Shown here in pieces: positions 1 through 64,000 of a DNA stretch of 64,000 nucleotides. Each line of letters starts with the position of its first letter. Position 1 is the first letter of the stretch. This DNA is from Ramlibacter agri (GTDB taxonomy: Bacteria > Pseudomonadota > Gammaproteobacteria > Burkholderiales > Burkholderiaceae_C): contig NZ_JABBFX010000003.1 in the NCBI RefSeq assembly GCF_012927085.1, forward strand, positions 620,001-684,000. Reading direction: 5' to 3'. The position numbers were made by a program, and so were the translations under genes. Under the pieces are notes generated by a model. The model did not search any database. It had not been told where the DNA came from and worked only from the letters and a program-made list of their open reading frames with translations.

Positions 1-198
1 TCGGGGCAGGTCGCCGCCGCCGGCCTCGACAGCTTCGTGGTCGAGCCGATGACGGCGCCGCACGCCTTCCACGGCGAGCCCGACATCATCCTCAGCCCGC
101 ACATCGGCGGCGTGACGGGCGATGCCTACATCAACATGGGCCTGGGCGCGGCGCAGAACATCCTGGCCGTGCTTGAGGCCGCCAAGGCTGCCGTCTGA
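1..198 (+). CDS. D-2-hydroxyacid dehydrogenase, C-terminal fragment (gene enters from the left edge)
   Basis: The frame is open from the first base to a TGA at 196-198, giving 65 residues. It reads like the end of an NAD-dependent D-isomer-specific 2-hydroxyacid dehydrogenase: an AAAGLD...VEP stretch (part of the nucleotide-binding domain and its hinge) followed by LSPHIGG, where the His is the usual general acid/base. The catalytic Arg and Glu lie outside the window. This family reduces 2-keto acids or oxidises D-2-hydroxy acids in the cytoplasm. The next gene starts 10 bp downstream on the same strand, so co-transcription is likely. The substrate cannot be told from this fragment. Confidence 0.8.
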   Translation, partial: SGQVAAAGLDSFVVEPMTAPHAFHGEPDIILSPHIGGVTGDAYINMGLGAAQNILAVLEAAKAAV

Positions 199-208
199 CA
201 ATCGGGCC

Positions 209-1129
209 ATGATCCTGCTGCAACAGCCCGAGATCCGCGAGCTGGAGCTGTTCACGTCCATGCCGGCGGAGTTCCGCCGCACGGGCGTGCGCAGCCACTG
301 GGCCGACGTCAACCAGGGTGGCCGGCTGGCCGACTCCTTCCTCGAGGGGCCGGTGTTCGACCCGGCCGGCAACCTGTACGTGACCGACATTCCGTTCGGC
401 CGCGTGTTCCGCATCACCCCGCAAGGCGCCTGGTCGCTGGTGGGCGAGTGGGACGGCGAACCGAACGGGATGAAGTTCCTGTCGGCGGGCGAACTGCTCG
501 TCACCGACTACAAGAACGGCCTGGTCGTTCTCGACATGGCCAGCGGCCAGGTGCGGCCCTTCCTGGAGCGCCGCAACAGCGAGCGTTTCAAGGGCGTGAA
601 CGACCTCGTGTTCGACACGCGCGGCAACCTGTTCTTCACCGACCAGGGACAGACCGGGCTGCACGATCCCACCGGGCGCGTCTACCGGCTCGGGCCGGAC
701 GGCCGCCTGGACATGCTGCTCGCGAACGTTCCCAGCCCGAACGGCATCGTGCTGTCACCGGACGAGCGCTTCCTGTTCGTGGCCGCTACGCGCGGCAACT
801 GCGTCTGGCGCATGCCGCTGCTGGCCGATGGCAGCGTGTCGAAGGCCGGCCAGTTCTTCACGTCCTACGGGCCCAGCGGCCCGGATGGCCTGGCCATGGA
901 CGAAGAAGGCCGCCTGCTGGTGGCCAACCCCGGCCTCGGCTACGTGTGGGTGCTGAACCGCTTCGCCGAGCCGGAGATCGTGCTGAAGGGCCCGCGCGGC
1001 GCTTCGGTCACGAACCTCGCGTTCGGCGGGCCGGATCGCAAGACGGTGTTCTGCACGGACTCGACGCACGGCAATGTGCTGATGGCCCGCGTCGGCGTCG
1101 CGGGCCAGCGTCTCGTCAGTCCAGCTTGA
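209..1129 (+). CDS. SMP-30/gluconolactonase/LRE family protein
   Basis: 306 residues, the usual length for a six-bladed beta-propeller lactonase of the SMP-30 family. Family metal ligands are visible: Glu46 in EGPVFD, the Asn of GVNDLVFD, the Asn of SPNGIVLSPD and the Asp of GPDGLAMD. Such enzymes hydrolyse sugar-acid or other lactones with one divalent metal. I chose ATG 209 because the longer frame upstream runs inside the preceding dehydrogenase gene and has unrelated composition. Pairing with a hydroxyacid dehydrogenase suggests sugar-acid or hydroxy-acid catabolism. The last 14 bases overlap the convergent Bug gene. The exact lactone is unknown. Confidence 0.82.
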   Translation: MILLQQPEIRELELFTSMPAEFRRTGVRSHWADVNQGGRLADSFLEGPVFDPAGNLYVTDIPFGRVFRITPQGAWSLVGEWDGEPNGMKFLSAGELLVTDYKNGLVVLDMASGQVRPFLERRNSERFKGVNDLVFDTRGNLFFTDQGQTGLHDPTGRVYRLGPDGRLDMLLANVPSPNGIVLSPDERFLFVAATRGNCVWRMPLLADGSVSKAGQFFTSYGPSGPDGLAMDEEGRLLVANPGLGYVWVLNRFAEPEIVLKGPRGASVTNLAFGGPDRKTVFCTDSTHGNVLMARVGVAGQRLVSPA

Positions 1130-2096
1130 TGTTCCCCTTGCGCACCACCTCGCCCCACTTCGCGTCTTCCTTCTTCAGGTAGTCCGCGAACTGGGCGGGC
1201 GTGGAGCCTACGGGCTGCGCGCCCATGTCGGTGAAGCGCTTCTTCACCTCTTCTTCCCGCATCACCTCGCCGACGGCCTTCTGCAGTTTCGCCGAGACGT
1301 CCGCCGGCGTGCCGGCCGGCAGGAACAGGCCGTTCCACTCGTACACCTCGTAGCCGGGAATCACCGTCTCCGCCACCGTAGGCACGCTGGGCAGGCGCGG
1401 CGAGCGCTTGGGCGAGGAGACGGCCAGCGCGCGCAACTTGCCGGCGTCGACGTGCGCCGAGGTGGCGGCCACCGTGCCGAACATGAAATCGACCTGGCCG
1501 CCCATCACGTCGGTGATGGCCGGGCCGCCGCTCTTGTAGGGCACATGCACCATGTCCAGGTTCAGCTTCTGCGCGAACAGTTCCGCCGCGAGGCGCTGCA
1601 CCGTGCCGCTGCCGCCGGAAGCGAAGTTCACCTTGCCCGGCTGCGCCTTGGCCTTGGCGATCAGGTCCTTCACGTCCTTGAACGGGGAGTCACCCTTCAC
1701 GACCAGCACGTTGGGCGCCAGGGAGACCAGAGACAGCGGCTGCAGCGCGTTGGCCGCGAAAGGCATGTGCGGGAACAGGTGCGGGTTGATCGAATACGGC
1801 GTGGCGTCGTACAGCATCGTGTAGCCGTCGGCGGGCGCCTTGGCCACGTAGGCCGCGCCTATGGTGCCGCTGGCGCCCGCGCGGTTGTCGACGATGACGG
1901 TGGCGCCGAGCCTGGCGCCGAGGCGCGCGGCCACCACGCGGGCCAGCGCGTCGGCCGCGCCGCCGGGCGCGTACGGCACGACGATGGTGACCGTGCGGTC
2001 CGGCCAGGCGGCGTGCGCCATCGAGGCCATGGCGAGCGCGCCCGCGGCGAGCAGCGCGCGGGTGAAGGCTTTCCGGGAAAGAGTGGGTGCGTTCAT
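1116..2096 (-). CDS. Bug/TctC family periplasmic solute-binding protein
   Basis: 326 residues. Signal peptide of about 29 residues (RKAFTRALLAAG...AHA), then the Bug signature: WPDRTVTIVVPYAPGG near the mature N terminus, a PADGYTML motif, and VPYKSGGPAITDVMGGQVD in the second lobe. Bug proteins are bilobal venus-flytrap receptors of tripartite tricarboxylate transporters (TTT) and bind carboxylated ligands; they are greatly expanded in Burkholderiales and many work far from any permease gene. ATG 2096 has AGGAGA at the right distance. The gene is convergent with the SMP-30 gene, and its promoter carries the shared 37-bp module described at 2124-2173. Ligand not predictable. Confidence 0.9.
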   Translation of the reverse strand: MNAPTLSRKAFTRALLAAGALAMASMAHAAWPDRTVTIVVPYAPGGAADALARVVAARLGARLGATVIVDNRAGASGTIGAAYVAKAPADGYTMLYDATPYSINPHLFPHMPFAANALQPLSLVSLAPNVLVVKGDSPFKDVKDLIAKAKAQPGKVNFASGGSGTVQRLAAELFAQKLNLDMVHVPYKSGGPAITDVMGGQVDFMFGTVAATSAHVDAGKLRALAVSSPKRSPRLPSVPTVAETVIPGYEVYEWNGLFLPAGTPADVSAKLQKAVGEVMREEEVKKRFTDMGAQPVGSTPAQFADYLKKEDAKWGEVVRKGNIKLD

Positions 2097-2123
2097 GCTT
2101 GTCTCCTGGCGATCTGGCCGGAG

Positions 2124-2173
2124 ACTCTAGAACCTCGTTGCGATACGCACAATGGCGTTGCAATGGGCGCAAC
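2124..2173 (-). promoter_or_regulatory. Promoter and operator-like repeat module for the Bug gene
   Basis: A 37-bp block at 2137-2173, read on the minus strand, holds three GTTGC/GCAAC half-sites: GTTGC-N7-GCAAC followed by GCCAT and a further GCAAC 15 bp on. A -10-like TAGAGT (2124-2129) lies 7 bp downstream with TTGTGC 17 bp upstream of it, and the start codon is 40 bp from the block. A block of the same length, matching at 26 of 37 positions and with the same -10 spacing, lies at 19426-19462. The GTTGC-N7-GCAAC part also fits a LysR-type T-N11-A box, but the regulator family is not certain. Confidence 0.55.
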
Positions 2174-2203
2174 GCATTTCGCCGGCAGCAACGCGTGGCA
2201 GTC

Positions 2204-3928
2204 TCAGCGCGACGCCACCCGGAGGCCCAGCATCACCACCCAGCCCACGGCCAGCGCCAGCGACACCGCCTTCCAGAACGCCACCGGGTTGCGCTCCACC
2301 AGCGGCACGCGGCGGCGCGGCTGCAGGTCCGGGTCGGCCCGGTGCAGGGCATAGGCGAACTCGGCGACGTCCTGGTAGCGCTTGTGCGGCTGCGGCTGCA
2401 GCGCCTTCTGCAGCGCGGCGTCGATCCACGACGGCAGGTCCGGCCGCAGCGGCGCCAGCGGCTGGCAGCGCAGCGCCCGCTGGTCGGCGGCGCTGCGGGC
2501 CTGGGCGACGGCGGCGCCATAGGGCAGCCGGCCGCTGAGCATGTGGTAGGCGATGGCGGCCAGCGAGAACAGGTCGGACCGGGCGTCGCCGGGCCCGCCC
2601 AGGAAGTACTCGGGCGCCATGTACTGCACCGTCCCGGGCAGCGGATTCCCGTCCACCGCTTCCATTTCCGCGATGCCGGCCACGCGCACCGCGCCGAAGT
2701 CGATGATGCGCGCCGTGCCGGTGGCGTCGATCATCACGTTCTCCGGCCGCAGGTCCTGGTGCAGCATCTCCAGGCGGTGCAGCGCGCGCAGGCCGCGCGC
2801 GAGCTGGTCGACGATGGCGCGGACCGCGTCCAGGTCCGGCCGCGGATGGTCCACCATCCATTGCGCCAGCGTGCGGCCCTCCACGTATTCGAGGACGACG
2901 TACAGGAAATTGCGGCGGCGCGCGGGCGCCGGCGCCTTCAGCACGTGCGGGCTGTCCACGCGGCGCGCGGCCCATTCCTCCAGCAGGAAGCGCTCGCGGT
3001 AGGCGGGGTCGCCGCCCAGGTCGATGGAAGGCGTCTTCAGCACCACGGTCTCGCCGCTGTCCTCGTCCACCGCCAGGTAGACATGGCTGCGGTTGCTGGC
3101 GTGCAGCTCGCGCACGATGCGGAAGCCGTCGAACACCATGCGCGGCGCCAGCAGCGGCGGCAGCGGCAGCTCCGCCGCCATGCGAGCGACCTCGCTCATT
3201 TCCGGCGCCGGCAGGGCGTCGACGCGCAGCACCTGCACCGTGACGTTGTCCTCGCTGCCGCGGCGCAGCGCCTCCTCGGCGATGGCGCGGGCGGCGGCGT
3301 CCAGGTCGTCCGGGTGTCGGCGCAGCAGGTCCAGCATGGCGGCTTCCGGCACGTGGCCGTGCACGCCGTCGGTGGCCAGCAGGAAGGTGTCGCCGCGCTC
3401 CAGCGGCACGGCGCGGTAGTCGATCTCCAGCTGCGGCGCGATGCCCAGCGCGCGGCCCAGGTAGCTCTGGCCGCCGCCGGCATAGACGCGGTGGTCCTGC
3501 GTCAGCTGTTCCAGCGCCTTGCCCTGCACCTGCCAGACGCGGGCGTCGCCGACGTGGAACAGGTGCGCGGTGCGCGACTTGAGCACCAGCGCGCTGAGCG
3601 TGCACGCCCAGCCGCGGTCGCGGTCGTAGCGGCCGGCGCCGTTGCGGGTCTGCGCGAACAGCCACGAGTTGGCCGCCACCAGCACCCGCTCCACCGAGGT
3701 CTTCACCGACCAGGCTTCGGAGGTGCAGTAGTAGTCGTCGAGGAAGCTGCGCACCGCGGCGGCGCTGGCCAGGTGGCCGGCATCGCTGCTGCTGATGCCG
3801 TCGGCCAGCGCGATGGCCACGCCCTTGGCGGCGCGTTGCGGCCCGGGCGGGACGCACAGGCCGTGGAAATCCTGGTTGGCCGGCTTGCGCCCCGCGTCGG
3901 AGTACTGGCCGGCCGTGACGGCGAGCAC
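2204..3928 (-). CDS. Bifunctional PP2C phosphatase / Ser-Thr protein kinase
   Basis: 574 residues in three parts. Residues 1 to about 235 form a PP2C phosphatase domain with metal-binding Asp20 and Asp43 (ADGISSSDAG), ATDGVHG and EDNVTVQV. From about 265 to 520 is a Hanks-type kinase with VLKTPS (ATP-anchoring Lys), HQDLRPENV (catalytic Asp near 388) and IIDFG (the DFG metal site). A C-terminal segment of about 20 hydrophobic residues (KAVSLALAVGWVVMLGL) should anchor it in the membrane. GTG start 4 bp after the FNT gene, so translation is probably coupled. Kinase/phosphatase fusions of this kind also occur beside nirBD/nas genes in Pseudomonas (PA1782-like), which points to a role in nitrate/nitrite assimilation. 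Its targets are unknown. Confidence 0.88.
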   Translation of the reverse strand: MLAVTAGQYSDAGRKPANQDFHGLCVPPGPQRAAKGVAIALADGISSSDAGHLASAAAVRSFLDDYYCTSEAWSVKTSVERVLVAANSWLFAQTRNGAGRYDRDRGWACTLSALVLKSRTAHLFHVGDARVWQVQGKALEQLTQDHRVYAGGGQSYLGRALGIAPQLEIDYRAVPLERGDTFLLATDGVHGHVPEAAMLDLLRRHPDDLDAAARAIAEEALRRGSEDNVTVQVLRVDALPAPEMSEVARMAAELPLPPLLAPRMVFDGFRIVRELHASNRSHVYLAVDEDSGETVVLKTPSIDLGGDPAYRERFLLEEWAARRVDSPHVLKAPAPARRRNFLYVVLEYVEGRTLAQWMVDHPRPDLDAVRAIVDQLARGLRALHRLEMLHQDLRPENVMIDATGTARIIDFGAVRVAGIAEMEAVDGNPLPGTVQYMAPEYFLGGPGDARSDLFSLAAIAYHMLSGRLPYGAAVAQARSAADQRALRCQPLAPLRPDLPSWIDAALQKALQPQPHKRYQDVAEFAYALHRADPDLQPRRRVPLVERNPVAFWKAVSLALAVGWVVMLGLRVASR

Positions 3929-3932
3929 TGGA

Positions 3933-4745
3933 TCAGGCGGCGACGCGCTTGGGCGCCGTCTTGATGTGCGTGGCGTACAGCGTCAGGCCGGTGAAGGACA
4001 GGCCGCCCACCAGGTTGCCCAGCACGGTGGGGATCTCGTTCCAGACCAGGTAGTCCAGCCAGGTGAAGTGCGCGCCCAGCAGCAGGCCCGAGGGGAACAG
4101 GAACATGTTCACCACCGAATGCTCGAAGGCCATGTAGAAGAACAGCGTGATGGGCATCCACATGGCGATGACCTTGCCGCCCACGGTGGTGGAGACCATC
4201 GCGCCGACCACGCCGGTGGAAACCATCCAGTTGCACAGCATGCCGCGGATGAACAGCGTCAGCATGCCGGCGGCGCCCCAGTGGGCGTAGCCCAGCGTGC
4301 GGTTCTCGCCGATGACGCCGATGGCCTTGCCCACCGCGTTGGGCTCGGTGGAGAAGCCGTAGGTGGTGGTGATCGCCATCATCAGCGCGACGAGGAAGGC
4401 GCCGGCGAAGTTGCCGGCGAACACCAGGCCCCAGTTGCGCAGCACGCCCTTGACGGTGACGCCGGGGCGCTTGTCGATCAGCGCCAGCGGCGCCAGCACG
4501 AACACGCCGGTGAGCAGGTCGAAGCCCAGCAGGTACAGGATGCAGAAGCCCACCGGGAACAGCACGGCGCCCAGCAGCGGCTGGCCGGTGTTGACGTTGA
4601 TGGTGACGGCGAACCAGGCGCCCAAGGTCAGGATGGCGCCGGCCATGAAGGCGCGCACCAGCGTGTCGCGGGTGGACATGAAGATCTTGGATTCGCCGGC
4701 GTCCACCATCTTGGTGACGAATTCGGAAGGCACGAGGTAGGCCAC
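3933..4745 (-). CDS. nirC: Formate/nitrite transporter (FNT) family channel, probable nitrite uptake
   Basis: 270 residues with about six membrane segments. FNT landmarks are LCNWMVSTGVVG, the AFEHSVVNMF segment holding the central pore His, and NEIPTVLGNLVGG near the end. FNT proteins are pentameric channels moving small monovalent anions (formate, nitrite, hydrosulfide) across the inner membrane. Lying directly after nirD it is most likely a nitrite channel, though the family also includes FocA. GTG start at 4745, preceded by CAGGAG at 7 bp. The nirC symbol is by context. Confidence 0.87.
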   Translation of the reverse strand: MAYLVPSEFVTKMVDAGESKIFMSTRDTLVRAFMAGAILTLGAWFAVTINVNTGQPLLGAVLFPVGFCILYLLGFDLLTGVFVLAPLALIDKRPGVTVKGVLRNWGLVFAGNFAGAFLVALMMAITTTYGFSTEPNAVGKAIGVIGENRTLGYAHWGAAGMLTLFIRGMLCNWMVSTGVVGAMVSTTVGGKVIAMWMPITLFFYMAFEHSVVNMFLFPSGLLLGAHFTWLDYLVWNEIPTVLGNLVGGLSFTGLTLYATHIKTAPKRVAA

Positions 4746-4767
4746 GGAAATGCTCCTGTAAGAAAAG

Positions 4768-5094
4768 TCAGACGGCGACGAGCACGGTGCGGTCCTCGAC
4801 CTTCACCGGGTAGGCGGCGACGGAGTTCTCCGGCGCCTCCAGGCACTCGCCGCTGCGCAGGTCGAAGTGGTGCTTGTAGATGGGCGAGGCGACGACGATG
4901 CGCTCGCCCAGGCTGCCCACCAGCCCGCGCGACAGCACGCTGGCGCGCACGTTGGGGTCGACGTTGTCGATGGCGAACACGTCGTCCTCGATGTAGAAGA
5001 TGGCGACCTGCCGGTCCTCCACCAGCGCGCAGACGCCGGTGTTGGGGACGATGTCGTCGACGGAGCAGACGGGCTTCCAGTTCTTCGCTTGCAT
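4768..5094 (-). CDS. nirD: Nitrite reductase (NADH) small subunit NirD
   Basis: 108 residues; a Rieske-like fold of NirD type. It lacks the CxH...CxxH cluster ligands of true Rieske proteins, keeping only single His residues in YKHHFDLRSGECLE, as NirD proteins do. It partners NirB in cytoplasmic NADH-dependent reduction of nitrite to ammonium. I prefer ATG 5094, which has GAGGAG 8 bp upstream, over the in-frame GTG at 5103. It follows nirB by 12 bp. Confidence 0.92.
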   Translation of the reverse strand: MQAKNWKPVCSVDDIVPNTGVCALVEDRQVAIFYIEDDVFAIDNVDPNVRASVLSRGLVGSLGERIVVASPIYKHHFDLRSGECLEAPENSVAAYPVKVEDRTVLVAV

Positions 5095-5106
5095 GGCTTT
5101 CACTCC

Positions 5107-7620
5107 TCAGGCAGTTTGGATTTCGCGTTCTTGCGGCGAGGCCGGGCGGATCTGCCCGCGCTCCTTGACGAACACCACGTTGGGGTCGGGCCGGTCGGTG
5201 TTGACGAACTGGCGGAAGCGCTTGCGCGTCTCCGGGTTGTTGACGGCTTCCTTCCATTCGCAGGCGTAGGTGTCCACCACGTGCTGCATGTCGGCTTCCA
5301 GTTCCGCGGCCAGGCCCAGCTTGTCGCGCACCACCACGTCCTTCAGGTAGTCCAGCCCGCCTTCGAGGTTGTCGCGCCACACGCTGGTGCGCTGCAGGCG
5401 GTCCGCGGTGCGGATGTAGAACATCAGGAAGCGGTCGACGTACTGGATCAGTGCCTCGCGGCTCAGGTCGGAAGCGAGCAGCTCGGCGTGGCGCGGCTTC
5501 ATGCCGCCGTTGCCGCACACGTAGAGGTTCCAGCCCTTCTCGGTTGCGATCACGCCGACGTCCTTGCCCTGCGCCTCGGCGCACTCGCGGGTGCAGCCGG
5601 ACACGCCGAACTTGATCTTGTGCGGCGCGCGCAGGCCCTTGTAGCGGTTCTCCAGCGCGATGGCGAGGCCGACGCTGTCGTCCACGCCGTAGCGGCACCA
5701 GGTGCTGCCCACGCAGGACTTCACCGTGCGCAGCGACTTGCCGTAGGCGTGGCCGGACTCGAAGCCGGCCGCGATCAGTTCTTCCCAGATCGCGGGCAGC
5801 TGGTCGACGCGGGCGCCGAACAGGTCCACGCGCTGGCCGCCGGTGATCTTGGTGTACAGGCCGTACTTCTTGGCGACCTGCGCCACCGCCATCAGGCCGT
5901 CGGGCGTGACCTCGCCGCCGGGCATGCGCGGCACCACGGAATAGGTGCCGTCCTTCTGGATGTTGCCCAGGAAGTAGTCGTTGGAATCCTGCAGGCCGGC
6001 ATGCTTGGGGTCGAGGATGAAGTCGTTGAACACCGAGGCAAAGATGCTGGCCGCCACCGGCTTGCAGACGTCGCAGCCCAGGCCCTGGCCGTGGCGCGCG
6101 AGCAGCGCGTCGAAGCTGCGGATCTTCTCCACCTTGACCAGGTGGAACAGTTCCTGGCGCGAGTAGCGGAAGTGCTCGCACAGGTGGTTGTTCACCGCCA
6201 GGCCCTGCTTCTTCATCTGGGCCTTCATGATCTGCGTGACCAGCGGCACGCAGCCTCCGCAGGCGGTGCCCGCCTTGGTGCAGGCCTTCAGCGCGCCGAT
6301 GTCGGTGCAGCCGTCGCGCACGGCGCCGCACAACTGGCCCTTGGAGACGTCGTTGCAGGAGCAGATCTGCGCCGCATCCGGCAGGGCGTCGGCGCCCAGC
6401 GCCGGCTTCGCGTTGCCGTCGGCCTGCGGCAGGATCAGGAACTCGGGCGCCTCCGGCAGCGCGATGCCATTGAGCATCATCTGCAGCAGGGTGCCGTATT
6501 CGGCGGCGTCGCCCACCATCACCGCGCCCAGCAGCTTCCTGCCGCATTCGGACACGACGATCTTCTTGTAGACCTGCTTGCGCTCGTCGTTGAACTGGAA
6601 GGCGCGGCTGCCGGCGGTGGCGCCCTGCGCGTCGCCTATGCTGGCCACGTCCACACCCATCAGCTTCAGCTTGGTGCTCATGTCGGCGCCGGCGAAGCGC
6701 TGCGTGCCGCCGGCCAGCTGCTGCGCCACCACGCGAGCCATGTCGTAGCCGGGCGCGACCAGGCCGTAGACGTTGCCGTTCCAGGCGGCGCATTCGCCGA
6801 TGGCGTAGATGTGTTCGTCGCTGGTGCGGCAGTGTTCGTCGACGGCGACACCGCCGCGCGGGCCGAGCGCCAGGCCGGCGCTGCGCGCCAGGTCGTCGCG
6901 CGGGCGGATGCCGGCGGAGAACACCAGCATGTCGGTCTCCAGCTGCGTGCCGTCGGCGAACTCCAGGCGGTGCCGTGCCTGTTCGCCGTCGACGATGCGC
7001 TGCGTGTTCTTGCCGGTGTGCACCTGCACGCCCAGCTCCTCGATCTTGCGGCGAAGCATGCGGCCGCCGGCCTCGTCCACCTGCAGCGCCATCAGCCGCG
7101 GCGCGAACTCCACCACGTGCGTGGCCAGGCCCAGGTCGCGCAGCGCCTTGGCGCATTCCAGCCCCAGCAGGCCGCCGCCGATGACCACTCCGGTCTTCGA
7201 GCGGGCGCCGCACTCCTGCATCGCCTCCAGGTCCTCGATGGTGCGGTAGACGAAGCAGCCGGCGCGCTCGCGCCCGGGCACCGGCGGCACGAAGGGGAAG
7301 GAGCCGGTGGCCAGCACCAGCTTGTCGTAGGGCAGCACCTCGCCGGTGCTCGCGGTCACGGTGCGGGCGACGCGGTCGATGGCGGTGGCGCGGGCGTTCA
7401 GCCGCAGCACGAAGCCGGAGCGCTCGAAAAAGCCGGGTGCGACCAGCGAGAGATCGGCCGCGCTGCGGCCGCTGAAGAACTCGGACAGGTGGACGCGGTC
7501 GTAGGCCGGGCGCGGCTCCTCGCACAGCACGGTGACCTGTGCGCCCGCCAGGGACGAGTCCTGCAGGCTTTCGAGGAATTTATGGCCGACCATGCCGTGG
7601 CCGATGACGACGATCTTCAC
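5107..7620 (-). CDS. nirB: Assimilatory nitrite reductase (NADH) large subunit NirB
   Basis: 837 residues, standard for NirB. Order of domains: FAD/NADH oxidoreductase (VVIGHGMVG at the very N terminus, ATGSFPFVPPVPG, a second nucleotide fold near VVIGGGLLGLE), a BFD-like [2Fe-2S] module (ICSCNDVSKGQLC...CGGCVP), the ferredoxin-like half and the sirohaem/[4Fe-4S] domain with CVGSTWC and GCTREC supplying the four cluster cysteines. It reduces nitrite to ammonium with NADH. The frame opens further upstream, but GTG 7620 fits family length, begins VKIVVIGHG and has AAGGA 9 bp upstream. The extension would read through the leader RNA. Confidence 0.95.
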   Translation of the reverse strand: MKIVVIGHGMVGHKFLESLQDSSLAGAQVTVLCEEPRPAYDRVHLSEFFSGRSAADLSLVAPGFFERSGFVLRLNARATAIDRVARTVTASTGEVLPYDKLVLATGSFPFVPPVPGRERAGCFVYRTIEDLEAMQECGARSKTGVVIGGGLLGLECAKALRDLGLATHVVEFAPRLMALQVDEAGGRMLRRKIEELGVQVHTGKNTQRIVDGEQARHRLEFADGTQLETDMLVFSAGIRPRDDLARSAGLALGPRGGVAVDEHCRTSDEHIYAIGECAAWNGNVYGLVAPGYDMARVVAQQLAGGTQRFAGADMSTKLKLMGVDVASIGDAQGATAGSRAFQFNDERKQVYKKIVVSECGRKLLGAVMVGDAAEYGTLLQMMLNGIALPEAPEFLILPQADGNAKPALGADALPDAAQICSCNDVSKGQLCGAVRDGCTDIGALKACTKAGTACGGCVPLVTQIMKAQMKKQGLAVNNHLCEHFRYSRQELFHLVKVEKIRSFDALLARHGQGLGCDVCKPVAASIFASVFNDFILDPKHAGLQDSNDYFLGNIQKDGTYSVVPRMPGGEVTPDGLMAVAQVAKKYGLYTKITGGQRVDLFGARVDQLPAIWEELIAAGFESGHAYGKSLRTVKSCVGSTWCRYGVDDSVGLAIALENRYKGLRAPHKIKFGVSGCTRECAEAQGKDVGVIATEKGWNLYVCGNGGMKPRHAELLASDLSREALIQYVDRFLMFYIRTADRLQRTSVWRDNLEGGLDYLKDVVVRDKLGLAAELEADMQHVVDTYACEWKEAVNNPETRKRFRQFVNTDRPDPNVVFVKERGQIRPASPQEREIQTA

Positions 7621-7699
7621 GCGAGGGGTTCCTTGTTGCGGACGGCCGGGCGCGCACATCCCGCAGGGGACGCATCGAGCCGACCGTGAAGGCCCCCGT

Positions 7700-7737
7700 G
7701 CACGACGTTGTGCGAGCGGCGCACTGCAGCGTGCGCC
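7700..7737 (-). promoter_or_regulatory. Tandem hexaloop hairpins in the nirB leader (ANTAR-target-like)
   Basis: In the predicted leader RNA of about 164 nt, two hairpins follow one another. The first (7737-7718) has a 7-bp stem GGCGCAC/GTGCGCC with hexaloop GCUGCA. After a 4-nt linker the second (7713-7700) has a 4-bp stem GCAC/GUGC with hexaloop AACGUC. Paired hexaloop hairpins with A at loop position 1 and G at position 4 are the known target of ANTAR antiterminators such as NasR and NasT in nitrate-assimilation leaders. The second loop fits; the first has G at position 1. I see no clear intrinsic terminator after them and no nasT gene in the window, so this is tentative. Confidence 0.35.
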
Positions 7738-7795
7738 GGGAGGCCTGGGAGATGGCACGCCCGTGGGGCGCACCGGTCAGGTTGACCTCCTAGAC

Positions 7796-7810
7796 GCAAG
7801 CACCGTGCCA
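7796..7810 (-). promoter_or_regulatory. Sigma-54 (-24/-12) promoter of the nirB operon
   Basis: On the minus strand the sequence is TGGCACGGTGCTTGC, an exact match to the TGGCACR-N4-TTGC core, with GG at -25/-24 and GC at -13/-12. Transcription would start near 7784 and leave a leader of about 164 nt before nirB. RpoN promoters need an enhancer-binding activator; nitrogen-assimilation genes commonly use NtrC. Confidence 0.75.
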
Positions 7811-7828
7811 GCCCGGCGGGGCCGCCGA

Positions 7829-7878
7829 GGCACCGCCTTGGCGCAGGTTGGCGCGCGGCGCGCACAGCGGCAGTGCGC
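7829..7878 (-). promoter_or_regulatory. Pair of NtrC-like enhancer sites upstream of nirB
   Basis: Two dyads resemble the NtrC site TGCACC-N5-GGTGCA. At 7829-7845 the plus strand reads GGCACC-N5-GGCGCA (10 of 12 half-site bases). At 7860-7878 it reads GCGCAC-N7-GTGCGC, containing GCAC-N7-GTGC. Their centres are 32 bp apart, three helical turns, the spacing of the two strong NtrC sites at enteric glnA. They lie at about -53 and -85 of the predicted start. The GC-rich background makes chance matches possible. Confidence 0.45.
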
Positions 7879-7893
7879 GAGCCGCGTGCGCTG

Positions 7894-8886
7894 TCAGGCG
7901 GCCAGGCGTGCGCGCACTGCTTCCACCAGCGGCGCCATCGCCGAGGGCGGGAACGGCGCGACGCTGCTGACGTTGATCTCGCACAGCACGTAGCTGCCTT
8001 CCGCTTCCCCGAGCAGGAAGTCGCAATCCCACAGCAAGGGCAGGCGCTCGCGCGGCAGGCCGACGCACGAACGCAGCAGCTCGATCCATTCGCTTTCGAG
8101 CTGGCGCCTCAAGCCCTGGAACGGCGCGAGGTTGGCGTCGTGGTACAGCCGCGGCCCCGAGGGCTCGGTGGGATGCAGCGCGTTCAGGGCCTGGTGGCCG
8201 AAGCCGGTGACGCGGTCCTCCACCAGGTAGGCGCGCACCATGCCGTCGACCAGGCGCGGCTGCCAGGCCTGGTCGATCATGTGGCCGCCGTTTTCCGGCG
8301 CGAAGTAGGCGGCGAGCTTGTCGACCAGCGCCGCGAGGTCCAGCGACTCTTCCGGGCTGCCACGCGGCGCATGACGCACGCGCAGCAAGCCCGAAGGCGC
8401 CTGCTCGACGCGCCAGATGCCGATGCCGCTGTGCCCGCGGTGCTGCTTCAGCACGCGCGGACCTTTCTGCAGGCGCGAAGGCAGTTCCGCCTGCAGCTGC
8501 GCAAGCGAGTCCACGCGCTGCACGTCGCTGCCGAAGGGCAGCTCGCGCGTCTCGAACAGCACGTCCTTCGTCCCGAGCTTTCGCACCGCTTCCGGATGCG
8601 CGCTGACGATCACACCGCGCTCGGCCAGGCGGCCCAGCATGGCGTCGAGGCGGTCGCGGCGCTTGCCGTCCTGGATCGGGTTGCACCAGGCGAGGACGAC
8701 CCCGGCATCGCGCAATTGCGCTTCTACTTCCCCGGCGAAGTCGTCGTGCCAGATCGCCGGTACGGCAGGCAGGCCGGCGGCCGCGAAGGCATCGAAGAGC
8801 GGGGCGAAGCGGCTTTCGGCGGGATCCGAGCGCTCGCGCGCGGCGCGGTCTCCCGGGTAGAGCAGGGCTACAGGTGGATTGGCCAA
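7894..8886 (-). CDS. Cj0069-like / ATP-grasp-type protein of unknown function
   Basis: 330 residues. I do not recognise a characterised function. The sequence resembles the 'Cj0069 family' with an ATP-grasp-like layout: a Rossmann-like N-terminal part (VALLYPGD, VVLAWCNPIQDGKRRDRLD), a basic central part (KGPRVLKQHRGHSGIGIWRV) that resembles the ATP-binding lobe, and a C-terminal WDCDFLLGE...YVLCEINVSSVAPFPPSA, where ENVSS-type acidic/Asn residues would bind metal in ATP-grasp ligases. I chose TTG 8886 because GGGGAG precedes it by 7 bp; an in-frame ATG at 8919 has no ribosome-binding site. It stands apart from nirB, separated by the regulatory region. Confidence 0.6.
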   Translation of the reverse strand: MANPPVALLYPGDRAARERSDPAESRFAPLFDAFAAAGLPAVPAIWHDDFAGEVEAQLRDAGVVLAWCNPIQDGKRRDRLDAMLGRLAERGVIVSAHPEAVRKLGTKDVLFETRELPFGSDVQRVDSLAQLQAELPSRLQKGPRVLKQHRGHSGIGIWRVEQAPSGLLRVRHAPRGSPEESLDLAALVDKLAAYFAPENGGHMIDQAWQPRLVDGMVRAYLVEDRVTGFGHQALNALHPTEPSGPRLYHDANLAPFQGLRRQLESEWIELLRSCVGLPRERLPLLWDCDFLLGEAEGSYVLCEINVSSVAPFPPSAMAPLVEAVRARLAA

Positions 8887-8990
8887 GGTGGTGCTCCCCG
8901 GCGGGCGCGGGCCCGCCATCAGGAGCAGAACTTGGAGGCCGGGGCCTCTTGGTGCGCGGGGAGTCTGCTCTCGACCCCGCGTGCTTCATT

Positions 8991-9797
8991 CTAGGCCGGC
9001 TTGACGAAGCGCAGCACGAATTCGTCCTTGGGCATGGGCGGCTGCGGCGTGTTGCGGTCGCGCGGGTCGTCCGGGTTGCGCAGGAAGTCGCCGTGGCCGG
9101 CCAGCCGGAAGCCCGCGGCTTCGACTTCGCGCACGACGAAGGCTTCCTCCACGCGGTGCAGCGTGCCGGACTCGGAAATGCCGGTGCCGGCGCGGCCTGA
9201 ATGGTCGGCGATCACGTAGACGCCGCCGGGCTTGAGCGCCTGGAACACCGCGCGGTTCACCGCCGCGCGGTCGACGCCCAGGTGGCCGAAGTCGTGGTAG
9301 TTGAACATCAGCGTCACCATGTCCAGCCGGCCTTGGGCTTCGGGCGGCACCGGGTCCTCGAAGGGCCGCGTCACGGGCACCAGCACCGCGGCGAGCGCGG
9401 GGTTGCGCATCCGCTCGGGCAGCGTGGGCAGGGGCGGCGGCGCCGTCGCCGGTGCCGGCGCCGCGGCGCCTTCGGGCTGCGGCGGCGGCGGCATGCGGCC
9501 CGGCGCGCGCGGCGCGTTCTGCGCGTAGACCTTGCCGTCGGGCCCGACGGCGCGGGCCAGCAACTCGCTGGTGTAGCCGCGCGCGGCGCTGAGGTCTTCG
9601 ACCGCCATGCCGGGATGCACGCCCAGGAAGGCCAGCATCTCCACCGGCTTGCGGCGCACGTCGTTGGCGCGGTCTGCCGCGCTGCGGTCCGGTTCCGCGA
9701 CGATGGCGGCGTAGCGCGCCGGATCAGGCGTCAAAGGCCCGCTGGCGCAGGCGGCCAGGACGAGGGCGAACAAGGCGGAGGCGGCGAAGGGGCGCAT
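8991..9797 (-). CDS. Lipoprotein with class I methyltransferase-like fold
   Basis: 268 residues. The N terminus RPFAASALFALVLAAC is a lipoprotein signal with lipobox LAAC, so the protein should be lipid-anchored outside the cytoplasm. The body resembles SAM-dependent methyltransferases: an ADRANDVRRKP start, GMAVEDLSAARGYTSELLARAVG (motif I region, but with LSAARG rather than a canonical GxGxG), LDMVTLMFNYHDF and a LKPGGVYVIADH motif. A Pro/Ala-rich insert sits in the middle. Exported proteins of this type are common in proteobacteria and have no agreed activity; SAM is not expected in the periplasm. ATG 9797 has AGGAG upstream and is preferred to an in-frame ATG at 9824. Confidence 0.75.
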   Translation of the reverse strand: MRPFAASALFALVLAACASGPLTPDPARYAAIVAEPDRSAADRANDVRRKPVEMLAFLGVHPGMAVEDLSAARGYTSELLARAVGPDGKVYAQNAPRAPGRMPPPPQPEGAAAPAPATAPPPLPTLPERMRNPALAAVLVPVTRPFEDPVPPEAQGRLDMVTLMFNYHDFGHLGVDRAAVNRAVFQALKPGGVYVIADHSGRAGTGISESGTLHRVEEAFVVREVEAAGFRLAGHGDFLRNPDDPRDRNTPQPPMPKDEFVLRFVKPA

Positions 9798-9830
9798 GAA
9801 GACTCCTGTCTGGACCGCCTGCATTCTGCT

Positions 9831-11369
9831 TCAACCGGCGTAATCCTCCGGGCTGTGGCGGTCCACCCCGTGCTGCATGCCCGCCACGCGCACCACGGTG
9901 CTGACGACGAAGGCCACCAACAGGTTGATGACCAGCGACCACACGGCGGCATAGCCGGGGACCGCCATGCCGAACAGGTGGATGGTGAAAGTGGAACTCG
10001 CGAAGTGCAGCGAAGCGGCCATCCAGGTGCCGGTGACGATGCCCGCGGCCCAACCGAGCAGCAGGCCGCGGTACTCGAGCACCCGCGTGTACAGGCCCAG
10101 CACCACCGCCGGCAAGGTCTGGATGATCCAGATGCCGCCCAGCAGCTGCAACTGGATCGCGAAGGTCAGCGGCAGGCCGAGGATGAACACCAGCGCGCCC
10201 ACCTTCACGATCAGCGAGCAGTACTTGGCGACCTGCGTTTCCTCGTGGTGCGCCATGTCGCGGTTGAAGAACTCCTTGTGGATGTTGCGCGTGTACAGGT
10301 TGGCCGCCGCGATGGACATGATGGCCGCCGGCACCAGCGCGCCGATGCCGATGGCGGCGAAGGCGACGCCGACGAACCACGAGGGGAAGAAGTGCAGGAA
10401 CAGCGCCGGCACCGCGAAGTTCGGGCCGAAGGCCTTGAAGTAGGGCGCGAACTCCGGCATGTCCTTCACGCCCGAGGCCAGTGCCATGTAGCCCAGCAGC
10501 GCCAGCAGCCCGAGCACCAGCGAATAGGCTGGCAACAGCGCCGTGTTGCGGCGGATGGTGTCGCCCGAGGCCGAGGCCAGCAGCGCCGTCACCGAGTGCG
10601 GATACAGGAACAGCGCCAGCGCGGAGCCCACCGCCAACGTGGCATACGCGCTGTAGCCATTGAGGCTGGTCGCATCGGGCGACTTCAGCAGCAGCTTGTC
10701 CGCCGGCACGGCGCCGAAGATGGCGCCGAAGCCGCCCAGCTGCGCCGGGATGACGATGACCGCGACGATGATCGTCAGGTAGATCAGCAGGTCCTTGACG
10801 ATGGCGATCATGGCCGGCGCGCGCAGGCCCGAGGTGTACGTGTAGGCCGCCAGGATGGCGAAGGCGATGATGAGGGGAATGTCGCCGACCAAGCCGGTGG
10901 TCTGGAAGCCGAGCGCGCCGATCACCACTTCGATCCCCACCAGCTGCAGCGCGATGTAAGGCATGGTGGCCACGATCCCTGTCACCGCGATCGCGAGGCC
11001 CAACATGCGGCTGCCGTGGCGTGCGCTGACGAAGTCCGCCGCCGTCACGTGCCCATGCCGCTTGGCCACGGCCCACAGCTTCGGGAACACGACGAAGGCA
11101 AAGGGGTAGATCAGCACCGTGTAAGGCACGGCGAAGAAGCCGGTGGCGCCCGCGCCGAACACCAGCGCCGGCACGGCGACGAAGGTGTAGGCGGTGTAGA
11201 GGTCGCCGCCCAGCAGGAACCAGGTGACGATGGTGCCGAAGCGCCGGCCGCCCAGGCCCCATTCGTCCAGGTGCGCCAGGTCGCCGCGCCGCCAGTGCGC
11301 CGCGAAGAAGCCGAGGACCGTGACGAAGATGAACAGCGCCACGAACACGATGGTGGCGGTGACGTTCAT
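9831..11369 (-). CDS. Sodium/solute symporter, monocarboxylate permease-like
   Basis: 512 residues with about 13 hydrophobic segments, typical of the SSS family (PutP/ActP/MctP). It contains the loop LDEWGLGGRRFGTIVTWFLLGGDLYTAYTF found in MctP-type carriers and GIGALVPAAIMSIAAANLYTRNI (the sodium-site helix region). The start ATG 11369 overlaps the stop of the DUF3311 gene by 4 bp, and that pairing is characteristic of MctP-like permeases for lactate, pyruvate, acetate and similar acids. The longer open frame upstream only covers the DUF3311 gene. The substrate is inferred from family and context. Confidence 0.85.
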   Translation of the reverse strand: MNVTATIVFVALFIFVTVLGFFAAHWRRGDLAHLDEWGLGGRRFGTIVTWFLLGGDLYTAYTFVAVPALVFGAGATGFFAVPYTVLIYPFAFVVFPKLWAVAKRHGHVTAADFVSARHGSRMLGLAIAVTGIVATMPYIALQLVGIEVVIGALGFQTTGLVGDIPLIIAFAILAAYTYTSGLRAPAMIAIVKDLLIYLTIIVAVIVIPAQLGGFGAIFGAVPADKLLLKSPDATSLNGYSAYATLAVGSALALFLYPHSVTALLASASGDTIRRNTALLPAYSLVLGLLALLGYMALASGVKDMPEFAPYFKAFGPNFAVPALFLHFFPSWFVGVAFAAIGIGALVPAAIMSIAAANLYTRNIHKEFFNRDMAHHEETQVAKYCSLIVKVGALVFILGLPLTFAIQLQLLGGIWIIQTLPAVVLGLYTRVLEYRGLLLGWAAGIVTGTWMAASLHFASSTFTIHLFGMAVPGYAAVWSLVINLLVAFVVSTVVRVAGMQHGVDRHSPEDYAG

Positions 11370-11563
11370 GACTGGCCCCGCGTCTTGAAGTAGACGAAGC
11401 CCGTGATCACCGCGCTCACCAGCACCCACAGCAGCTGGTACCAGTAGAAGAAGGGAAAGCCCCAGAGCTGCGGGTCGATGCGGTTGTACGACGGGACCCA
11501 GACCATCGCGATCCAGGGGATCACCAGCAGCCAGAGCCAGGAGCGGGATGTCTTCTGCGCCAT
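11366..11563 (-). CDS. DUF3311 small membrane protein, symporter partner
   Basis: 65 residues with two transmembrane helices (SWLWLLVIPWIAMVWVP and FYWYQLLWVLVSAVITGFVYF) joined by YNRIDPQLWGFP, the DUF3311 pattern. These proteins are encoded directly before SSS-family permeases and probably act as an accessory subunit. The ribosome-binding site is unusually strong: GGAGGTGATC, fully complementary to the 16S rRNA 3-prime end, 5 bp before the ATG. Expression of the pair is probably set here, with the permease translated by coupling through the ATGA overlap. Confidence 0.85.
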   Translation of the reverse strand: MAQKTSRSWLWLLVIPWIAMVWVPSYNRIDPQLWGFPFFYWYQLLWVLVSAVITGFVYFKTRGQS

Positions 11564-11624
11564 GTCGGATCACCTCCGGAGCCGGAGGGTAAACCCGAAC
11601 GCCCGCTTTGGGGCGACGCGCTGC

Positions 11625-12230
11625 TCAGCCTTGTCGCCGCACCAGGGTGAGGTACTCCGACCGCGTCTGCGGCATGACCGCCCCCACCACCTGGTCGTAC
11701 GAAGTCTTGTGGCGCGAGAGCATGCGCGCCGAAGCCACCAGCTTCGAGCGGCAGTACCAGTGGCAGGTGTGCTGCAACAGGAACAGTTCGGCCGAGATCG
11801 CGAAAGCGCGCTCGCGGGCCGTCGCCGAAGCGCCAGATTCGATGGCCCTGCGGATGCCGCGGGCATGGACGGCCAGCGCCTCGCGCATGTCGAAGCTGGG
11901 GAACCAGGCGGACGCGAACGGCGCCCACACCGGGAACAGGCTTACCTGCGCAATGGCGGCGTCAGCGGCGGCGAAGTCCGAGGCCAGGCGCGCGACCTGC
12001 GAGCCCAGCTCCTGCTCGTTGGCGCGCAGCACGTCCCACACCTGCTCCTGGCGGGCGGGGTCGGTTTCGCCGAGCGCGCGCAGGTAGCCCTGCGCCACGG
12101 ACTCCAGGTTTCTCTCGATGCGGTGGCGGGAGAGGAAGGCGGCGAGCAGGGCGATGCGCTGGCGCTGCTGGCGCGTCTTCAGCATCCAGCAGGCTCCCAG
12201 CACGAGGACGGTAAGCAGCAAGGGGTCCAT
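11625..12230 (-). CDS. Membrane-anchored protein of unknown function
   Basis: 201 residues from ATG 12230. I do not recognise a family. It begins with a hydrophobic helix (PLLLTVLVLGACWML), then a basic stretch KTRQQRQRI, and the rest is helical and charged, so a single N-terminal anchor with a cytoplasmic domain is likely. Another in-frame ATG lies at 12257. It is 61 bp upstream of the DUF3311 gene on the same strand and diverges from the amino-acid-binding protein gene. No enzyme motif is visible. Confidence 0.5.
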   Translation of the reverse strand: MDPLLLTVLVLGACWMLKTRQQRQRIALLAAFLSRHRIERNLESVAQGYLRALGETDPARQEQVWDVLRANEQELGSQVARLASDFAAADAAIAQVSLFPVWAPFASAWFPSFDMREALAVHARGIRRAIESGASATARERAFAISAELFLLQHTCHWYCRSKLVASARMLSRHKTSYDQVVGAVMPQTRSEYLTLVRRQG

Positions 12231-12303
12231 GGGAACTGTCGAGGATAGCAGTAGCATTGGCGGGCCCGGGCTTCCCGGGAACAACCAACAAAAGGAGACA
12301 AAC

Positions 12304-13185
12304 TTGAAGTACAGGACCCTGCTGCCCCTGGCCCTGCTGGCCCTTGCCGCCACCGCGCAGGCGGAGGACACCTTGGAGAAGGTGGCGCGCACCGGAAAGA
12401 TCACGCTCGCCTACCGCGAGTCCTCCATTCCCTTCAGCTACCTTGTCGGCGCGGACAAGCCCGTGGGCATGGGCGTGGACATCTCGCAGGCGGTCGTCGC
12501 CGAAGTGAAGAAGGCCCTGAACAAGCCGGCGCTGGAGGTGGACTACGTCGCCGTCACTTCCGCCAACCGCATCCCGCTGGTGCAGAACGGCACGGTGGAC
12601 CTGGAGTGCGGTTCGACCACCAACAACAGCGCGCGCGCCAAGGACGTCACCTTCGCCATCAACTACTTCTACACCGGCACGCGGCTGCTGACGAAGAAGA
12701 GTTCCGGCATCAAGGGCTACGCCGACCTGGCCGGCAAGCAGGTGTCCAGCACCAGCGGCACGACCAACGTGCAGGTGCTGCGCAAGTTCGACCGCGACCA
12801 CAGCCTGAACATGCAGATGGTCTACGGCAAGGACCACGCGGAGTCGATGCTGCTGGTGGAATCCGGCCGCGCCGTCGCCTTCGGCATGGACGATATCCTG
12901 CTGTACGGCCTGAAGGCCGCCGCCAAGGACCCGGGCGAGTGGGACGTGGTGGGCGAGGCGCTGCAGGTCGAGCCGTATGCCTGCATGCTGCGCAAGGACG
13001 ACCCCAGGTTCAAGGCGCTGGTGGACAAGGTGATCGGCGACATGATGAAGAGCGGTGACTTCGCCAAGCTCTACGCCAAGTGGTTCACCTCGCCCATCCC
13101 GCCGAACAACAACAACCTGGGCGCGCCGATGTCCGACGAACTGAAGGGCAACCTGAAGGCCCTCAGCGACAAGCCGGCGACTTGA
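12304..13185 (+). CDS. Amino acid ABC transporter periplasmic binding protein (glutamate/aspartate type)
   Basis: 293 residues from TTG 12304, which follows AAAAGGAGACAAAC; no ATG fits, since upstream frame runs through the divergent gene. The signal peptide is YRTLLPLALLALAATAQA. The mature part is a family-3 solute-binding protein of the GltI/DEBP type: GKITLAYRESSIPFSY, VGMGVDISQAV, a VTSANRIPLVQNGTVDLECGSTTNN block whose Arg binds the alpha-carboxylate in this family, and KWFTSPIPPNNNN near the end. No ABC permease or ATPase genes are beside it, so it is an orphan receptor or partners a distant transporter. Confidence 0.88.
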   Translation: MKYRTLLPLALLALAATAQAEDTLEKVARTGKITLAYRESSIPFSYLVGADKPVGMGVDISQAVVAEVKKALNKPALEVDYVAVTSANRIPLVQNGTVDLECGSTTNNSARAKDVTFAINYFYTGTRLLTKKSSGIKGYADLAGKQVSSTSGTTNVQVLRKFDRDHSLNMQMVYGKDHAESMLLVESGRAVAFGMDDILLYGLKAAAKDPGEWDVVGEALQVEPYACMLRKDDPRFKALVDKVIGDMMKSGDFAKLYAKWFTSPIPPNNNNLGAPMSDELKGNLKALSDKPAT

Positions 13186-13191
13186 TGTTCC

Positions 13192-14358
13192 CTAGCGCGG
13201 GCTGAGCACGCCCGCGCGCAGCAAGGGCCGCAGGCAGGCGAGCCCGATGACGGGCCCAGGCAGCAGCAGCCAGGCGATCCTGGCGCCTGCTGCCTCCAGG
13301 CCCGCTGTCGCCAGCGTGATCGACACGATGGTGATGGCGAAGCCGATGCTGTTCTGCAGCGCCAGCGCGCTGCCCACCAGCTGCGGCGGGCAGGCCGCCG
13401 CCGACAGGGCGGAGAACTGCGGCGAATCGGCGACCACCGCCACGCCCCACACCAGCAGCAGCACGACGGCCAGCGCCGGCGAACCCGCCCCCAACAACGG
13501 ATAGAAGAAGCACATGGCGCCCGACACGGCCAGCGCCCAGGCGGCCACGCGCGCACTGCCCACGCGCTGGCTGAGCGAGCCGCCCGCGATGCAGCCCACG
13601 CTGCCGGCCGCGATCACCGCGAACGAGATCCACGACACGGAGGCTGGCTGCGCCGAAACTGCCGCCGCGACCAGGAAGGGCACGACGGTCCAGAACGCGT
13701 AAAGCTCCCACATGTGGCCGAAGTAGGCGAGGGCGGAGGCGCGGAAGGCCGGGACGCGGAAGGCTTCCCAGATCTCGCCCAGGCGCGCGTTCGTGCGGCG
13801 CGCCGGCAAGTGGGGGCCATCGCCGAGCAGCAGCACGGCGACGGCCGCGAGCACCGCGAGTACCGAAGACGCCAGCACCACCGCCTGCCAGGACCAACTG
13901 GCGCCGGCAGCCCGCACGCCGTGCGGCAAGGCCGTGCCCAGCGTGAGCATGCCGACCAGCAGGCCCAGCGTTGCGCCGGCGTTGGCGCGGCTCCAGCCGA
14001 TGATCATCTTCATGCCCAGCGGGTAGATGCCGGCCAGGCAGATACCGACCAGGAAGCGCAGCACGAGGCCTTGTCCCAAGCCGCCGGCCCAGAGTGCGAA
14101 GGCCGCGTTCAACGCGGCGCCCAACGCGGCGCAGACGCCGAAGATGCTGCTGGCCGCATAGCGGTCGGCGAGGCCGGTGGTCGCGAAGGCCAGCGTGCCC
14201 GCGATGAACCCGAGCTGCGTCGACGCCGTCAGCCAGCCGAACTGCGCCGGTGACAGCGACCAGGCGCGCATCAGGTCCGCCGCCGCGCTGTTGGGGCTGA
14301 ACCAGAGCGAGGTGCCGAAGAGTTCGGCCAGCACGATGAGCGGGATGGCGCGGCGCAT
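13192..14358 (-). CDS. MFS transporter
   Basis: 388 residues from ATG 14358 with about 12 transmembrane segments. Major-facilitator hallmarks include [12 protein letters not shown] between helices 2 and 3 and [24 protein letters not shown] in helices 4-5. It converges on the amino-acid-binding protein gene with 6 bp between stops and diverges from the next permease gene. Substrate and direction cannot be inferred; the closest general description is a small-molecule or carboxylate MFS carrier. The open frame extending to 14463 crosses the divergent promoter and is discounted. Confidence 0.8.
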
Positions 14359-14461
14359 GGCCCGCCACTGTAGTCCTCCTCGGCGCAGGAAGCCGCCGAC
14401 ACGCCGCGCGACGCCGAGCCTACTGGCCGCGTCGCGCCGCGGCGCAACACTGGCTGCGCCC

Positions 14462-15790
14462 ATGTTCCGCCGCCAAGACCAGGACGACCTCGCCTCGCAT
14501 CCCGAGCGGCCCCACTACACGGCCGAGGAAAAGCGCAAGCGCATCTTCGCGATCATGGCCGCGTCCTCGGGCAACCTGGTCGAGTGGTTCGACTTCTACA
14601 TCTACGCCTTCGGCGCGATCTACTTCGCGTCCGCCTTCTTCCCCAAGGCGAATCCGACGGTGCAGCTGCTGAACACGGCCGGCGTGTTTGCCGCGGGCTT
14701 CCTGATGCGGCCCATCGGCGGCTGGATCTTCGGCCGCATCGGCGACCGGCGCGGCCGCCGGACGGCGCTGCTGATCTCGGTGGCCATGATGTGCGTGGGC
14801 TCGCTGATGATCGCGGCGGTGCCGACCTATGCGTCCATCGGCGCCTGGGCGCCGGTGCTGCTGCTGTGTGCGCGCCTGCTGCAAGGCCTGTCGGTGGGCG
14901 GCGAATACGGCACCACGGCCACCTACATGAGCGAGGTGGCGCTGCGCGGCCTGCGCGGCTTCCTGTCGTCCTTCCAGTACGTGACCCTGATCGGCGGCCA
15001 GCTGCTGGCCGTGCTGGTCATCGTCATCCTGCAGGCGCTGCTGGACGAGGCGCAGCTGAAGGCCTGGGGCTGGCGCATTCCCTTCGTGGTGGGCGCCGTG
15101 GCCGCGCTGGCCGCGCTGTTCCTGCGCCGCACGCTGCACGAGACCTCCACGGCGCAGACGCGCGCCGCCAAGGAGGCGGGCAGCTTCGCGGGCATCCTGC
15201 GCAACCACCGCGCGGCCTTCCTCACGGTGCTGGGCTACACGGCCGGCGGTTCGCTGATCTTCTACACCTTCACCACGTACATGCAGAAGTACCTGGTCAA
15301 CTCCGCCGGCATGTCGGTGAAGACGGCCAGCGTCGTGATGACCGTCTGCCTGTTCGTCTTCATGTGCCTGCAGCCGCTGTTCGGCGCGCTGTCGGACCGC
15401 ATCGGCCGCCGCAGCAACATGCTGCTGTTCGGCGCGCTCGGCACCCTGGCGACGGTGCCCATCTTCACGGCGCTGCAGCGGGTGCACAGCCCGGAAGCGG
15501 CCGGCGCGCTGATCCTGCTGGCGCTGGCCATCGTCAGCTTCTACACCTCGGTCAGCGGCATCGTGAAGGCGGAGTTGTTTCCGCCCGAGGTGCGGGCCAT
15601 GGGGGTGGGCTTCGCCTATGCGATCGCGAACGCGGTGTTCGGCGGCACGGCCGAATACGTGGCGCTCTGGCTCAAGGACGCGGGCCACGAGCCGCTGTTC
15701 TACTGGTACGTCTCGGTGATGATGCTGGTCGCCTTCCTGGCCGCCCTGCGGCTGCCGCGGCGCCCGGACTACCTGCACAACGAACACTGA
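14462..15790 (+). CDS. MHS-family MFS permease, KgtP (alpha-ketoglutarate)-like
   Basis: 442 residues, 12 predicted helices. Typical metabolite:H+ symporter features: [16 protein letters not shown] in helix 1, [14 protein letters not shown] (the loop 2-3 motif), and [20 protein letters not shown] in helix 4. This arrangement is closest in my memory to KgtP and other dicarboxylate/keto-acid permeases of Burkholderiales. It heads a co-directional run (DUF3237, FAD monooxygenase, SDR, IdnD-like), so it may import that pathway's substrate. ATG 14462 is the first in-frame start beyond the divergent gene. Confidence 0.82.
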
Positions 15791-15832
15791 GGGTTTGACA
15801 GGATGGGCTGGGCTTGCATAACCTTGCGGCCC

Positions 15833-16288
15833 ATGATCCAGACCCGACCTCTCTTCGAAATCCGCCTGCAGGTGCCCCAGATCGTCGACATCGGCGACAC
15901 TCCGCTCGGCCGCCGCCGCATCGCCACCGTCACCGGCGGCGAGTTCGAGGGCGAGCGCCTGCGCGGCAGCGTGGTGGGCGCGCCCGCCGGCGACTGGCTG
16001 CTGCAGCGCAACGACGGCACGACCATCCTGGACGTGCGCCTGCTGCTGCGCACCGACGACGGCGAGCACATCTACATGTCCTATCGCGGCGTGCGACACG
16101 GCCCGGCGGACGTGATGGCACGCATGGCGGCGGGTGAAGTGGTCGATCCCAAGACCTACTATTTCCGCATCACGCCGGTGTTCGAGACCTCGGCCAGGAA
16201 GTACGACTGGCTGAACCGCATCGTGGCCGTCGGTACCGGACGGCGCGAACCGACCGGGCCGATCTACACCATCGAGGAAGTCCTTTAG
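15833..16288 (+). CDS. DUF3237 domain-containing protein
   Basis: 151 residues, matching the compact beta-barrel DUF3237 family in length and motifs (TGGEFEGERLRGSVV near residue 35, GDWLLQRNDGTTILDVR, YYFRITPVFET near the C terminus). Function is not established for the family; members often sit in operons for aromatic or hydroxy-acid catabolism. ATG 15833 begins MIQTRPLFEIRLQV; an in-frame ATG at 15803 is less likely. The next gene starts 14 bp downstream. Confidence 0.8.
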   Translation: MIQTRPLFEIRLQVPQIVDIGDTPLGRRRIATVTGGEFEGERLRGSVVGAPAGDWLLQRNDGTTILDVRLLLRTDDGEHIYMSYRGVRHGPADVMARMAAGEVVDPKTYYFRITPVFETSARKYDWLNRIVAVGTGRREPTGPIYTIEEVL

Positions 16289-16302
16289 CCTAGCATCGCT
16301 GC

Positions 16303-17526
16303 ATGGAAAGCAGCGATCGCAACACCCAATGCTGCATCGCCGGCGGCGGCCCCGCCGGCCTGATGCTCGGCTACCTGCTGGCCCGCGCCGGCTTGCGCGT
16401 GACCGTGCTGGAGAAGCACGACGACTTCCTGCGGGACTTCCGCGGCGACACCATCCACCCCTCGACCTTGACGGTACTGCAGGACATCGGCCTGCTGGAG
16501 GAGTTCCTGAAGCTGCCGCACCAGGAGGTCGCGGAGCTCAGTGGCGACGTCTACGGCCAGACCGTCACCGTCGCTGATTTCCGCCACCTGCCGGCGCCGC
16601 GGCCCTTCCTGGTGCTGATCCCGCAATGGGACTTCCTGGACTTCATCGCCCGCGAGGCCCGCAAGTTTCCCGGCTTCACGCTGTGCATGGGCGCGAAGGC
16701 CGCGGGGGTCATCGAGGAGGGCGGCCGCGTCACGGGCGCGCAGGTGGAATCGCATGAGGGCAACTACGCCATCCGTGCGGACCTGGTGGTCGGCGCCGAC
16801 GGCCGCCATTCGGTGATCCGGCCCGACGGCGGCCTGGAGAGCGTGGACACCGGCGCGCCGATCGACGTCCTCTGGTTCCGGCTGCCGCGCGATGCGGCCC
16901 ACGACCCGGAGCGCACCGGCGGCACGATCCGGCCCGGCGCCATCCTCGTCACGCTGAATCGCGACGAGTACTGGCAATGCGCCTTTGTCATTCCCAAGGG
17001 CTCGCTGGAGCAGATGCAGCAGGAAGGCATCGCCGCCTTCCGCGTGCGCGTGGCGCGCATCGCGGACTTCCTGGCCGACGACGTGGATGCGCTGCGCAGC
17101 TGGGACGACGTGAAGCTGCTGAGCGTGCAGATCAGCCACCTGCGGCGCTGGTGGCGCGAAGGCCTGCTGTGCATCGGCGACTCGGCCCATGCGATGTCTC
17201 CGGTGGGCGGCGTGGGCATCAACCTGGCGATCCAGGACGCGGTGGCCGCCGCCAACCTGCTGGCGCAGCCGCTGCGCGAAGGCCGGCTGCGCACGCAGGA
17301 CCTGGAAGCGGTGCAGCGCCGGCGCGAATGGCCGGCGCGAGTGACGCAGCGCGCGCAGGTGGCGATCCAGAACGAGGTGCTGTCGCCGGTGCTGACGAGC
17401 AGCACGGCGCCGGGCGACCTTCCGCTGCCCCTGAAGCTGCTGCAGAGGCTGCCGCTGCTGCGGCGCCTGCCGGCGCGGCTGGTGGGGATAGGCGTGCGTC
17501 CGGAACGGGTCAGGAGTCTGAATTGA
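16303..17526 (+). CDS. FAD-dependent monooxygenase/oxidoreductase (PHBH/UbiH-like)
   Basis: 407 residues. The N terminus has the FAD dinucleotide fold CIAGGGPAGLMLGYLLARAG with EKHDDF at the second strand; ADLVVGADGRHSVIR near residue 160 is the DG motif, and CIGDSAHAMSPVGGVGIN near 290 is the GD motif binding the ribityl chain. These three define group A flavoprotein monooxygenases. GDTIHPST resembles a subgroup often annotated only as 'FAD-dependent oxidoreductase'. The stop overlaps the next start (TTGA). Substrate unknown. Confidence 0.87.
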   Translation: MESSDRNTQCCIAGGGPAGLMLGYLLARAGLRVTVLEKHDDFLRDFRGDTIHPSTLTVLQDIGLLEEFLKLPHQEVAELSGDVYGQTVTVADFRHLPAPRPFLVLIPQWDFLDFIAREARKFPGFTLCMGAKAAGVIEEGGRVTGAQVESHEGNYAIRADLVVGADGRHSVIRPDGGLESVDTGAPIDVLWFRLPRDAAHDPERTGGTIRPGAILVTLNRDEYWQCAFVIPKGSLEQMQQEGIAAFRVRVARIADFLADDVDALRSWDDVKLLSVQISHLRRWWREGLLCIGDSAHAMSPVGGVGINLAIQDAVAAANLLAQPLREGRLRTQDLEAVQRRREWPARVTQRAQVAIQNEVLSPVLTSSTAPGDLPLPLKLLQRLPLLRRLPARLVGIGVRPERVRSLN

Positions 17527-18296
17527 AATCGATCCTCGAATCCTTCAACCTGGCCGGGCGCATCGCGCTGGTCACCGGCTCCAGCACGGGCATCGGCCTG
17601 GCGCTGGCGCGCGGGTTGGCCGCGGCCGGCGCCGAGGTGGTGCTGAACGCGCGCAACGCGGACAAGCTGCAGCAGGCGGCCAGCGCGCTGCGCGCCGAGG
17701 GCGCCAAAGTGCATGCGGTGGACTTCGACGTCACCGACAAGGCGGCGGTCACGGCCGGCATCGAGCGCATCGAGCGCGAGATCGGCCCGATCGCCATCCT
17801 GGTGAACAACGCCGGCATGCAGCGGCGAGCGCCGCTGGAGGAGTTCGCCGAATCCGACTGGCACACCTTGATGAAGACCAACGTCGACAGCGTGTTCTTC
17901 GTCGGCCAGGCCGTGGCGCGCCACATGATCCGGCGCAAGCGCGGCAAGGTCATCAACATCTGCTCGGTGCAGAGCGAGCTGGGGCGGCCCAACATCGCGC
18001 CCTACACCGCGAGCAAGGGCGCGGTGAAGATGCTGACCAAGGGCATGGCCATCGACTGGGGCCAGCACGGCATCCAGGTCAACGGCCTCGGCCCCGGCTA
18101 CTTCAAGACCGAGCTGACGCAGGCGCTGGTGGACAACGCGGAGTTCAGCGCCTGGCTGGTGGGCCGCACGCCATCGCGCCGCTGGGGCGAGGTGGAAGAC
18201 CTGGTGGGCGCCGCCGTGTTCCTGGCCAGCGACGCCTCCAATTTCGTCAACGGCCACATCCTCTATGTCGACGGCGGCGTGACCGCCACCCTGTGA
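17523..18296 (+). CDS. SDR oxidoreductase, gluconate 5-dehydrogenase-like
   Basis: 257 residues from TTG 17523, which overlaps the previous stop and has AGGAG 8 bp upstream. Classical SDR features: TGSSTGIG cofactor motif near residue 18, NNAG near 95, catalytic Ser in ICSVQSE and YTASK (Tyr and Lys). The start FNLAGRIALVTGSS and the PGYFKTELTQAL segment are typical of IdnO/Gno-type enzymes that interconvert 5-keto-D-gluconate and D-gluconate. The adjacent IdnD-like gene supports an idonate role, but SDR specificity is hard to read from sequence. Confidence 0.82.
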   Translation: MKSILESFNLAGRIALVTGSSTGIGLALARGLAAAGAEVVLNARNADKLQQAASALRAEGAKVHAVDFDVTDKAAVTAGIERIEREIGPIAILVNNAGMQRRAPLEEFAESDWHTLMKTNVDSVFFVGQAVARHMIRRKRGKVINICSVQSELGRPNIAPYTASKGAVKMLTKGMAIDWGQHGIQVNGLGPGYFKTELTQALVDNAEFSAWLVGRTPSRRWGEVEDLVGAAVFLASDASNFVNGHILYVDGGVTATL

Positions 18297-18300
18297 AGCC

Positions 18301-19338
18301 ATGAAAGCACTCGTCATCCACGCCCCCGGCGACCTGCGCATCGAGGAAGTCCCGACCCCGGAAACGGGGCCGCAGCAGCTGCGCGTGCGCGTGCGCTGCG
18401 GCGGCATCTGCGGCTCCGACCTGCACTACTTCAACCACGGCGGCTTCGGCACCGTGCGCATCCGGCAGCCGATGATCCTGGGCCACGAAGTGTCCGGCGC
18501 CATCGAGCAGGTGGGCACCGGCCTGGCCGGCTTCAGCGTCGGGCAGCGCGTGGCGATCAGCCCCAGCCGTCCCTGCACGCGCTGCCGCTTTTGCCAGCAA
18601 GGCCTGCAGAACCACTGCCTGGACATGCACTACTACGGCAGCGCGATGCGGATGCCGCACGTGCAGGGCGCGTTCCGGCAGGAGATCGTGGTCAATGCCG
18701 AACAGGCGCACCTGTTGGAGGACAGCGTCAGCGACGCCGAAGGCGCGCTGGCCGAACCGCTGTCGGTGGCGCTGCACGCGGTGCGGCGCGCCGGTCCGCT
18801 GGTGGGCAGGAACGTGCTGGTCACCGGCAGCGGGCCCATCGGCGCCCTGCTGGTGATCGCGGCTCGCCGCGCCGGCGCCACCCACATCACGGTGACCGAC
18901 GTGGCCGAAGCGCCGCTGCGCAGCGCGCTGAAGGTGGGCGCGGACGAAGGCCTCAACGTGGCGCTGGATCCGGAAGCGCTGGCGCGCTACGAAGCGGACA
19001 AGGGATTCTTCGACGTGCTGTTCGAGGCCAGCGGCAACGAGCGCGCGCTGGCCGGCGCCTTCGCGGCGCTGCGGCCGCGCGGCATCATCGTCCAGGTGGG
19101 CCTGGGCGGCGGCAGCATGAACCTGCCGGTCAACACGATCGTGGCGAAGGAGTTCGACCTGCGCGGCGCCTTCCGCTTCCACGAGGAATTCGCGACGGCG
19201 GTGGCCTTGTTGAACAAGGGCCTGGTCAGCGTCAAGCCGCTGATCTCGGCATCGCTGCCTTACCGCGACGCCAGCCGCGCCTTCGCCCTGGCGGCGGACC
19301 GCTCGCAGGCCATGAAGGTCGTCCTGAACTTCGACTGA
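18301..19338 (+). CDS. L-idonate 5-dehydrogenase-like zinc alcohol dehydrogenase
   Basis: 345 residues, medium-chain zinc dehydrogenase. The catalytic-zinc Cys is in CGGICGSDLHYF and its second ligand His in LGHEVSG; the structural-zinc cysteines are in PCTRCRFCQQGLQNHC, spaced C-x2-C-x2-C-x7-C. The Rossmann motif VTGSGPIGALL is followed by VTDVAEAPL, where Asp suggests NAD(H) preference. It resembles IdnD, which oxidises L-idonate to 5-keto-D-gluconate, the substrate of the SDR 4 bp upstream. Two consecutive steps encoded together make the L-idonate route plausible; other polyol or sugar-acid substrates remain possible. Confidence 0.85.
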   Translation: MKALVIHAPGDLRIEEVPTPETGPQQLRVRVRCGGICGSDLHYFNHGGFGTVRIRQPMILGHEVSGAIEQVGTGLAGFSVGQRVAISPSRPCTRCRFCQQGLQNHCLDMHYYGSAMRMPHVQGAFRQEIVVNAEQAHLLEDSVSDAEGALAEPLSVALHAVRRAGPLVGRNVLVTGSGPIGALLVIAARRAGATHITVTDVAEAPLRSALKVGADEGLNVALDPEALARYEADKGFFDVLFEASGNERALAGAFAALRPRGIIVQVGLGGGSMNLPVNTIVAKEFDLRGAFRFHEEFATAVALLNKGLVSVKPLISASLPYRDASRAFALAADRSQAMKVVLNFD

Positions 19339-19422
19339 GGTGCTCCCATGCTGATGGGGGTGCCCGCCGAAACGGCGGCGGGTTGGTGGAACACGGGCTG
19401 ATTGCCGTTGCGCATCGCGCAC

Positions 19423-19475
19423 CGGGTTGCACCACGCGCAACGCCATGGCGCATGGTGCAACCCGCGCCTAAAGT
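19423..19475 (+). promoter_or_regulatory. Inverted repeat and promoter module before the MBL-fold lipoprotein gene
   Basis: A perfect 12-bp inverted repeat, CGGGTTGCACCA at 19423-19434 and its complement at 19454-19465, encloses a 19-bp centre with another GCAAC. The 37-bp core 19426-19462 repeats the layout of 2137-2173 (26 of 37 bases identical). A -10-like TAAAGT at 19470-19475 lies 7 bp downstream, exactly as TAGAGT does there, and the start codon is 41 bp from the core. A regulator bound here would cover the -35 region. Confidence 0.55.
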
Positions 19476-19503
19476 GCGGCCTCCAATGAGGAGACGTACC
19501 GTG

Positions 19504-20455
19504 ATGCATACCCGGGCGCTGCAAGGCGCCGCTTTCGTCCTGGCCACCGCACTTGCCGGCTGCGCCACTGCCCCGCCGTCGGCCAGCGAGGCCAGCGTCC
19601 AGGCCCACGTGGACCGCGCGCGCGAACTGGCAGGCAGCGACCTCGGCCAGCTCGTGCGCCTGTGCAACCCGCAGCCGGCCGAGCGCGCCAAGGGCGGCGC
19701 CGCCGCCCGCGCAGGTGTTCGACAACCTGTACTACGTCGGCGGCGACTGGGTGAGCGCCTGGGTGCTGAAGACCTCGCAAGGCCTGGTCCTGATCGACGC
19801 GCTGAACAACGAGGAAGAAGCGCACGCCCTCATCGAAGGCGGTATGGCGAAGCTCGGGCTCGATCCGCGGCAGATCAAGTACATCGTCATCACGCACGGC
19901 CATGGCGACCACTACGGCGGCGCGAGCTACCTGGCGAAGAAGTACGGCGCCCACGTGGTGGCCAGCGAGGCGGACTGGACGATGATGCACACGCACCTGG
20001 AGTTCAGCTCCGCGGTGTGGCCGCAGCCGCCCGCGCGCGACATCGCGGTGAAGGACGGCGAGCGCCTGACGCTCGGCGACACCACGCTGACGCTGTACCT
20101 GACGCCCGGCCACACGCCGGGCACGCTGTCGCCGGTGTTCGACGTGCGCAGCGGCGGCCGCACGCACCACGCGATGCTGTGGGGCGGCACCAGCTTCAAC
20201 TTCGGCAAGGACTTCGGCCGGCTGCAAAGCTACGAAGCGGCGACGCAGCGCATGCGCGGCATCGCGGCGCAGATGCCCGTCGACGTGTTGGTGTCCAACC
20301 ACGCGAGCTTCGACAATTCCATCGCCAGGATGAAGGCGATGCGCGCGGCCCCGGGCGCGCCCAACCCCTTCGTCACCGGTCCGGAAGTGGTGGACCGCTC
20401 GCTGCATATCATGGGCGAATGCGCCCGCGCGCAGTCGGACCGCTCCAGGCTTTAG
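19504..20455 (+). pseudogene. MBL-fold metallohydrolase lipoprotein, interrupted by a frameshift
   Basis: The reading frame from ATG 19504 encodes a lipoprotein signal (HTRALQGAAFVLATALAGC, lipobox LAGC) and a QAHVDRARELAG...LCNPQP segment. At about 19690-19705, inside the run GGGCGGCGCCGCCGCCCGCG, homology moves to another frame: QVFDNLYYVGGDWVSAW, ITHGHGDHYGG (the HxHxDH zinc motif), TPGHTPG and MLWGGT, ending at 20455. One extra base or two missing bases would explain it. The intact protein would be a periplasmic B3-like metallo-hydrolase of about 316 residues. A sequencing error in the GC-rich run is as likely as a true mutation. The N terminus alone could not be active. Confidence 0.75.
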
Positions 20456-20478
20456 AACGATCCGTTTCCTGCCCCACA

Positions 20479-20515
20479 CGCACCGCCCGCTGGCTCGCCG
20501 CCACCGGGCGGTGCG
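20479..20515 (+). terminator. GC-rich hairpin after the MBL-fold gene
   Basis: An 11-bp perfect stem, CGCACCGCCCG (20479-20489) with its complement at 20505-20515, and a 15-nt loop, lies 24 bp beyond the stop. Only a short GGCATTT follows, so intrinsic termination would be weak; it may work with Rho or stabilise the mRNA end. The rest of 20456-20744 holds this hairpin, the inverted repeat at 20545-20581 and the autotransporter leader; I see no gene there. Confidence 0.5.
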
Positions 20516-20544
20516 GCATTTGGAGGCGTGGTTCCTAGGCGCGA

Positions 20545-20581
20545 GGCCTACGCCCTCGTGGTTAGGGCGAAGGTTTAGGCC
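20545..20581 (+). promoter_or_regulatory. Inverted repeat upstream of the autotransporter gene
   Basis: GGCCTACGCCCT (20545-20556) is repeated in reverse complement as AGGGCG (20564-20569) and TAGGCC (20576-20581), the right arm being split by 6 bases. It lies about 165 bp before the start codon. It could be an operator for a dimeric regulator or an RNA hairpin. The AT-richer stretch that follows (20590-20635) is the likeliest promoter zone, but I cannot pick convincing -35 and -10 boxes. Confidence 0.35.
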
Positions 20582-20744
20582 ATCGACTCTAGTGTGTTTT
20601 TTCGTTTCAGTTGTTAGATTCCTGTCCGTACTGCCGAGCAGTTGACCTTCGGGTCGTCCGCTCGCGTCGCTGAAACCAACCCCCTGCTGCCATCTCTTTT
20701 TCCTGCCTCAACCGCGGGATGGCCGCTTGTTGCCTGGAGTTTTT

Positions 20745-23700
20745 GTGAATCACGTTTTCCGAGTCGTCTGGAACGCAGCCCTGGGCTGCTGGGTCGCCGT
20801 GGCCGAAACCTGCACCGCGCACAGGAAGGCTGCCAGGAGCGGCAAGGCCGTCGCCGCGGCGCTGTCGCTGATGCTGGGTGCCGGCGTGCATGCGCAGACC
20901 GCCCTCGTCGATGGACAGGGCGGCAGCGGCTGCATGGTCGGCGTGTCCAACTGCGCGCTGCCCACCAGCAATGCAACCTACACCGACTTCCACACGCAAG
21001 GCGGCGCCGGCAGCGGCGGCGGCGCCGGCCTGGGCGGCGTGTTCTTCGTGAACTCCGGCGCCTCGCTGCAGTTGAACAACGTCTCCTTCGAGCACAACAC
21101 GGTGCAGGGCGGCGACGGCGGCAGCACGCCCGACGTCACGGTCAGCGGCGCCGCGCTGCCGCTGGCGGACAAGACGGCCAGCGTCAGCTCCGTCACGGCC
21201 TTCGGCGTCGCGCCGACCATCGTCGACAACGCCGGCACCCTGATGGTGACCGGCGCCACCCTGAGCAGCAGCAACCCGCTGATCAAGGCGGGCAACGTCG
21301 TGTCCGTGGCCGGCACCGACGGCACCACGACCATCAGCACGCTTTCCGGCAACGCCGTCACCTTCGCGCAGCCGGTCGCGATCGATGCTTCGGCCATCAA
21401 GGCGGTCAGCAACGCGCAGTGGACGCCCGGCGGCAACACCGTCACCAGCACGTCCTTCGCCAGCATGGCGCCTTCGGACCTGGCGACCGGCATGACCGTC
21501 ATCGGCGCCGGCATTCCGGCGGGCACCACGGTGACCAACGTCACCCGCGACGGCAGCAACAACATCCTGTCGGTGACGCTGAGCAACAGCATCGTCGTCG
21601 GCGGCCTCGGCGCCTCGCTGAAGTTCGTCAACGTCGGCAGCTTCGACGCTTCGCAATACGCCAAGCCCTCGTCGCTGCAGGCCAACCAGATCAGCCTGTC
21701 GGCGACCGGCCTGGGCATGGCCGTGGGCATGACGCTCAGCGGCGACGGCGTTCCCGCCGGCACCAAGGTCACCGCCATCGACGGCGACACGGTCACGCTG
21801 TCGAACCCGATTTCCGCGCTGTCCTTCACCGCCTCGCTGCCGGTGGGCACCGTGGGCGGCAACACGATCCAGCTGTCCGCGCCCGACAACCGCTTCACCG
21901 TGGGCACCGCCGTCAGCGGCACCGGCATCCCGCCGGGCACCGTGATCACCTACGTCGACCCGCAGACCGGCGCGCTGACCCTCAGCAACGCGCTGACCGA
22001 CATCCCGAAGAACCTCAGCACGCAGAGCGTGCTGGCGCAGAACGGCGCGACGCTGACCCTGCGCAGTTCCACCGGCCTGCGCGCCGGCATGACGCTGGAA
22101 GGCGCGGGCATTCCCGCCGGCACGACCATCCTCGCGGTCAACGGCAACAGCGTCACGCTGAGCGCCGCACCGAGCGGCGCCGTCAGCGGCTTCGTCGCCA
22201 GTTCGCCCCTCAGCACCGGCGGCTCGCTGAACGGCGTCGGCGCCACCGGCACGCGTGGCGCCAACGGCAGCAACGGCCTCAACGGCGACCCGGTCGTGGT
22301 GTGGATCACCGACGGTGAAGGCCGCAAGGGCAGCAACGGCGGCAATGCCGGCAACGGCGTCAACGCCGCGGGCGGCAAGGGCGGCAACGGCGGCGCGGGC
22401 AGCGCCGGCGCGCCCTTCAACTACGACCTGACGATGCACACCATCCAGGCGACCAAGGACGCCATCGCCAACACCGCGGAAGCGGCCGGCGCGCTGGCCA
22501 CCTTCCCGCCCAACGCGGTGCTGTCGGCGGCGCACATCGCGGCCGCGGCCGTGTCGTATGCCGACCTCGCGGTGGCCATCGTCAACCTCGCCGACTGGGG
22601 CGCCGAACTGTCGCTGGGCCTGGCGGGCCGCGGCGGTGACGGCAGCCAGGGCGGCAAGGGCGGCAACGGCTCCGACTTCTACGGCGGCGGCGCGGGCGGC
22701 AACGGTGGCGCCGGCGGCAAGGGCGCGCTGGGCATCACCGACGGTGGCGCGGGCGGCAACGGCGGCAATGGCGGCGCCGGCGGCTTCGGCGCCGGCGGCG
22801 GTTCCGGCGGCGCCGGTGGCGCGGGCGGCAACAGCGGCAACTCGGTCGAAGGCAGCGACGGCTCCGGCGGCGTGGCCGGCTTCGGCGGCGGCACCGGCAG
22901 CGACGGCAGCGGCCTGAACGGCGGCGGCGGCTCCGGCTACGGCGGCGCGATCTTCGTGCGCAACGGCGGCACGCTCACCATCACCGGCGACTCGCTGTTC
23001 CGCGACAACACCGTGCTGGCCGGCTCCAGCAACAACGGCGGCGCGGCCGGCCAGGCCGCGGGCTCCGACATCTTCATGATGAAGGGCTCCAACGTGTTGC
23101 TGGCCCCGGGCGCGGGCCACACCATCCGCATCGAAGGCTCGATCGCCGACGACAGCACGGCCAGCATCGGCACCGGCGCCTACGCGCCCGGCGCCGGCGC
23201 CGACCTGCGCATCGGCGGCGGCGGCCTGGTGCAGCTGGCCGGCCAGAACACCTATTCCGGCAAGACGCTGCTCGAAGGCGGCACGCTGGAAGCCGACGTC
23301 GGCACCGGCATCAACACGTCCAGCAGCGTCGTCTTCAGCGGCTCGGGCGCCATCGGCACGCTGAACACCGGTAACTCCGGCGCGCTGCTGACGACGCAGG
23401 ACATCACGCAGCGTGCGGGCACGCTGCCCGGCCAGTTCGCCTGGACCGGCGCGGGCGGCTTCGCGGCCGACACCACCGGCGGCATCACCATCGACTTCGG
23501 CCGCACCGGCAACGGTTCGCGCGAGAAGCTGGTGTGGGGCAGCTCCTACCTCGCCACCAACGCGACGCTGGTCTTCGGCTCCGAGTACGGCCTGGGCTCG
23601 GTGACGTGGAAGAACGACATCGACCTGAACGGCCAGACCGGCAACATCGCCGTGTACGACAGCAAGCAGGTGGTGGACGGCCAGGAAGTGAAGGACGTCG

Positions 23701-26700
23701 CCACGATCACCGGCAAGCTCACCAACGGCAGCCTGCGCATCGGCAGCGCCGGCTATGACGGCACGCTGTACCTGACGGGCCAGAACTCGGTCAACGCGGT
23801 CACGGTCAACAGCGGCACCGTCAGCACGATGGGCGTGGACGCCACCGGCCACCTGCTGGCGGCCAACGGCGGCAGCGTCGCCGTCAACGGCGGCAACCTG
23901 GTGCTGGGCGATAGCGAGCGCGCCACCTCGGTCGCCGTGGCGGCCGGCGGCCAGCTGCTGTCCGCGGGCAGCCTCGCGGCCAACACCCTGGACAACAGCG
24001 GCGTGGTCTCGCTGCTGTCGGTGAACGCGCCGTCCACCATCGGCACCGTGGGCAACCATGCCAACGGCCTGCTGAACGTGGTGGGTACGACCAACGTCAC
24101 GGGCAACATCACCAACGACGCCAATGCCACCGTGCTGCAGTCCGCCGACATGGCGACGGGCAGCGTCACGAACAACGGCCTCTGGAGCGTCAACGGCGCT
24201 CGCACGCTGCAGTCCACCAGCCTCACCGGCCAGGGCAACTTCGCCCTCGCGCAGGCGGCCGACCAGCTGACGGTCAAGCTCGATGGCGATTCCAGCTTCG
24301 GCGGCACCTTCACCGGCGCCGGCGTGCTGGTGAAGGACGGCAACGGCGCGCTGACGCTGACGGGCGCCAACACCCACACCGGCGGCACGCTGGTGAACGC
24401 GGGCACGCTGGACAACACCGGCGGCGGCACGCTGGCCGACACCGGCGTCGTGGCGATCAACGCAGGCGCGACCTTCCGTGCCGGCACCGCCGACACCATC
24501 GGCGACGTCGCCAACGCGGGCACCCTGGAAGTGAAGGCGGCGCAGAACGTCGCCTCGCTCAGCAACCTGCAAGGCGGCGTGGCGAAGCTGGATGCCGACC
24601 TCGTGTCCTCGGGCAACGTCGTCAACCAGGGCACGGTGGAACAGTCCGCCAACGTCCAGGCGGCCGGCGTCGACAACAGCGGCACCTGGAACGTCAACGG
24701 CCAGCGCGCGATCACGACCGGTGCCCTCTTCGGCAATGCGAATGGCCGCCTCAACCTGGCTTCGGCCAGTGATGAACTGGCGCTGACGCAGTCCGGCGAC
24801 TCCGCCTTCGCGGGCCAGATCACCGGCCAGGGCGCCTTCGTCAAGAACGGCACCGGCACGCTGACCCTGTCCGGCGCCAGCGCCGGCACCGGCAAGCTGG
24901 CGGTGAACGCCGGCGCGGTCGAAGTGATCGGCAGCGTCGCCAGCCAGAACGTGCAGGTGGCGCAGGGCGCGAGCCTGGGCGTGGCGGCCAATGCGCTGTC
25001 CAACAGCGCGGCCCTCGCCAACGCCGGCACGCTCAACGTGCGTGCCGACAACACGGTGGCCACCTTCAGCAACAGCGGCACGGTCAACGGCCCGGGCAAG
25101 CTGACGGCGCAGACCTACCAGTTGAACGACGGCAGCGTCGTCAACGCCAACCTGGGCACCGGCTCGCTGACGACTTCCGGCAACGTGCTGCTGAATGGCA
25201 CCAGCGACGCGCAGAACGTCAACGTGCTGGCCGACAGCACGCTGACCCTGGGCGGCGCGCAGCGCCTGGCACAGCAGGCTGCGGTGAACGTGGACGGCCG
25301 CCTGGTCCTGGGCAACGGCGACCAGACCGTGTCGACCCTGGCCGGCACCGGCAAGGTGGACATGAACGCCTATCACCTGAACGTGACCAACGGCGGCACT
25401 TTCTCCGGCACGCTGACCAGCACCAACGGCAGCTCGCTGGCCCTGGACGGCGCGGCGCTGGCCCTCACCGGCGGCAGCGCGGTGACGACCGACGCGCTGG
25501 CGCTTACCGACGGCAGCTCGATGACGCTCACCAGCGGCTCGCAGCTGAACGCCGGCGCGGCGGTGGTCGGCACCGGCTCCACGCTGAAGCTGGAAGACGG
25601 CGCGAGCCTGTCCTACGTCAGCCTGGGCGGCGGCGGCACGATAGCTGCCGCGCAGTTCGACAACGCGGCGGGCCGCAAGGTCGCGGGTTCGCTCACGATC
25701 ACCGGCAACTTCACCAACTACGGCACGCTGTCGCCCGGCTACTCGCCTGGCATCGTGACGATCCTCGGCAACTACACCGAGACCGCGTCGCTGCAGCTGG
25801 AACTGGCCGGCACCACGCCGGGCACGCAGCACGACCAGGTGCGCGTCGGCGGCACGGCCACGGCCACGCCGAGCAGCGTCCTGACCTTCGCGACCTGGAA
25901 CGGCGTGACGCCGCAGGCCGGCAACGTGTACCAGGTGATCGCCGACACGAACGGCGGCACCAAGCGCATCAACGGCGCCTTCGGTGACGTGGTGTTCGAC
26001 GCCGACGGCCTCGCCGGCGCCGCTGCACCGCTGCACAACGCCGCGATCGTGCTGGACCTGGCCACGGGCCGCGCCATCGCCACCGGCCTGAACAACGCCG
26101 GCAGCACCTACGCGGACCTGGGCCAGACGACGGCGCAGCGCGCCGCCGCGCAGACCCTGTTGAATGCGGCGACCGCCAACGTCGGCACCAACCAGATCGA
26201 CAGCGCGCAGGACCTGGGCCGCACGGCAGCCGCGGTGCTGACGACGTCGAACGGCGTGCAGAAGTTGACGCCCGAGTACTACGGTGCGATGGCCGACTAC
26301 GGCTTCAGCGTCTCCAACGACGCCACGCGCCAGCTGATGAAGGGCGCCGCGACCTCGTTCGGCCAGTCGAAGCCGGTGGGCACGGCCACGCTGACCGCCG
26401 ACCTGCAGGACAGCAACCTGCGGCCGGTGAGCGGCACGCACCTGGGCCGCGACGAGCTGACCCTGGGCGGCGAGTGGCAGGTCACGAACAGCACGGCGCT
26501 GGGCGGCCTGCTCTCCGTGAGCAACGGCACGCTGGGCGGCGACTACGGCAGCGGCAAGGCCAGCGGCTCCGCGCTGCGGGTCTACGGCAAGGCGGCGCTC
26601 ACCGACAAGGTGACGCTGGTCGGCGGCATCGGCTACGGCAGCTACAGCTACGACCTGACCCGCAATGCGGTGACGGCGCAAGCCACGGGCAGCACGCATG

Positions 26701-27182
26701 GCACGGGCACCGACGCGAACATCGGCATCGCCTACGACGCTTACCGCAAGGACGGCTTCTCGGTGGCGCCGTATGCCAGCCTGGACCACGGCCGCTACAG
26801 CTTCGACGGCTTCACGGAGCAGGGCACGAGTGACCAGCGCCTGGTGCTGGATGGCTACGGCACGACGCGCACCACCGGCACCGTCGGTTCCGCGTTCAGC
26901 TGGCAGCAGAACCTGGGCGGCTACGCCACCCAGTTCACGGTGGACGCCGCGCTGCAAAGCGTGCTGCAGGAAGGCAACCGCGCCGTCAATGCCCGCCTGG
27001 GCATAGCCAACAATGTGCAGTTCCCGCTGACCTTCGAAAGCCGCAAGCGCGTGCTGCCGATCCTGGGGTTGGCCGGCAGCGTGGAACTGGGCAAGGGCTT
27101 CACCGCCAGCGCCTCGATCGACGCCGCGCTGTCCGGCAACCGCGACACCGGCGTGCGGGCGCAGGTGTCGAAGCAGTTCTGA
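20745..27182 (+). CDS. Giant autotransporter (type Va secretion) with ESPR signal peptide
   Basis: 2145 residues from GTG 20745 (GGAG 6-7 bp upstream). It opens with an extended signal peptide region, NHVFRVVWNAALGCWVAVAE, then basic residues, a hydrophobic core and AGVHAQ. The passenger has four copies of a GMTL.GAGIPAGT..T element (about residues 247-480), a Gly/Asn-rich block (about 625-735), an autotransporter-associated strand motif (NTYSGKTLLEGGTL, near 840), and long TLxNxG-type beta-helix repeats to about 1650. The last 260 residues or so form the 12-stranded outer-membrane barrel, ending in the usual Phe (QVSKQF). It should be a surface-exposed adhesin or biofilm factor. It stands alone, followed by a strong terminator. 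An upstream in-frame ATG at 20727 would disrupt the ESPR start. Confidence 0.93.
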   Translation: MNHVFRVVWNAALGCWVAVAETCTAHRKAARSGKAVAAALSLMLGAGVHAQTALVDGQGGSGCMVGVSNCALPTSNATYTDFHTQGGAGSGGGAGLGGVFFVNSGASLQLNNVSFEHNTVQGGDGGSTPDVTVSGAALPLADKTASVSSVTAFGVAPTIVDNAGTLMVTGATLSSSNPLIKAGNVVSVAGTDGTTTISTLSGNAVTFAQPVAIDASAIKAVSNAQWTPGGNTVTSTSFASMAPSDLATGMTVIGAGIPAGTTVTNVTRDGSNNILSVTLSNSIVVGGLGASLKFVNVGSFDASQYAKPSSLQANQISLSATGLGMAVGMTLSGDGVPAGTKVTAIDGDTVTLSNPISALSFTASLPVGTVGGNTIQLSAPDNRFTVGTAVSGTGIPPGTVITYVDPQTGALTLSNALTDIPKNLSTQSVLAQNGATLTLRSSTGLRAGMTLEGAGIPAGTTILAVNGNSVTLSAAPSGAVSGFVASSPLSTGGSLNGVGATGTRGANGSNGLNGDPVVVWITDGEGRKGSNGGNAGNGVNAAGGKGGNGGAGSAGAPFNYDLTMHTIQATKDAIANTAEAAGALATFPPNAVLSAAHIAAAAVSYADLAVAIVNLADWGAELSLGLAGRGGDGSQGGKGGNGSDFYGGGAGGNGGAGGKGALGITDGGAGGNGGNGGAGGFGAGGGSGGAGGAGGNSGNSVEGSDGSGGVAGFGGGTGSDGSGLNGGGGSGYGGAIFVRNGGTLTITGDSLFRDNTVLAGSSNNGGAAGQAAGSDIFMMKGSNVLLAPGAGHTIRIEGSIADDSTASIGTGAYAPGAGADLRIGGGGLVQLAGQNTYSGKTLLEGGTLEADVGTGINTSSSVVFSGSGAIGTLNTGNSGALLTTQDITQRAGTLPGQFAWTGAGGFAADTTGGITIDFGRTGNGSREKLVWGSSYLATNATLVFGSEYGLGSVTWKNDIDLNGQTGNIAVYDSKQVVDGQEVKDVATITGKLTNGSLRIGSAGYDGTLYLTGQNSVNAVTVNSGTVSTMGVDATGHLLAANGGSVAVNGGNLVLGDSERATSVAVAAGGQLLSAGSLAANTLDNSGVVSLLSVNAPSTIGTVGNHANGLLNVVGTTNVTGNITNDANATVLQSADMATGSVTNNGLWSVNGARTLQSTSLTGQGNFALAQAADQLTVKLDGDSSFGGTFTGAGVLVKDGNGALTLTGANTHTGGTLVNAGTLDNTGGGTLADTGVVAINAGATFRAGTADTIGDVANAGTLEVKAAQNVASLSNLQGGVAKLDADLVSSGNVVNQGTVEQSANVQAAGVDNSGTWNVNGQRAITTGALFGNANGRLNLASASDELALTQSGDSAFAGQITGQGAFVKNGTGTLTLSGASAGTGKLAVNAGAVEVIGSVASQNVQVAQGASLGVAANALSNSAALANAGTLNVRADNTVATFSNSGTVNGPGKLTAQTYQLNDGSVVNANLGTGSLTTSGNVLLNGTSDAQNVNVLADSTLTLGGAQRLAQQAAVNVDGRLVLGNGDQTVSTLAGTGKVDMNAYHLNVTNGGTFSGTLTSTNGSSLALDGAALALTGGSAVTTDALALTDGSSMTLTSGSQLNAGAAVVGTGSTLKLEDGASLSYVSLGGGGTIAAAQFDNAAGRKVAGSLTITGNFTNYGTLSPGYSPGIVTILGNYTETASLQLELAGTTPGTQHDQVRVGGTATATPSSVLTFATWNGVTPQAGNVYQVIADTNGGTKRINGAFGDVVFDADGLAGAAAPLHNAAIVLDLATGRAIATGLNNAGSTYADLGQTTAQRAAAQTLLNAATANVGTNQIDSAQDLGRTAAAVLTTSNGVQKLTPEYYGAMADYGFSVSNDATRQLMKGAATSFGQSKPVGTATLTADLQDSNLRPVSGTHLGRDELTLGGEWQVTNSTALGGLLSVSNGTLGGDYGSGKASGSALRVYGKAALTDKVTLVGGIGYGSYSYDLTRNAVTAQATGSTHGTGTDANIGIAYDAYRKDGFSVAPYASLDHGRYSFDGFTEQGTSDQRLVLDGYGTTRTTGTVGSAFSWQQNLGGYATQFTVDAALQSVLQEGNRAVNARLGIANNVQFPLTFESRKRVLPILGLAGSVELGKGFTASASIDAALSGNRDTGVRAQVSKQF
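21483..22180 (+). repeat. Four degenerate GIPAGT repeats in the autotransporter passenger
   Basis: Near 21489, 21723, 21900 and 22079 the protein repeats a pattern of about 25-30 residues: (V/A)G(M/T)x(L/V)xGxGIPxGTxxTxV followed by TLSN or TLS. Spacing is about 180-235 bp. These are protein-level repeats rather than near-identical DNA repeats, and probably mark a beta-helical or beta-prism segment near the tip of the passenger. Confidence 0.7.
22620..22950 (+). repeat. Glycine-rich low-complexity block in the autotransporter
   Basis: GGC-rich degenerate tandem units encode stretches such as GGAGGNGGAGGKGALG and GGSGGAGGAGGNSGN (about residues 625-735). A shorter similar stretch is at 22310-22400. 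The block resembles Gly-rich regions of PGRS-type surface proteins and is the part most prone to length variation and assembly error. Confidence 0.75.
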
Positions 27183-27202
27183 CGAACGGCTTCCGCCAAG
27201 CG

Positions 27203-27234
27203 AAAGGGCCACGGCGCGAGCCGTGGCCCTTTTC
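27203..27234 (+). terminator. Rho-independent terminator of the autotransporter gene
   Basis: A perfect 13-bp stem AAAGGGCCACGGC / GCCGTGGCCCTTT with a GCGA tetraloop, ending in TTTTCCCTT, 20 bp after the stop. It is the clearest intrinsic terminator in the window and isolates the autotransporter from the oxidase operon. Confidence 0.9.
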
Positions 27235-27244
27235 CCTTGGCAGC

Positions 27245-27315
27245 TTGCATTGACCGCGCTTAAGTTGTACAAAAACCTGCCGCTGTCTCGGCACGAGGCG
27301 AGCCAGCGGGTTTTT
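27245..27315 (+). promoter_or_regulatory. Promoter and inverted repeat before the oxidase operon
   Basis: TTGCAT (27245-27250) and TACAAA (27268-27273) with a 17-bp spacer make a reasonable sigma-70 promoter. Overlapping and following it is an inverted repeat: AAAAACC-tgc-CGCTG (27271-27285) against CAGCGGGTTTTT (27304-27315). It may be an operator covering the start site or, in RNA, a hairpin ending in five U. Confidence 0.45.
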
Positions 27316-27348
27316 GCACAATTCGCCTCGCGAACCTTGGGAGGTCAC

Positions 27349-27864
27349 ATGGACACTCTCGTCGGATCGCATTCGTGGAAATGGCGGGCAGTGGACTGGA
27401 CCGCCGCTGCAGTTTCCGGCCTGGCGGCCGGGGCCGTGCTGATGGTGCTGGACCTGCTGTGGTCCAGTCTCTTCAGCCCTGAGGGCCCCTGGCGAACATC
27501 GCACATGATCGCGCCGATCTTCATCGGCGACGCCACTTACCGGGCCACGGGCTACGCTTTCAGCACCGCCGTCGTCGGCGTGGCGCTGGCCGTGCACTAC
27601 GTGCTGGGCATCGCGTTCGGCCTGATCATGGCGGCCATCATGGCGCAGTTCCGGGCCGACGGCAGCCCGGGCACCGCGGCTGCCGCGGGCGGCATCCTGG
27701 GCATGGCCCTCTACCTGGTGAACTTCGACCTGCTGGTCGGCCTGGGCTTCTTCCCCTGGCTGGTCGAAATGCAGGGACCCGAAACGTTTGCCGCCCACGT
27801 GTTGTTCGGGGTCGTGGCGGCGTTGCTTTACTGGAGGCTCAAGAGAACCGAGACGGAAGGCTGA
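27349..27864 (+). CDS. Membrane protein of unknown function heading the oxidase operon
   Basis: 171 residues from ATG 27349 with GGGAGG upstream. Four hydrophobic segments are visible: AAVSGLAAGAVLMVLDLLW, AFSTAVVGVALAVHYVLGIAFGLIMAAIM, AAAAGGILGMALYLVNFDLLVG and HVLFGVVAALLYW. I do not recognise a characterised family. The gene ends 2 bp before coxM, so it is very likely part of the same transcript and may help assemble the oxidase. Confidence 0.65.
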   Translation: MDTLVGSHSWKWRAVDWTAAAVSGLAAGAVLMVLDLLWSSLFSPEGPWRTSHMIAPIFIGDATYRATGYAFSTAVVGVALAVHYVLGIAFGLIMAAIMAQFRADGSPGTAAAAGGILGMALYLVNFDLLVGLGFFPWLVEMQGPETFAAHVLFGVVAALLYWRLKRTETEG

Positions 27865-27866
27865 CC

Positions 27867-29219
27867 ATGGCCCTTGCCGTCACCTTGATCGTGCTCGCGC
27901 TCGGGTCGGTGCTGTTCCACTTCCTGAGCCCCTGGTACTTCACACCGATCGCGTCCAACTGGCACGCGATCGACACCACGATCGCCATCACCTTCTGGGT
28001 GACCGGCTTCGTGTTCGTGGCGGTCAGCCTGTTCATGGCCTGGTCGCTCATCCAATACCGCGCTCGCCCGGGCGGCCGGGCCGCCTACCAGCCGGAGAAC
28101 AAGAAGCTGGAAGGCTGGCTGCTGGTGGTGACGGCCGTCGGCGTCGCGGCCATGCTGGCGCCGGGCCTCTACGTGTGGGCGGACGTCGTGCAGGCGCCGC
28201 AGGACGCGCAGGCGGTGGAAGTGGTGGCGCAGCAATGGAACTGGGCCTACCGGCTGCCCGGCAAGGACGGCAAGCTGGGGACCGTCAACTCGCGCTACGT
28301 CACCGACGACAACCCCTTCGGCATGAACCCGGCCGACCCGAACGGCGCCGACGACGTGCTGCTGGCCACGCCCGAACTGCACGTGCCCCTGGGCAAGCCG
28401 GTCAAGCTGCTGCTGCGGTCCAAGGACGTCTTGCACGACTTCGCGGTGGCCGAGATCCGCGTCAAGATGGACATGGTCCCCGGCCTGGTCACCTACGTGT
28501 GGTTCACGCCCACCAAGGCCGGCACCTACGACATCCTGTGCGAAGAACTATGCGGCGTCGGCCACTACGCGATGCGCGGCAAGATGGTGGTGGACGAACC
28601 CGCGGCCTATTCCGCCTGGCTGGACAAGCAGCCCACCTATGCGAGCCTGCGCACCCACGTGGCCGGCGATGCCGCGGTGGGCAAGACGCTGTACGCCACC
28701 TGCGCCGCCTGCCACGGCGCCGGCGGCGAGGGCAACGTGGCGCTGAACGCGCCCAAGCTGAGCGGGCAGGGCGCCTGGTACCTGGAAAGGCAACTGCAGC
28801 ACTTCAAGGCCGGCATGCGCGGCACGCAGGACAAGGACACCTTCGGCAAGATGATGGCGCCGATGGCCGCCACCTTGCCGGACGACACGGCCATCGCCAA
28901 CGTGGTGGCCTACATCGCCACCCTGCCGGATACACCGGTGGCGCCGACGCTGAAGGGCGACATCGCCAGCGGCGCGCGCCAGTTCGCCACCTGCGCGGCC
29001 TGCCACGGCGCCAACGGCGCGGGCATCGCGGCGACGCATGCGCCGCGCCTGCACGGCATGAGCGACTGGTACATGGCCAGGCAGCTGAAGAATTTCCGCG
29101 ATGGCGTGCGCGGCGCGCACCCGCAGGACCCCTATGGAAACCAGATGGCATTGGTCGCCGGGATGTTGAACGACGATGCCGACATCGGCAACGTCCTGGC
29201 GTACATCAACTCGCGTTGA
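27867..29219 (+). CDS. coxM: Cytochrome c oxidase subunit II with two fused cytochrome c domains
   Basis: 450 residues. Three N-terminal hydrophobic segments are followed by a cupredoxin domain whose CuA site is C225-EEL-C229-GVG-H233-YA-M236. Two class I cytochrome c domains follow, with haem motifs CAACH at 279-283 and 376-380. The protein therefore takes electrons through two covalently bound haems to CuA, making this a caa3-like (di-haem) oxidase rather than a plain aa3 enzyme. The gene set resembles the alternative oxidase coxMNOP of Bradyrhizobium; the symbol follows that resemblance. It sits 16 bp before subunit I. Confidence 0.92.
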   Translation: MALAVTLIVLALGSVLFHFLSPWYFTPIASNWHAIDTTIAITFWVTGFVFVAVSLFMAWSLIQYRARPGGRAAYQPENKKLEGWLLVVTAVGVAAMLAPGLYVWADVVQAPQDAQAVEVVAQQWNWAYRLPGKDGKLGTVNSRYVTDDNPFGMNPADPNGADDVLLATPELHVPLGKPVKLLLRSKDVLHDFAVAEIRVKMDMVPGLVTYVWFTPTKAGTYDILCEELCGVGHYAMRGKMVVDEPAAYSAWLDKQPTYASLRTHVAGDAAVGKTLYATCAACHGAGGEGNVALNAPKLSGQGAWYLERQLQHFKAGMRGTQDKDTFGKMMAPMAATLPDDTAIANVVAYIATLPDTPVAPTLKGDIASGARQFATCAACHGANGAGIAATHAPRLHGMSDWYMARQLKNFRDGVRGAHPQDPYGNQMALVAGMLNDDADIGNVLAYINSR

Positions 29220-29235
29220 TCCGAGCGGAGGCTGC

Positions 29236-31053
29236 ATGGCTGTCACCCACGTTGCGCACGACGAGTCGGATTTCGCACCGCCCGCGGAGGTGGCGGAAGT
29301 CCACCTCTACCACCCGAAAACCTTCATCGGCAAGTACGTCTGGAGCCAGGACGCCAAGGTCATCGCCATCCAGTACGGGTTGACGGCCATGGCGATCGGG
29401 CTGGTGGCGCTGGTGTTCTCGTGGTTGATGCGCCTGCAGCTCGGGTTTCCCAGCCACGCCGGCTTCGTGACGCCCAGCGTCTACCTGCAGCTGGTGAGCA
29501 TGCACGGGATGATCATGGTGATCTACCTGCTCACCGCGCTGTTCCTGGGCGGCTTCGGCAACTACCTGATCCCGCTGATGGTGGGCGCGCGGGACATGGT
29601 GTTCCCGTACGTCAACATGGTCAGCTACTGGGTGTACCTGCTGGCGGTGCTGCTGCTGGTGGCGAGCTTCTTCGTGCCGGGCGGCCCCACCGGCGCCGGC
29701 TGGACCCTCTATCCGCCGCAGGCCATCCTGGACGGCACGCCGGGCGCGAACTGGGGCATCCTGCTGATGCTGGTCTCGCTCGGGGTGTTCGTCATCGGCT
29801 TCACCATGGGCGGCCTGAACTACGTGGTGACGGTGCTGCAGGCCCGCACCCGCGGCATGACGCTGATGCGGCTGCCGCTGACGGTGTGGGGCATCTTCAC
29901 GGCGACGGTGCTGGCGCTGCTGGCCTTTCCGGCCTTGTTCGTCAGCGCCATCATGATGTTCCTGGACCAGACCTTGGGCACCAGCTTCTTCATGCCGGCG
30001 CTGGTGTCCAAGGGCCAGCAGCTGAACTACTCGGGCGGCAACCCGCTGCTGTTCCAGCACCTGTTCTGGTTCTTCGGCCACCCCGAGGTGTACATCGTGG
30101 CGCTGCCGGCCTTCGGCATCGTGTCCGACCTGGTCTCCACCCACGCGCGCAAGAACATCTTCGGCTACCGGCAGATGGTGTGGGCCATCCTGATCATCGC
30201 GGGGCTCAGCTTCATCGTGTGGGCGCACCACATGTACGTGAGCGGCATGAACCCGTACTTCGGCTTCTTCTTCGCCACCACGACCTTGCTGATCGCGATC
30301 CCGACGGCCATCAAGGTCTACAACTGGGTGCTCACGCTCTACAAGGGCAACATCCACTTCACGGTGCCGATGCTGTTCGCCATCGCGTTCATCTTCACCT
30401 TCGTCAACGGCGGCCTGTCGGGCCTGTTCCTCGGCAACGTGGTGGTGGACCTGCCGCTGTCGGACACCATGTTCGTCGTCGCGCACTTCCACATGGTGAT
30501 GGGCATTGCGCCGGTGCTCGTGGTGTTCGGCGCCATCTACCACTGGTACCCCAAGATCACCGGGCGGATGCTCGATGACGGCATGGGCAAGCTGCATTTC
30601 TGGGTGACCTTCATCGGGACCTACGCCATCTTCTACCCGATGCACTACCTGGGCTTCATGGGCATCCCGCGGCGCTACTTCGCGATCGGCGGCACCAGCT
30701 TCATCCCCGAGTCGGCGCACCTGCTCAATGCCTGGATCTCGCTGGCGGCCTTCGTGGTGGGTGCCGCGCAGATGGTGTTCCTGTTCAACCTGGCCCACAG
30801 CTACTTCCGCGGCCGGCCCTCGGGGCCGAACCCCTGGGGCGCGACGACGCTGGAATGGCAGACGCCGGAGACGCCGCCCAGGCACGGCAACTTCGGCGCG
30901 GAGCTGCCGGCCGTGTACCGCTGGCCCTACGACTACGGCGTGCCGGGCGTGAAGGTCGACTACATCCCGCAGAACGTGCCGCCGTCCGAGGTGGGCGCCG
31001 AAGCCTGGGTGAAGGTGGACCAGCCGCTGGCCAACGGGGGCCTGCCGGCATGA
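29236..31053 (+). CDS. coxN: Cytochrome c oxidase subunit I (haem-copper)
   Basis: 605 residues, 12 or more helices. The haem a ligand His is in HGMIMVIYLLTALF; FFGHPEVYIVALPAFG carries the CuB His, the cross-linked Tyr and the D-channel Glu (A1-type); WAHHMYVSGMNPYFG has two further CuB His; VAHFHMVMG has the two haem ligands. The D-channel entry loop reads MVGARDMVFPYVNMVSYW, with the Asp and Asn residues kept. It reduces oxygen to water while pumping protons in the cytoplasmic membrane. ATG 29236 is used; an in-frame ATG at 29176 lies inside coxM. It overlaps the next gene by 4 bp. Confidence 0.95.
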   Translation: MAVTHVAHDESDFAPPAEVAEVHLYHPKTFIGKYVWSQDAKVIAIQYGLTAMAIGLVALVFSWLMRLQLGFPSHAGFVTPSVYLQLVSMHGMIMVIYLLTALFLGGFGNYLIPLMVGARDMVFPYVNMVSYWVYLLAVLLLVASFFVPGGPTGAGWTLYPPQAILDGTPGANWGILLMLVSLGVFVIGFTMGGLNYVVTVLQARTRGMTLMRLPLTVWGIFTATVLALLAFPALFVSAIMMFLDQTLGTSFFMPALVSKGQQLNYSGGNPLLFQHLFWFFGHPEVYIVALPAFGIVSDLVSTHARKNIFGYRQMVWAILIIAGLSFIVWAHHMYVSGMNPYFGFFFATTTLLIAIPTAIKVYNWVLTLYKGNIHFTVPMLFAIAFIFTFVNGGLSGLFLGNVVVDLPLSDTMFVVAHFHMVMGIAPVLVVFGAIYHWYPKITGRMLDDGMGKLHFWVTFIGTYAIFYPMHYLGFMGIPRRYFAIGGTSFIPESAHLLNAWISLAAFVVGAAQMVFLFNLAHSYFRGRPSGPNPWGATTLEWQTPETPPRHGNFGAELPAVYRWPYDYGVPGVKVDYIPQNVPPSEVGAEAWVKVDQPLANGGLPA

Positions 31054-31739
31054 CCATCGGCCTGGTCTTCCTGTCGCTGCTGATGTTCGCCATCGTCTGG
31101 TGGCTGTTCCGGCAGAGCCTGCACGTGCAGCCCTGGGTGGCCTTGCCCGAGGGCGCGGCCGTGCCGCCCATTCCGTCGCCGGCCAAGATGGCACTGTGGA
31201 TCTTCCTGTGCGTCGCCAGTTCGCTGTTCGTGCTGTTCGTCAGCTCCTACAGCATGCGCCTGGGCCTGGCCGACTGGACGCCGCTGCCGCGGCCGCGCCT
31301 GCTGCTGCTGAACACGGCCTTCCTGGCCGGCGCCAGCGTGGCGATGGAGTGGACGGTGCGCGCGGCCAAGCGCGGCGACGCCGCCCGCGTGCAAAGCGGC
31401 CTGAGCGCGAGCGGCCTGCTGACCATCGCCTTCGTCGCCGGCCAACTGGTCGTGTGGAAGCAGCTGCGTGAAGCCGGCTACTTCGTCAGCACCGACGCCG
31501 CCACCGCCTTCTTCTTCCTGTTCACCGCCATCCACGGCCTGCACGTGCTGGGCGGCCTGGTCGCCTGGGCCCGGGCCTCGCTGCGGGCCTGGCGTGGCGG
31601 CGACCCGGCGCGCACGCGGCTGGCCGTGGAGCTTTGCCGGACCTACTGGCACTACCTGCTCGCCGTGTGGGTGGTGCTTTACACGCTGCTCGTGTCCAAC
31701 GACCTCGGGCTGGCGATCTGCTCGTCGGCCACCTTGTGA
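31050..31739 (+). CDS. coxO: Cytochrome c oxidase subunit III-like protein (first copy)
   Basis: 229 residues, about six helices. Beginning with TIGLVFLSLLMFAIVWWLF, it has the subunit III features SPAKMALWIFL..., TAFFFLFTAIHGLHVLGGLVAW and a late CRTYWHYLLAVWVVLYTLL where the helix-7 His normally lies. It differs from the second copy 12 bp downstream, so the operon encodes two distinct CoxC/CtaE-family proteins, as in coxOP of Bradyrhizobium. Confidence 0.85.
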   Translation: MTIGLVFLSLLMFAIVWWLFRQSLHVQPWVALPEGAAVPPIPSPAKMALWIFLCVASSLFVLFVSSYSMRLGLADWTPLPRPRLLLLNTAFLAGASVAMEWTVRAAKRGDAARVQSGLSASGLLTIAFVAGQLVVWKQLREAGYFVSTDAATAFFFLFTAIHGLHVLGGLVAWARASLRAWRGGDPARTRLAVELCRTYWHYLLAVWVVLYTLLVSNDLGLAICSSATL

Positions 31740-31751
31740 GGAGCCCCCGAA

Positions 31752-32459
31752 ATGGCGAACCACACCGGAACACTCCCTGGCCGCGAAGGCTGGCAAAGCG
31801 TCGTTTCCGACGCGGCCTCGGACCAGCGCATGTTCAAGGACGTGCCCTGGGGCAAGCCGATGATGTGGATCTTCCTGCTGAGCGACACCTTCATCTTCGG
31901 CAGCTTCCTCATCTCGTACATGACGGTGCGCATGTCGACCACGCAGCCGTGGCCGAACCCGAGCGAGGTGTTCGGCCTGACGGTGTTCGGCCGCGAGGTG
32001 CCGCTGCTGCTGATCGCGATCATGACCTTCGTGCTGATCACGAGCAGTGGCACGATGGCGCTGGCCGTCAACTTCGGCTACCGCAAGGACCGGCAGAAGA
32101 CCTTCGGCCTGCTGCTGGCCACCGCGGCGCTGGGCGCCACCTTCGTCAGCATGCAGGCCTTCGAGTGGACCAAGCTGATCCTGGAAGGCGTGCGGCCCTG
32201 GGGCAACCCCTGGGGCGCGCCGCAGTTCGGCTCGGCCTTCTTCATGATCACCGGCTTCCACGGCACGCACGTGACCATCGGCGTGATCTTCCTGTGCATC
32301 GTCGCGACCAAGGTGATCCGCGGCGACCTGGACCACGAGCGCCCCGGCTTCCTGACCGGGCGCAAGGGCAACTACGAGATCGTCGAGATCCTGGGCCTGT
32401 ACTGGCACTTCGTGGACCTGGTCTGGGTCTTCATCTTCGCCTTCTTCTACCTCTGGTGA
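31752..32459 (+). CDS. coxP: Cytochrome c oxidase subunit III family protein (second copy)
   Basis: 235 residues. Segments GKPMMWIFLLSDTFIFGSFLISYM, SAFFMITGFHGTHVTIGVIFL and a terminal GLYWHFVDLVWVFIFAFFYLW define the CoxC family; the acidic EVFGLTV loop and FEWTK also fit. Subunit III stabilises subunit I and its D-channel. Eight bp separate it from the subunit IV gene. Confidence 0.88.
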   Translation: MANHTGTLPGREGWQSVVSDAASDQRMFKDVPWGKPMMWIFLLSDTFIFGSFLISYMTVRMSTTQPWPNPSEVFGLTVFGREVPLLLIAIMTFVLITSSGTMALAVNFGYRKDRQKTFGLLLATAALGATFVSMQAFEWTKLILEGVRPWGNPWGAPQFGSAFFMITGFHGTHVTIGVIFLCIVATKVIRGDLDHERPGFLTGRKGNYEIVEILGLYWHFVDLVWVFIFAFFYLW

Positions 32460-32466
32460 GGCCAGC

Positions 32467-32868
32467 ATGGAACACGTCGAACACGCCCCCGGGCTGGCGC
32501 CCGCCAGCGAGCCGGAAGCGCACGCCAAGGGCCAGCAGCATCCGCTGGGCATCTACTTCAAGATCTGGGGCCTGCTGTTCGTGCTGAGCACGGCGTCCTA
32601 CCTGGTCGACTACTTCCACGTGCAGGGCATGTTGCGCTGGACGCTCATCATCGTCTTCATGCTGCTGAAGGCCGGGCTGATCGTCGCCGTCTTCATGCAC
32701 ATGATGTGGGAGCGCCTGGCGCTCATGTACGCGATCATCGTCCCGCCGCTGCTGCTGGTCACGCTGGTGGCCATCGGCGCGCTGGAGGCCGATTACACCT
32801 TCCTGACGCGGGGCGCTTTCTTCTCCCCGCAGGAAAAGGCGCCGCCGCCGGTGGCCGCCAAGCATTGA
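32467..32868 (+). CDS. Cytochrome c oxidase subunit IV family protein
   Basis: 133 residues. A His/Glu-rich soluble start (EHVEHAPGLAPASEPEAHAKG) precedes three helices: IYFKIWGLLFVLSTASYLV, LRWTLIIVFMLLKAGLIVAVFMHMMWE and YAIIVPPLLLVTLVAIG. KAGLIVAVFMHM is the CtaF/CoxD-type signature. Such small subunits assist assembly of quinol and cytochrome oxidases. Confidence 0.83.
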   Translation: MEHVEHAPGLAPASEPEAHAKGQQHPLGIYFKIWGLLFVLSTASYLVDYFHVQGMLRWTLIIVFMLLKAGLIVAVFMHMMWERLALMYAIIVPPLLLVTLVAIGALEADYTFLTRGAFFSPQEKAPPPVAAKH

Positions 32869-32883
32869 AACTGGAGGTCGACC

Positions 32884-33399
32884 ATGCATTCCCGGATCTA
32901 TTGGCTGCTGCCCGACGTGGAGAGCGCGCGGGCGACGATGAACGACCTCCTGCTGGCCCGCGTCGAGTACCGCCACATGCATTTCGTGGCGCGCGAGGGC
33001 ACCGACATGCGCGGCCTGCACGAAGCCAACGTGTTGCAGACATCCGACGTCGTGCGCTCGGCGGAAATGGGCCTGATCATCGGGGCCTCGGTGGGGGGCC
33101 TGCTGGGCGCCCTGGTGGCCGTGCATTACCCGATCACGGGCTACGAGCCGCAATGGGGCATCGCCGCCGGCCTGGCCGCCGGGGGCGCCGTTTTCGGCGT
33201 CTGGACGTCCACCATGATCGGCGTTTCCACGCCCAGCAAGCGCCTGCAGCGCTTCCAGAAGGAGATCGAGGACGGCAAGATCCTGCTGATGGTCGACTCC
33301 CTGATGTGGCGGGTGAAGGAGATCGAGGACCGCCTGCGGGCCCAGCACCCCGAAGCCCACCTGGAAGGCACCGAACCGGACGTGCCGGCTTTTCCCTGA
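32884..33399 (+). CDS. DUF1269-like membrane protein
   Basis: 171 residues. A soluble start (YWLLPDVESARATMNDLLLARV), a central hydrophobic Gly-rich hairpin (MGLIIGASVGGLLGALVAV and WGIAAGLAAGGAVFGVWTSTMIG) and a charged helical tail (FQKEIEDGKILLMVDSLMWRVKEIEDRL). This matches proteins annotated as DUF1269 or 'magnesium transporter' in Burkholderiales; no transport activity is evident. Being 15 bp after the subunit IV gene, it is probably the last gene of the oxidase operon. Confidence 0.65.
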   Translation: MHSRIYWLLPDVESARATMNDLLLARVEYRHMHFVAREGTDMRGLHEANVLQTSDVVRSAEMGLIIGASVGGLLGALVAVHYPITGYEPQWGIAAGLAAGGAVFGVWTSTMIGVSTPSKRLQRFQKEIEDGKILLMVDSLMWRVKEIEDRLRAQHPEAHLEGTEPDVPAFP

Positions 33400-33510
33400 A
33401 AGCCAGCGGAAAAAACATGGGACGGTGGTCGCGGGCGCTGTCAAGCCCCCCGGCCGCTCCCGTAGGTGATCTCCAGAAGTTTCGGGCATTTTCTGTCAGG
33501 GTATTGGACA

Positions 33511-33738
33511 ATGCCGCCCATGTCGAAAAACGCAGTAGTACAGGCCCCTGAAGTCGAAGAACTGGACCTCCTGATCGAGGATGCCGCCCACCTGACCGCC
33601 AAAGAGCTGGAACAGGAGCGAAAAGCCAAGCTGGAGGAACTGAAGAAGCGCAGCTGGATGACGCACAGCGCCGAACAGCTGGCTGAACGCATTCCCGTCT
33701 CCGTCTTCGCCATGGGCAACCTCGCTACGGGTACCTGA
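33511..33738 (+). CDS. Small conserved-looking protein of unknown function
   Basis: 75 residues from ATG 33511 (72 from ATG 33520). It is acidic then basic and helical: EVEELDLLIEDAAHLTAKEL, then QERKAKLEELKKRSWMTHSAEQLAERIP. No family is recognised and no membrane segment is seen. No ribosome-binding site precedes either ATG, so initiation may be leaderless. The helical, charged composition suggests a real protein rather than a random frame. Confidence 0.5.
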   Translation: MPPMSKNAVVQAPEVEELDLLIEDAAHLTAKELEQERKAKLEELKKRSWMTHSAEQLAERIPVSVFAMGNLATGT

Positions 33739-33880
33739 GCCAGGGCCTTAAGCCCGATCCCTCCTTGTCTCCCGCGCACGGCGCGGGCCTGGCGTCAAGC
33801 CGGGCTCGCGCCGCGCTCATTTCCGCCCGTGGGTCCGGATCCGGCCAGCCCGCCGCGCAACGCGGCGCTACGCTGGGCCG

Positions 33881-34576
33881 ATGACGCTGGACCTGCCCCA
33901 ACTCGACGAATCTTCCCTGGACCGCGACGGCGTCGCCGTCCTGCCGCAGCTGCTTTCCGCTGAGCACTGCCGCGCGCTCGCCACCCTCTACGACGCCGCC
34001 CCCGCCGGCACCTTCCGCAGCAAGGTCGTGATGGCCCGCCACGGCTTCGGCCAGGGCGAGTACAAGTATTTCGGCTATCCCTTGCCGGACCCGCTGCCGG
34101 CGCTGCGGTCCGCGCTTTACACGCGCCTCGCCCCCATTGCCAATCGCTGGAACGCGGCCATGGGCGTCGAGACGCGCTATCCCGCCACCCACGCCGGGTA
34201 CCTGGAGCGCTGCCACGCGGCTGGCCAGCTGCGCCCGACGCCGCTGCTGCTGCGCTATGGCCCCGGCGACTACAACTGCCTGCACCAGGACCTGTACGGG
34301 GAGCTCGTCTTCCCGCTGCAGGTGGTCACCTTGCTGTCCGAGCCCGGCCAGGACTTCGAGGGCGGCGAGTTCGTGCTGGTCGAGCAGCGCCCGCGCATGC
34401 AGTCGCGGCCGCTGGTGGTGCCGCTGCGCCGCGGCGATGCCGCCGTGTTCGCCGTGCACCACCGCCCCGTGCAGGGCACGCGCGGGCCCTACCGCGTGAA
34501 CACCCGGCACGGCGTCAGCCGCGTGCGCGCCGGCCAGCGCAGCACTTTAGGCCTCATCTTCCACGACGCGGCCTGA
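33881..34576 (+). CDS. 2-oxoglutarate/Fe(II)-dependent oxygenase
   Basis: 231 residues. The double-stranded beta-helix core shows the iron ligands: HQD (LHQDLYGE, near residue 138) and a later His in NTRHGVSRVR, with a nearby Arg for 2-oxoglutarate. GGEFVLVEQRPRMQSRP and LRRGDAAVFAVHHRPV are typical of prolyl-4-hydroxylase-like and related enzymes. It would couple decarboxylation of 2-oxoglutarate to hydroxylation or repair of an unknown substrate. Isolated gene. Confidence 0.8.
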   Translation: MTLDLPQLDESSLDRDGVAVLPQLLSAEHCRALATLYDAAPAGTFRSKVVMARHGFGQGEYKYFGYPLPDPLPALRSALYTRLAPIANRWNAAMGVETRYPATHAGYLERCHAAGQLRPTPLLLRYGPGDYNCLHQDLYGELVFPLQVVTLLSEPGQDFEGGEFVLVEQRPRMQSRPLVVPLRRGDAAVFAVHHRPVQGTRGPYRVNTRHGVSRVRAGQRSTLGLIFHDAA

Positions 34577-34588
34577 CCCCGGGTCAGG
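34572..34588 (+). other. Palindrome spanning the stop codon of the oxygenase gene
   Basis: CCTGACCC-C-GGGTCAGG is a perfect 8-bp inverted repeat around one central base, covering the TGA of the oxygenase gene. No T-run follows, so it is a poor intrinsic terminator. It lies just upstream of the tctB promoter and could be an operator. Confidence 0.3.
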
Positions 34589-34593
34589 GGGTA

Positions 34594-34622
34594 TTCCAAA
34601 AGATACATTTCCAGGATATAGT
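34594..34622 (+). promoter_or_regulatory. Likely sigma-70 promoter of tctBA
   Basis: TTCCAA (34594-34599) and TATAGT (34617-34622) are 17 bp apart within a locally AT-rich stretch (34590-34645) that stands out from the GC-rich surroundings. The start codon of tctB is about 60 bp downstream. The -10 is good and the -35 weak, which would suit an activated promoter. Confidence 0.5.
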
Positions 34623-34683
34623 TTTGAGCAAATCTATCTGTGCCGCGCGGAAGGCAGTAAGACCGCGCCAAGGAGACTCACCT

Positions 34684-35106
34684 GTGAATGACCGTAACCT
34701 CGTCAGGGGCCTGTACCTCATGGCGGTATCGCTGGCATTTGGGCTTTCATCGCTCAAATACCAGATGGGCGACTTCAGCCGGGCCGGCCCGGGCCTGTTC
34801 CCCGCCATGGTGAGCGCCGTGCTGCTCCTCGTCGGCGTGGCGATCGTGGTCCGCTCGCGCTTCGTCAAGAAGGTCCCGATCGACCTGCACTTCAAGAACA
34901 TCTCCGTGATCATCGGCAGCCTCTGCGCCTTCGCCGTGGTCTCGATGTTCGTCAACATGATCGTCGGCATCGTCGTGATGGTGTTCCTGGCGACCATCGC
35001 CGGGACCACCTACTCCTGGAAGCGCAACGTCAAGATCAGCATCGGCCTGGTCCTCATGGCCTTCTTCTTCGCCCGCGTGCTGGGCATGAACCTCCCGCTG
35101 TACTGA
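34684..35106 (+). CDS. tctB: Tripartite tricarboxylate transporter small membrane subunit TctB
   Basis: 140 residues from GTG 34684, with AAGGAG 8 bp upstream. Four hydrophobic segments: LVRGLYLMAVSLAFGL, AGPGLFPAMVSAVLLLVGVAIVV, VIIGSLCAFAVVSMFVNMIVGIVVMVFLATIAG and ISIGLVLMAFFFARVL. SRAGPGLFPAMV is the DUF1468/TctB signature. It pairs with TctA, 7 bp downstream, to form the inner-membrane part of a TTT system. Confidence 0.88.
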   Translation: MNDRNLVRGLYLMAVSLAFGLSSLKYQMGDFSRAGPGLFPAMVSAVLLLVGVAIVVRSRFVKKVPIDLHFKNISVIIGSLCAFAVVSMFVNMIVGIVVMVFLATIAGTTYSWKRNVKISIGLVLMAFFFARVLGMNLPLY

Positions 35107-35113
35107 CCTGACG

Positions 35114-36643
35114 ATGGAAGTCTTCCACAATCTCGCGTTCGGGTTCTCGCACGCCCTGACGATCCACAACCTGATGTACTGCGCGATCGGCTGCGTGGTG
35201 GGTACGCTGGTCGGCCTGCTGCCCGGCCTGGGCCCGCTGGCGACGATCTCGATCCTGCTGCCGCTGACGTACTCCATCGACACCGGCGGCGCGCTGATCA
35301 TGCTGGCCGGCATCTACTACGGCGCCCAGTACGGCGACTCGGTGTCGGCGATCACCATGAAGATCCCGCACGCGAGCTCGATCGTGGCGTGCATCGACGG
35401 CTACGCATTGACATTGAAGGGGCGGACCGGCCTGGCGCTGTTCACGGCCGGCATCTCCAGCTTCATCGGCGGCACCGTGGCCATCATCGTGCTGGCCTGG
35501 TTCGCGCCGATGCTGGGTGAAGTCGCCTTCCTGTTCGGCCCCGCGGATTACTGCGCGCTGATGCTGGTGGGCTTCGTCTGCGTGTCCTTCGTGACCACGG
35601 GCTCGCTGCTCAATGGCTTCGCCATGTGCCTGATCGGGGTGCTGCTGGGCCAGATCGGCACCGACGTGAACTCCGGCGTGCAGCGCTTTACGATGGACCT
35701 GCCTTTCCTGGCGGACGGCATCGGCATCGTGAGCATCGCGCTCGGCTGCTTCGGCATCGCTGAAATCACCAAGAACCTGGACGAAAAGAGCGAACGTTCG
35801 CCATTCAACGGCACGATCAAGCTCATGCCCTCGTGGCCCGAGTTCAAGCGCATCATCCCCAGCGCGCTGCGCGGCTCCGCCGTGGGTTCTTTCATGGGCA
35901 TTCTGCCCGGCGGCGGCACGGTGATCGCGCAGTTCGCGGCCTATGCCCTGGAGCGCAAGGTCTCCAAGTACCGCCACGAGATCGGCTCCGGCGCCATTGA
36001 AGGCGTGGCCGGCTTCGCTGCCGCCGACGAAGCCGCGGCCCGCACGTCGTTCATTCCGCTGATGTCCATCGGCATCCCGGAGAACGCCGTGATGGCGCTG
36101 ATGATGGCTGCGTTCATCATCAAGGGCATCCAGCCCGGCCCGAACATGATCGCGAGCCACCCGGACCTGTTCTGGGGCCTGGTCGCCTCCATGTGGATCG
36201 GCAACGTGTTCCTGGTGGTCCTGAACGTGCCGCTGGTGCGCTACTGGCTGTCGGTGTTCAAGGTGCCGTACAACGTGCTGTTCCCCTGCATCCTGTTCTT
36301 CTGCTGCATCGGCACGTATTCGGTCAACAACAACCTGGACGACATCTTCATCACCGCGGTGTTCGGCACCATCGGCTACCTGATGATGCGCCTGGACCTC
36401 GACGCCGCGCCGCTGATGCTGGGCTTCATCCTGGGCCCGATGCTGGAAGAGAACTTCCGCCGGACCCTGCTGCTGTCGCGCGGCGGCTTCGGCATCTTCG
36501 TGCAGCGCCCGATCAGCGGCTCGCTGCTCGGACTGGTCGCGCTGTTCATCGTCTGGCAGCTGGTCAGCTTCTTCATGAAGACGCGCAAGGAGCGGGCGGA
36601 GAACGCGCCGCTGGCGCAGGCCGCGCCCGAACCGGGGGCCTGA
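35114..36643 (+). CDS. tctA: Tripartite tricarboxylate transporter large permease TctA
   Basis: 509 residues, about 12 helices, full length for TctA. Two inverted half-repeats carry the family motifs GLLPGLGPLATISILLPLTY (residues about 35-55) and GILPGGGTVIAQFAAYALE (about 263). SIGIPENAVMALMMAAFIIKGIQPGP follows. It drives sodium- or proton-coupled uptake of carboxylates delivered by a periplasmic TctC/Bug protein. No tctC lies next to it; the nearest Bug genes begin at 38764, beyond azlCD. Confidence 0.93.
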   Translation: MEVFHNLAFGFSHALTIHNLMYCAIGCVVGTLVGLLPGLGPLATISILLPLTYSIDTGGALIMLAGIYYGAQYGDSVSAITMKIPHASSIVACIDGYALTLKGRTGLALFTAGISSFIGGTVAIIVLAWFAPMLGEVAFLFGPADYCALMLVGFVCVSFVTTGSLLNGFAMCLIGVLLGQIGTDVNSGVQRFTMDLPFLADGIGIVSIALGCFGIAEITKNLDEKSERSPFNGTIKLMPSWPEFKRIIPSALRGSAVGSFMGILPGGGTVIAQFAAYALERKVSKYRHEIGSGAIEGVAGFAAADEAAARTSFIPLMSIGIPENAVMALMMAAFIIKGIQPGPNMIASHPDLFWGLVASMWIGNVFLVVLNVPLVRYWLSVFKVPYNVLFPCILFFCCIGTYSVNNNLDDIFITAVFGTIGYLMMRLDLDAAPLMLGFILGPMLEENFRRTLLLSRGGFGIFVQRPISGSLLGLVALFIVWQLVSFFMKTRKERAENAPLAQAAPEPGA

Positions 36644-36707
36644 GCAACCCTGCGCCTCCCCGGCCTCCCGTCCTCGTGGACAATGGAGGTTCATACCGGG
36701 GAGGTCG

Positions 36708-37439
36708 ATGTCTTTCGCGCACATGCGGCGCAGGGCGGTGGCAAGGATGCGCCGCCCTTTGTTCCGGGAGGGGTTCCGCACCTGCCTCCCCTTGTCCATC
36801 GGCATCTCGGCCTGGGGCGTCGTCGCCGGCGTCGCCATCGCCAAGGGTGGCATCTCGCTGCCGCTCGCCATCATGATGTCGGTGCTGGTCTCGGCCGGTT
36901 CCTCGCAGCTGGCGGCGCTGCCCCTCATTTCGTCCGACGCGCCGATGTGGGTGGTGTGGGCCACCGTGGCCTGCGTCAACCTGCGCTTCCTCGTCTACAG
37001 CTTCCAGTACCGGCCGTACTTCGCGCACCTGCCGCGCAGCCGACGCGTGGTCCTCAGCTACTTCATGGGGGACACCATCTTCGGCATCTTCCTGCGGCGC
37101 TACCCCGAGCCGAAGCGCGAGCCGGGGCAGGTGGACTTCTTCTGGGGCGCGGCCATCATCAACTGGGGCTGCTGGCAGGCGGCGGTGATCACGGGCATCC
37201 TCGCGGGCCACGCGATCCCGCAGGAGTGGGGCATCGGCTTCGCCGGCACCATGGCGCTGCTGGCGCTGACGTGCAGCCAGTTGCGCAACCGCTCCACCTG
37301 GGTGGCGGCCGGCGTGGCCGGTTGCGCGGCGGTCGCGGCCTATGCGCTGCCCTTGCGCATGAACATCGTGGTGGCTATCGCCGCGGCCGTCGCCATCGGC
37401 GTGCTGGCGCACCACGCCAGGAAGCCGGAAGCGGCATGA
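36708..37439 (+). CDS. azlC: AzlC family branched-chain amino acid exporter subunit
   Basis: 243 residues. A basic N terminus (RRRAVARMRRPLFREGFRT) precedes the AzlC core: PLSIGISAWGVVAGVAIAKGG, SAGSSQLAALPL, and ACVNLRFLVYSFQYRPYF. AzlC with the small AzlD forms a LIV-E type exporter of branched-chain amino acids or related compounds. The stop overlaps the azlD start (ATGA). Confidence 0.87.
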   Translation: MSFAHMRRRAVARMRRPLFREGFRTCLPLSIGISAWGVVAGVAIAKGGISLPLAIMMSVLVSAGSSQLAALPLISSDAPMWVVWATVACVNLRFLVYSFQYRPYFAHLPRSRRVVLSYFMGDTIFGIFLRRYPEPKREPGQVDFFWGAAIINWGCWQAAVITGILAGHAIPQEWGIGFAGTMALLALTCSQLRNRSTWVAAGVAGCAAVAAYALPLRMNIVVAIAAAVAIGVLAHHARKPEAA

Positions 37440-37765
37440 GCAATACCGAGATCTTCTTCACCATCCTTGGCATGGCGGCGGTGACGCAGCTTTGCCGCTG
37501 CTTCTTCCTCTTGCCGAAAGAGGACCTGCCGATGCCGCGCTGGCTGCAGGAAGGCCTGCGCTATGCGCCGATCGCGGCGCTGATGGCGGTGGTGGCGCCC
37601 GAAATCGTGATGACGCAAGGCCACCTGATCCACACCTGGCGCGACGCCCGCCTGTTCGGCGCGGCCACCGGCCTGGCCTTCTACGTCTGGCGGCAGGACC
37701 TGCTCACCACCATCGTCACGGGGACGGGGGTGATGCTGGTCCTGCGCTTCGGGCTGGGGTGGTAG
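37436..37765 (+). CDS. azlD: AzlD family small membrane subunit
   Basis: 109 residues, about four hydrophobic segments (IFFTILGMAAVTQLCRCFFLL, IAALMAVVAPEIV, LLTTIVTGTGVMLVLRF). Length, the RCFFLLP loop and the overlap with azlC identify it as AzlD. It converges on the following Bug gene with 3 bp between the stops. Confidence 0.85.
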   Translation: MSNTEIFFTILGMAAVTQLCRCFFLLPKEDLPMPRWLQEGLRYAPIAALMAVVAPEIVMTQGHLIHTWRDARLFGAATGLAFYVWRQDLLTTIVTGTGVMLVLRFGLGW

Positions 37766-37768
37766 CTC

Positions 37769-38764
37769 CTATTCCGCCTTCGCGCCCGAAATCTTCACCA
37801 CGGTGCCCCACTTCTTGATCTCCGAGGCGACGAAGGCGTCGAACTCGGGGCCGGTGGTGGGGGCGGGTTCGGAGCCGCGCTCGCGGATGAACTTCGCCAT
37901 GCTCTCGGAGCGCAGGATGTCGTTGACCTCGTGCTGCAGGCGCGTCACCAGCTCCGGTGGCGTGCCGCGCGGCGCCATCAGGCCCAGCCAGCCCACCGCC
38001 TCGAAGCCCGCCGTGCCCTTGACGCCCGATTCGGCGACCGTCGGCACGTTGGGCAGCTGGCCCGAGCGCTTTGCCGAGGTCACGGCCAGCGGCACCGCGC
38101 GGCCGGCCTGGATGTGCGGCAGCGCCGCCGTCACCGAGTCCACCATCAGCGGCACCTGGTTGCCAAGGAAGTCGGCCTGCGCCGGGCCACTGCCCTTGTA
38201 GGGGATGTGCGTGATGAACACGCCGGCCATGGACTTGAACAGCTCGCCTGACAGGTGCTGCGTGCCGCCGATGCCGGCGCTGGCGTAATTCAGTTCGCCC
38301 GGATGGTTGCGGGCCCGCGCGGCCAGCTGCTGCATCGACTTGATGCCGGAAGCGGGCGTGGCCAGGAAGACCAGCGGCACCTTGGCGATCAGCGAGATGC
38401 CCACCAGGTCCTTCGTGGGATCGAAGGGCACCTTGGAATACAGCGTCTGGTTCACCGCCATCGCGCTGCCCGCCACCAGCAGCGTGTAGCCATCCGGCGC
38501 GGAATGCACGACGTACTCGGTGCCGATGTTGCTGCCGGCGCCGGCGCGGTTGTCGACGATGACCGGCTGGCCGAGGCGCTTGCCCAGCTGCTCGGCCAGC
38601 GCGCGGGCAAAGATGTCCGTGGCCTGGCCGGCGGGGAAGGGCACGACGAACTTGATGGGCCGGTCGGGCCAGGCAGCGTAGGCGGGAGCGGCGAGGGCGG
38701 CGGCCAGGCCGCAGGCAATGGCGAGGCGGGCGAAGGCCCGGCGGGGAAGGGAGGTCTTGCGCAT
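37769..38764 (-). CDS. Bug family solute-binding protein
   Basis: 331 residues from ATG 38764. Signal peptide [23 protein letters not shown], then [19 protein letters not shown]. The usual PGG after VVPF is replaced by PAGQATD, a departure in the first ligand loop. [12 protein letters not shown] and [21 protein letters not shown] are typical. The gene diverges from another Bug gene, with a GntR-type operator between them. Frame upstream of 38764 runs antisense through that neighbour and is not coding. Confidence 0.9.
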
Positions 38765-38806
38765 GGAAGCCGGATTGTCGCATTCCCCTGATTTGCGGTA
38801 GGCTGT

Positions 38807-38824
38807 ATGTTGGTATACCATCAT
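38807..38824. promoter_or_regulatory. GntR/FadR-type operator between divergent Bug genes
   Basis: ATG-t-TGGTATACCA-t-CAT is palindromic at 16 of 18 positions with a perfect 10-bp core at 38811-38820. TGGTATACCA fits the TNGT-N3-ACNA pattern bound by FadR-subfamily GntR regulators. It lies between the starts at 38764 and 38852, and a GntR gene (41232-41906) is the last gene of the rightward unit, so autoregulation is likely. Confidence 0.65.
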
Positions 38825-38851
38825 CTCAGCTACCTCAAATCGGAGACATCG

Positions 38852-39826
38852 ATGCAAGCCCTTTCCCGCCTGGCGCGCGTGCTGGCCGCCGGCGCCCTGT
38901 TCGTCGCGGCCGCCGCCTCGGCCGCCTATCCCGAACACGCCATCACGATGGTCGTGCCCTTCGCGCCCGGCGGCAGCTCGGACAACGTGGCGCGCGCCAT
39001 CGGCCCGCTGCTGGGCGAAAAGCTCGGCCAGGCCATCGCGGCCGACAACGTCGGCGGTGCCGGCGGCGTCGTCGGCACGCAGAAGGTCGTGCGCGCCGCG
39101 CCCGATGGCTACACGGTGCTGGTGGGCTCCGGCTCCGAGGTCCTGATCAACAAGGTGATCAACCCCGCGCTGCCCTACGACGGCATGAAGGACCTGGTGC
39201 CCATCGCCTTCCTGGCCACCGGGCCCATGGTGCTGGTCGGCCGGCCCAACCTGCCGGCGAACAACGTCAAGGAACTGCTGGCGCTCGCGCGCAGCAAGCC
39301 CGGCGCGCTGAGCTACGCGTCGGCCGGCAACGGCACGCCGATGAACGTGGCGGGCGAACTGCTGAAGATGCGCACCAAGATCGACATGACACACGTGCCC
39401 TATCGCGGCGCCGGCCCCGCCCTGGTCGACGTGATGGCCGGCACCGTGGACCTCGCGGTCTCCACGCTGAGCGCCGCGCAGCCGCACATCAAGTCCGGCC
39501 GCCTGAAGGCCTTTGCCGTCACCGCCGCCAAGCCGTCCGAGCTGGCGCCAGAGATCCCGGCCCTGGGCCAGGTGCCCGGTCTCGAGGGTTTCGACCTCGG
39601 CGTCTGGTTCGGCCTGTTCGTGCCGGCGAAGACGCCGCCCGCGGTGGTGCAGAAGCTGCAGGCGGCGACGCAGCAGGTGCTGGCCGACGCCGCGGTGCGC
39701 AAGCGCCTCGCGGAGCTGGGCCTGAGCGCCCATGGCGGTTCCGCCGAAGCGCTGCACCAGTACATGGAAACCGAACTCGAGAAATACCGTGCCGTGGTGA
39801 AGGCCGCGCACATCACCGTCGAATGA
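38852..39826 (+). CDS. Bug family solute-binding protein
   Basis: 324 residues. Signal [20 protein letters not shown], then [40 protein letters not shown] and [24 protein letters not shown] 38852 has GGAG upstream. It begins a four-gene unit (Bug, DUF1185, hydrolase, GntR) with ATGA overlap to the next gene, which suggests that it delivers that unit's substrate. Confidence 0.9.
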
Positions 39827-40428
39827 GCCAGGACAGCAAGATGAACCCGCAGATCCGCAAGATCGTCCACCACTACGAAGAGACCCTCATCGAGGGCGGC
39901 AAGGCCGCGGCGCAGCCGCTGAAGATGTTCGCGGTGGCGGCAGTGCTGCGCAACCCCTGGGCCGGCCGGGGCTTCGTCGAGGATCTCAAGCCCGAGATCC
40001 ACGCCATTGCCCCGCAGCTGGGCGAGGAACTGACCGCGCGCATCATCGCGATGGCCGGTTCCGGCGACGCGGTCGAAGGCTACGGCAAGGCCGCCGTCGT
40101 CGGCACCGCGGGCGAGATCGAGCACGCTTCCGCGCTGATCCACACGCTGCGCTTCGGCAACCACTTCCGCCGCGCGGTGGGTGCCAAGAGCTACCTGAGC
40201 TTCACGAACGTGCGCGGTGGCCCCGGCTGCGCCATCTCGATCCCGATGATGCACAAGGGCGACGAGGGCATGCGCTCGCACTACCTCACGCTGCAGTTCG
40301 CGATCAATGACGCGCCGGCGCCCGACGAGATCGTGGTGGCGCTCGCCGCCTCCATCGGTGGCCGTCCGCACCACCGCATCGGCGACCGTTACCAGGACCT
40401 GAAGGACCTGGGCAGCAATGAAGCCTGA
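39823..40428 (+). CDS. DUF1185 'amino acid synthesis' family protein
   Basis: 201 residues. Motifs [35 protein letters not shown] and [20 protein letters not shown] match the DUF1185 family, whose 'amino acid synthesis' label is weakly founded and whose reaction is unknown. Homologues usually sit with Bug proteins and alpha/beta hydrolases, as here. Overlaps both neighbours (ATGA with the Bug gene, 11 bp with the hydrolase gene). Confidence 0.8.
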
Positions 40429-41221
40429 GGAGACCCGCACCGGCAAGGCCGGCCCGACCGCCTACACGGTGCAAGGGCGCGGCGAGCCGGTCGTGCTGGT
40501 GCACGGCGTGGGCATGGCGCGCGCCGTGTGGGCGCAGCAGGCCGAGGCGCTGGCGCGCGAGTGCCAGGTCGTGAGCTACGACATGCTGGGGCATGGCAGC
40601 AGTGATGTTCCGCCCGAGGGCGTGACCTTGGCCGACTATGCGCGCCAGCTCGAAGCGCTGCTGGACCACTTGGGCATCGCGCAGGCCAACGTCGTCGGCC
40701 ACTCGATGGGCGCGCTGGTCGCCCTGGAATTCGCACTGGCTTGCCCGGAACGCACGCTGCGCGTCGCCGCGGTCAACGCGGTGTTCCAGCGCACGCCGGA
40801 ACAGCGCGCCGCCGTGCAGGCACGCGCCGCCGCGCTGGGCCAGGAAGGCGCCGCCGCCACCATCGCGCCCACCCTGGAGCGCTGGTTCGGCAACCCGGTG
40901 CCGGCGCCACTGCGTGAATCCGCGGACTTGGTGGGCCGCCTGCTGCGGGAGGTGAACCCGGTGGGCTACGCGCGCACCTACGAGCTGTTCGCGTCGTCCG
41001 ACCGCATCCATGAAGAGCGGCTGGCCGGCCTGGCGATGCCGGCGCTGTTCCTCACCGGCGAGCTGGATGCGAACTCCAGCCCCGCGATGTCGCAGGCGAT
41101 GGCACGGCTGGCGCCACGCGCGCAAGCCGTGGTGCTGCCCCGCGCGCGCCACATGATGAACGTGACGCATCCGCTGGAGGTGAACGGCGCCTTGCGGAAC
41201 TTCCTGGCCGGCAAGCAATAA
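40418..41221 (+). CDS. Alpha/beta hydrolase
   Basis: 267 residues. VVLVHGVGMARAVW holds the oxyanion-hole region, VVGHSMGALVAL the nucleophile elbow (Ser near residue 97), LFLTGELDANSSP the acid region (Asp), and RARHMMNVTHP the catalytic His (near 247). This is a cytoplasmic esterase, C-C hydrolase or lactonase. Context with DUF1185 and a Bug protein points to hydrolysis of an imported carboxylated compound. Confidence 0.85.
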   Translation: MKPEETRTGKAGPTAYTVQGRGEPVVLVHGVGMARAVWAQQAEALARECQVVSYDMLGHGSSDVPPEGVTLADYARQLEALLDHLGIAQANVVGHSMGALVALEFALACPERTLRVAAVNAVFQRTPEQRAAVQARAAALGQEGAAATIAPTLERWFGNPVPAPLRESADLVGRLLREVNPVGYARTYELFASSDRIHEERLAGLAMPALFLTGELDANSSPAMSQAMARLAPRAQAVVLPRARHMMNVTHPLEVNGALRNFLAGKQ

Positions 41222-41231
41222 TCGCTGCGCC

Positions 41232-41906
41232 ATGACCGTAGCCACCGCCCCTTCGCTCAAGATCGACCGCAGCGCCAAGACGCTGCGCGAGCTGTCGCTC
41301 GAGAAGATGCGGGCGGCCATCCTGGACGGCCATTTCAAGCCGGGCGAGCGGCTGGTGGAGCGCAGCCTGTGCGAGCAGCTCGATGTGAGCCGCTCGATCG
41401 TGCGCGAGGTGCTGCGGCACCTGGAGGCCGAGGGCCTGGTGGAGGCTATCCCGCACCAGGGGCCGGTGGTGGCGACGCTCAGCGCGGAACAGGCGGCGCA
41501 GGTCTACGAGATCCGCGCGCTGCTGGAAGGCCGGGCCGCACGCCTGTTCGCCGAGCGCGCCGATGCGGCGGCACTGAAGAACCTGGTGGCGGTCAATGCG
41601 GCGATCCAGGATGCCTTCCAGGCGGGCGACCATCCCGCCGTGGTGCTGCACACGACGGCTTTCTACGAAGCGCTGTTCGCCGGCGCCGGCCTCGGCATGG
41701 CCTGGGACATCGTGCGCTCGCTCAATGCGCGCATCAACCGCCTGCGGCTGATGACCATCGGCTCGCCCGGCCGCCAGAAGGAAGCGGCGGCGGAGATGGA
41801 GCGCATCCTGAAAGCCCTGCGCAAGCGCGACGCCCAGGCCGCGCAGGATGCGGCGGAAATGCATGTGCGGCGCGTCGCGGAGATCGCCGGCGCCCTGTTG
41901 AAGTAG
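41232..41906 (+). CDS. GntR family regulator, FadR/FCD subfamily
   Basis: 224 residues. An N-terminal winged helix (about 15-80) shows ILDGHFKPGERLVERSL and LDVSRSIVREVLRHLEAEGLVE; an all-helical FCD domain follows (YEIRALLEGRAARLFAER, HTTAFYEALFAGAG). FCD domains bind carboxylate effectors, often through a metal. It probably represses its own unit through the operator at 38807-38824. It is convergent with the next GntR gene, with 4 bp between stops. Confidence 0.87.
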   Translation: MTVATAPSLKIDRSAKTLRELSLEKMRAAILDGHFKPGERLVERSLCEQLDVSRSIVREVLRHLEAEGLVEAIPHQGPVVATLSAEQAAQVYEIRALLEGRAARLFAERADAAALKNLVAVNAAIQDAFQAGDHPAVVLHTTAFYEALFAGAGLGMAWDIVRSLNARINRLRLMTIGSPGRQKEAAAEMERILKALRKRDAQAAQDAAEMHVRRVAEIAGALLK

Positions 41907-41910
41907 GCCT

Positions 41911-42591
41911 TCAGCTCCCGAACAAGCGCGCCATCCCCCCGCGCAAATGGCGGTTCATCGCCTCGCGCGCGGCCTTCGGGTCGCCGGCGGCGATGGCCTC
42001 GTCGATGGCGCGATGCTCCTCGCGCACGTCGCGCGCGCGATCCCGTTTCGGCAGCGGCGACAGTTCGCGCACCAGTCGCACGGCGTAGCGGAACTGCTCC
42101 TCCAGCGCCGCCATCGTCAGCACGAAGAAGCGGTTGCCGCCCGCCTCCGCGATGGCGCGGTGGAAGGCGATGTCCTCGTCGATCGCGGGCCGGCCCTGCG
42201 CGAGCGCTGCGTCGAACAGGCGGCGCTTGGCCGTGATCGCGTGCAGCAGGTGCCGGTCCTGGCACTGCGCCGCACGCGCGGCCGTCTCGCCTTCCAGCAC
42301 GCAGCGGAAATCCAGCAGCGCGCGGATGTCCGCGATGTTCTGCAGCGAGCCGAAAGTGATGTCCGACAGCGGCGGCTGCTCGCCGACGAAGTTGCCCGCG
42401 CCCTGGCGCGCATAGACGCGGCCGTCGGCGCGCAGCCGCGCCAGCGCCTGCCGCACCACCGGGCGCGAAGCGCCGCAGCGCTCGCCGAGTTCCATCTCGC
42501 TGGGAAGGCGCGTGTGCGGCTCCAGCCCTTCGCGCGCGATCAGCTCGAGGATCTGTTCGTGGACGTGGTCACTGAGGCTGGCGGCAGGCAT
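41911..42591 (-). CDS. GntR family regulator, FadR/FCD subfamily
   Basis: 226 residues from ATG 42591 (an in-frame ATG at 42600 is possible). DNA-binding part: HVHEQILELIAREGLEPHTRLPSEMELGERCGASRPVVRQALARLRADG. FCD part: LLDFRCVLEGETAARAA, IAFHRAIAEAGGNRFF and REEHRAIDEAI...MNRHL, in which the Asp and three His could bind a metal. It diverges from the enolase-superfamily gene and probably controls it through the palindromes at 42610-42630. Confidence 0.87.
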   Translation of the reverse strand: MPAASLSDHVHEQILELIAREGLEPHTRLPSEMELGERCGASRPVVRQALARLRADGRVYARQGAGNFVGEQPPLSDITFGSLQNIADIRALLDFRCVLEGETAARAAQCQDRHLLHAITAKRRLFDAALAQGRPAIDEDIAFHRAIAEAGGNRFFVLTMAALEEQFRYAVRLVRELSPLPKRDRARDVREEHRAIDEAIAAGDPKAAREAMNRHLRGGMARLFGS

Positions 42592-42609
42592 GGCTGCCAT
42601 CCTAATCCG

Positions 42610-42630
42610 CTTGTTTGACAAGTTGCAAAC
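42610..42630. promoter_or_regulatory. Overlapping GntR-type palindromes in the divergent promoter
   Basis: CTTGT-ttg-ACAAG (42610-42622) and GTTTG-N8-CAAAC (42613-42630) overlap between the GntR start at 42591 and the dehydratase start at 42670. CTTGT...ACAAG fits the half-site pattern of FadR-like regulators. Binding would block the promoter at 42635-42663 and the GntR gene's own promoter. Confidence 0.55.
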
Positions 42631-42634
42631 TTCG

Positions 42635-42663
42635 TTGACAGGTCGTCGCGCGCCTCCGAACAT
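42635..42663 (+). promoter_or_regulatory. Promoter giving a near-leaderless dehydratase mRNA
   Basis: TTGACA (42635-42640) is followed after 17 bp by GAACAT (42658-42663), only 6 bp before ATG 42670. Transcription would start at or next to the A of the start codon. No ribosome-binding site precedes the ATG, which supports leaderless translation. Confidence 0.45.
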
Positions 42664-42669
42664 GGCGCC

Positions 42670-43875
42670 ATGGCCAAAGTCACCGCCCTGCGGACCATCC
42701 GCATCGCCGAACGTCCCAACCTCATCTGGGTGGAGCTCGAAACCGAAGACGGCCGCACCGGCCTGGGTGAATCCTTCCGCGGTGCGCAGGCCGTGGAGGC
42801 CGTGCTGCACGAGACGGTCGCGCCCTGGCTGCTCGGGCGCGATGCCCGCCACATCGAAGCCGTGTCGCGCCAGCTGCTGACGCCTTACCTCGGCTTCCAC
42901 AGCGCCAGCGCCGAAGTGCGCGCGGCCAGCGCGGTCGACCTCGCGCTGTGGGACCTGGCGGGCCAGCGCCAGGGCGAGCCGGTCTACGTGGCCCTGGGCG
43001 GCGGCATGCGCGAGAGCGTCCGCACCTACAACACCTGCGCCGGCTACGCGTACAACACCAGCGGCGGCGTGCGCCGCTCGATCGGCAGCGAAGCCAGCGT
43101 GGGCCCCTACGACGACCAGGTCGCCTTCATGCGCGACGCCGGCGCGCTGGCCGAGAGCCTGCTGTCCGAAGGCTATACGGCCATGAAGATCTGGCCCTTC
43201 GACGACTACGCCACGGCCACCGGCGGCCACATGATCTCGCTGGCCGACCTGAAGGCCGGCCTCGAGCCCTTCCAGAAAGTGCGGCGCGCCGTCGGCGACC
43301 GCATGGAAGTGATGTGCGAGCTGCACAGCCTGTGGAGCAGCCACGCCGCGGCGCGCATCTGCCGCGCGCTGGAAGACGTGGGCGTGTTCTGGGCCGAGGA
43401 CCCGATTGCCAAGATGGACGACGCGCAGTCGCTCGCCGACCTGCGCCGCCAGACGCGCACGCCCATCTGCGGCAGCGAGACCCTGGCCGGCACCGTGCCC
43501 TTCCGCAACCTGCTGGCCGCTGACGCCGTCGACATGGTGATGCTGGACCTGGCCTGGTGCGGCGGCCTCACCGAAGGCCGCAAGATCGCTGCACTGGCGG
43601 AGTCCTATGCGAAGCCGCTGGCACCGCACGACTGCACCGGTCCCGTCACCTTGATGGCGGGCCTGCATCTCGCGCTGCATGCACCCACCGCGATCTTCCA
43701 GGAGGTGGTGCGGGCGACGCTCAGCACCTGGTACCGCGACCTCGTCACGGACCTGCCCGTCATCCGCGAAGGCATGGCGCTGGCGCCGACCGAAGCGGGC
43801 CTGGGCACGCGCCTGCAGCCGGCCGTGAAGCAGCGCGCCGACGCCACCATCCGCACCAGCGGGAAGGCACGATGA
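42670..43875 (+). CDS. Mandelate racemase/muconate-lactonizing enzyme family dehydratase
   Basis: 401 residues, an enolase-superfamily enzyme. The capping domain runs to about 130. In the barrel, AMKIWPFDDY has the first catalytic Lys position, CELHSLWS the first metal ligand (Glu), FWAEDPI the second and ICGSETLAG the third. APHDCTGPVTLMAGLHLA carries the late catalytic His. Most relatives dehydrate sugar acids or related hydroxy acids. With the D-2-hydroxyacid dehydrogenase that overlaps its stop (ATGA) and the Bug protein after that, it likely forms a small acid-sugar pathway. The substrate is unassigned. Confidence 0.88.
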   Translation: MAKVTALRTIRIAERPNLIWVELETEDGRTGLGESFRGAQAVEAVLHETVAPWLLGRDARHIEAVSRQLLTPYLGFHSASAEVRAASAVDLALWDLAGQRQGEPVYVALGGGMRESVRTYNTCAGYAYNTSGGVRRSIGSEASVGPYDDQVAFMRDAGALAESLLSEGYTAMKIWPFDDYATATGGHMISLADLKAGLEPFQKVRRAVGDRMEVMCELHSLWSSHAAARICRALEDVGVFWAEDPIAKMDDAQSLADLRRQTRTPICGSETLAGTVPFRNLLAADAVDMVMLDLAWCGGLTEGRKIAALAESYAKPLAPHDCTGPVTLMAGLHLALHAPTAIFQEVVRATLSTWYRDLVTDLPVIREGMALAPTEAGLGTRLQPAVKQRADATIRTSGKAR

Positions 43876-44813
43876 AAGTCACCGTCGCCGGCCAGCACGT
43901 GCCTTACGTGCCGCTGCTGCAGAAGCTGCTGGGCGACGCCTTCCGCGTCGAAGGCATCACTTCGTTGCCCGCCACCGGCCCCATGGAGACTGACGTCCTC
44001 GTCACGACGCGCCTGAGCGCCGACGAAGCGAGCCGGCTGCGGTGCCAGCTGCTGCAGGCACCGGGCGCGGGCATGGACGCGATCGCACTTGCTGCGATCC
44101 CGAAGGACACCCGCGTCTGCAACGTCTACGAGCACGAGATCCCGATCGCCGAGTTCGTCTGCCACGCAGTCCTGGAGCAGGCCATCTTCCAGCAACCGAC
44201 GCCGCCCATGGATGCGGCGCACTGGCCGCGCGCCTACCTCGAGCGCCCCTTCCACGACGAGGCGCTCGGCAAGCGGGCCGCGATCGTCGGCTTCGGCGCC
44301 ATCGGCCGCGCCACGGCGGCGCGCCTGCGCGCGCTGGGCCTGCATGTGACGGCGGTGACGCGGCGCGCGCTGCCGGAAGAGGGCGCCGACGCCGTCCACC
44401 CGGTGAGCGAGCTAGCGAGCCTGCTGCCGCAGGTTGATGTTCTCGTGCTGTGCTGCCCGCTCAACGAGCAAACCCGCGGCATGCTCGGCGAGCGCGAGCT
44501 CGCGGCGATGAAGCCGGACGCGCTGTTGATCAACGTGGGCCGCGCGCCGCTGGTGCAGGAACAGCCCTTGTTCGACGCGCTGCAGGCTGGCCGCATCGGC
44601 CGCGCCGTGCTCGACGTCTGGTACCACTATCCGGCGGCCGGCCAGCAGGAACTGGCGCCGGCCTCGCTTCCTTTCCACACGCTGCCGAATGCGCGCTGCA
44701 CGCCGCACATCTCGGGCTGGACGCACGGACTCCTGGCGCGGCGCTATGCCTTCATGGCCCGCAACATCGAGCGCCTGCGCACCGGGCAGCCCCTGCAGAA
44801 CGTCGTGCAATGA
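43872..44813 (+). CDS. D-2-hydroxyacid dehydrogenase (glyoxylate/hydroxypyruvate reductase-like)
   Basis: 313 residues. The Rossmann motif AIVGFGAIGRATAARLRALG is followed by VTRRAL, where basic residues suggest NADPH use. LINVGRAPLVQEQPLF contains the substrate Arg, and TPHISGW the catalytic His. The N-terminal catalytic domain is shorter and less typical than in PGDH, and EHEIPIAEFVCHAVL replaces the common NA..VAE sequence. Probably acts on a 2-keto or 2-hydroxy acid formed by the adjacent dehydratase. Confidence 0.83.
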   Translation: MKVTVAGQHVPYVPLLQKLLGDAFRVEGITSLPATGPMETDVLVTTRLSADEASRLRCQLLQAPGAGMDAIALAAIPKDTRVCNVYEHEIPIAEFVCHAVLEQAIFQQPTPPMDAAHWPRAYLERPFHDEALGKRAAIVGFGAIGRATAARLRALGLHVTAVTRRALPEEGADAVHPVSELASLLPQVDVLVLCCPLNEQTRGMLGERELAAMKPDALLINVGRAPLVQEQPLFDALQAGRIGRAVLDVWYHYPAAGQQELAPASLPFHTLPNARCTPHISGWTHGLLARRYAFMARNIERLRTGQPLQNVVQ

Positions 44814-44832
44814 ATCCATTCGAGGAGACAAC

Positions 44833-45804
44833 ATGAGCCTGAGCCGCCGCACCTTCCTGCAAGCCAGTTCCGCCGCGCTGGTCGCCAATCCCGCATTCGC
44901 CGCCGGCGCCTGGCCCACCAAGCCGCTGAAGATCCTGATCCCCTTCGCGCCGGGTGGCACCTCGGACGTCATCGCGCGCCTGATCAGCAAGCCGCTCGGC
45001 GAATTGCTCGGCACCACCGTCATCATCGAGAACAAGACCGGCGCCAACGGCATCATCGCGGCGCAGGCCACGGTGACGGCGACCGACGAACACACCATCA
45101 TGCTCACCGACATGAGCTCGCTGGCGATCAGCCCGCTGGTGACCAAGGAGATGCCGTACAAGCAGGCGGACCTGAAGGGCGCGACCCTGCTCGCCTATTC
45201 GCCGCACCTGCTGGTGGCGAACCCTTCGGTGCAGGCCGCCAACATGAAGGAGCTGGTCGCCCTGTCGAAGACCCGGCCGATGAACGTGTCCTCCGCCGGC
45301 TCGGGCTCGGCCAACCACCTCGGCGTGGTCGACATCGCCTTGAACAGCGGCCTCAAGTGGCAGCACGTGCCCTTCCGCGGCGGCGCCGCGGCGCTGTCCG
45401 ACACGATGGCCGGCAACACGCAGCTGTGCCTGAACGGCATGCTCGCCACCATGCCGATGGTGCAGAGCGGCCGGCTGAAGGTGATCGGCGTGTCCAAGCG
45501 CACGCGCACCGCGCTGCTGCCCAACGTGCCGACGATCGCGGAGCAGGGCGTGAAGGACTTCGAATCGGGCACCTACCAGGGCGTGGCCATTCCCGCTTCG
45601 ATGCCCAAGGCCAACGCGGAGAAGCTGTCGGCGGCGCTGATCCAGGTGATCCGCGCGCCCGAGCTGCGTGCCCGCCTCACCGAAGCGGGCGCGGAGGTGA
45701 TGACCTCCACGCCGCAGGAGACCAACGACTTCCTCGCCCGCGAAGCGAAGCGCTGGGCCGGCGTGATCCAGCGGGCCGGCACCCAGCTCGAAGGAAACGT
45801 CTAG
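44833..45804 (+). CDS. Bug family solute-binding protein, Tat-like signal
   Basis: 323 residues. The signal begins SRRTFLQASSAALVANPAFA; the SRRTFL motif resembles a twin-arginine signal, as in several Bug proteins here. The usual APDGYT motif is replaced by TATDEHTIML, a clear divergence near the ligand loop, while VPFRGGAAALSDTMAGNTQLC keeps the second-lobe loop. Third gene of the dehydratase unit, followed by a terminator. Confidence 0.88.
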   Translation: MSLSRRTFLQASSAALVANPAFAAGAWPTKPLKILIPFAPGGTSDVIARLISKPLGELLGTTVIIENKTGANGIIAAQATVTATDEHTIMLTDMSSLAISPLVTKEMPYKQADLKGATLLAYSPHLLVANPSVQAANMKELVALSKTRPMNVSSAGSGSANHLGVVDIALNSGLKWQHVPFRGGAAALSDTMAGNTQLCLNGMLATMPMVQSGRLKVIGVSKRTRTALLPNVPTIAEQGVKDFESGTYQGVAIPASMPKANAEKLSAALIQVIRAPELRARLTEAGAEVMTSTPQETNDFLAREAKRWAGVIQRAGTQLEGNV

Positions 45805-45835
45805 GCTGGGTTCGGCGCGAGCCGACCCCAGCTTT
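45805..45835 (+). terminator. Terminator between convergent operons
   Basis: GCTGGGTTCGGC (45805-45816), a GCGA loop, and GCCGACCCCAGC (45821-45832) form a 12-bp stem with one mismatch, followed by TTT. It starts right after the stop of the Bug gene and ends 9 bp before the stop of the leftward isochorismatase-fold gene; it could also serve that direction. Confidence 0.65.
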
Positions 45836-45843
45836 CCCTGCGC

Positions 45844-46428
45844 TCAACCGAGCGCGGCGATCACTTCCTCGGTCGTGCGCTGGCGGCCGATGCGCGGGAA
45901 GGTGTACTTCAGCGTGTTGGCGTGCGCCTCGGCCGAGGTCGCCGTCATCGCGTCCGTCGCGAACACCTGGTCGTAGCCGCGCTCGAAGGCGTCGCGTGCG
46001 GTCGACTCGACACCCACGTTGGTGGAGATGCCGGCCAGCACGATGGTCTTGATGCCGCGGCGGCGCAGCTGCAGGTCCAGGTCGGTACCGTAGAAGGCGC
46101 CCCACTGGCGCTTCATCACGCGCAGGTCGGACGGCTGCGCGTCCAGGTCCGCGACCACCTGCGACCAGTCGGCGGGACGATTCGCCGGGGCGGGCGCGGC
46201 GGTGTCCAGCTTGGGAGCCAGCGCGTCCTTGCCGTCGGCGGAGCTGCCGACCGTGACCAGCACCACCGGCGCCTGCGCGGCGCGGAAGGCCTGGGCCAGC
46301 TTCTTCGCGTGGGCGACGACCTGGCTGCTGGGGTTGGGTTCGGTCTTCATCGCGACGATGCCGTTCTGCAGGTCGATGAGGACGAGGGCGGTGGTCTTGG
46401 GGTCCAGCTTCAGTTCAGGGGTGCTCAT
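45844..46428 (-). CDS. Isochorismatase-fold hydrolase lacking the nucleophilic Cys
   Basis: 194 residues. ALVLIDLQNGIV has the catalytic Asp and MKRQWGAFYGTDLD the Lys region of cysteine hydrolases. At the nucleophile position the sequence is GISTNVGVESTARDAF: Gly stands where nicotinamidase-like enzymes have Cys (TNVCVESTARDA). EntB-type isochorismatases also lack that Cys, so activity is not excluded, but amidase chemistry is unlikely. Last gene of the seven-gene leftward operon, 36 bp after a Bug gene. Confidence 0.82.
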   Translation of the reverse strand: MSTPELKLDPKTTALVLIDLQNGIVAMKTEPNPSSQVVAHAKKLAQAFRAAQAPVVLVTVGSSADGKDALAPKLDTAAPAPANRPADWSQVVADLDAQPSDLRVMKRQWGAFYGTDLDLQLRRRGIKTIVLAGISTNVGVESTARDAFERGYDQVFATDAMTATSAEAHANTLKYTFPRIGRQRTTEEVIAALG

Positions 46429-46464
46429 GGTTCTCTACTTCAGGGGGAAAAAATCGGGATGGCA

Positions 46465-47442
46465 TCACTCGAGCTTGATGCCGCTTTGCTTGACGAAGGC
46501 CGTCCACTTCGCATTCTCCTTCTGCATCAGGGCGGCGAAGTCCTCGGGCGTCTTGCTCGTGCTGGGGTCGGCGCCCCAGGTCTTCCATTGCTCGCGCACT
46601 TCGGGCGCCTGCATCACGGTGCTGACTTCCTGGTGCAGGCGCGCCAGCACGGGCGCGGGCGTGCCGGCCGGTGCGACGACGCCGTACCAGGGGTTCACTT
46701 CGTAGCCAGGCAGCCCGCCTTCGGCGACGGCAGGAATCTGCGGCGCGGCGGCCGTGCGCTGCAGGCTCGTGACGGCGAGCGGCCGCATCTTGCCGGTGGT
46801 GGTGAGCGGCAGCGTCGTGGGCAGGCCGCCGAAAGCCAGCTGCACGCGCCCGGCCGAGACGTCGACCAATGCTTCGGTGATGCCGCGGTAAGGCACGTGC
46901 AGCATCTCGACGCCGGCCGTGTGCGCGAACAGCGCGGCGGCCAGGTGCGTCAGGCTGCCGTTGCCGGAACTGCCGTAGGAGAGCTTGCCGGGGTTCGCCT
47001 TGGCGTAGGCGATGAGTTCCGGCACGCTCTTCACCGGCAGGCTGCCGCTGACCACCAGCAGCAGCGGGAAGCTGCCGACGATGGTGACCGGCGCGAAATC
47101 CTTCAGGTTGTCCGCCGGCGTGCGGCCGCCGAAGCTGGTCGGCACGTACATCGACGAGGCGTTCACGAGCAGCGTGTAGCCGTCGGCCGGCGCGGTGGCC
47201 ACGGCCTGCGCGCCGATGGTGAGGCCCGCGCCCGGCTTGTTCTCGATGACGAAGGGCTGGCCGGTGGACTGCTGCAGCTTCACGCTGAGGTAGCGCGCCA
47301 GCGTGCTCGCCGGGCCGCCGGGGCTGTAGGGCACGACGAAGCGCACGGGATGGTCCGGGTACTGCGCGCGGGCGAGCAGGGGCAGGGCGGACAGCGCGGG
47401 CGCGGCGGCGGCCGCGAGCAGGGATCTGCGCGAGAACTGCAT
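46465..47442 (-). CDS. Bug family solute-binding protein, Tat-like signal
   Basis: 325 residues. Signal QFSRRSLLAAAAAPALSALPLLARA, then YPDHPVRFVVPYSPGGPAS, ATAPADGYTLLV, and VPYRGITEALVDVSAGRVQ. PGGPAST has no Asp at the place where many Bug proteins have one. It follows another Bug gene by 5 bp in the leftward operon; the pair are not near-identical, so they probably bind different ligands. Confidence 0.9.
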   Translation of the reverse strand: MQFSRRSLLAAAAAPALSALPLLARAQYPDHPVRFVVPYSPGGPASTLARYLSVKLQQSTGQPFVIENKPGAGLTIGAQAVATAPADGYTLLVNASSMYVPTSFGGRTPADNLKDFAPVTIVGSFPLLLVVSGSLPVKSVPELIAYAKANPGKLSYGSSGNGSLTHLAAALFAHTAGVEMLHVPYRGITEALVDVSAGRVQLAFGGLPTTLPLTTTGKMRPLAVTSLQRTAAAPQIPAVAEGGLPGYEVNPWYGVVAPAGTPAPVLARLHQEVSTVMQAPEVREQWKTWGADPSTSKTPEDFAALMQKENAKWTAFVKQSGIKLE

Positions 47443-47447
47443 GGGGT

Positions 47448-48404
47448 TCACTCCGACTCGATGTGGGCTTCCTTCACCACCTTGCCCCAGCGGGCAAGTT
47501 CGGCGGCGAGGAAGGCGTTGTAGCTTTCGGGCGTGCCGGCCATGGGCTCCACGCCACCGGCCAGCAACTGGTCCTTCAAGTCCGTCTGCGTCAGCACGCG
47601 GGTCAGCGCCGCGTGCAGCTTGTCGACGACGGGCCGCGGCGTCTTCGCCGGTGCCAGCAGTGCGTACCAGTTGCCGGCGGTGAGCGCTGGCAGGCCTTGC
47701 TCCGCCGCAGTCGGCACGTCGGGCAGCAGCGGGTTGCGCTTCTCGCTGGTGATGGCGATCGCGCGCAGCTTGCCGTCCTTCACGCGCGGGTAGAGCACCG
47801 GCAGGTCGATCGCCATCGCGTCGACCATGCCGGCCAGCAGCTCCGTCATGCCTTGCGCGACCGCCTTGTAGGGGATGTAGCGCACCTCGGCGCCGGAACT
47901 GCGCTTGAACAGCTCGAACACCACGCGGGTCGAGCCGCCGGTGCCGACGGTGGCGAAGGTCAGGCTGTCCGGCTTGGCCCTGGATGCGGCAACCAGTTCG
48001 GGCAGCGTCTTCGCCGGCACGTCCGGCTTCACGACGAACAGGATCGGCGTGGTCGCGATGGTGGAGATGCCGACGAAGCTGCTGGTCGCGTTGTAGGGCA
48101 GCTTGGGATAGGTCAGGCTGTTCAGCACCAGCGGCGTGAGGCCGGCGAGCAGCAGCGTGTAGCCGTCGGGCGCCGCCTTCGCGACGTAGTCGCTGCCGAT
48201 GATGCCGTTGGCGCCGGCCTTGTTCTCCACGATCACCGGCTGGCCCAGCGCTTCGGTCAGCCTGGGCTGCAGCTGGCGCGCGAGGATGTCCCAGGCGCCG
48301 CCGGGCGCGTAGCCGACCACCAGGTGGATCGGCTTCGAAGGATAGTCCTGGGCGTGCGCGGCGCCCAGGACCGTGGCAAGCAGCAGTGCTGCCCTCAACT
48401 TCAT
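47448..48404 (-). CDS. Bug family solute-binding protein
   Basis: 318 residues with a short signal (KLRAALLLATVLGAAHA), then [32 protein letters not shown] and IPYKAVAQGMTELLAGMVD. The ATG overlaps the stop of the CoxG-like gene by 4 bp. The VVGY/GNWYALLAPAKTPRPVVDKLH pattern closely resembles the Bug protein at 60018-60995 in the facing operon, suggesting duplication within the island. Confidence 0.9.
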   Translation of the reverse strand: MKLRAALLLATVLGAAHAQDYPSKPIHLVVGYAPGGAWDILARQLQPRLTEALGQPVIVENKAGANGIIGSDYVAKAAPDGYTLLLAGLTPLVLNSLTYPKLPYNATSSFVGISTIATTPILFVVKPDVPAKTLPELVAASRAKPDSLTFATVGTGGSTRVVFELFKRSSGAEVRYIPYKAVAQGMTELLAGMVDAMAIDLPVLYPRVKDGKLRAIAITSEKRNPLLPDVPTAAEQGLPALTAGNWYALLAPAKTPRPVVDKLHAALTRVLTQTDLKDQLLAGGVEPMAGTPESYNAFLAAELARWGKVVKEAHIESE

Positions 48405-48982
48405 GCCTGTCTCCTTTTGGTTCTCGTGAAGAAGCCCTTGATGACCAGCCAGAGCAGCTGTCCGGCGGACAGGGCGGCCGGGGCGGGATCGGATGGCACG
48501 ACGGCGGCCGCTGCGGGGACAACTTCAGGCGCTGCACTGCTGAATTGCTCGGCAAGCTTCTTCGCGAACATCTCCATCAATGCCTGCGTCACGGCGACGC
48601 CACCCGTGCGTGCGAAGTCGGCCAGCACGCCACCGAGTTCGGCGTCGGACACCAGCGTGACGCGGCTGCCGCCCGCAGCATCAGGCGCAACCGCGTACTG
48701 CACGTGCACTTCGGCCGGTGCGGCCATGCGCATGTCCGCCGCGCCGCGCACGTCCAGCGTGCCGCGCCGCGCCGGCAGGTCGACGGCGTTGCGGATCTTG
48801 CCCTTGAAGCGGATCTTCTTGGGCCCGAAAGCCACGACCATGGAGCCGAGCCAGTTGCCTTCGGCGTCGCGGCCGTCGACGCTGGCACCCGGCATGCAGG
48901 GCACCATGCGTTCGACGTCGGCAAAGGCGGCCAATACATCCGCGGCCGCGCCGGGGACGGTGAATTCGCCTTCGAAACGCAT
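48401..48982 (-). CDS. CoxG/SRPBCC family protein with C-terminal hydrophobic tail
   Basis: 193 residues. The SRPBCC (START-like) fold is indicated by MRFEGEFTVPGAAADVLAAF, MVPCMPGASVDG and GKIRFKGKIRN-like strands. The tail SAGQLLWLVIKGFFTRTKRR resembles the membrane-binding end of CoxG, which in carboxydotrophs recruits CO dehydrogenase to the membrane. No molybdenum hydroxylase genes are present, so here it may instead bind a ligand or tether one of the operon's enzymes. It follows the ThDP-enzyme gene by 2 bp. Confidence 0.8.
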   Translation of the reverse strand: MRFEGEFTVPGAAADVLAAFADVERMVPCMPGASVDGRDAEGNWLGSMVVAFGPKKIRFKGKIRNAVDLPARRGTLDVRGAADMRMAAPAEVHVQYAVAPDAAGGSRVTLVSDAELGGVLADFARTGGVAVTQALMEMFAKKLAEQFSSAAPEVVPAAAAVVPSDPAPAALSAGQLLWLVIKGFFTRTKRRQA

Positions 48983-48984
48983 GA

Positions 48985-50664
48985 TCAGCGCTCCGCCGCC
49001 AGCGGCCGCAGCAGCGGTGCCTGGTTGGGCACGCCGAAATGCAGCTTGGAGTAGGGGTCGCTCACCGTGGTGGGGGAGACCTGTGCATCGACGATGAACA
49101 GGCCGCCCTTCTTCAGCCCCTGCTGGATGGCCGTGCCGACTTCGCCGACGGAGGTCGCGCGCGCGCCGTCGCCGCCGAAGGCGCGCGCGAGCGCCACGAA
49201 GTCGGCCTGCTCCCATTGGGCGTGGCTGGGGTCGAAGCCCTTCGCTTTCAGTTTGTGCACTTCGGCGCCGAAGCCGTTGTCGTTCCAGACCACGACGACC
49301 ATGGACAGCTTGAAGCGCTGGATGGTGAACAGCTCCTGCAGGTTCATCAGCATGGCGCCGTCGCCTTCGATCACCACCTGCGGCCGGCCGGGATTCGCCT
49401 TCGCGATGCCGATCGCCAGCGGGATCGTCTGGCCGATGGCGCCGAACTGGTAGGAGAAACGCAGCTCCGCGCCCTCCGGCAGCGGCATGTACATGGCCGG
49501 GAAGGCCCAGAAGTGGCAGTTGCCACAGGTCACCAGGCTGTTGCGGGGCAGGGCGGCGCCGATGGCGTGCGCCAGCTGGCGCGGGTCGATGCCGTCGCTG
49601 GCCCTGGCGAATTCGTGCGGGGGCGCAGCGAGGATGGCGCGCGTGTCCTTGTCGCGAAAACCGGTCCTCGCCACCTTGCGTTCACGCAGGCGCTGCACGA
49701 GCAGGGCCACCGTCTTCTTCGCGTCGCCATGGACGTACAGGCCGGGGAAGGGCCCGATCTCCGCCTGCAGCGGATGGCTGTCGATGCGCGCCACCTCCGC
49801 TATGGGGAACAACATTCCGCCCTCGGAGGTGTAGTAGCCCAGCTCGGCGCCCACGCCCAGCACGAAGTCGGCGTCGCCCAGCAGGCGCTCGGTGGGTTCG
49901 CTGGAAAAGGCGCCGCTGATGCCGACGTCGTACTCCTCGCCGCTGAAGAAGCCCTTGGCCTGCAGCGAAGTGGCCAGCAACGCGCCGAGCTGCTCGCCCA
50001 GGGCCAGGATCTCCGGCTTCGCCTGCGCCTTCATCGCGCCGATACCGGCGACGATCACGGGCCATTCGGCGGCTTCGAGCTTCTCGATCAGCGTGTTCAT
50101 CACGTCATCGGACGGCACGCCGGCTGGCAGCGGTAAATACTCAGTGGAGGGGCGGTAGTTGAAGTCCCAATCGAAGGCGCGCTCCTGCAGCGCGACGTCG
50201 ATGTTCAGGACGACCGGCGTGCGCTGCACGCGCGCGATGTAGAAAGCCTCGGCCATTTCCGCCGCCAGGTTCTCCGGCGTCGTCACGTCCACGAGCCTGG
50301 CGCCGCAGGCTTCCACGAAGGGACGCGGATCCAGCCGCTGCGTGGCGTAGCGCGCGCCGCGGCGGGTCTGGCCGATGAACAGCACCAGGGCCGAGCGGTT
50401 GCGCACCGCAATGGTCAGCGAGGTCGCCACCTGCGTGAGCCCGGGCCCGTGCGTGACGGTGGCCACGCCGACCCTGCCGGTCGCGCGGTGGTAGCCATCC
50501 GCCATGGCCAGCGCCGCCTGCTCGTGGCCGGAAGACACGATGTCGACCTGGCCGTCCTTGACCAGCGTGGCCCAGAGCGACATGTTGCCGTCGCCCATCA
50601 GGCCGAACATCTGGTCGACGCCTTCGGCGATGAGGCCGGCGGCGACTGCTTCGTACACTTTCAT
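48985..50664 (-). CDS. Thiamine diphosphate-dependent enzyme (acetolactate synthase-like)
   Basis: 559 residues in the usual three domains: PYR domain with the cofactor-activating Glu in SSGHEQAALAMADGY (near residue 47), a central domain (about 190-320), and the PP domain with GDGAMLMNLQELFT...VVWNDN, the Mg/ThDP motif. The family includes acetolactate synthase, benzoylformate decarboxylase and 2-hydroxyacyl-CoA lyase; this protein lacks a clear subfamily signature. It probably decarboxylates or carboligates a 2-keto acid. The start overlaps the upstream dehydrogenase gene by 4 bp. Confidence 0.87.
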   Translation of the reverse strand: MKVYEAVAAGLIAEGVDQMFGLMGDGNMSLWATLVKDGQVDIVSSGHEQAALAMADGYHRATGRVGVATVTHGPGLTQVATSLTIAVRNRSALVLFIGQTRRGARYATQRLDPRPFVEACGARLVDVTTPENLAAEMAEAFYIARVQRTPVVLNIDVALQERAFDWDFNYRPSTEYLPLPAGVPSDDVMNTLIEKLEAAEWPVIVAGIGAMKAQAKPEILALGEQLGALLATSLQAKGFFSGEEYDVGISGAFSSEPTERLLGDADFVLGVGAELGYYTSEGGMLFPIAEVARIDSHPLQAEIGPFPGLYVHGDAKKTVALLVQRLRERKVARTGFRDKDTRAILAAPPHEFARASDGIDPRQLAHAIGAALPRNSLVTCGNCHFWAFPAMYMPLPEGAELRFSYQFGAIGQTIPLAIGIAKANPGRPQVVIEGDGAMLMNLQELFTIQRFKLSMVVVVWNDNGFGAEVHKLKAKGFDPSHAQWEQADFVALARAFGGDGARATSVGEVGTAIQQGLKKGGLFIVDAQVSPTTVSDPYSKLHFGVPNQAPLLRPLAAER

Positions 50665-51641
50665 GGCTTTGTCTCGGGAATGGTTGTTGGTTCGACCACG
50701 CGGATGGGGGTGCCGCAGAGCCAGGCCTCCAGGCATTCCACGGTGGCGGCATAGAAGGCACGCAGCGACTCCTCCACCGTGTAGCCGAGGTGCGGTGTGA
50801 GGATGGCGTTGTCGAGGCGGCGGAACGGGTGATCGGCCGGCAGCGGCTCGTGCTCGAACACGTCGAGGCCGGCACCCGCGATCAGGCGGTTTTGCAAGGC
50901 GTGCAGCAGCGCCGCTTCGTCCACGAGGCCGGCGCGCGCCGTGTTCACCAGGCAGGCGCCGGGCTTCATCAGCGCCAGCTCGCGGGCCGCGATGGTGTGG
51001 CGGCTGCGCTCGCCCAGCACCAGGTGCAGGCTCACGTAGTCGCTGCGCGCGAGCAGTTCGTCCTTGGCGGCCCAGGTCGCACCGGCGGCGGCTGCTTCTT
51101 CGGGCGTGAGGCGCGAGCTCCAGGCCAGCACCTCCATGCCGAAGGCGCGGGCGATGGGCACCATGCAGCGGCCGATGCGTCCCAGCCCGAGCAGGCCCAG
51201 GGTCTTGCCGCGCAGCACGCTGCCGGCGTGCAGCTGCCACGCGCCTTGCTTCATGCCCGCGGCAGATTGCGGAATCTTGCGTGCGAGCGACAGGATCAGG
51301 CCCCAGGCCAGCTCCGGCGTCGCATGCAGGCCCTCGCCCTTGTTGGGAGCGCGGGTGACGAGGATGCCGCGCTGGGCGGCGGCCGCCAGGTCCAGCGTGC
51401 GGTGCTCGAAGCCGGTGACCACGATCAGCTTCAGGCGCGGCAGGCGGTCGATGAGGCTCGCCGGCATGGCCATGCGTTCGCGCAGGTGGCAGACGGCGTC
51501 GAAATCGGCCAGCTCGCGCACGGCTTCTTCCTCGCCCAGGTGGCGGTCGAAGACCGTGACTTCCGCTTGCTGCTGCACGCGCGACCAGTCCGCCAGGCGC
51601 TGCGACAGCTGCAGGTAGTCGTCGAGAACGGCTATGCGCAT
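50661..51641 (-). CDS. D-2-hydroxyacid dehydrogenase family protein
   Basis: 326 residues. GLLGLGRIGRCMVPIARAFG is the NAD fold; VNTARAGLVDEAALLHAL supplies Arg, LDVFEHEPLP the Glu and TPHLGY the His of the catalytic triad. It overlaps the aconitase-family gene by 10 bp. In this operon it could interconvert a 2-hydroxy acid and the 2-keto acid used by the neighbouring ThDP enzyme. Confidence 0.87.
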   Translation of the reverse strand: MRIAVLDDYLQLSQRLADWSRVQQQAEVTVFDRHLGEEEAVRELADFDAVCHLRERMAMPASLIDRLPRLKLIVVTGFEHRTLDLAAAAQRGILVTRAPNKGEGLHATPELAWGLILSLARKIPQSAAGMKQGAWQLHAGSVLRGKTLGLLGLGRIGRCMVPIARAFGMEVLAWSSRLTPEEAAAAGATWAAKDELLARSDYVSLHLVLGERSRHTIAARELALMKPGACLVNTARAGLVDEAALLHALQNRLIAGAGLDVFEHEPLPADHPFRRLDNAILTPHLGYTVEESLRAFYAATVECLEAWLCGTPIRVVEPTTIPETKP

Positions 51642-54331
51642 GCGGGGGCCTTCTGCAGCAGGTCTTGCAGCACGCTTTGGGGCAACCCGCCGGCGGCTAT
51701 CAGCGCGCGTTCGGCGGCGGTGCGCGTTTCGGCCTGCACCTCGAACGCGACGGTGCGGCCGTCGGCGCGCTGCGCCTGCACGCGGATGGGTGTGCCTTGC
51801 AGCACGCCTTCGCGCACGCCCTCGAAGGCGAACAGCTCCGAGCCGTCCAGCCCGAGCTGGCGCCAGCCTTCGCCCTCCTGGAAGCGCAGCGGCAGCACGC
51901 CCATGCCAATGAGGTTGGCGCGATGGATGCGCTCGTAGGATTCGGCGATGACGGCCTTCACGCCCAGCAGCGCGGAGCCTTTGGCGGCCCAGTCGCGGCT
52001 GCTGCCGGTGCCGTATTCCTTGCCGCCCAGCACGATGGTGGCCGTGCCGGCGCGGGTGTAGTCCTGCGCGGCGTCGTAGATGGTCGTGAGCTGCCTGTCC
52101 GGGAAATGCAGCGTCCAGCCGCCTTCGCGCTCGGGCACCAGCGCGTTGCGGATGCGCACGTTGGCGAAGGTGCCGCGCACCATCACCTCGAAGTTGCCGC
52201 GGCGGCCGACGTAGGTGTTGAAGTCCTTTTGCGCGACGCCGGCAGCCAGCAGGTACTGCCCGGACGGGATGTCGGCGGGGATCTCGCCGCTGGGCGAGAT
52301 GTGGTCGGTGGTCAGTGAATCGCCGAAGGCGGCGAGCACGCGCGTTGCGCGCAGTGCGCCTGCCAGCTGGGTGATGCCATCGCCTTCGCCTGGCGTGCCG
52401 GCGAAGAAGGGCGGCTCGCGCAGGTATTGCGATTCCGGGTCCCAGGGATAGAGCGTGCCGGTGGCGGCGCTGCGGCACCAATCGGGGTCGACGAACTCGC
52501 TTTGCTGCGCTTGCGGCTGGTCGAAGCCGGACAGCTCGCCGGCGCGCTCGACCAGCGCCTGCAGTTCTGCCGCATCCGGCAGCAGCTCGCGCCAGAACAC
52601 GTCGCGGCCCTCGGCGTCCTTCCCGATCGGATCCTGCTCGAGGTTGATGCCGATGCGGCCGGCGAGCGCATAGCCCACCACGAAGGGCGGCGCGCCGATG
52701 TAGTTGGCCCGCACGAGCTTGTGGATGCGCCCCGTGAAGTTGCGGTTGCCGGACAGGACTGCGGTGGCGACCAGTTGCCGCTGCTCGATCTCCTGCGCGA
52801 TTTCGGGCGGCAGCGGACCGGACTTGCCGGCGCAGGTGGTGCAGCCGAAGCCGATCAGCTCGAAACCGAGTTGCGCGAGCGGCGCGCGCAGGCCCGCAGC
52901 TTCCAGGTAACGCACGACTGCTGGTGAGCCGGGAGCGAGCGAGGTCTTCACCCAGGACGGGACCTTCATTCCGCGGGCGACTGCATTGCGCGCCACCAGG
53001 CCCGCGGCGAACATCACCTGCGGGTTGGAGGTGTTGGTGCAGGACGTGATGGCGGCGATGACCACCGCGCCTTGCGGCAGCTTCGCCCCTGCGGGCACCG
53101 CGGCCTCCGTCGCGCCGAAGCCGCCCGATGGCATGGGCGCTTGCAGGCGCCGATCGAAGTCCGGGGCGATCGCATCCAGCGCCAAGCGGTCCTGCGGCCT
53201 TTGCGGCCCGGCCATGCTGGCCCGTGCCTCGCCGAGATCGATCTCGATCACGCGGCTGAACACCGGATCCGGGTCGCCGGCCTCGCGGAACAGGCCCACG
53301 CGGCGGCAGTAGGCCTCGACCAATTCCACCTGCGCCGGCGAGCGTCCGGTCGTGCGCAGGTAGTCCAGCGTGCGCGCATCGACGGCGAAGAAGCCGCAGG
53401 TCGCGCCGTACTCGGGCGCCATGTTCGCCAGCGTTGCGCGCTCGGGAACGCCCAGGGCGAGGGCCGCGGGGCCGAAGTATTCGACGGCGCAGTTGGCCAC
53501 CTTCTCGCGCCGCAGCCTTTCAGTCACGAGCAGCGCGATGTCGGTGGTCCACACCAGCGGGGCGGGCGTGCCGACCAGCTTCACGCCCACGACTTCGGGC
53601 AGCGGGAAGGTATAGGCATGTCCGAGCAGGGCAGCCTCCGCGTCGATGCCGCCCACGCCCCAGCCCAGCACGCCGATGCCGTTGATCATCGGCGTGTGCG
53701 AGTCGCCGCCGATCACGAAATCGGGGAAGGCCCAGTCCTGCTCGGTGGCGACGACAGTCGCGATGCGCTCGAGATTGACCTGGTGGATGATGCCGCTGCC
53801 CGGCGGAAACACGCGTAGCCCGCGAAAAGCCTGCTGCGCCCAGCCGATGAAGGCATAGCGCTCCGCGTTGCGTTCGAACTCGCGGCGCATGTTCAGCTTC
53901 ATCGCGTCGGCGCTGCCCCAGTTGTCCACCTGCAGCGAGTGGTCGACGACCAGGTCCACAGGTACGCGCGTGTCCACCGAGCGCGGGTCGCCGCCGGCCC
54001 GCGCGACGGCGGATCGCAGCGCCGCCAGGTCCTGCAGCACCGGCACGCCGCTGGAGTCCGGAAGGATCACGCGCGACACGTAAAGAGGCAGGTCCGCGCC
54101 CACGTTGTCCGCCGCGTGCAGCAGCAAGGCGATCTCCTCGTCGGCCACCGGCCGGCCCCGCACGCGGGAACGCAGCAGGTTTTCCAGCAGCACCCGCGTC
54201 ACGTACGGCATGCGCGCCAGTTCGCCGCCGGCCGCCGCCACGAAACGCGGCAGGTCGATGGCCAGCCAGGTGCGCCCACCCGCGGAGACGGCGGTGGAGG
54301 TGGGTTGGGGAAGGGCGCGAGAAGCTGGCAT
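51632..54331 (-). CDS. Aconitase-family hydratase, divergent AcnA-like paralogue
   Basis: 899 residues, standard AcnA length. The [4Fe-4S] cysteines are in SCTNTSNP and GCTTCAGKSG; GGDSHTPMINGIGVLGWGVGG has the active-site His, and GTGSSRDWAAKG is the C-terminal Ser-Arg substrate loop. Two motifs depart from the AcnA forms I know: GCTTCAGKSG for CIGNSG, and GNRNFTGRIH for NFEGR. It therefore may hydrate a substrate other than cis-aconitate. ATG 54331 is preferred; an in-frame ATG at 54376 would place the operator inside the gene. No ribosome-binding site is seen, so translation may be leaderless. First gene of the leftward operon. Confidence 0.88.
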   Translation of the reverse strand: MPASRALPQPTSTAVSAGGRTWLAIDLPRFVAAAGGELARMPYVTRVLLENLLRSRVRGRPVADEEIALLLHAADNVGADLPLYVSRVILPDSSGVPVLQDLAALRSAVARAGGDPRSVDTRVPVDLVVDHSLQVDNWGSADAMKLNMRREFERNAERYAFIGWAQQAFRGLRVFPPGSGIIHQVNLERIATVVATEQDWAFPDFVIGGDSHTPMINGIGVLGWGVGGIDAEAALLGHAYTFPLPEVVGVKLVGTPAPLVWTTDIALLVTERLRREKVANCAVEYFGPAALALGVPERATLANMAPEYGATCGFFAVDARTLDYLRTTGRSPAQVELVEAYCRRVGLFREAGDPDPVFSRVIEIDLGEARASMAGPQRPQDRLALDAIAPDFDRRLQAPMPSGGFGATEAAVPAGAKLPQGAVVIAAITSCTNTSNPQVMFAAGLVARNAVARGMKVPSWVKTSLAPGSPAVVRYLEAAGLRAPLAQLGFELIGFGCTTCAGKSGPLPPEIAQEIEQRQLVATAVLSGNRNFTGRIHKLVRANYIGAPPFVVGYALAGRIGINLEQDPIGKDAEGRDVFWRELLPDAAELQALVERAGELSGFDQPQAQQSEFVDPDWCRSAATGTLYPWDPESQYLREPPFFAGTPGEGDGITQLAGALRATRVLAAFGDSLTTDHISPSGEIPADIPSGQYLLAAGVAQKDFNTYVGRRGNFEVMVRGTFANVRIRNALVPEREGGWTLHFPDRQLTTIYDAAQDYTRAGTATIVLGGKEYGTGSSRDWAAKGSALLGVKAVIAESYERIHRANLIGMGVLPLRFQEGEGWRQLGLDGSELFAFEGVREGVLQGTPIRVQAQRADGRTVAFEVQAETRTAAERALIAAGGLPQSVLQDLLQKAPACA

Positions 54332-54337
54332 GCGGCT

Positions 54338-54353
54338 AATGTGTTGACAGTTG
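54338..54353 (-). promoter_or_regulatory. GntR operator copy 2, at the aconitase-like gene promoter
   Basis: AATGTGTTGACAGTTG (plus strand) matches the copy at 54424-54439 at 13 of 16 positions, including the whole TGTTGACA core. It ends 7 bp before the aconitase-like start codon, where it would cover the -10 region of the leftward promoter. Confidence 0.6.
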
Positions 54354-54423
54354 AGCGGCTGAAGAAAGTCCGGCATCGGCCTTTACCTTGGGAGCGGATG
54401 ATAGGAGCGCTGGAAAATTCGCG

Positions 54424-54458
54424 CAAGTGTTGACACTTGGATTTTTGCTGGCTACAGT
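54424..54458 (+). promoter_or_regulatory. GntR operator copy 1 and consensus promoter of the gntR gene
   Basis: CAAGTGT-TG-ACACTTG (54424-54439) is a perfect 7+2+7 palindrome. It overlaps the -35 box TTGACA (54430-54435), which is followed after 17 bp by TACAGT (54453-54458). The start ATG is 7 bp beyond the -10, so transcription should begin at or one base before it. A repressor on the palindrome would exclude RNA polymerase. Confidence 0.75.
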
Positions 54459-54465
54459 CCGCCGC

Positions 54466-55182
54466 ATGCCGACCGAACGAGAAACCGAAGCCGAGGGCAA
54501 GTCGACACCGCTTGCGGAAACCGTCCTCAGCGAACTCCTGCAACGCATCTACGACGGCCGCCTGGCCCAGGGCGTGGTCATCAACGAGGCGGCGATCGCC
54601 GAGGAATTCGGCGTCAGCCGCGGGCCGGTGCGCGAAGCCGTGCGCCGCCTGCAAGGCCTGCAGCTGATCACGCGCGAGCCCTATGTGAAGTCGCGCGTCG
54701 TCACGCTGACGCAGGACGGCGCGCAGGAATTGTTCGAGATGCGCCTTGCGCTCGAAGGCATGGCCTGCCGGCTGGCGGCCGAGCGCATGAGCGACGACGA
54801 GATCGCCGACCTGATCCGCGAGCTGGAGCAGGACCGCCAGCGCACCCTGGCGGGCAAGGCCAAGGCCAAGGGCCAGAGCGAGCCCAGGGTCTTCGACTTC
54901 CACGAGCGCATCGTGCGCGGCAGCCGCAACAGCCGGATCATCGATGCGCTCTGCGGCGACCTCTACCACCTGCTGCGCATGTACCGCCGCCAGTCCGGTG
55001 CCGTGCCCGAGCGCAAGGACCAGGCTTATGCCGAGCACTGGCAGATCGTGCGGGCCTTGCGCGCCCGCGATGGCGAGCTCGCCGAATCGTTGATGCGCTC
55101 GCACGTCGGGCGCGCGTCCGCCCACCTCTTCGACAAGCTGCCGCTCATCACCGGGACCTCCGCCGAGTCGCGCAGCGCCTGA
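54466..55182 (+). CDS. GntR family regulator (FadR/FCD) of the divergent catabolic island
   Basis: 238 residues from ATG 54466. DNA-binding part: LLQRIYDGRLAQGVVINEAA and FGVSRGPVREAVRRLQGLQLI. FCD part: ELFEMRLALEGMACRLAAERM, FDFHERIVRGSRNSRI, EHWQIVRALRARD and LMRSHV, with Asp and His residues for metal and carboxylate binding. An upstream in-frame ATG at 54388 would put the promoter inside the gene. It is the first gene of the rightward operon and, with operator copies in both promoters, most likely represses both operons until an acid effector binds. Confidence 0.88.
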   Translation: MPTERETEAEGKSTPLAETVLSELLQRIYDGRLAQGVVINEAAIAEEFGVSRGPVREAVRRLQGLQLITREPYVKSRVVTLTQDGAQELFEMRLALEGMACRLAAERMSDDEIADLIRELEQDRQRTLAGKAKAKGQSEPRVFDFHERIVRGSRNSRIIDALCGDLYHLLRMYRRQSGAVPERKDQAYAEHWQIVRALRARDGELAESLMRSHVGRASAHLFDKLPLITGTSAESRSA

Positions 55183-55206
55183 AACCACCGCAACCAGCAC
55201 CTACCG

Positions 55207-56112
55207 ATGTCCGAAAACGCCCGCAAATACCGCGCGCTGCTGAATAGCGGCGACTTCCTTGTTTCGCCCGGGGTCTACGACGGCTACAGCGTCCGCCTCG
55301 TGGAGGCAGCGGGCTTCAAGACCGCCGCCACCAGCGGCGCCGCCGTCTCCAACACGCTGCTCGGCGAGCCCGACGCCGGCGTGATGGGCCTGAGCGAGAA
55401 CGTCAACCACTGCCGCCACATCGCGCGCTCGGTCGGCATCCCCATCACGGCGGATGCGGACACGGGTTACGGCAATCCCATGAACGTGCACTACACGGTG
55501 CAGATGTTCGAGGAAGCCGGCGTTGCCGGCGTCAACATCGAGGACCAGGTCAGCCCCAAGCGCTGCGGCCACATGCCGGGCAAGGACGTGATTCCGACGG
55601 AAGAATTCCTGAAGAAGATCGAAGCCGCCTGCCTGGCCCGCCGCGACGACGCCTTCGTGATCTGCGCGCGCACGGACGCCATCGCGGTCGAAGGCATCGA
55701 AGGCGCGTGCAGGCGCGCGCGGGCCTATGCGGAAGCCGGCGCGGACATGATCTTTGCCGACGCCGTGCGCTCGGAGGATGACATTGCCGCCATCGTCGAT
55801 GCCGCGCGCGTGCCCGTCACCGTCAACATGGGCTTCGGCATCCGCTCGCGCCCGACGACGCCGCTGATCCCCATCCCGCGCCTGAAGGCGCTGGGCGTGC
55901 GCCGCATCAGCCTGCCGCGCATGCTGCCGGCTGCCGCCATCTACGGCATGCGCGAAGCGCTGAAGGTGATGCAGGAAGTGGTGGCCACGGGCCAGCCCGC
56001 CGACCGGCCGGACCTGCTGGTGGGCATCGACGACATCATGGAACTCATGGGCTACGAGGCGATGCGCGAGCGCGAAGCGAAGCTGATGCGCTTCGACGTG
56101 TCGGGGAGCTGA
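55207..56112 (+). CDS. Isocitrate lyase/PEP mutase superfamily C-C lyase
   Basis: 301 residues, the length of 2-methylisocitrate and dimethylmalate lyases. DADTGYG (Mg-binding Asp) and GVNIEDQVSPKRCGHMPGK are present; the CGH motif, with its catalytic Cys, marks lyases rather than phosphonate mutases. These enzymes cleave 2-hydroxy tri/dicarboxylates to a keto acid (pyruvate or glyoxylate) and a shorter acid (succinate, propionate). Next to an aconitase-family gene this implies hydration followed by retro-aldol cleavage. It starts 24 bp after gntR and is 2 bp from the SDR gene. Confidence 0.88.
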   Translation: MSENARKYRALLNSGDFLVSPGVYDGYSVRLVEAAGFKTAATSGAAVSNTLLGEPDAGVMGLSENVNHCRHIARSVGIPITADADTGYGNPMNVHYTVQMFEEAGVAGVNIEDQVSPKRCGHMPGKDVIPTEEFLKKIEAACLARRDDAFVICARTDAIAVEGIEGACRRARAYAEAGADMIFADAVRSEDDIAAIVDAARVPVTVNMGFGIRSRPTTPLIPIPRLKALGVRRISLPRMLPAAAIYGMREALKVMQEVVATGQPADRPDLLVGIDDIMELMGYEAMREREAKLMRFDVSGS

Positions 56113-56114
56113 GC

Positions 56115-56882
56115 ATGCAGCGGCTTGCCCATCGCGTTGCCATCATCACCGGCGCGGCCGGCGGCCTGGGCCGCGCCGCGGCGAAGCGCTTCGCCCAGGA
56201 GGGCGCGACGCTTTGCCTGGCGGACCGCGTGCCGGCGGACGAGGTGCTGGAGCAGGTGAGGGCGGAGGGCGCACGCGCCATCGCCGTCGCCGCCGACGTC
56301 ACCGACGCGGCCTCCGTGCAGCAGATGGTGGAGCGCACCGTCGCCGAATTCGGGACGATCGACGTGCTGGTCAACATCGCCGGCATCAGCTCGCACGGCG
56401 CCTCCGACGACATCGACCTGGAAACCTGGGAGCGCGTGCTGCGCACCAACCTCACCAGCGTCTTCCTCTGCTGCAAGGCAGTGCTGCCGGTCATGCGCGA
56501 GAAGGGCTTCGGCCGCATCGTCAGCACCAGCTCCATCCTGGGCAAGAACGGCGGCAACCCGCGCCCCTGGCTGGACCCGCTGGAGCAGAAGAAGGCCGGC
56601 AGCATCGCCTACGGCGCGTCCAAGGCCGGCATCCACGCCGTCACCTCCTACCTCGCGAAGGAGAACGCGCGCTTCGGCATCACCGTCAACTGCGTCGCCC
56701 CGGGGCCCATCGCCACGCACATGACGCGCAACTTCCCCCAGGCCTTGCGCGACCAGATCCCGCTGGGCCGCATGGGCAACCCCGAAGACGTGGCCGATGC
56801 CATGGCCTTCCTCGCGGGCGAGCAGGCTTCGTTCATCACCGGCGAGGTGGTGGACGTGAACGGCGGAGCGTGGTGCGACTGA
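56115..56882 (+). CDS. SDR family oxidoreductase
   Basis: 255 residues. TGAAGGLGRAAAKRFAQ gives the cofactor motif, with ADRV at the second strand (NAD preference); NIAGIS, the catalytic Ser in STSSILGKN and YGASKAG complete the active site. FITGEVVDVNGGAWCD is the usual SDR end. FabG-like in general form. Its substrate is presumably a hydroxy or keto intermediate of the island's pathway. Confidence 0.86.
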   Translation: MQRLAHRVAIITGAAGGLGRAAAKRFAQEGATLCLADRVPADEVLEQVRAEGARAIAVAADVTDAASVQQMVERTVAEFGTIDVLVNIAGISSHGASDDIDLETWERVLRTNLTSVFLCCKAVLPVMREKGFGRIVSTSSILGKNGGNPRPWLDPLEQKKAGSIAYGASKAGIHAVTSYLAKENARFGITVNCVAPGPIATHMTRNFPQALRDQIPLGRMGNPEDVADAMAFLAGEQASFITGEVVDVNGGAWCD

Positions 56883-56923
56883 GGTCGGCCCCGCAACCGC
56901 GAACAGAACACAGGAGACAAAGC

Positions 56924-58378
56924 ATGCAGCAACAGCAGTACGACGTGGTCGTGATCGGGTCCGGCATCGCCGGGCTGTCCGCGGCCGTCTCGGCGCAGGA
57001 GAACGGCGCCAGGGTGTGCGTCATCGAGCGCGCGCCGGCCGAGGAAGCCGGCGGCAACACCCGCCACACCGGCGCCTACATCCGCATGAAGTCCACCGAG
57101 GAACTGTCGGACGACTTCGAGGAGCACTTCGCCGCCAACGCCGGCGGCTACCTGGAGCCCAACCTCGTGTCCGAGGCGGCGCGCGACCCGGAGAACTGGC
57201 CGCCCCTGCTGAAGGCCCTGAGCTTCGTCGACCCGAACGTCGTGTCCACGCTGGCCGAGGAAGCCACGCCGACGCTCCATTGGCTGGAAGGCCACGGCGT
57301 GCAGTTCTTCAAGCTGGACGTGCCTTTCCCGACCTCGGCGCAGCCGCGCATCGTCCCCAGCGGCGGCGGCCTCGCGCTGGTGGAAGCGCTCACCAAGTCC
57401 TTCCAGGCGAAGGGCGGCACCTTCCTGTATGAGACCGCGGCCAGCAGCCTGCTGCAGGACGACGATGGCGCGGTCGTCGGCGTGAACGCCATCGCCCGCG
57501 GCAACAAGAAGCTGCAGGTGCGCGGGGCGGCCGTGGTCGTCGCCTGCGGCGGCTTTCAGGGCAACGCCGAGATGCTGACCCGCTACCTCGGCCCCAACTC
57601 GCTGAACCTGCGCACGATGTCGGTCGGCTGCCACTACAACAAGGGCGAAGGCATCCGCATGGCCCTGGACATCGGGGCCGCGCCCTGCGGTGACTTCGGC
57701 AGCTATCACGCCTCGCCGATGGACCCGCGCTCCAAGCGCGCCGGCCCGTCCATGTACATGTATCCCTACGGCATCCTGGTGAACAAGGAAGGCCGGCGCT
57801 TCGTCGACGAGGGCCCGGGCGAGGTCGACGAAACCTATGAGCGGGTCACGCGGCGCATCTACGCGCAGGCCGGTGGCTGGGCCTGGTGCGTGCTGGATGC
57901 GAAGTTCGCCGACGTGCCGAACCAGGCCGTCGCGGTGCGCACCGAGCACCCGGCCATCGAGGCGGACAGCATCGCCCAGCTCGCGAAGAAGATCGACGTG
58001 CCGGCCGACCAGCTGGAATGCACCTTGGCCGAATACAACGCGGCCTGCGTTGAAGGCAAGTTCGACCCGAAGGGCGTCGACGGCCTCGCCACCCGCGGCG
58101 TCTACCCGGCCAAGTCCAACTGGGCGCGCCCCGTCGACAAGGGCCCGTTCAAGGCCTATCCGATCATCTCGTCGATCGTGTTCACCTTCGGCGGCCTGAA
58201 GACCGACCCGGCGGCCCGCGTGCTGAACCTGCAGGGCGACGCCATCCCCGGCCTGTATGCGGCCGGCGAAGCGCAAGGCCTCTACTACGGCAACTACACG
58301 GGCGCGACCTCGGTGCTGAAGGGCGCGGTGTTCGGGCGCATCGCCGGTCGCGATGCCGCGGCCCTGGCGAAGCAATAA
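56924..58378 (+). CDS. FAD-dependent dehydrogenase, tricarballylate dehydrogenase (TcuA)-like
   Basis: 484 residues. VVVIGSGIAGLSAAVSAQENG binds FAD and ERAPAEEAGGNTRHTGAYIR resembles the GGNSR segment of TcuA. The body belongs to the fumarate reductase/3-ketosteroid dehydrogenase flavoprotein family: GGGLALVEAL, ACGGFQGNAEML, and the C-terminal IPGLYAAGEAQGLYYGNYTGATSVLKGAVFGRIAG. TcuA oxidises tricarballylate to cis-aconitate. No heme or iron-sulfur partner is encoded beside it. A GGAGA ribosome-binding site precedes ATG 56924. The assignment to TcuA is by pattern recall and context, and a different saturated acid is possible. Confidence 0.78.
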   Translation: MQQQQYDVVVIGSGIAGLSAAVSAQENGARVCVIERAPAEEAGGNTRHTGAYIRMKSTEELSDDFEEHFAANAGGYLEPNLVSEAARDPENWPPLLKALSFVDPNVVSTLAEEATPTLHWLEGHGVQFFKLDVPFPTSAQPRIVPSGGGLALVEALTKSFQAKGGTFLYETAASSLLQDDDGAVVGVNAIARGNKKLQVRGAAVVVACGGFQGNAEMLTRYLGPNSLNLRTMSVGCHYNKGEGIRMALDIGAAPCGDFGSYHASPMDPRSKRAGPSMYMYPYGILVNKEGRRFVDEGPGEVDETYERVTRRIYAQAGGWAWCVLDAKFADVPNQAVAVRTEHPAIEADSIAQLAKKIDVPADQLECTLAEYNAACVEGKFDPKGVDGLATRGVYPAKSNWARPVDKGPFKAYPIISSIVFTFGGLKTDPAARVLNLQGDAIPGLYAAGEAQGLYYGNYTGATSVLKGAVFGRIAGRDAAALAKQ

Positions 58379-58392
58379 AGGAGGGCGAGACC

Positions 58393-59361
58393 ATGAAGTC
58401 CACCTTCCTGCGCACCTGCGCCGCCGCTCTCTTCGCCGTGGTTCCGCTGCTCGCCGCGGCCGACGACTTCCCCAGCAAGCCGATCAAGATGATCGTGCCC
58501 TTCTCCGCCGGCGGCTCCACGGACGTCATCGCCCGCCTGGTCGCCAAGGAGATGCAAGCCAAGCTGGGCCAGCCGGTTGTCGTCGAGAACAAGGACGGCG
58601 CCTCGGGCGCCATCGCCACCGACTTTGTGGCGAAGTCCGCGCCCGACGGCTACACCATCTGCTACTGCACCACGGGGTCCATCGCGATCCTGCCACTGAT
58701 CGATGCGAAGCTGAGCTACAAGCCGGACCGCGACCTCGTCGCGGTGACGCATGCGGTGGACCAGCCCTTCGGCGTCGTCGTGCGCAGCTCGCTGGGCGTC
58801 GACAACCTGAAGGACTTCGTCGCGCTGGCCAAGGCCAACCCCGGCAAGTTCAGCTTCGGCTCGCCCGGCACCGCCACGCCCAGCCACCTGACCGGCGAGA
58901 TGCTGAAGATGGCGACCGGCATGGACATCCGCCACATCCCCTATCGCGGCGACAACCCCGCGGTGGCCGACATGCTGGGCGGCCACATCGACGCCATGAT
59001 GCTGTCCGGCGTCAGCGTGGCGCCGCTGGTCGAAGGCGGCAAGGTGAAGGCGCTGGCCGTGACCAGCCTCAAGCGCCTCCCCTCACTGCCCAACGTGCCG
59101 ACGGTCGCGGAACTGGGCTACCCCGGCTTCCAGACCAACAACCTGCAGGCGCTGTTCGCTCCGGCGAAGACGCCCCCGGAGATCATCGCCAAGCTCAATG
59201 CGGCGGCTGTCGCCGCGCTGCATTCGCCGGAAGCCGCCGACAAGATCGCCAGCCAGGGCCTCATCATCGTCGCCGATTCGCCGGCCCATGCCGCGCAGAC
59301 GATGAAGGAGGAAGCCGAGCGCTGGGCGCCGGTGGTGCACAAGCTCGACCTGAAGCGCTGA
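58393..59361 (+). CDS. Bug family solute-binding protein
   Basis: 322 residues. Signal KSTFLRTCAAALFAVVPLLAAA, then FPSKPIKMIVPFSAGGSTDVI, KSAPDGYTICYCTTGS (two unusual Cys residues) and IPYRGDNPAVADMLGGHIDAM. A strong AAAGGAGGG ribosome-binding site lies between the flavoprotein stop and this ATG, suggesting high expression. Placed between the TcuA-like and flavin-reductase genes. Confidence 0.9.
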   Translation: MKSTFLRTCAAALFAVVPLLAAADDFPSKPIKMIVPFSAGGSTDVIARLVAKEMQAKLGQPVVVENKDGASGAIATDFVAKSAPDGYTICYCTTGSIAILPLIDAKLSYKPDRDLVAVTHAVDQPFGVVVRSSLGVDNLKDFVALAKANPGKFSFGSPGTATPSHLTGEMLKMATGMDIRHIPYRGDNPAVADMLGGHIDAMMLSGVSVAPLVEGGKVKALAVTSLKRLPSLPNVPTVAELGYPGFQTNNLQALFAPAKTPPEIIAKLNAAAVAALHSPEAADKIASQGLIIVADSPAHAAQTMKEEAERWAPVVHKLDLKR

Positions 59362-59363
59362 GC

Positions 59364-60005
59364 ATGGAGCCGCTGTCCATCCGGGCCGCGTCGCTCGACG
59401 CCGAGGGCTGCTACAAGCTGCTCAGTGGCGTGGTGGTGCCGCGCCCCATCGCCTGGATCAGCACGCAATCGGAAGAAGGCGTGGTGAACCTCGCGCCCTT
59501 CAGCTGCTACACCTACGTGTGCAGCAAGCCGCCGATGGTGGGCATCAACATCGGCCGGCGCGCCGGCCAGCGCAAGGACACCAGCCGCAACATCCACCAG
59601 CGCGGCGAGTTCGTGCTGAACATCGGCGACGCGACGATGATCGAGGCGATCCATCGCAGCGCCGACGAATACGGGCCCGAGGTGAGCGAGGTGGACCTGC
59701 TGGGGCTGGAGCTCGCGCCCAGCGAGAGCATCGCCACGCCGCGCCTGGCCATGGTGCCGGCCGCCATGGAATGCCGGCTGCACAGCGTGCAGGAATTCGG
59801 CGAGACCAACGCGGAGTTCATCGTCGGCGAAGTGCTGGTCTTCCACTTCCGCCCCGGCCTCTGCGTCAACGGCAAGGTCGACACCGCCACGCTCAACCCG
59901 CTGGCCCGCCTGGGCGGACCCAACTACGCCGGCCTGGGCCCGTCGATCACGATGGCCCCGGTGTCGCGCACCCCGCAGATGGTCGTCGCCAGGGATGGCG
60001 GCTGA
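59364..60005 (+). CDS. Flavin reductase family protein (FMN-binding split barrel)
   Basis: 213 residues. CYKLLSGVVVPRPIAWISTQ and GVVNLAPFSCYTYVCSKPPMVGI are the conserved FMN-site strands; KDTSRNIHQRGEFVLNI follows. Members reduce FMN with NAD(P)H, or act as electron partners of flavin-dependent enzymes. It might recycle electrons for a monooxygenase or serve an uncharacterised reductase step. It starts 2 bp after the Bug stop. Confidence 0.85.
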   Translation: MEPLSIRAASLDAEGCYKLLSGVVVPRPIAWISTQSEEGVVNLAPFSCYTYVCSKPPMVGINIGRRAGQRKDTSRNIHQRGEFVLNIGDATMIEAIHRSADEYGPEVSEVDLLGLELAPSESIATPRLAMVPAAMECRLHSVQEFGETNAEFIVGEVLVFHFRPGLCVNGKVDTATLNPLARLGGPNYAGLGPSITMAPVSRTPQMVVARDGG

Positions 60006-60017
60006 GAGGAGAACAAC

Positions 60018-60995
60018 ATGGATCGCAGGACTTTCCACAAGGCCCTGGGCGGCTTCGCCCTGGGCGCCGCCGCGCCGCTGGCCTTCGCCCAGGACTATCC
60101 CGTCCGGCCGATCCGGCTGGTGGTGGGCTACCCGCCCGGCGGCGCCAACGACATCATCGCCCGCCTGATGGCGCAGCACCTCAGCGAGGAACTGGGGCAG
60201 CAGGTGGTGGTCGACAACCGTGCCGGCGCCAACGGCGTGATCGGCTCGGATGCCGTGGCCAAGGCCGCACCCGACGGCTACACCTTGCTGGCAGCGGGCA
60301 TGACGCCCATGGTGTTGAACCGCCTCACCTACAAGAAGCTGCCGTACAACGCGGCCAGCGACTTCGTCGGCATCAGCGAGGTGGCGAGCAGCCCCATGCT
60401 GTTCGCCGTGCGGCCTGACCTCAAGCTGCGCAGCCTCGACGACCTGGTCAAGCTGGCCAGGGACAAGCCGGGCAAGATCAACTTCGCCACCGTCGGCTCC
60501 GGCGGCTCGACCCGCGTGGTGTTCGAACTCCTGAAGCAGAGCACGGGCGTCGACCTGCGCTACGTGCCTTACAAGGGCGCCGGCGCGGCCATCACCGACA
60601 TCCTGGGCGGCATCGCGGACGGCATGGCCGTCGACTTCGCGGCGCTGTACCCCTTCGTCAAGGAAGGCAAGCTCACCGCCCTCGCGATCACCAGCGACAC
60701 GCGCAGCCCGCTGCTGCCGGACGTGCGCACTGTCGCGGAGCAGGGCCATCCGGAACTGACCTGCGGCAACTGGTATGCGCTGTCGGCGCCGGCGAAGACG
60801 CCGCAGCCCATCGTCGACAAGCTGCATGCCGCCGTCGCGAAGATGGTGCAGAGCCCCGAGATGAAGAAGCAGCTGCTGGCGCAGGGCTGCGAACCGAAGG
60901 CCAGCGCCTCGCCGCAGGCCTTCAACCAGTTCGCCGCCGCGGAACTCGCCCGCTGGGGCAAGGTTATCAAGACGGCCGGCATCGAGGCGGAATGA
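60018..60995 (+). CDS. Bug family solute-binding protein, Tat-like signal
   Basis: 325 residues. Signal DRRTFHKALGGFALGAAAPLAFA, then [40 protein letters not shown] and VPYKGAGAAITDILGGIAD. Its VVGY..GG, SGGSTRVVFELL and GNWYALSAPAKTPQPIVDKLH segments parallel those of the Bug protein at 47448-48404 in the leftward operon. Overlaps the next gene by 4 bp. Confidence 0.9.
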   Translation: MDRRTFHKALGGFALGAAAPLAFAQDYPVRPIRLVVGYPPGGANDIIARLMAQHLSEELGQQVVVDNRAGANGVIGSDAVAKAAPDGYTLLAAGMTPMVLNRLTYKKLPYNAASDFVGISEVASSPMLFAVRPDLKLRSLDDLVKLARDKPGKINFATVGSGGSTRVVFELLKQSTGVDLRYVPYKGAGAAITDILGGIADGMAVDFAALYPFVKEGKLTALAITSDTRSPLLPDVRTVAEQGHPELTCGNWYALSAPAKTPQPIVDKLHAAVAKMVQSPEMKKQLLAQGCEPKASASPQAFNQFAAAELARWGKVIKTAGIEAE

Positions 60996-61768
60996 GCATG
61001 AAGATCTGGCTCCAGAGCGGCACGCCGCTCGCGCAATCCCCCATCTACAAGCCCTACTACGACTCGCTGGTGAAGCACGCGAAGCGTGTGGCGCGTGCCG
61101 ACACCGTGGTGGAGTTCCCCGACCTGGGCAAGCAGTACCCGGGCGCCGCTCGCAGCCGTACGCACCTGCATTTCTTGGCGCACGAGACCATCAAGGCCGC
61201 GATCAAGGCGCAGGAAGAGGGCTACGACGTGTTCGTCACGCAGTGCCTGGACCTGGCATACGACGAGTTGCGGGAGATGGTGGACATCCCGGTCGTCTTC
61301 ATGACGCAGGCGACGCTGGCTTTCTACAGCCAGCTGGCGCCCAACTTCGCCTTCCTCGTGAACAGCGAGCGCCTGCTGCATTTCTTCAACGAGATGGCCG
61401 ACCGCTACAAGGTGGCCGACCGCATGGTGCCGGGCAGCTACGTCACCTTTGCGTTCACCGACTACGCGAACCTGTGGAACAGCCCGCAGCCCTTCATCGC
61501 GCAGTTCCGCGAAGTGGCGGAGCAACTGGCCGGCCGCGGCGCCACGGCCTTCATGCCGGCCGGCCTGTACCTGAGCCAGTGGCTGATCGACCAGGGCATC
61601 CGCGAAGTGAACGGCGCCATCGTCATGGACCCGCTGGCAGCGGCGATCAAGACCGCGGAAACGATGGTCGACCTGAAGCGCATCGGCGTGCAGCCTTGCC
61701 GTGCCGGCGCCTGGACGCCGCCGACGGCGGAAGTGCGCCAGTTGCTGGCCAAGGAATTCCAGGCGTAA
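60992..61768 (+). CDS. Asp/Glu/hydantoin racemase-fold protein (maleate isomerase-like family)
   Basis: 258 residues. KIWLQSGTPLAQSPIYKPYYDSL begins an Asp/Glu racemase fold; one Cys at VFVTQCLDLAYDELREM occupies the first catalytic position. In the second half, where a catalytic Cys is expected, I see GATAFMPAGLYLSQWL and no Cys nearby, so two-base racemisation is doubtful. A one-Cys isomerase or decarboxylase (as in arylmalonate decarboxylase relatives) is possible. An in-frame ATG two codons later (60998) is an alternative start. Confidence 0.7.
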   Translation: MSMKIWLQSGTPLAQSPIYKPYYDSLVKHAKRVARADTVVEFPDLGKQYPGAARSRTHLHFLAHETIKAAIKAQEEGYDVFVTQCLDLAYDELREMVDIPVVFMTQATLAFYSQLAPNFAFLVNSERLLHFFNEMADRYKVADRMVPGSYVTFAFTDYANLWNSPQPFIAQFREVAEQLAGRGATAFMPAGLYLSQWLIDQGIREVNGAIVMDPLAAAIKTAETMVDLKRIGVQPCRAGAWTPPTAEVRQLLAKEFQA

Positions 61769-61777
61769 GGAGACCGC

Positions 61778-62740
61778 ATGCGCTTCCTGCTCCAGCTCGC
61801 GGCGCTTGCATTGGGCGCCCTCGTTGCCAACGCTCCCGCGCGAGCGGAGGCCTATCCCGACAAGCCCATCCAGCTGATTGTGCCCTTCGCCGCCGGCGGC
61901 TCGGTGGACTTCATTGCCCGCCAGCTGGCGCTGCAACTGCAGAAGGACTTTCCCAAGGGCGTGGTGGTGGTCAACCGCGCGGGAGCGTCGGCCACCATCG
62001 GCACGCGCGCCATCGCCACCGCCGCGCCGGACGGCTACACCATCGGCCTGATCAACATCGCGCACGTGTCCAACCCGGCGCTGGGGCCGGTGCCCTACGA
62101 CCCCATCAAGGACTTCGCGCCCATCGCGTTGGCCACGCGCATCCCGTCCATGCTGATCGTGCACCAGTCCTTCCCGGCCAACACGGTGAAGGAACTGATA
62201 GACATGGCGAAGGCCAAGCCCGGCGCACTCAGCTACGGATCCGTGGGCCTGGGCACGTCGAACCACTTGCCGATGGAGCTGCTGCTGAACATGACGGGCG
62301 CGAAGATGCTGCACGTTCCCTACAGCAGCACCGGCGGGCTGAATGCCGACTTGCTGGGCGGCCAGGTGCCCATCGGCTTCACCACCGTGCCTACCGGCGT
62401 GGCGCGCATCAAGACCGGCAAGGTCAAGGCCCTGGGTGTCGCCAGCCCGAAGCGGCTGGCGGTGCTGCCCAACGTGCCGGCCATCGCGGAGACGGTTCCC
62501 GGCTTCGAGTTCGCGGATTGGAACGCCGTGGTGGCACCGGCGGGGACGCCCCCCGAGATCGTCGCGCGCCTGCACGAAGAGGTGATCAAGGCCATGCATG
62601 CGCCCGAGTTCCGCCAGCGCATGGACGAATTCGGCGCCGAGGTCGTCGGCAGCACGCCGCAGCAGCTGGGCGAGTTCCTGCACGCCGAACTGGCCAAGTG
62701 GGACCGCGTGATCCGCGAAGCCGGTATCACGAAGCATTGA
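61778..62740 (+). CDS. Bug family solute-binding protein
   Basis: 320 residues. Signal RFLLQLAALALGALVANAPARA, then YPDKPIQLIVPFAAGGSVDFI, ATAAPDGYTIGLINIAH and VPYSSTGGLNADLLGGQVPIG. AAGG replaces the more usual xPGG. AAGGAGACCGC precedes the ATG. Third Bug protein of the rightward operon. Confidence 0.9.
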   Translation: MRFLLQLAALALGALVANAPARAEAYPDKPIQLIVPFAAGGSVDFIARQLALQLQKDFPKGVVVVNRAGASATIGTRAIATAAPDGYTIGLINIAHVSNPALGPVPYDPIKDFAPIALATRIPSMLIVHQSFPANTVKELIDMAKAKPGALSYGSVGLGTSNHLPMELLLNMTGAKMLHVPYSSTGGLNADLLGGQVPIGFTTVPTGVARIKTGKVKALGVASPKRLAVLPNVPAIAETVPGFEFADWNAVVAPAGTPPEIVARLHEEVIKAMHAPEFRQRMDEFGAEVVGSTPQQLGEFLHAELAKWDRVIREAGITKH

Positions 62741-62753
62741 ACGGGAGGACGGA

Positions 62754-63620
62754 TTGTTCATCGTCGACGCGCAGGTCCACGTCTGGGCCGCCAACACGCC
62801 CGAACGGCCCTGGCCGGTCTACCCGGGCAACACCGAACCCAACAAGCCGCACTATCCCGAGCCGCTGACGCCGGACAAGCTGGTGACGTGGATGGACGCG
62901 AACGGCATCGCCCGCGTCTACCTCGTGCCGCCTTCGTGGGAAGGCGAACGCAACGACGTCGTTCTGGCCGGGGCGCAGAAGCATCCGGACCGCTTCCGTG
63001 CGATCGGCCGCCTCGATGTCGATGCGCCCGATGCACGCCAGCAGGTGGAGCGTTGGATGGAGCAGCCCGGCATGGCCGCCATGCAGCTGACCTTCCACAA
63101 GCCCTACTTCGTCGCGCTGCTGGAAGAGGGCCGGGCCGACTGGCTGTGGCCGATCGCCGAGCGCAAGGGAATCCCGATCAACGTTTATTTGCAGCAGCGG
63201 CACCTGCACCTGCTGGATCGCGTCGCAGAAAGGCATCCGGGCCTGCGCTTCCTCGTCAACCATTGCGCCATGACCGGGACGAAGAAGGACGCCGATGCCT
63301 TCGAGGAATTTCCCAAGCTGCTGGCGCTGGCGAAGCGGCCCAACGTGGCGGTCAAGGCGAGCTGCCTGCAGTTCTATGTGACGGAGCAGTACCCGTTCCC
63401 GTCGCTGGTGCCCTACGTGCGCCAGCTGTACGACGCCTTCGGGCCCAAGCGCATGTTCTGGGGCACGGACCTCACGCGCCTGCCCTGCACCTGGAGCCAG
63501 GCCCTGCGCTTCTTCCTGGAGGAGATCCCCTTCCTCAGCGCGCAGGACAAGGAATGGATCATGGGCCGCGCCATCACCGAGTGGCAAGGCTGGCCCGCCG
63601 TCGCGAAGGACAAGCCATGA
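62754..63620 (+). CDS. Amidohydrolase family 2 (PDC lactonase/ACMSD-like) metal-dependent hydrolase
   Basis: 288 residues from TTG 62754, with GGGAGG upstream. FIVDAQVHVWAANTP holds a QxH motif in place of the usual HxH or DxH at the first metal site; PINVYLQQRHLHLL and LRFLVNHCAM give the central residues and FWGTDLTRLPCTW the late Asp (GTDxT). TIM-barrel enzymes of this type hydrolyse lactones such as 2-pyrone-4,6-dicarboxylate or decarboxylate acids. It overlaps the next gene (ATGA). Confidence 0.83.
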   Translation: MFIVDAQVHVWAANTPERPWPVYPGNTEPNKPHYPEPLTPDKLVTWMDANGIARVYLVPPSWEGERNDVVLAGAQKHPDRFRAIGRLDVDAPDARQQVERWMEQPGMAAMQLTFHKPYFVALLEEGRADWLWPIAERKGIPINVYLQQRHLHLLDRVAERHPGLRFLVNHCAMTGTKKDADAFEEFPKLLALAKRPNVAVKASCLQFYVTEQYPFPSLVPYVRQLYDAFGPKRMFWGTDLTRLPCTWSQALRFFLEEIPFLSAQDKEWIMGRAITEWQGWPAVAKDKP

Positions 63621-64000
63621 CGCAAAAGCTGGTGCTGGCCGGTGACACCAACCTGGTCGGCGTGTTCGAGCCGGGCGTGCCTTTCGCGCGCCTCGCGGAA
63701 GAATTCCACGCCGCCGATTTCACTTTCGCCAACCTGGAGTGCTGCCTGTACGAGCCGCCGCGCGATGCCGGCGGCACGGCGACGCAGGACGGCTACTTCG
63801 CGCCGCCCGGCCCGGCCGGCGAGGCCTTGAAGCTCGCTGGCATCCAGGCCGTCGGCATCGGCAACAACGTCGTCTATGGCGACGACGCGATCCTTTCCAC
63901 CGTCGCCGGGCTCGATGCGCTGGGCATCCTGCATACCGGCGCGGGACGCAATGCGGCTGCCGCGCGCGCGCCGGTGATCCTCGAGCGCAATGGGCTGCGC
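63617..64000 (+). CDS. CapA-family metallophosphatase-like protein, N-terminal part (runs off the right edge)
   Basis: The 128 residues seen begin KLVLAGDTNLVGVF, like the GD metal motif of CapA/PGA-synthesis proteins, followed by ADFTFANLECCLYEPP, which corresponds to the NLE motif, and AVGIGNNVVYGDDAI, the GNNH-like segment. The family has a calcineurin-type fold; several members sit in catabolic clusters with amidohydrolases rather than in capsule operons, as here. The C terminus is outside the window. Confidence 0.72.
   Translation, partial: MTQKLVLAGDTNLVGVFEPGVPFARLAEEFHAADFTFANLECCLYEPPRDAGGTATQDGYFAPPGPAGEALKLAGIQAVGIGNNVVYGDDAILSTVAGLDALGILHTGAGRNAAAARAPVILERNGLR

Follow-up and report, generated by a model that had tools for sequence, protein, structure and literature searches.

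A divergent, GntR-linked island of Ramlibacter agri with a putative dedicated hydratase and lyase for an aconitate-like acid

The window, a 64,000-nucleotide stretch of the Ramlibacter agri genome, holds 18 genes of an island, 7 leftward and 11 rightward, which diverge at 54332-54465. The first-pass annotation had described 18 genes of these families, arranged in two divergent operons that meet at a GntR gene, and both the arrangement and the families hold, as all of the genes are recovered in profile scans except for the one at 58393-59361, which is placed by its grouping with other TctC proteins. Within the window, neighbouring genes either overlap slightly or are separated by gaps no wider than 41 bases, so that each arm has the appearance of a single operon. 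The left edge of the island is correct: the neighbouring TctC gene, which ends at 45804, is encoded on the opposite strand. The rightward arm extends about 4.7 kb beyond the window end, which gives an island of 22 genes. The features, with gene starts refined for the island frames, are the following:

45844..46428, minus strand, isochorismatase-fold protein of the YecD type (Pfam PF00857; NCBIfam PRK11440, 241 bits, cut-off 195)
46465..47442, minus strand, TctC-type solute receptor (PF03401 in the longer frame; start refined)
47448..48404, minus strand, TctC-type solute receptor (PF03401)
48401..48982, minus strand, CoxG/SRPBCC-like protein (PF06240, 30.8 bits, cut-off 22.2)
48985..50664, minus strand, ThDP-dependent enzyme, acetolactate-synthase-like (Pfam TPP N/M/C)
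50661..51641, minus strand, D-2-hydroxyacid dehydrogenase (PF02826/PF00389)
51632..54331, minus strand, aconitase-family hydratase (Acn) of the cassette clade (PF00330 and PF00694; TIGR01341; own tree clade)
54339..54352, no strand, operator-like site ATGTGTTGACAGTT (sequence scan)
54425..54438, no strand, operator-like palindrome AAGTGTTGACACTT (sequence scan)
54466..55182, plus strand, GntR/FCD regulator (PF07729, PF00392)
55207..56112, plus strand, lyase of the ICL/PEP-mutase superfamily (ICL) with KRCGH (CGH) motif and R213-x-R215 insertion (PF13714/PF00463)
56115..56882, plus strand, SDR dehydrogenase (PF13561)
56924..58378, plus strand, FAD-dependent dehydrogenase, TcuA-like (FAD_binding_2, PF00890)
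58393..59361, plus strand, TctC-type solute receptor (by grouping, not Pfam; 38% to the TctC of locus L013)
59364..60005, plus strand, flavin reductase domain protein (PF01613)
60018..60995, plus strand, TctC-type solute receptor (PF03401)
60992..61768, plus strand, Asp/Glu-racemase-fold protein (PF01177, 40.5 bits, cut-off 31)
61778..62740, plus strand, TctC-type solute receptor (PF03401)
62754..63620, plus strand, Amidohydrolase_2 protein, lactonase-like (PF04909)
63617..64000 in the window, ending at 64666, plus strand, CapA/PGA_cap protein (PF09587)
Beyond the window, after CapA to 64666: second racemase-fold protein, TctC, MFS and second SDR, to 68742

The ThDP enzyme, whose best PDB match is BbmA (137.8 bits), stays below cut-off for each of the 25 models listed of 53 in NCBIfam, the Amidohydrolase_2 protein has a weak fuconolactonase match in NCBIfam (38.7 bits, cut-off 400), and the GntR regulator reaches 102 against the PhnR_burk model TIGR03338, below its cut-off of 271.5. 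The isochorismatase-fold protein matches YecD (1j2r) best in the PDB and carries the motif TNVGVEST, in which glycine replaces the nucleophile of the cysteine amidases; a passage of PMC12553813 gives the YecD triad as Asp-Lys-Gly. With the catalytic cysteine absent, an amidase role is ruled out for it. A racemase role is doubtful for both racemase-fold proteins, whose cysteines are absent by eye.

The two central enzymes, Acn and ICL, are labelled in the annotation as aconitate hydratase AcnA and as a methylisocitrate-lyase-like protein. That a hydratase and then a lyase form a working pair had been proposed from the window alone, and the pair does co-occur elsewhere. Among 13 relative loci with an ICL at 61% or more (L011-L019, L023, L048, L091 and L092), Acn stands divergent to ICL in 12, L016 being cut by a contig end, while L048 has a partial Acn match only, on the same strand as ICL. 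The core common to the relatives is Acn, GntR and ICL. The Acn and ICL clades are largely congruent: both trees join the window with L023, L015 with L019 and L011 with L013, all starred, and both recover an Alcaligenaceae-Shinella set (88/94 for Acn, 99/93 for ICL). Matches to the cassette lyase are rare in genome samples: E 1e-100 is reached in 2 of 399 genomes of the family and E 1e-90 in 1 of 398 genomes of the phylum, with the host genome included in each, so that the distribution of the cassette is patchy. A protein search gave 4342 proteins at E 1e-60 among 7999 scored candidates; of the 120 listed, several come from Achromobacter species and from metagenomes. A title-level literature search, which does not prove absence from print, found no title on this cluster.

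Acn scores 1020.6 against the AcnA model TIGR01341, above the cut-off of 945, and a grouping with housekeeping AcnA would have spoken against the first-pass scheme. In the tree, it falls instead in a cassette clade of 11-12 rows (99/98 and 100/99) that is separate from E. coli AcnA, and the reading of the pair as a housekeeping duplicate is ruled out by the trees. In the alignment, only two columns distinguish the cassette Acn from the aconitases compared, so that its substrate may be plain cis-aconitate.

ICL scores 237.4 against the PrpB equivalog model, below the cut-off of 354.4, and forms a distinct clade apart from E. coli PrpB; its match to 3fa3, a sequence-only comparison with dimethylmalate lyase, is lower (150.6 bits) than that to PrpB (172.9). 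Mapping to E. coli PrpB finds D58, D85, D87, E115, K121, C123, H125, R158 and N210, the catalytic residues of PrpB, all retained. Asp58 and Glu115 are named in a passage of PMC7609661. The pocket sequence departs from that of E. coli PrpB, in which E188 and L234 are present and nothing is inserted after N210. Asp replaces E188, and a four-residue insertion after N210 brings an R-x-R, both in 17 of 17 clade rows and in none of 6 comparison rows; the arginines of the window enzyme, R213 and R215, are placed by alignment, not structure. The position of L234, part of the methyl pocket in PrpB, is occupied by serine in 15 of the 17 rows and by threonine in 2. With the joint inheritance, the largely agreeing trees and the retained PrpB catalytic set, homology gives good support to the hydration of an aconitate-like acid by Acn and its subsequent cleavage by ICL.

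The palindrome AAGTGTYRACACTT lies between the Acn and GntR genes. AGTGTYRACACT has a single place in the 7.2 Mb genome, the 54425 site, and its reversed control none. The palindrome core is found in 8 of 8 intergenic regions, which are not fully independent as L014 and L016 share ten 12-mers, and the maximum in 500 shuffles is 4 of 8. WAGWGTYRACACTW has no match in 5 of 14 genomes or records, and its reversed control is matched in 2 of 14. L023, the nearest relative, shows neither a GntR match in the 20.9 kb examined nor a strong palindrome in the interval that separates its Acn and ICL genes. Parapusillimonas, CAII-53 and Bordetella genomosp. 12 each have the palindrome at the head of GntR-MmgE/PrpD operons and also of TctC-FAD-MmgE/PrpD operons, the latter with two-mismatch sites in Parapusillimonas and CAII-53. 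The FAD enzyme of these operons is of the fumarate-reductase type and belongs to the same Pfam family as the window flavoprotein. Other operator matches occur in L168, where genes of the methyltransferase, NTF2-like and TctC families are close by, and in contig C201 of genome G1158.

The island is slightly more probable than an even chance (about 0.55) to be one GntR-controlled, substrate-induced catabolic unit for the alkene formation, hydration and lyase cleavage of a substituted aconitate-like acid. Its chemistry is probably of the methylcitrate type, acting on an unusual acid of the citrate-like kind. We infer the substrate class, the order of the steps, the role of each accessory enzyme and the induction as follows. 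An organic acid would be imported via the TctC receptors and the MFS carrier, and its conversion to a substituted cis-aconitate-like alkene would fall to the SDR, the TcuA-like flavoprotein and the hydrolase- and racemase-fold proteins. Hydration of this alkene by the cassette aconitase would give a substituted isocitrate, from which the lyase, by a retro-Claisen/aldol-type C-C scission, would release a 2-oxo acid and a succinate-type acid. Next, the 2-oxo acid probably goes to the ThDP enzyme and the D-2-hydroxyacid dehydrogenase, which are co-encoded with the aconitase, and GntR is predicted to bind the putative operator palindrome between the arms. The ThDP and dehydrogenase genes fall outside the conserved core of the relative loci; the window FAD subfamily, the flavin reductase and CapA are likewise absent from the conserved cassette, and the accessory genes of the window may serve other substrates.

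The relatives carry companion genes beside Acn: of the 13 loci, 9 have a hydantoinase-like gene, 8 an amidase-like gene and 5 a CobW at 51% or more. In three copies of each, the metal ligands of the hydantoinase-like protein and the Asp-Lys-Cys triad of the amidase-like protein are present by eye. Together with the altered lyase pocket, the hydantoinase-like and amidase-like genes suggest that the acid is a different or a substituted one. In a less probable reading, the island could be a variant, fed via an SDR/FAD module, of a new catabolic pathway with a patchy occurrence among Burkholderiales and alphaproteobacteria. In this pathway, the relatives would open and deaminate a cyclic tricarboxylic imide or amide (for example, a tetrapyrrole breakdown imide or a citrazinate-type ring), followed by dehydrogenation, a dedicated aconitase and a dedicated R-x-R lyase under one GntR and one palindrome. 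Degradation of isonicotinate or citrazinate would need a ring-imide hydrolase, an amidase, a tricarballylate-type dehydrogenase and an aconitase, families that are present in the relatives' operons; no pyridine hydroxylase was recognised among the scanned island proteins. For the route by itself, in which a tricarboxylic ring imide or amide is opened, deaminated, dehydrogenated, hydrated and cleaved and the window is a variant, the companion genes argue, but it is rather improbable: no hydantoinase-like or amidase-like gene was found in L018, L023 or L048 (L016 and L019 end at contig ends), the host genome has only weak, partial hydantoinase matches (best E 1.8e-12 at 30% identity), and the isochorismatase-fold protein of the window has no cysteine.

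It had also been proposed that the flavoprotein oxidises a tricarballylate-like acid as a first step. The resemblance to TcuA stands, but the fixed first step is not supported. By scores, not by a tree, TcuA and the urocanate/fumarate reductases outrank the ketosteroid dehydrogenases: PRK08274, a TcuA model, gives 383.8 over a cut-off of 369, urocanate reductase 120.6 bits in the PDB, the delta-4(5alpha) enzyme 91.5, the delta-1 enzymes 75-77, and the KstD models 144.7 and 147.3, below cut-offs of 788 and 789, which rules out a ketosteroid-type flavoprotein. Neither of the refuting outcomes named with the first-pass scheme, a lack of co-occurrence elsewhere or groupings with ketosteroid dehydrogenases and housekeeping AcnA, is therefore seen. 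Tricarballylate utilisation uses TcuA, TcuB and TcuC; the island shares with it the TcuA-like flavoprotein and receptors of the tricarboxylate-transporter family, whereas it adds a hydratase and a lyase and its flavoprotein lies outside the conserved cassette. A route from tricarballylate to cis-aconitate, isocitrate and finally glyoxylate and succinate would suit the serine at the L234 position and the relatives' same-Pfam FAD enzymes under the common operator. It is nonetheless unlikely: the second TcuA model, TIGR02485, is failed (203.5 against 372.55), no TcuB-type protein or TcuC was recognised among the scanned island proteins, the additional aconitase and ICL-family genes of the host genome make dedicated copies for TCA acids odd, and E188D with the R-x-R suggests a different substrate, as do the relatives' companion genes. 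Tricarballylate as the substrate is not supported.

In the stretches read, close relatives of the window flavoprotein repeatedly accompany a racemase-fold protein or an SDR, with neither Acn nor ICL present, and its identity with the operator-sharing flavoprotein of the relatives is only 27%; the window flavoprotein is judged to be part of another recurrent module. The ThDP-CoxG pair recurs in L134. Both recurrences would fit a chance mosaic in which cassette, FAD, ThDP and receptor modules are merely co-located and act on unrelated substrates, an improbable reading given that both operons are unbroken and face a single operator region.

The methylcitrate cycle (PrpC, PrpD or AcnD/PrpF, and PrpB) shares with the island an aconitase-family hydratase and an ICL-family lyase with like catalytic residues, and with the relatives MmgE/PrpD-family proteins; in Bordetella genomosp. 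12, PrpF lies a few kb off, together with a further aconitase that is AcnD-like judged by this neighbour. A propionate paralogue of that cycle, with its identical enzyme superfamilies, is largely refuted and very unlikely, since the lyase is under the PrpB cut-off in another clade with a remodelled pocket sequence, the aconitase clade is separate too, all citrate synthase (PF00285, 6) and MmgE/PrpD (PF03972, 7) matches of the genome are off the window's contig, no PrpF-family protein is among the scanned island proteins, and the three scanned MmgE/PrpD proteins of the relatives are far under the PrpD cut-offs.

Another likeness is to nicotinate fermentation, whose late steps are a dimethylmaleate hydratase and a dimethylmalate lyase: here, too, an aconitase-superfamily hydratase is followed by an ICL-superfamily lyase, and the relatives have a ring hydrolase of the amidohydrolase superfamily. 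The island hydratase is of the one-chain AcnA type, whereas DmdAB is of the two-subunit type, and no nicotinate genes were recognised in the island.

Taken with the companion enzymes, the co-inherited clades of Acn and ICL and the operator-like site mean that the annotation names probably hide another substrate. If so, a degradable acid is missing from metabolic maps, and the palindrome would offer a direct handle on the whole regulon and hence on the substrate.

The conserved core of the island is a cassette of three genes, the aconitase-family hydratase (Acn, 51632..54331, minus strand), the GntR/FCD regulator (54466..55182, plus strand) and the lyase of the ICL/PEP-mutase superfamily (ICL, 55207..56112, plus strand). 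All 18 island genes proposed by the first-pass annotation are found, with the families it named. Within the window, neighbouring genes of each arm overlap slightly or are at most 41 bases apart, an arrangement that suggests one operon per arm. In the 7.2 Mb genome, in which the window covers bases 620001-684000 of contig C3, the rightward arm extends beyond 64000, giving a total of 22 genes, six of which encode TctC-type receptors; no TctA or TctB families are reported among the island proteins scanned.

Genes of the rightward arm ending beyond 64000 (window-style coordinates)
end at 64666, plus strand, CapA
64682-65509, plus strand, second racemase-fold protein
end at 66470, plus strand, TctC
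66493-67902, plus strand, MFS
67921-68742, plus strand, SDR

Racemases of the Asp/Glu fold use catalytic cysteines, and since one or both are missing by eye in the proteins at 60992-61768 and L009:4682-5509, both proteins of this fold in the island are probably not racemases. The left edge of the island is abutted by a separate unit (42670-45804) of an enolase-superfamily protein, a 2-hydroxyacid dehydrogenase and a TctC receptor, which adjoins a different GntR gene, and elsewhere in the window an open frame (20727-27182) spans some 2150 codons with coding-like third-position GC.

The cassette is rare in even genome samples. Counting the own genome, its lyase occurs in 2 of 399 genomes of the family (E 1e-100) and in 1 of 398 of the phylum (E 1e-90). 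A scan of named genomes kept at least 80 lyase loci, to which two plasmid loci were added; among the matches listed and the plasmids, lyase identity is at least 61% in 13 loci (L011-L019, L023, L048, L091 and L092). A related aconitase gene is divergent to the lyase in 12 of the 13 (L016 is cut by a contig end), and L048 has a partial aconitase match only, on the same strand as the lyase. Eight loci (L011, L013-L016, L018, L091 and L092) have a GntR match between these two genes; the match is farther on in L019, and about 13 kb from the cassette, with its own operator-like site, in the genomes of L012 and L017. Bordetella genomosp. 12 carries PrpF, another aconitase and another GntR a few kb from its cassette (L014:13548-18780), and the Shinella plasmid a gene annotated hemC (hydroxymethylbilane synthase; L091:636-1568) about 10 kb from Acn. 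Contigs C1-C3 of the own genome hold several further ICL/PEP-mutase-family and aconitase matches, one aconitase having GntR and TctC matches nearby (about C1:2440-2444 kb).

Phylogenetically, the window Acn groups with that of the nearest relative, L023 (100/100), then within sets of 8 (100/100) and 11 (99/98) that exclude E. coli AcnA and the AcnD-like rows, in a 27-row tree from which 9 of 35 rows had been dropped (overlapping copies, truncated L016 and near-identical AcnD-like rows). Two of the genome's other aconitases are far off, and one (L002, on a long branch) falls just outside the clade. The 55-row ICL tree, built from the best 48 of 94 rows minus one duplicate plus chosen references, joins window and L023 (100/98), then 12 rows (100/97) and 15 rows (100/99), separate from E. 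coli PrpB. Both trees recover L015 with L019 and L011 with L013, starred, as well as an Alcaligenaceae-Shinella set (88/94 for Acn, 99/93 for ICL); the placement of L018 differs between them, with weak support.

Aligned to E. coli PrpB, the lyase keeps D58, D85, D87, E115, K121, C123, H125, R158 and N210, while its clade has D for E188 and, for L234, S in 15 of 17 rows and T in two. N210 is followed by a four-residue insertion (NMGFGIRSRPTTPL in the window) that should shape the substrate pocket, because N210 is an active-site residue of PrpB. E188D and the R-x-R of the insertion are found in 17/17 clade rows versus 0/6 rows used for comparison, which are E. coli PrpB, two further PrpB-like sequences and three own-genome lyases. 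The window aconitase scores above the TIGR01341 cut-off, and only two columns distinguish nine cassette-clade rows from the five other aconitases compared; at one of these columns, glycine replaces threonine beside the DSH motif.

Two operator-like sites, putative binding sites of GntR, lie between Acn and GntR, ATGTGTTGACAGTT at 54339 and the palindrome AAGTGTTGACACTT at 54425. The word TGTCAACA or its complement is present in 11/11 regions of a first count that left out three of 14 stretches, and in 8/8 of a set chosen to lessen redundancy, still partly redundant in that L014 and L016 have ten 12-mers in common; in 500 first-order shuffles, no word exceeded 4/8 regions. L023 has no strong site in its Acn-ICL intergenic stretch. 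The 12-mer AGTGTYRACACT occurs only once in the own genome (reversed control, none), and WAGWGTYRACACTW is found in 9/14 genomes or records (reversed control, 2/14); the matches listed fall at 18 different positions, of which 10 belong to the cassette and eight lie elsewhere. Four of these eight stand in front of GntR-MmgE/PrpD or TctC-FAD-MmgE/PrpD operons, of which two belong to Bordetella genomosp. 12 and one each to Parapusillimonas and CAII-53. In Verticiella, one site precedes an SDR, with TctC farther along; in Antarctobacter, one separates an LLM oxidoreductase-SDR pair from an ABC transporter; and in L168, one is near a methyltransferase-NTF2-TctC group. L012 and L017 have two-mismatch sites ahead of TctC-FAD-MmgE/PrpD. 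The relatives' flavoprotein that shares the operator has only 27% identity with that of the window, and the scores of three MmgE/PrpD proteins from relatives fall far short of the PrpD cut-offs. Matches to MmgE/PrpD and citrate synthase are present in the own genome, all of them away from contig C3.

The window flavoprotein (56924..58378, plus strand) exceeds the cut-off of one TcuA model and falls below that of the other, its nearest PDB entry being urocanate reductase. Matches occur in 10 of 399 genomes sampled from the order (own included), and in 11 of the 17 non-own loci, inspected at 54-65% identity, the neighbours are a racemase-fold protein (seven), an SDR (one) or neither (three), with Acn or ICL nearby in 0/11. 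A relative on a Variovorax plasmid (60%) adjoins SDR, isochorismatase-fold and racemase-fold proteins. On the Variovorax PBL-E5 plasmid (L127:3437-17082), this module stands beside genes annotated argH, MmgE/PrpD and tcuA; as in the window, the cysteine of its isochorismatase-fold protein is missing, judged by eye. The ThDP enzyme and CoxG occur together again in L134.

Downstream of Acn, with L016 and L019 cut by contig ends, the 13 loci carry a hydantoinase-like gene (nine), an amidase-like gene whose product has the isochorismatase fold (eight) and CobW (five, at least 51%). In three copies inspected of each, the hydantoinase-like protein has the cyclic-amidohydrolase metal ligands and the amidase-like protein the Asp-Lys-Cys triad by eye. 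Their best solved relatives are an L-hydantoinase (1gkr) and N-carbamoylsarcosine amidohydrolase, followed by 4l07/4l08, which we take to be maleamate amidase. These genes suggest that in relatives the removal of a ring imide or amide precedes hydration and cleavage. Judged from gene content, the upstream chemistry of the window is different, since hydantoinase matches in the own genome are weak and partial and its isochorismatase-fold protein (45844..46428, minus strand) has a glycine in place of the catalytic cysteine. In YecD, a glycine for cysteine is likewise described (PMC12553813).

Among the titles listed by literature searches, none concerns this cluster. The first-pass annotation proposed oxidation of a tricarballylate-like acid before aconitase-type hydration and lyase cleavage, and by homology these last two steps hold. 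In the best-supported scheme, the TctC receptors would take up the substrate acid, a substituted cis-aconitate would be formed and hydrated by Acn, and ICL would split the product into a 2-oxo acid and a succinate-type acid, all under the control of GntR. Known chemistry comes closest to this scheme in the methylcitrate cycle and in the last steps of nicotinate fermentation.
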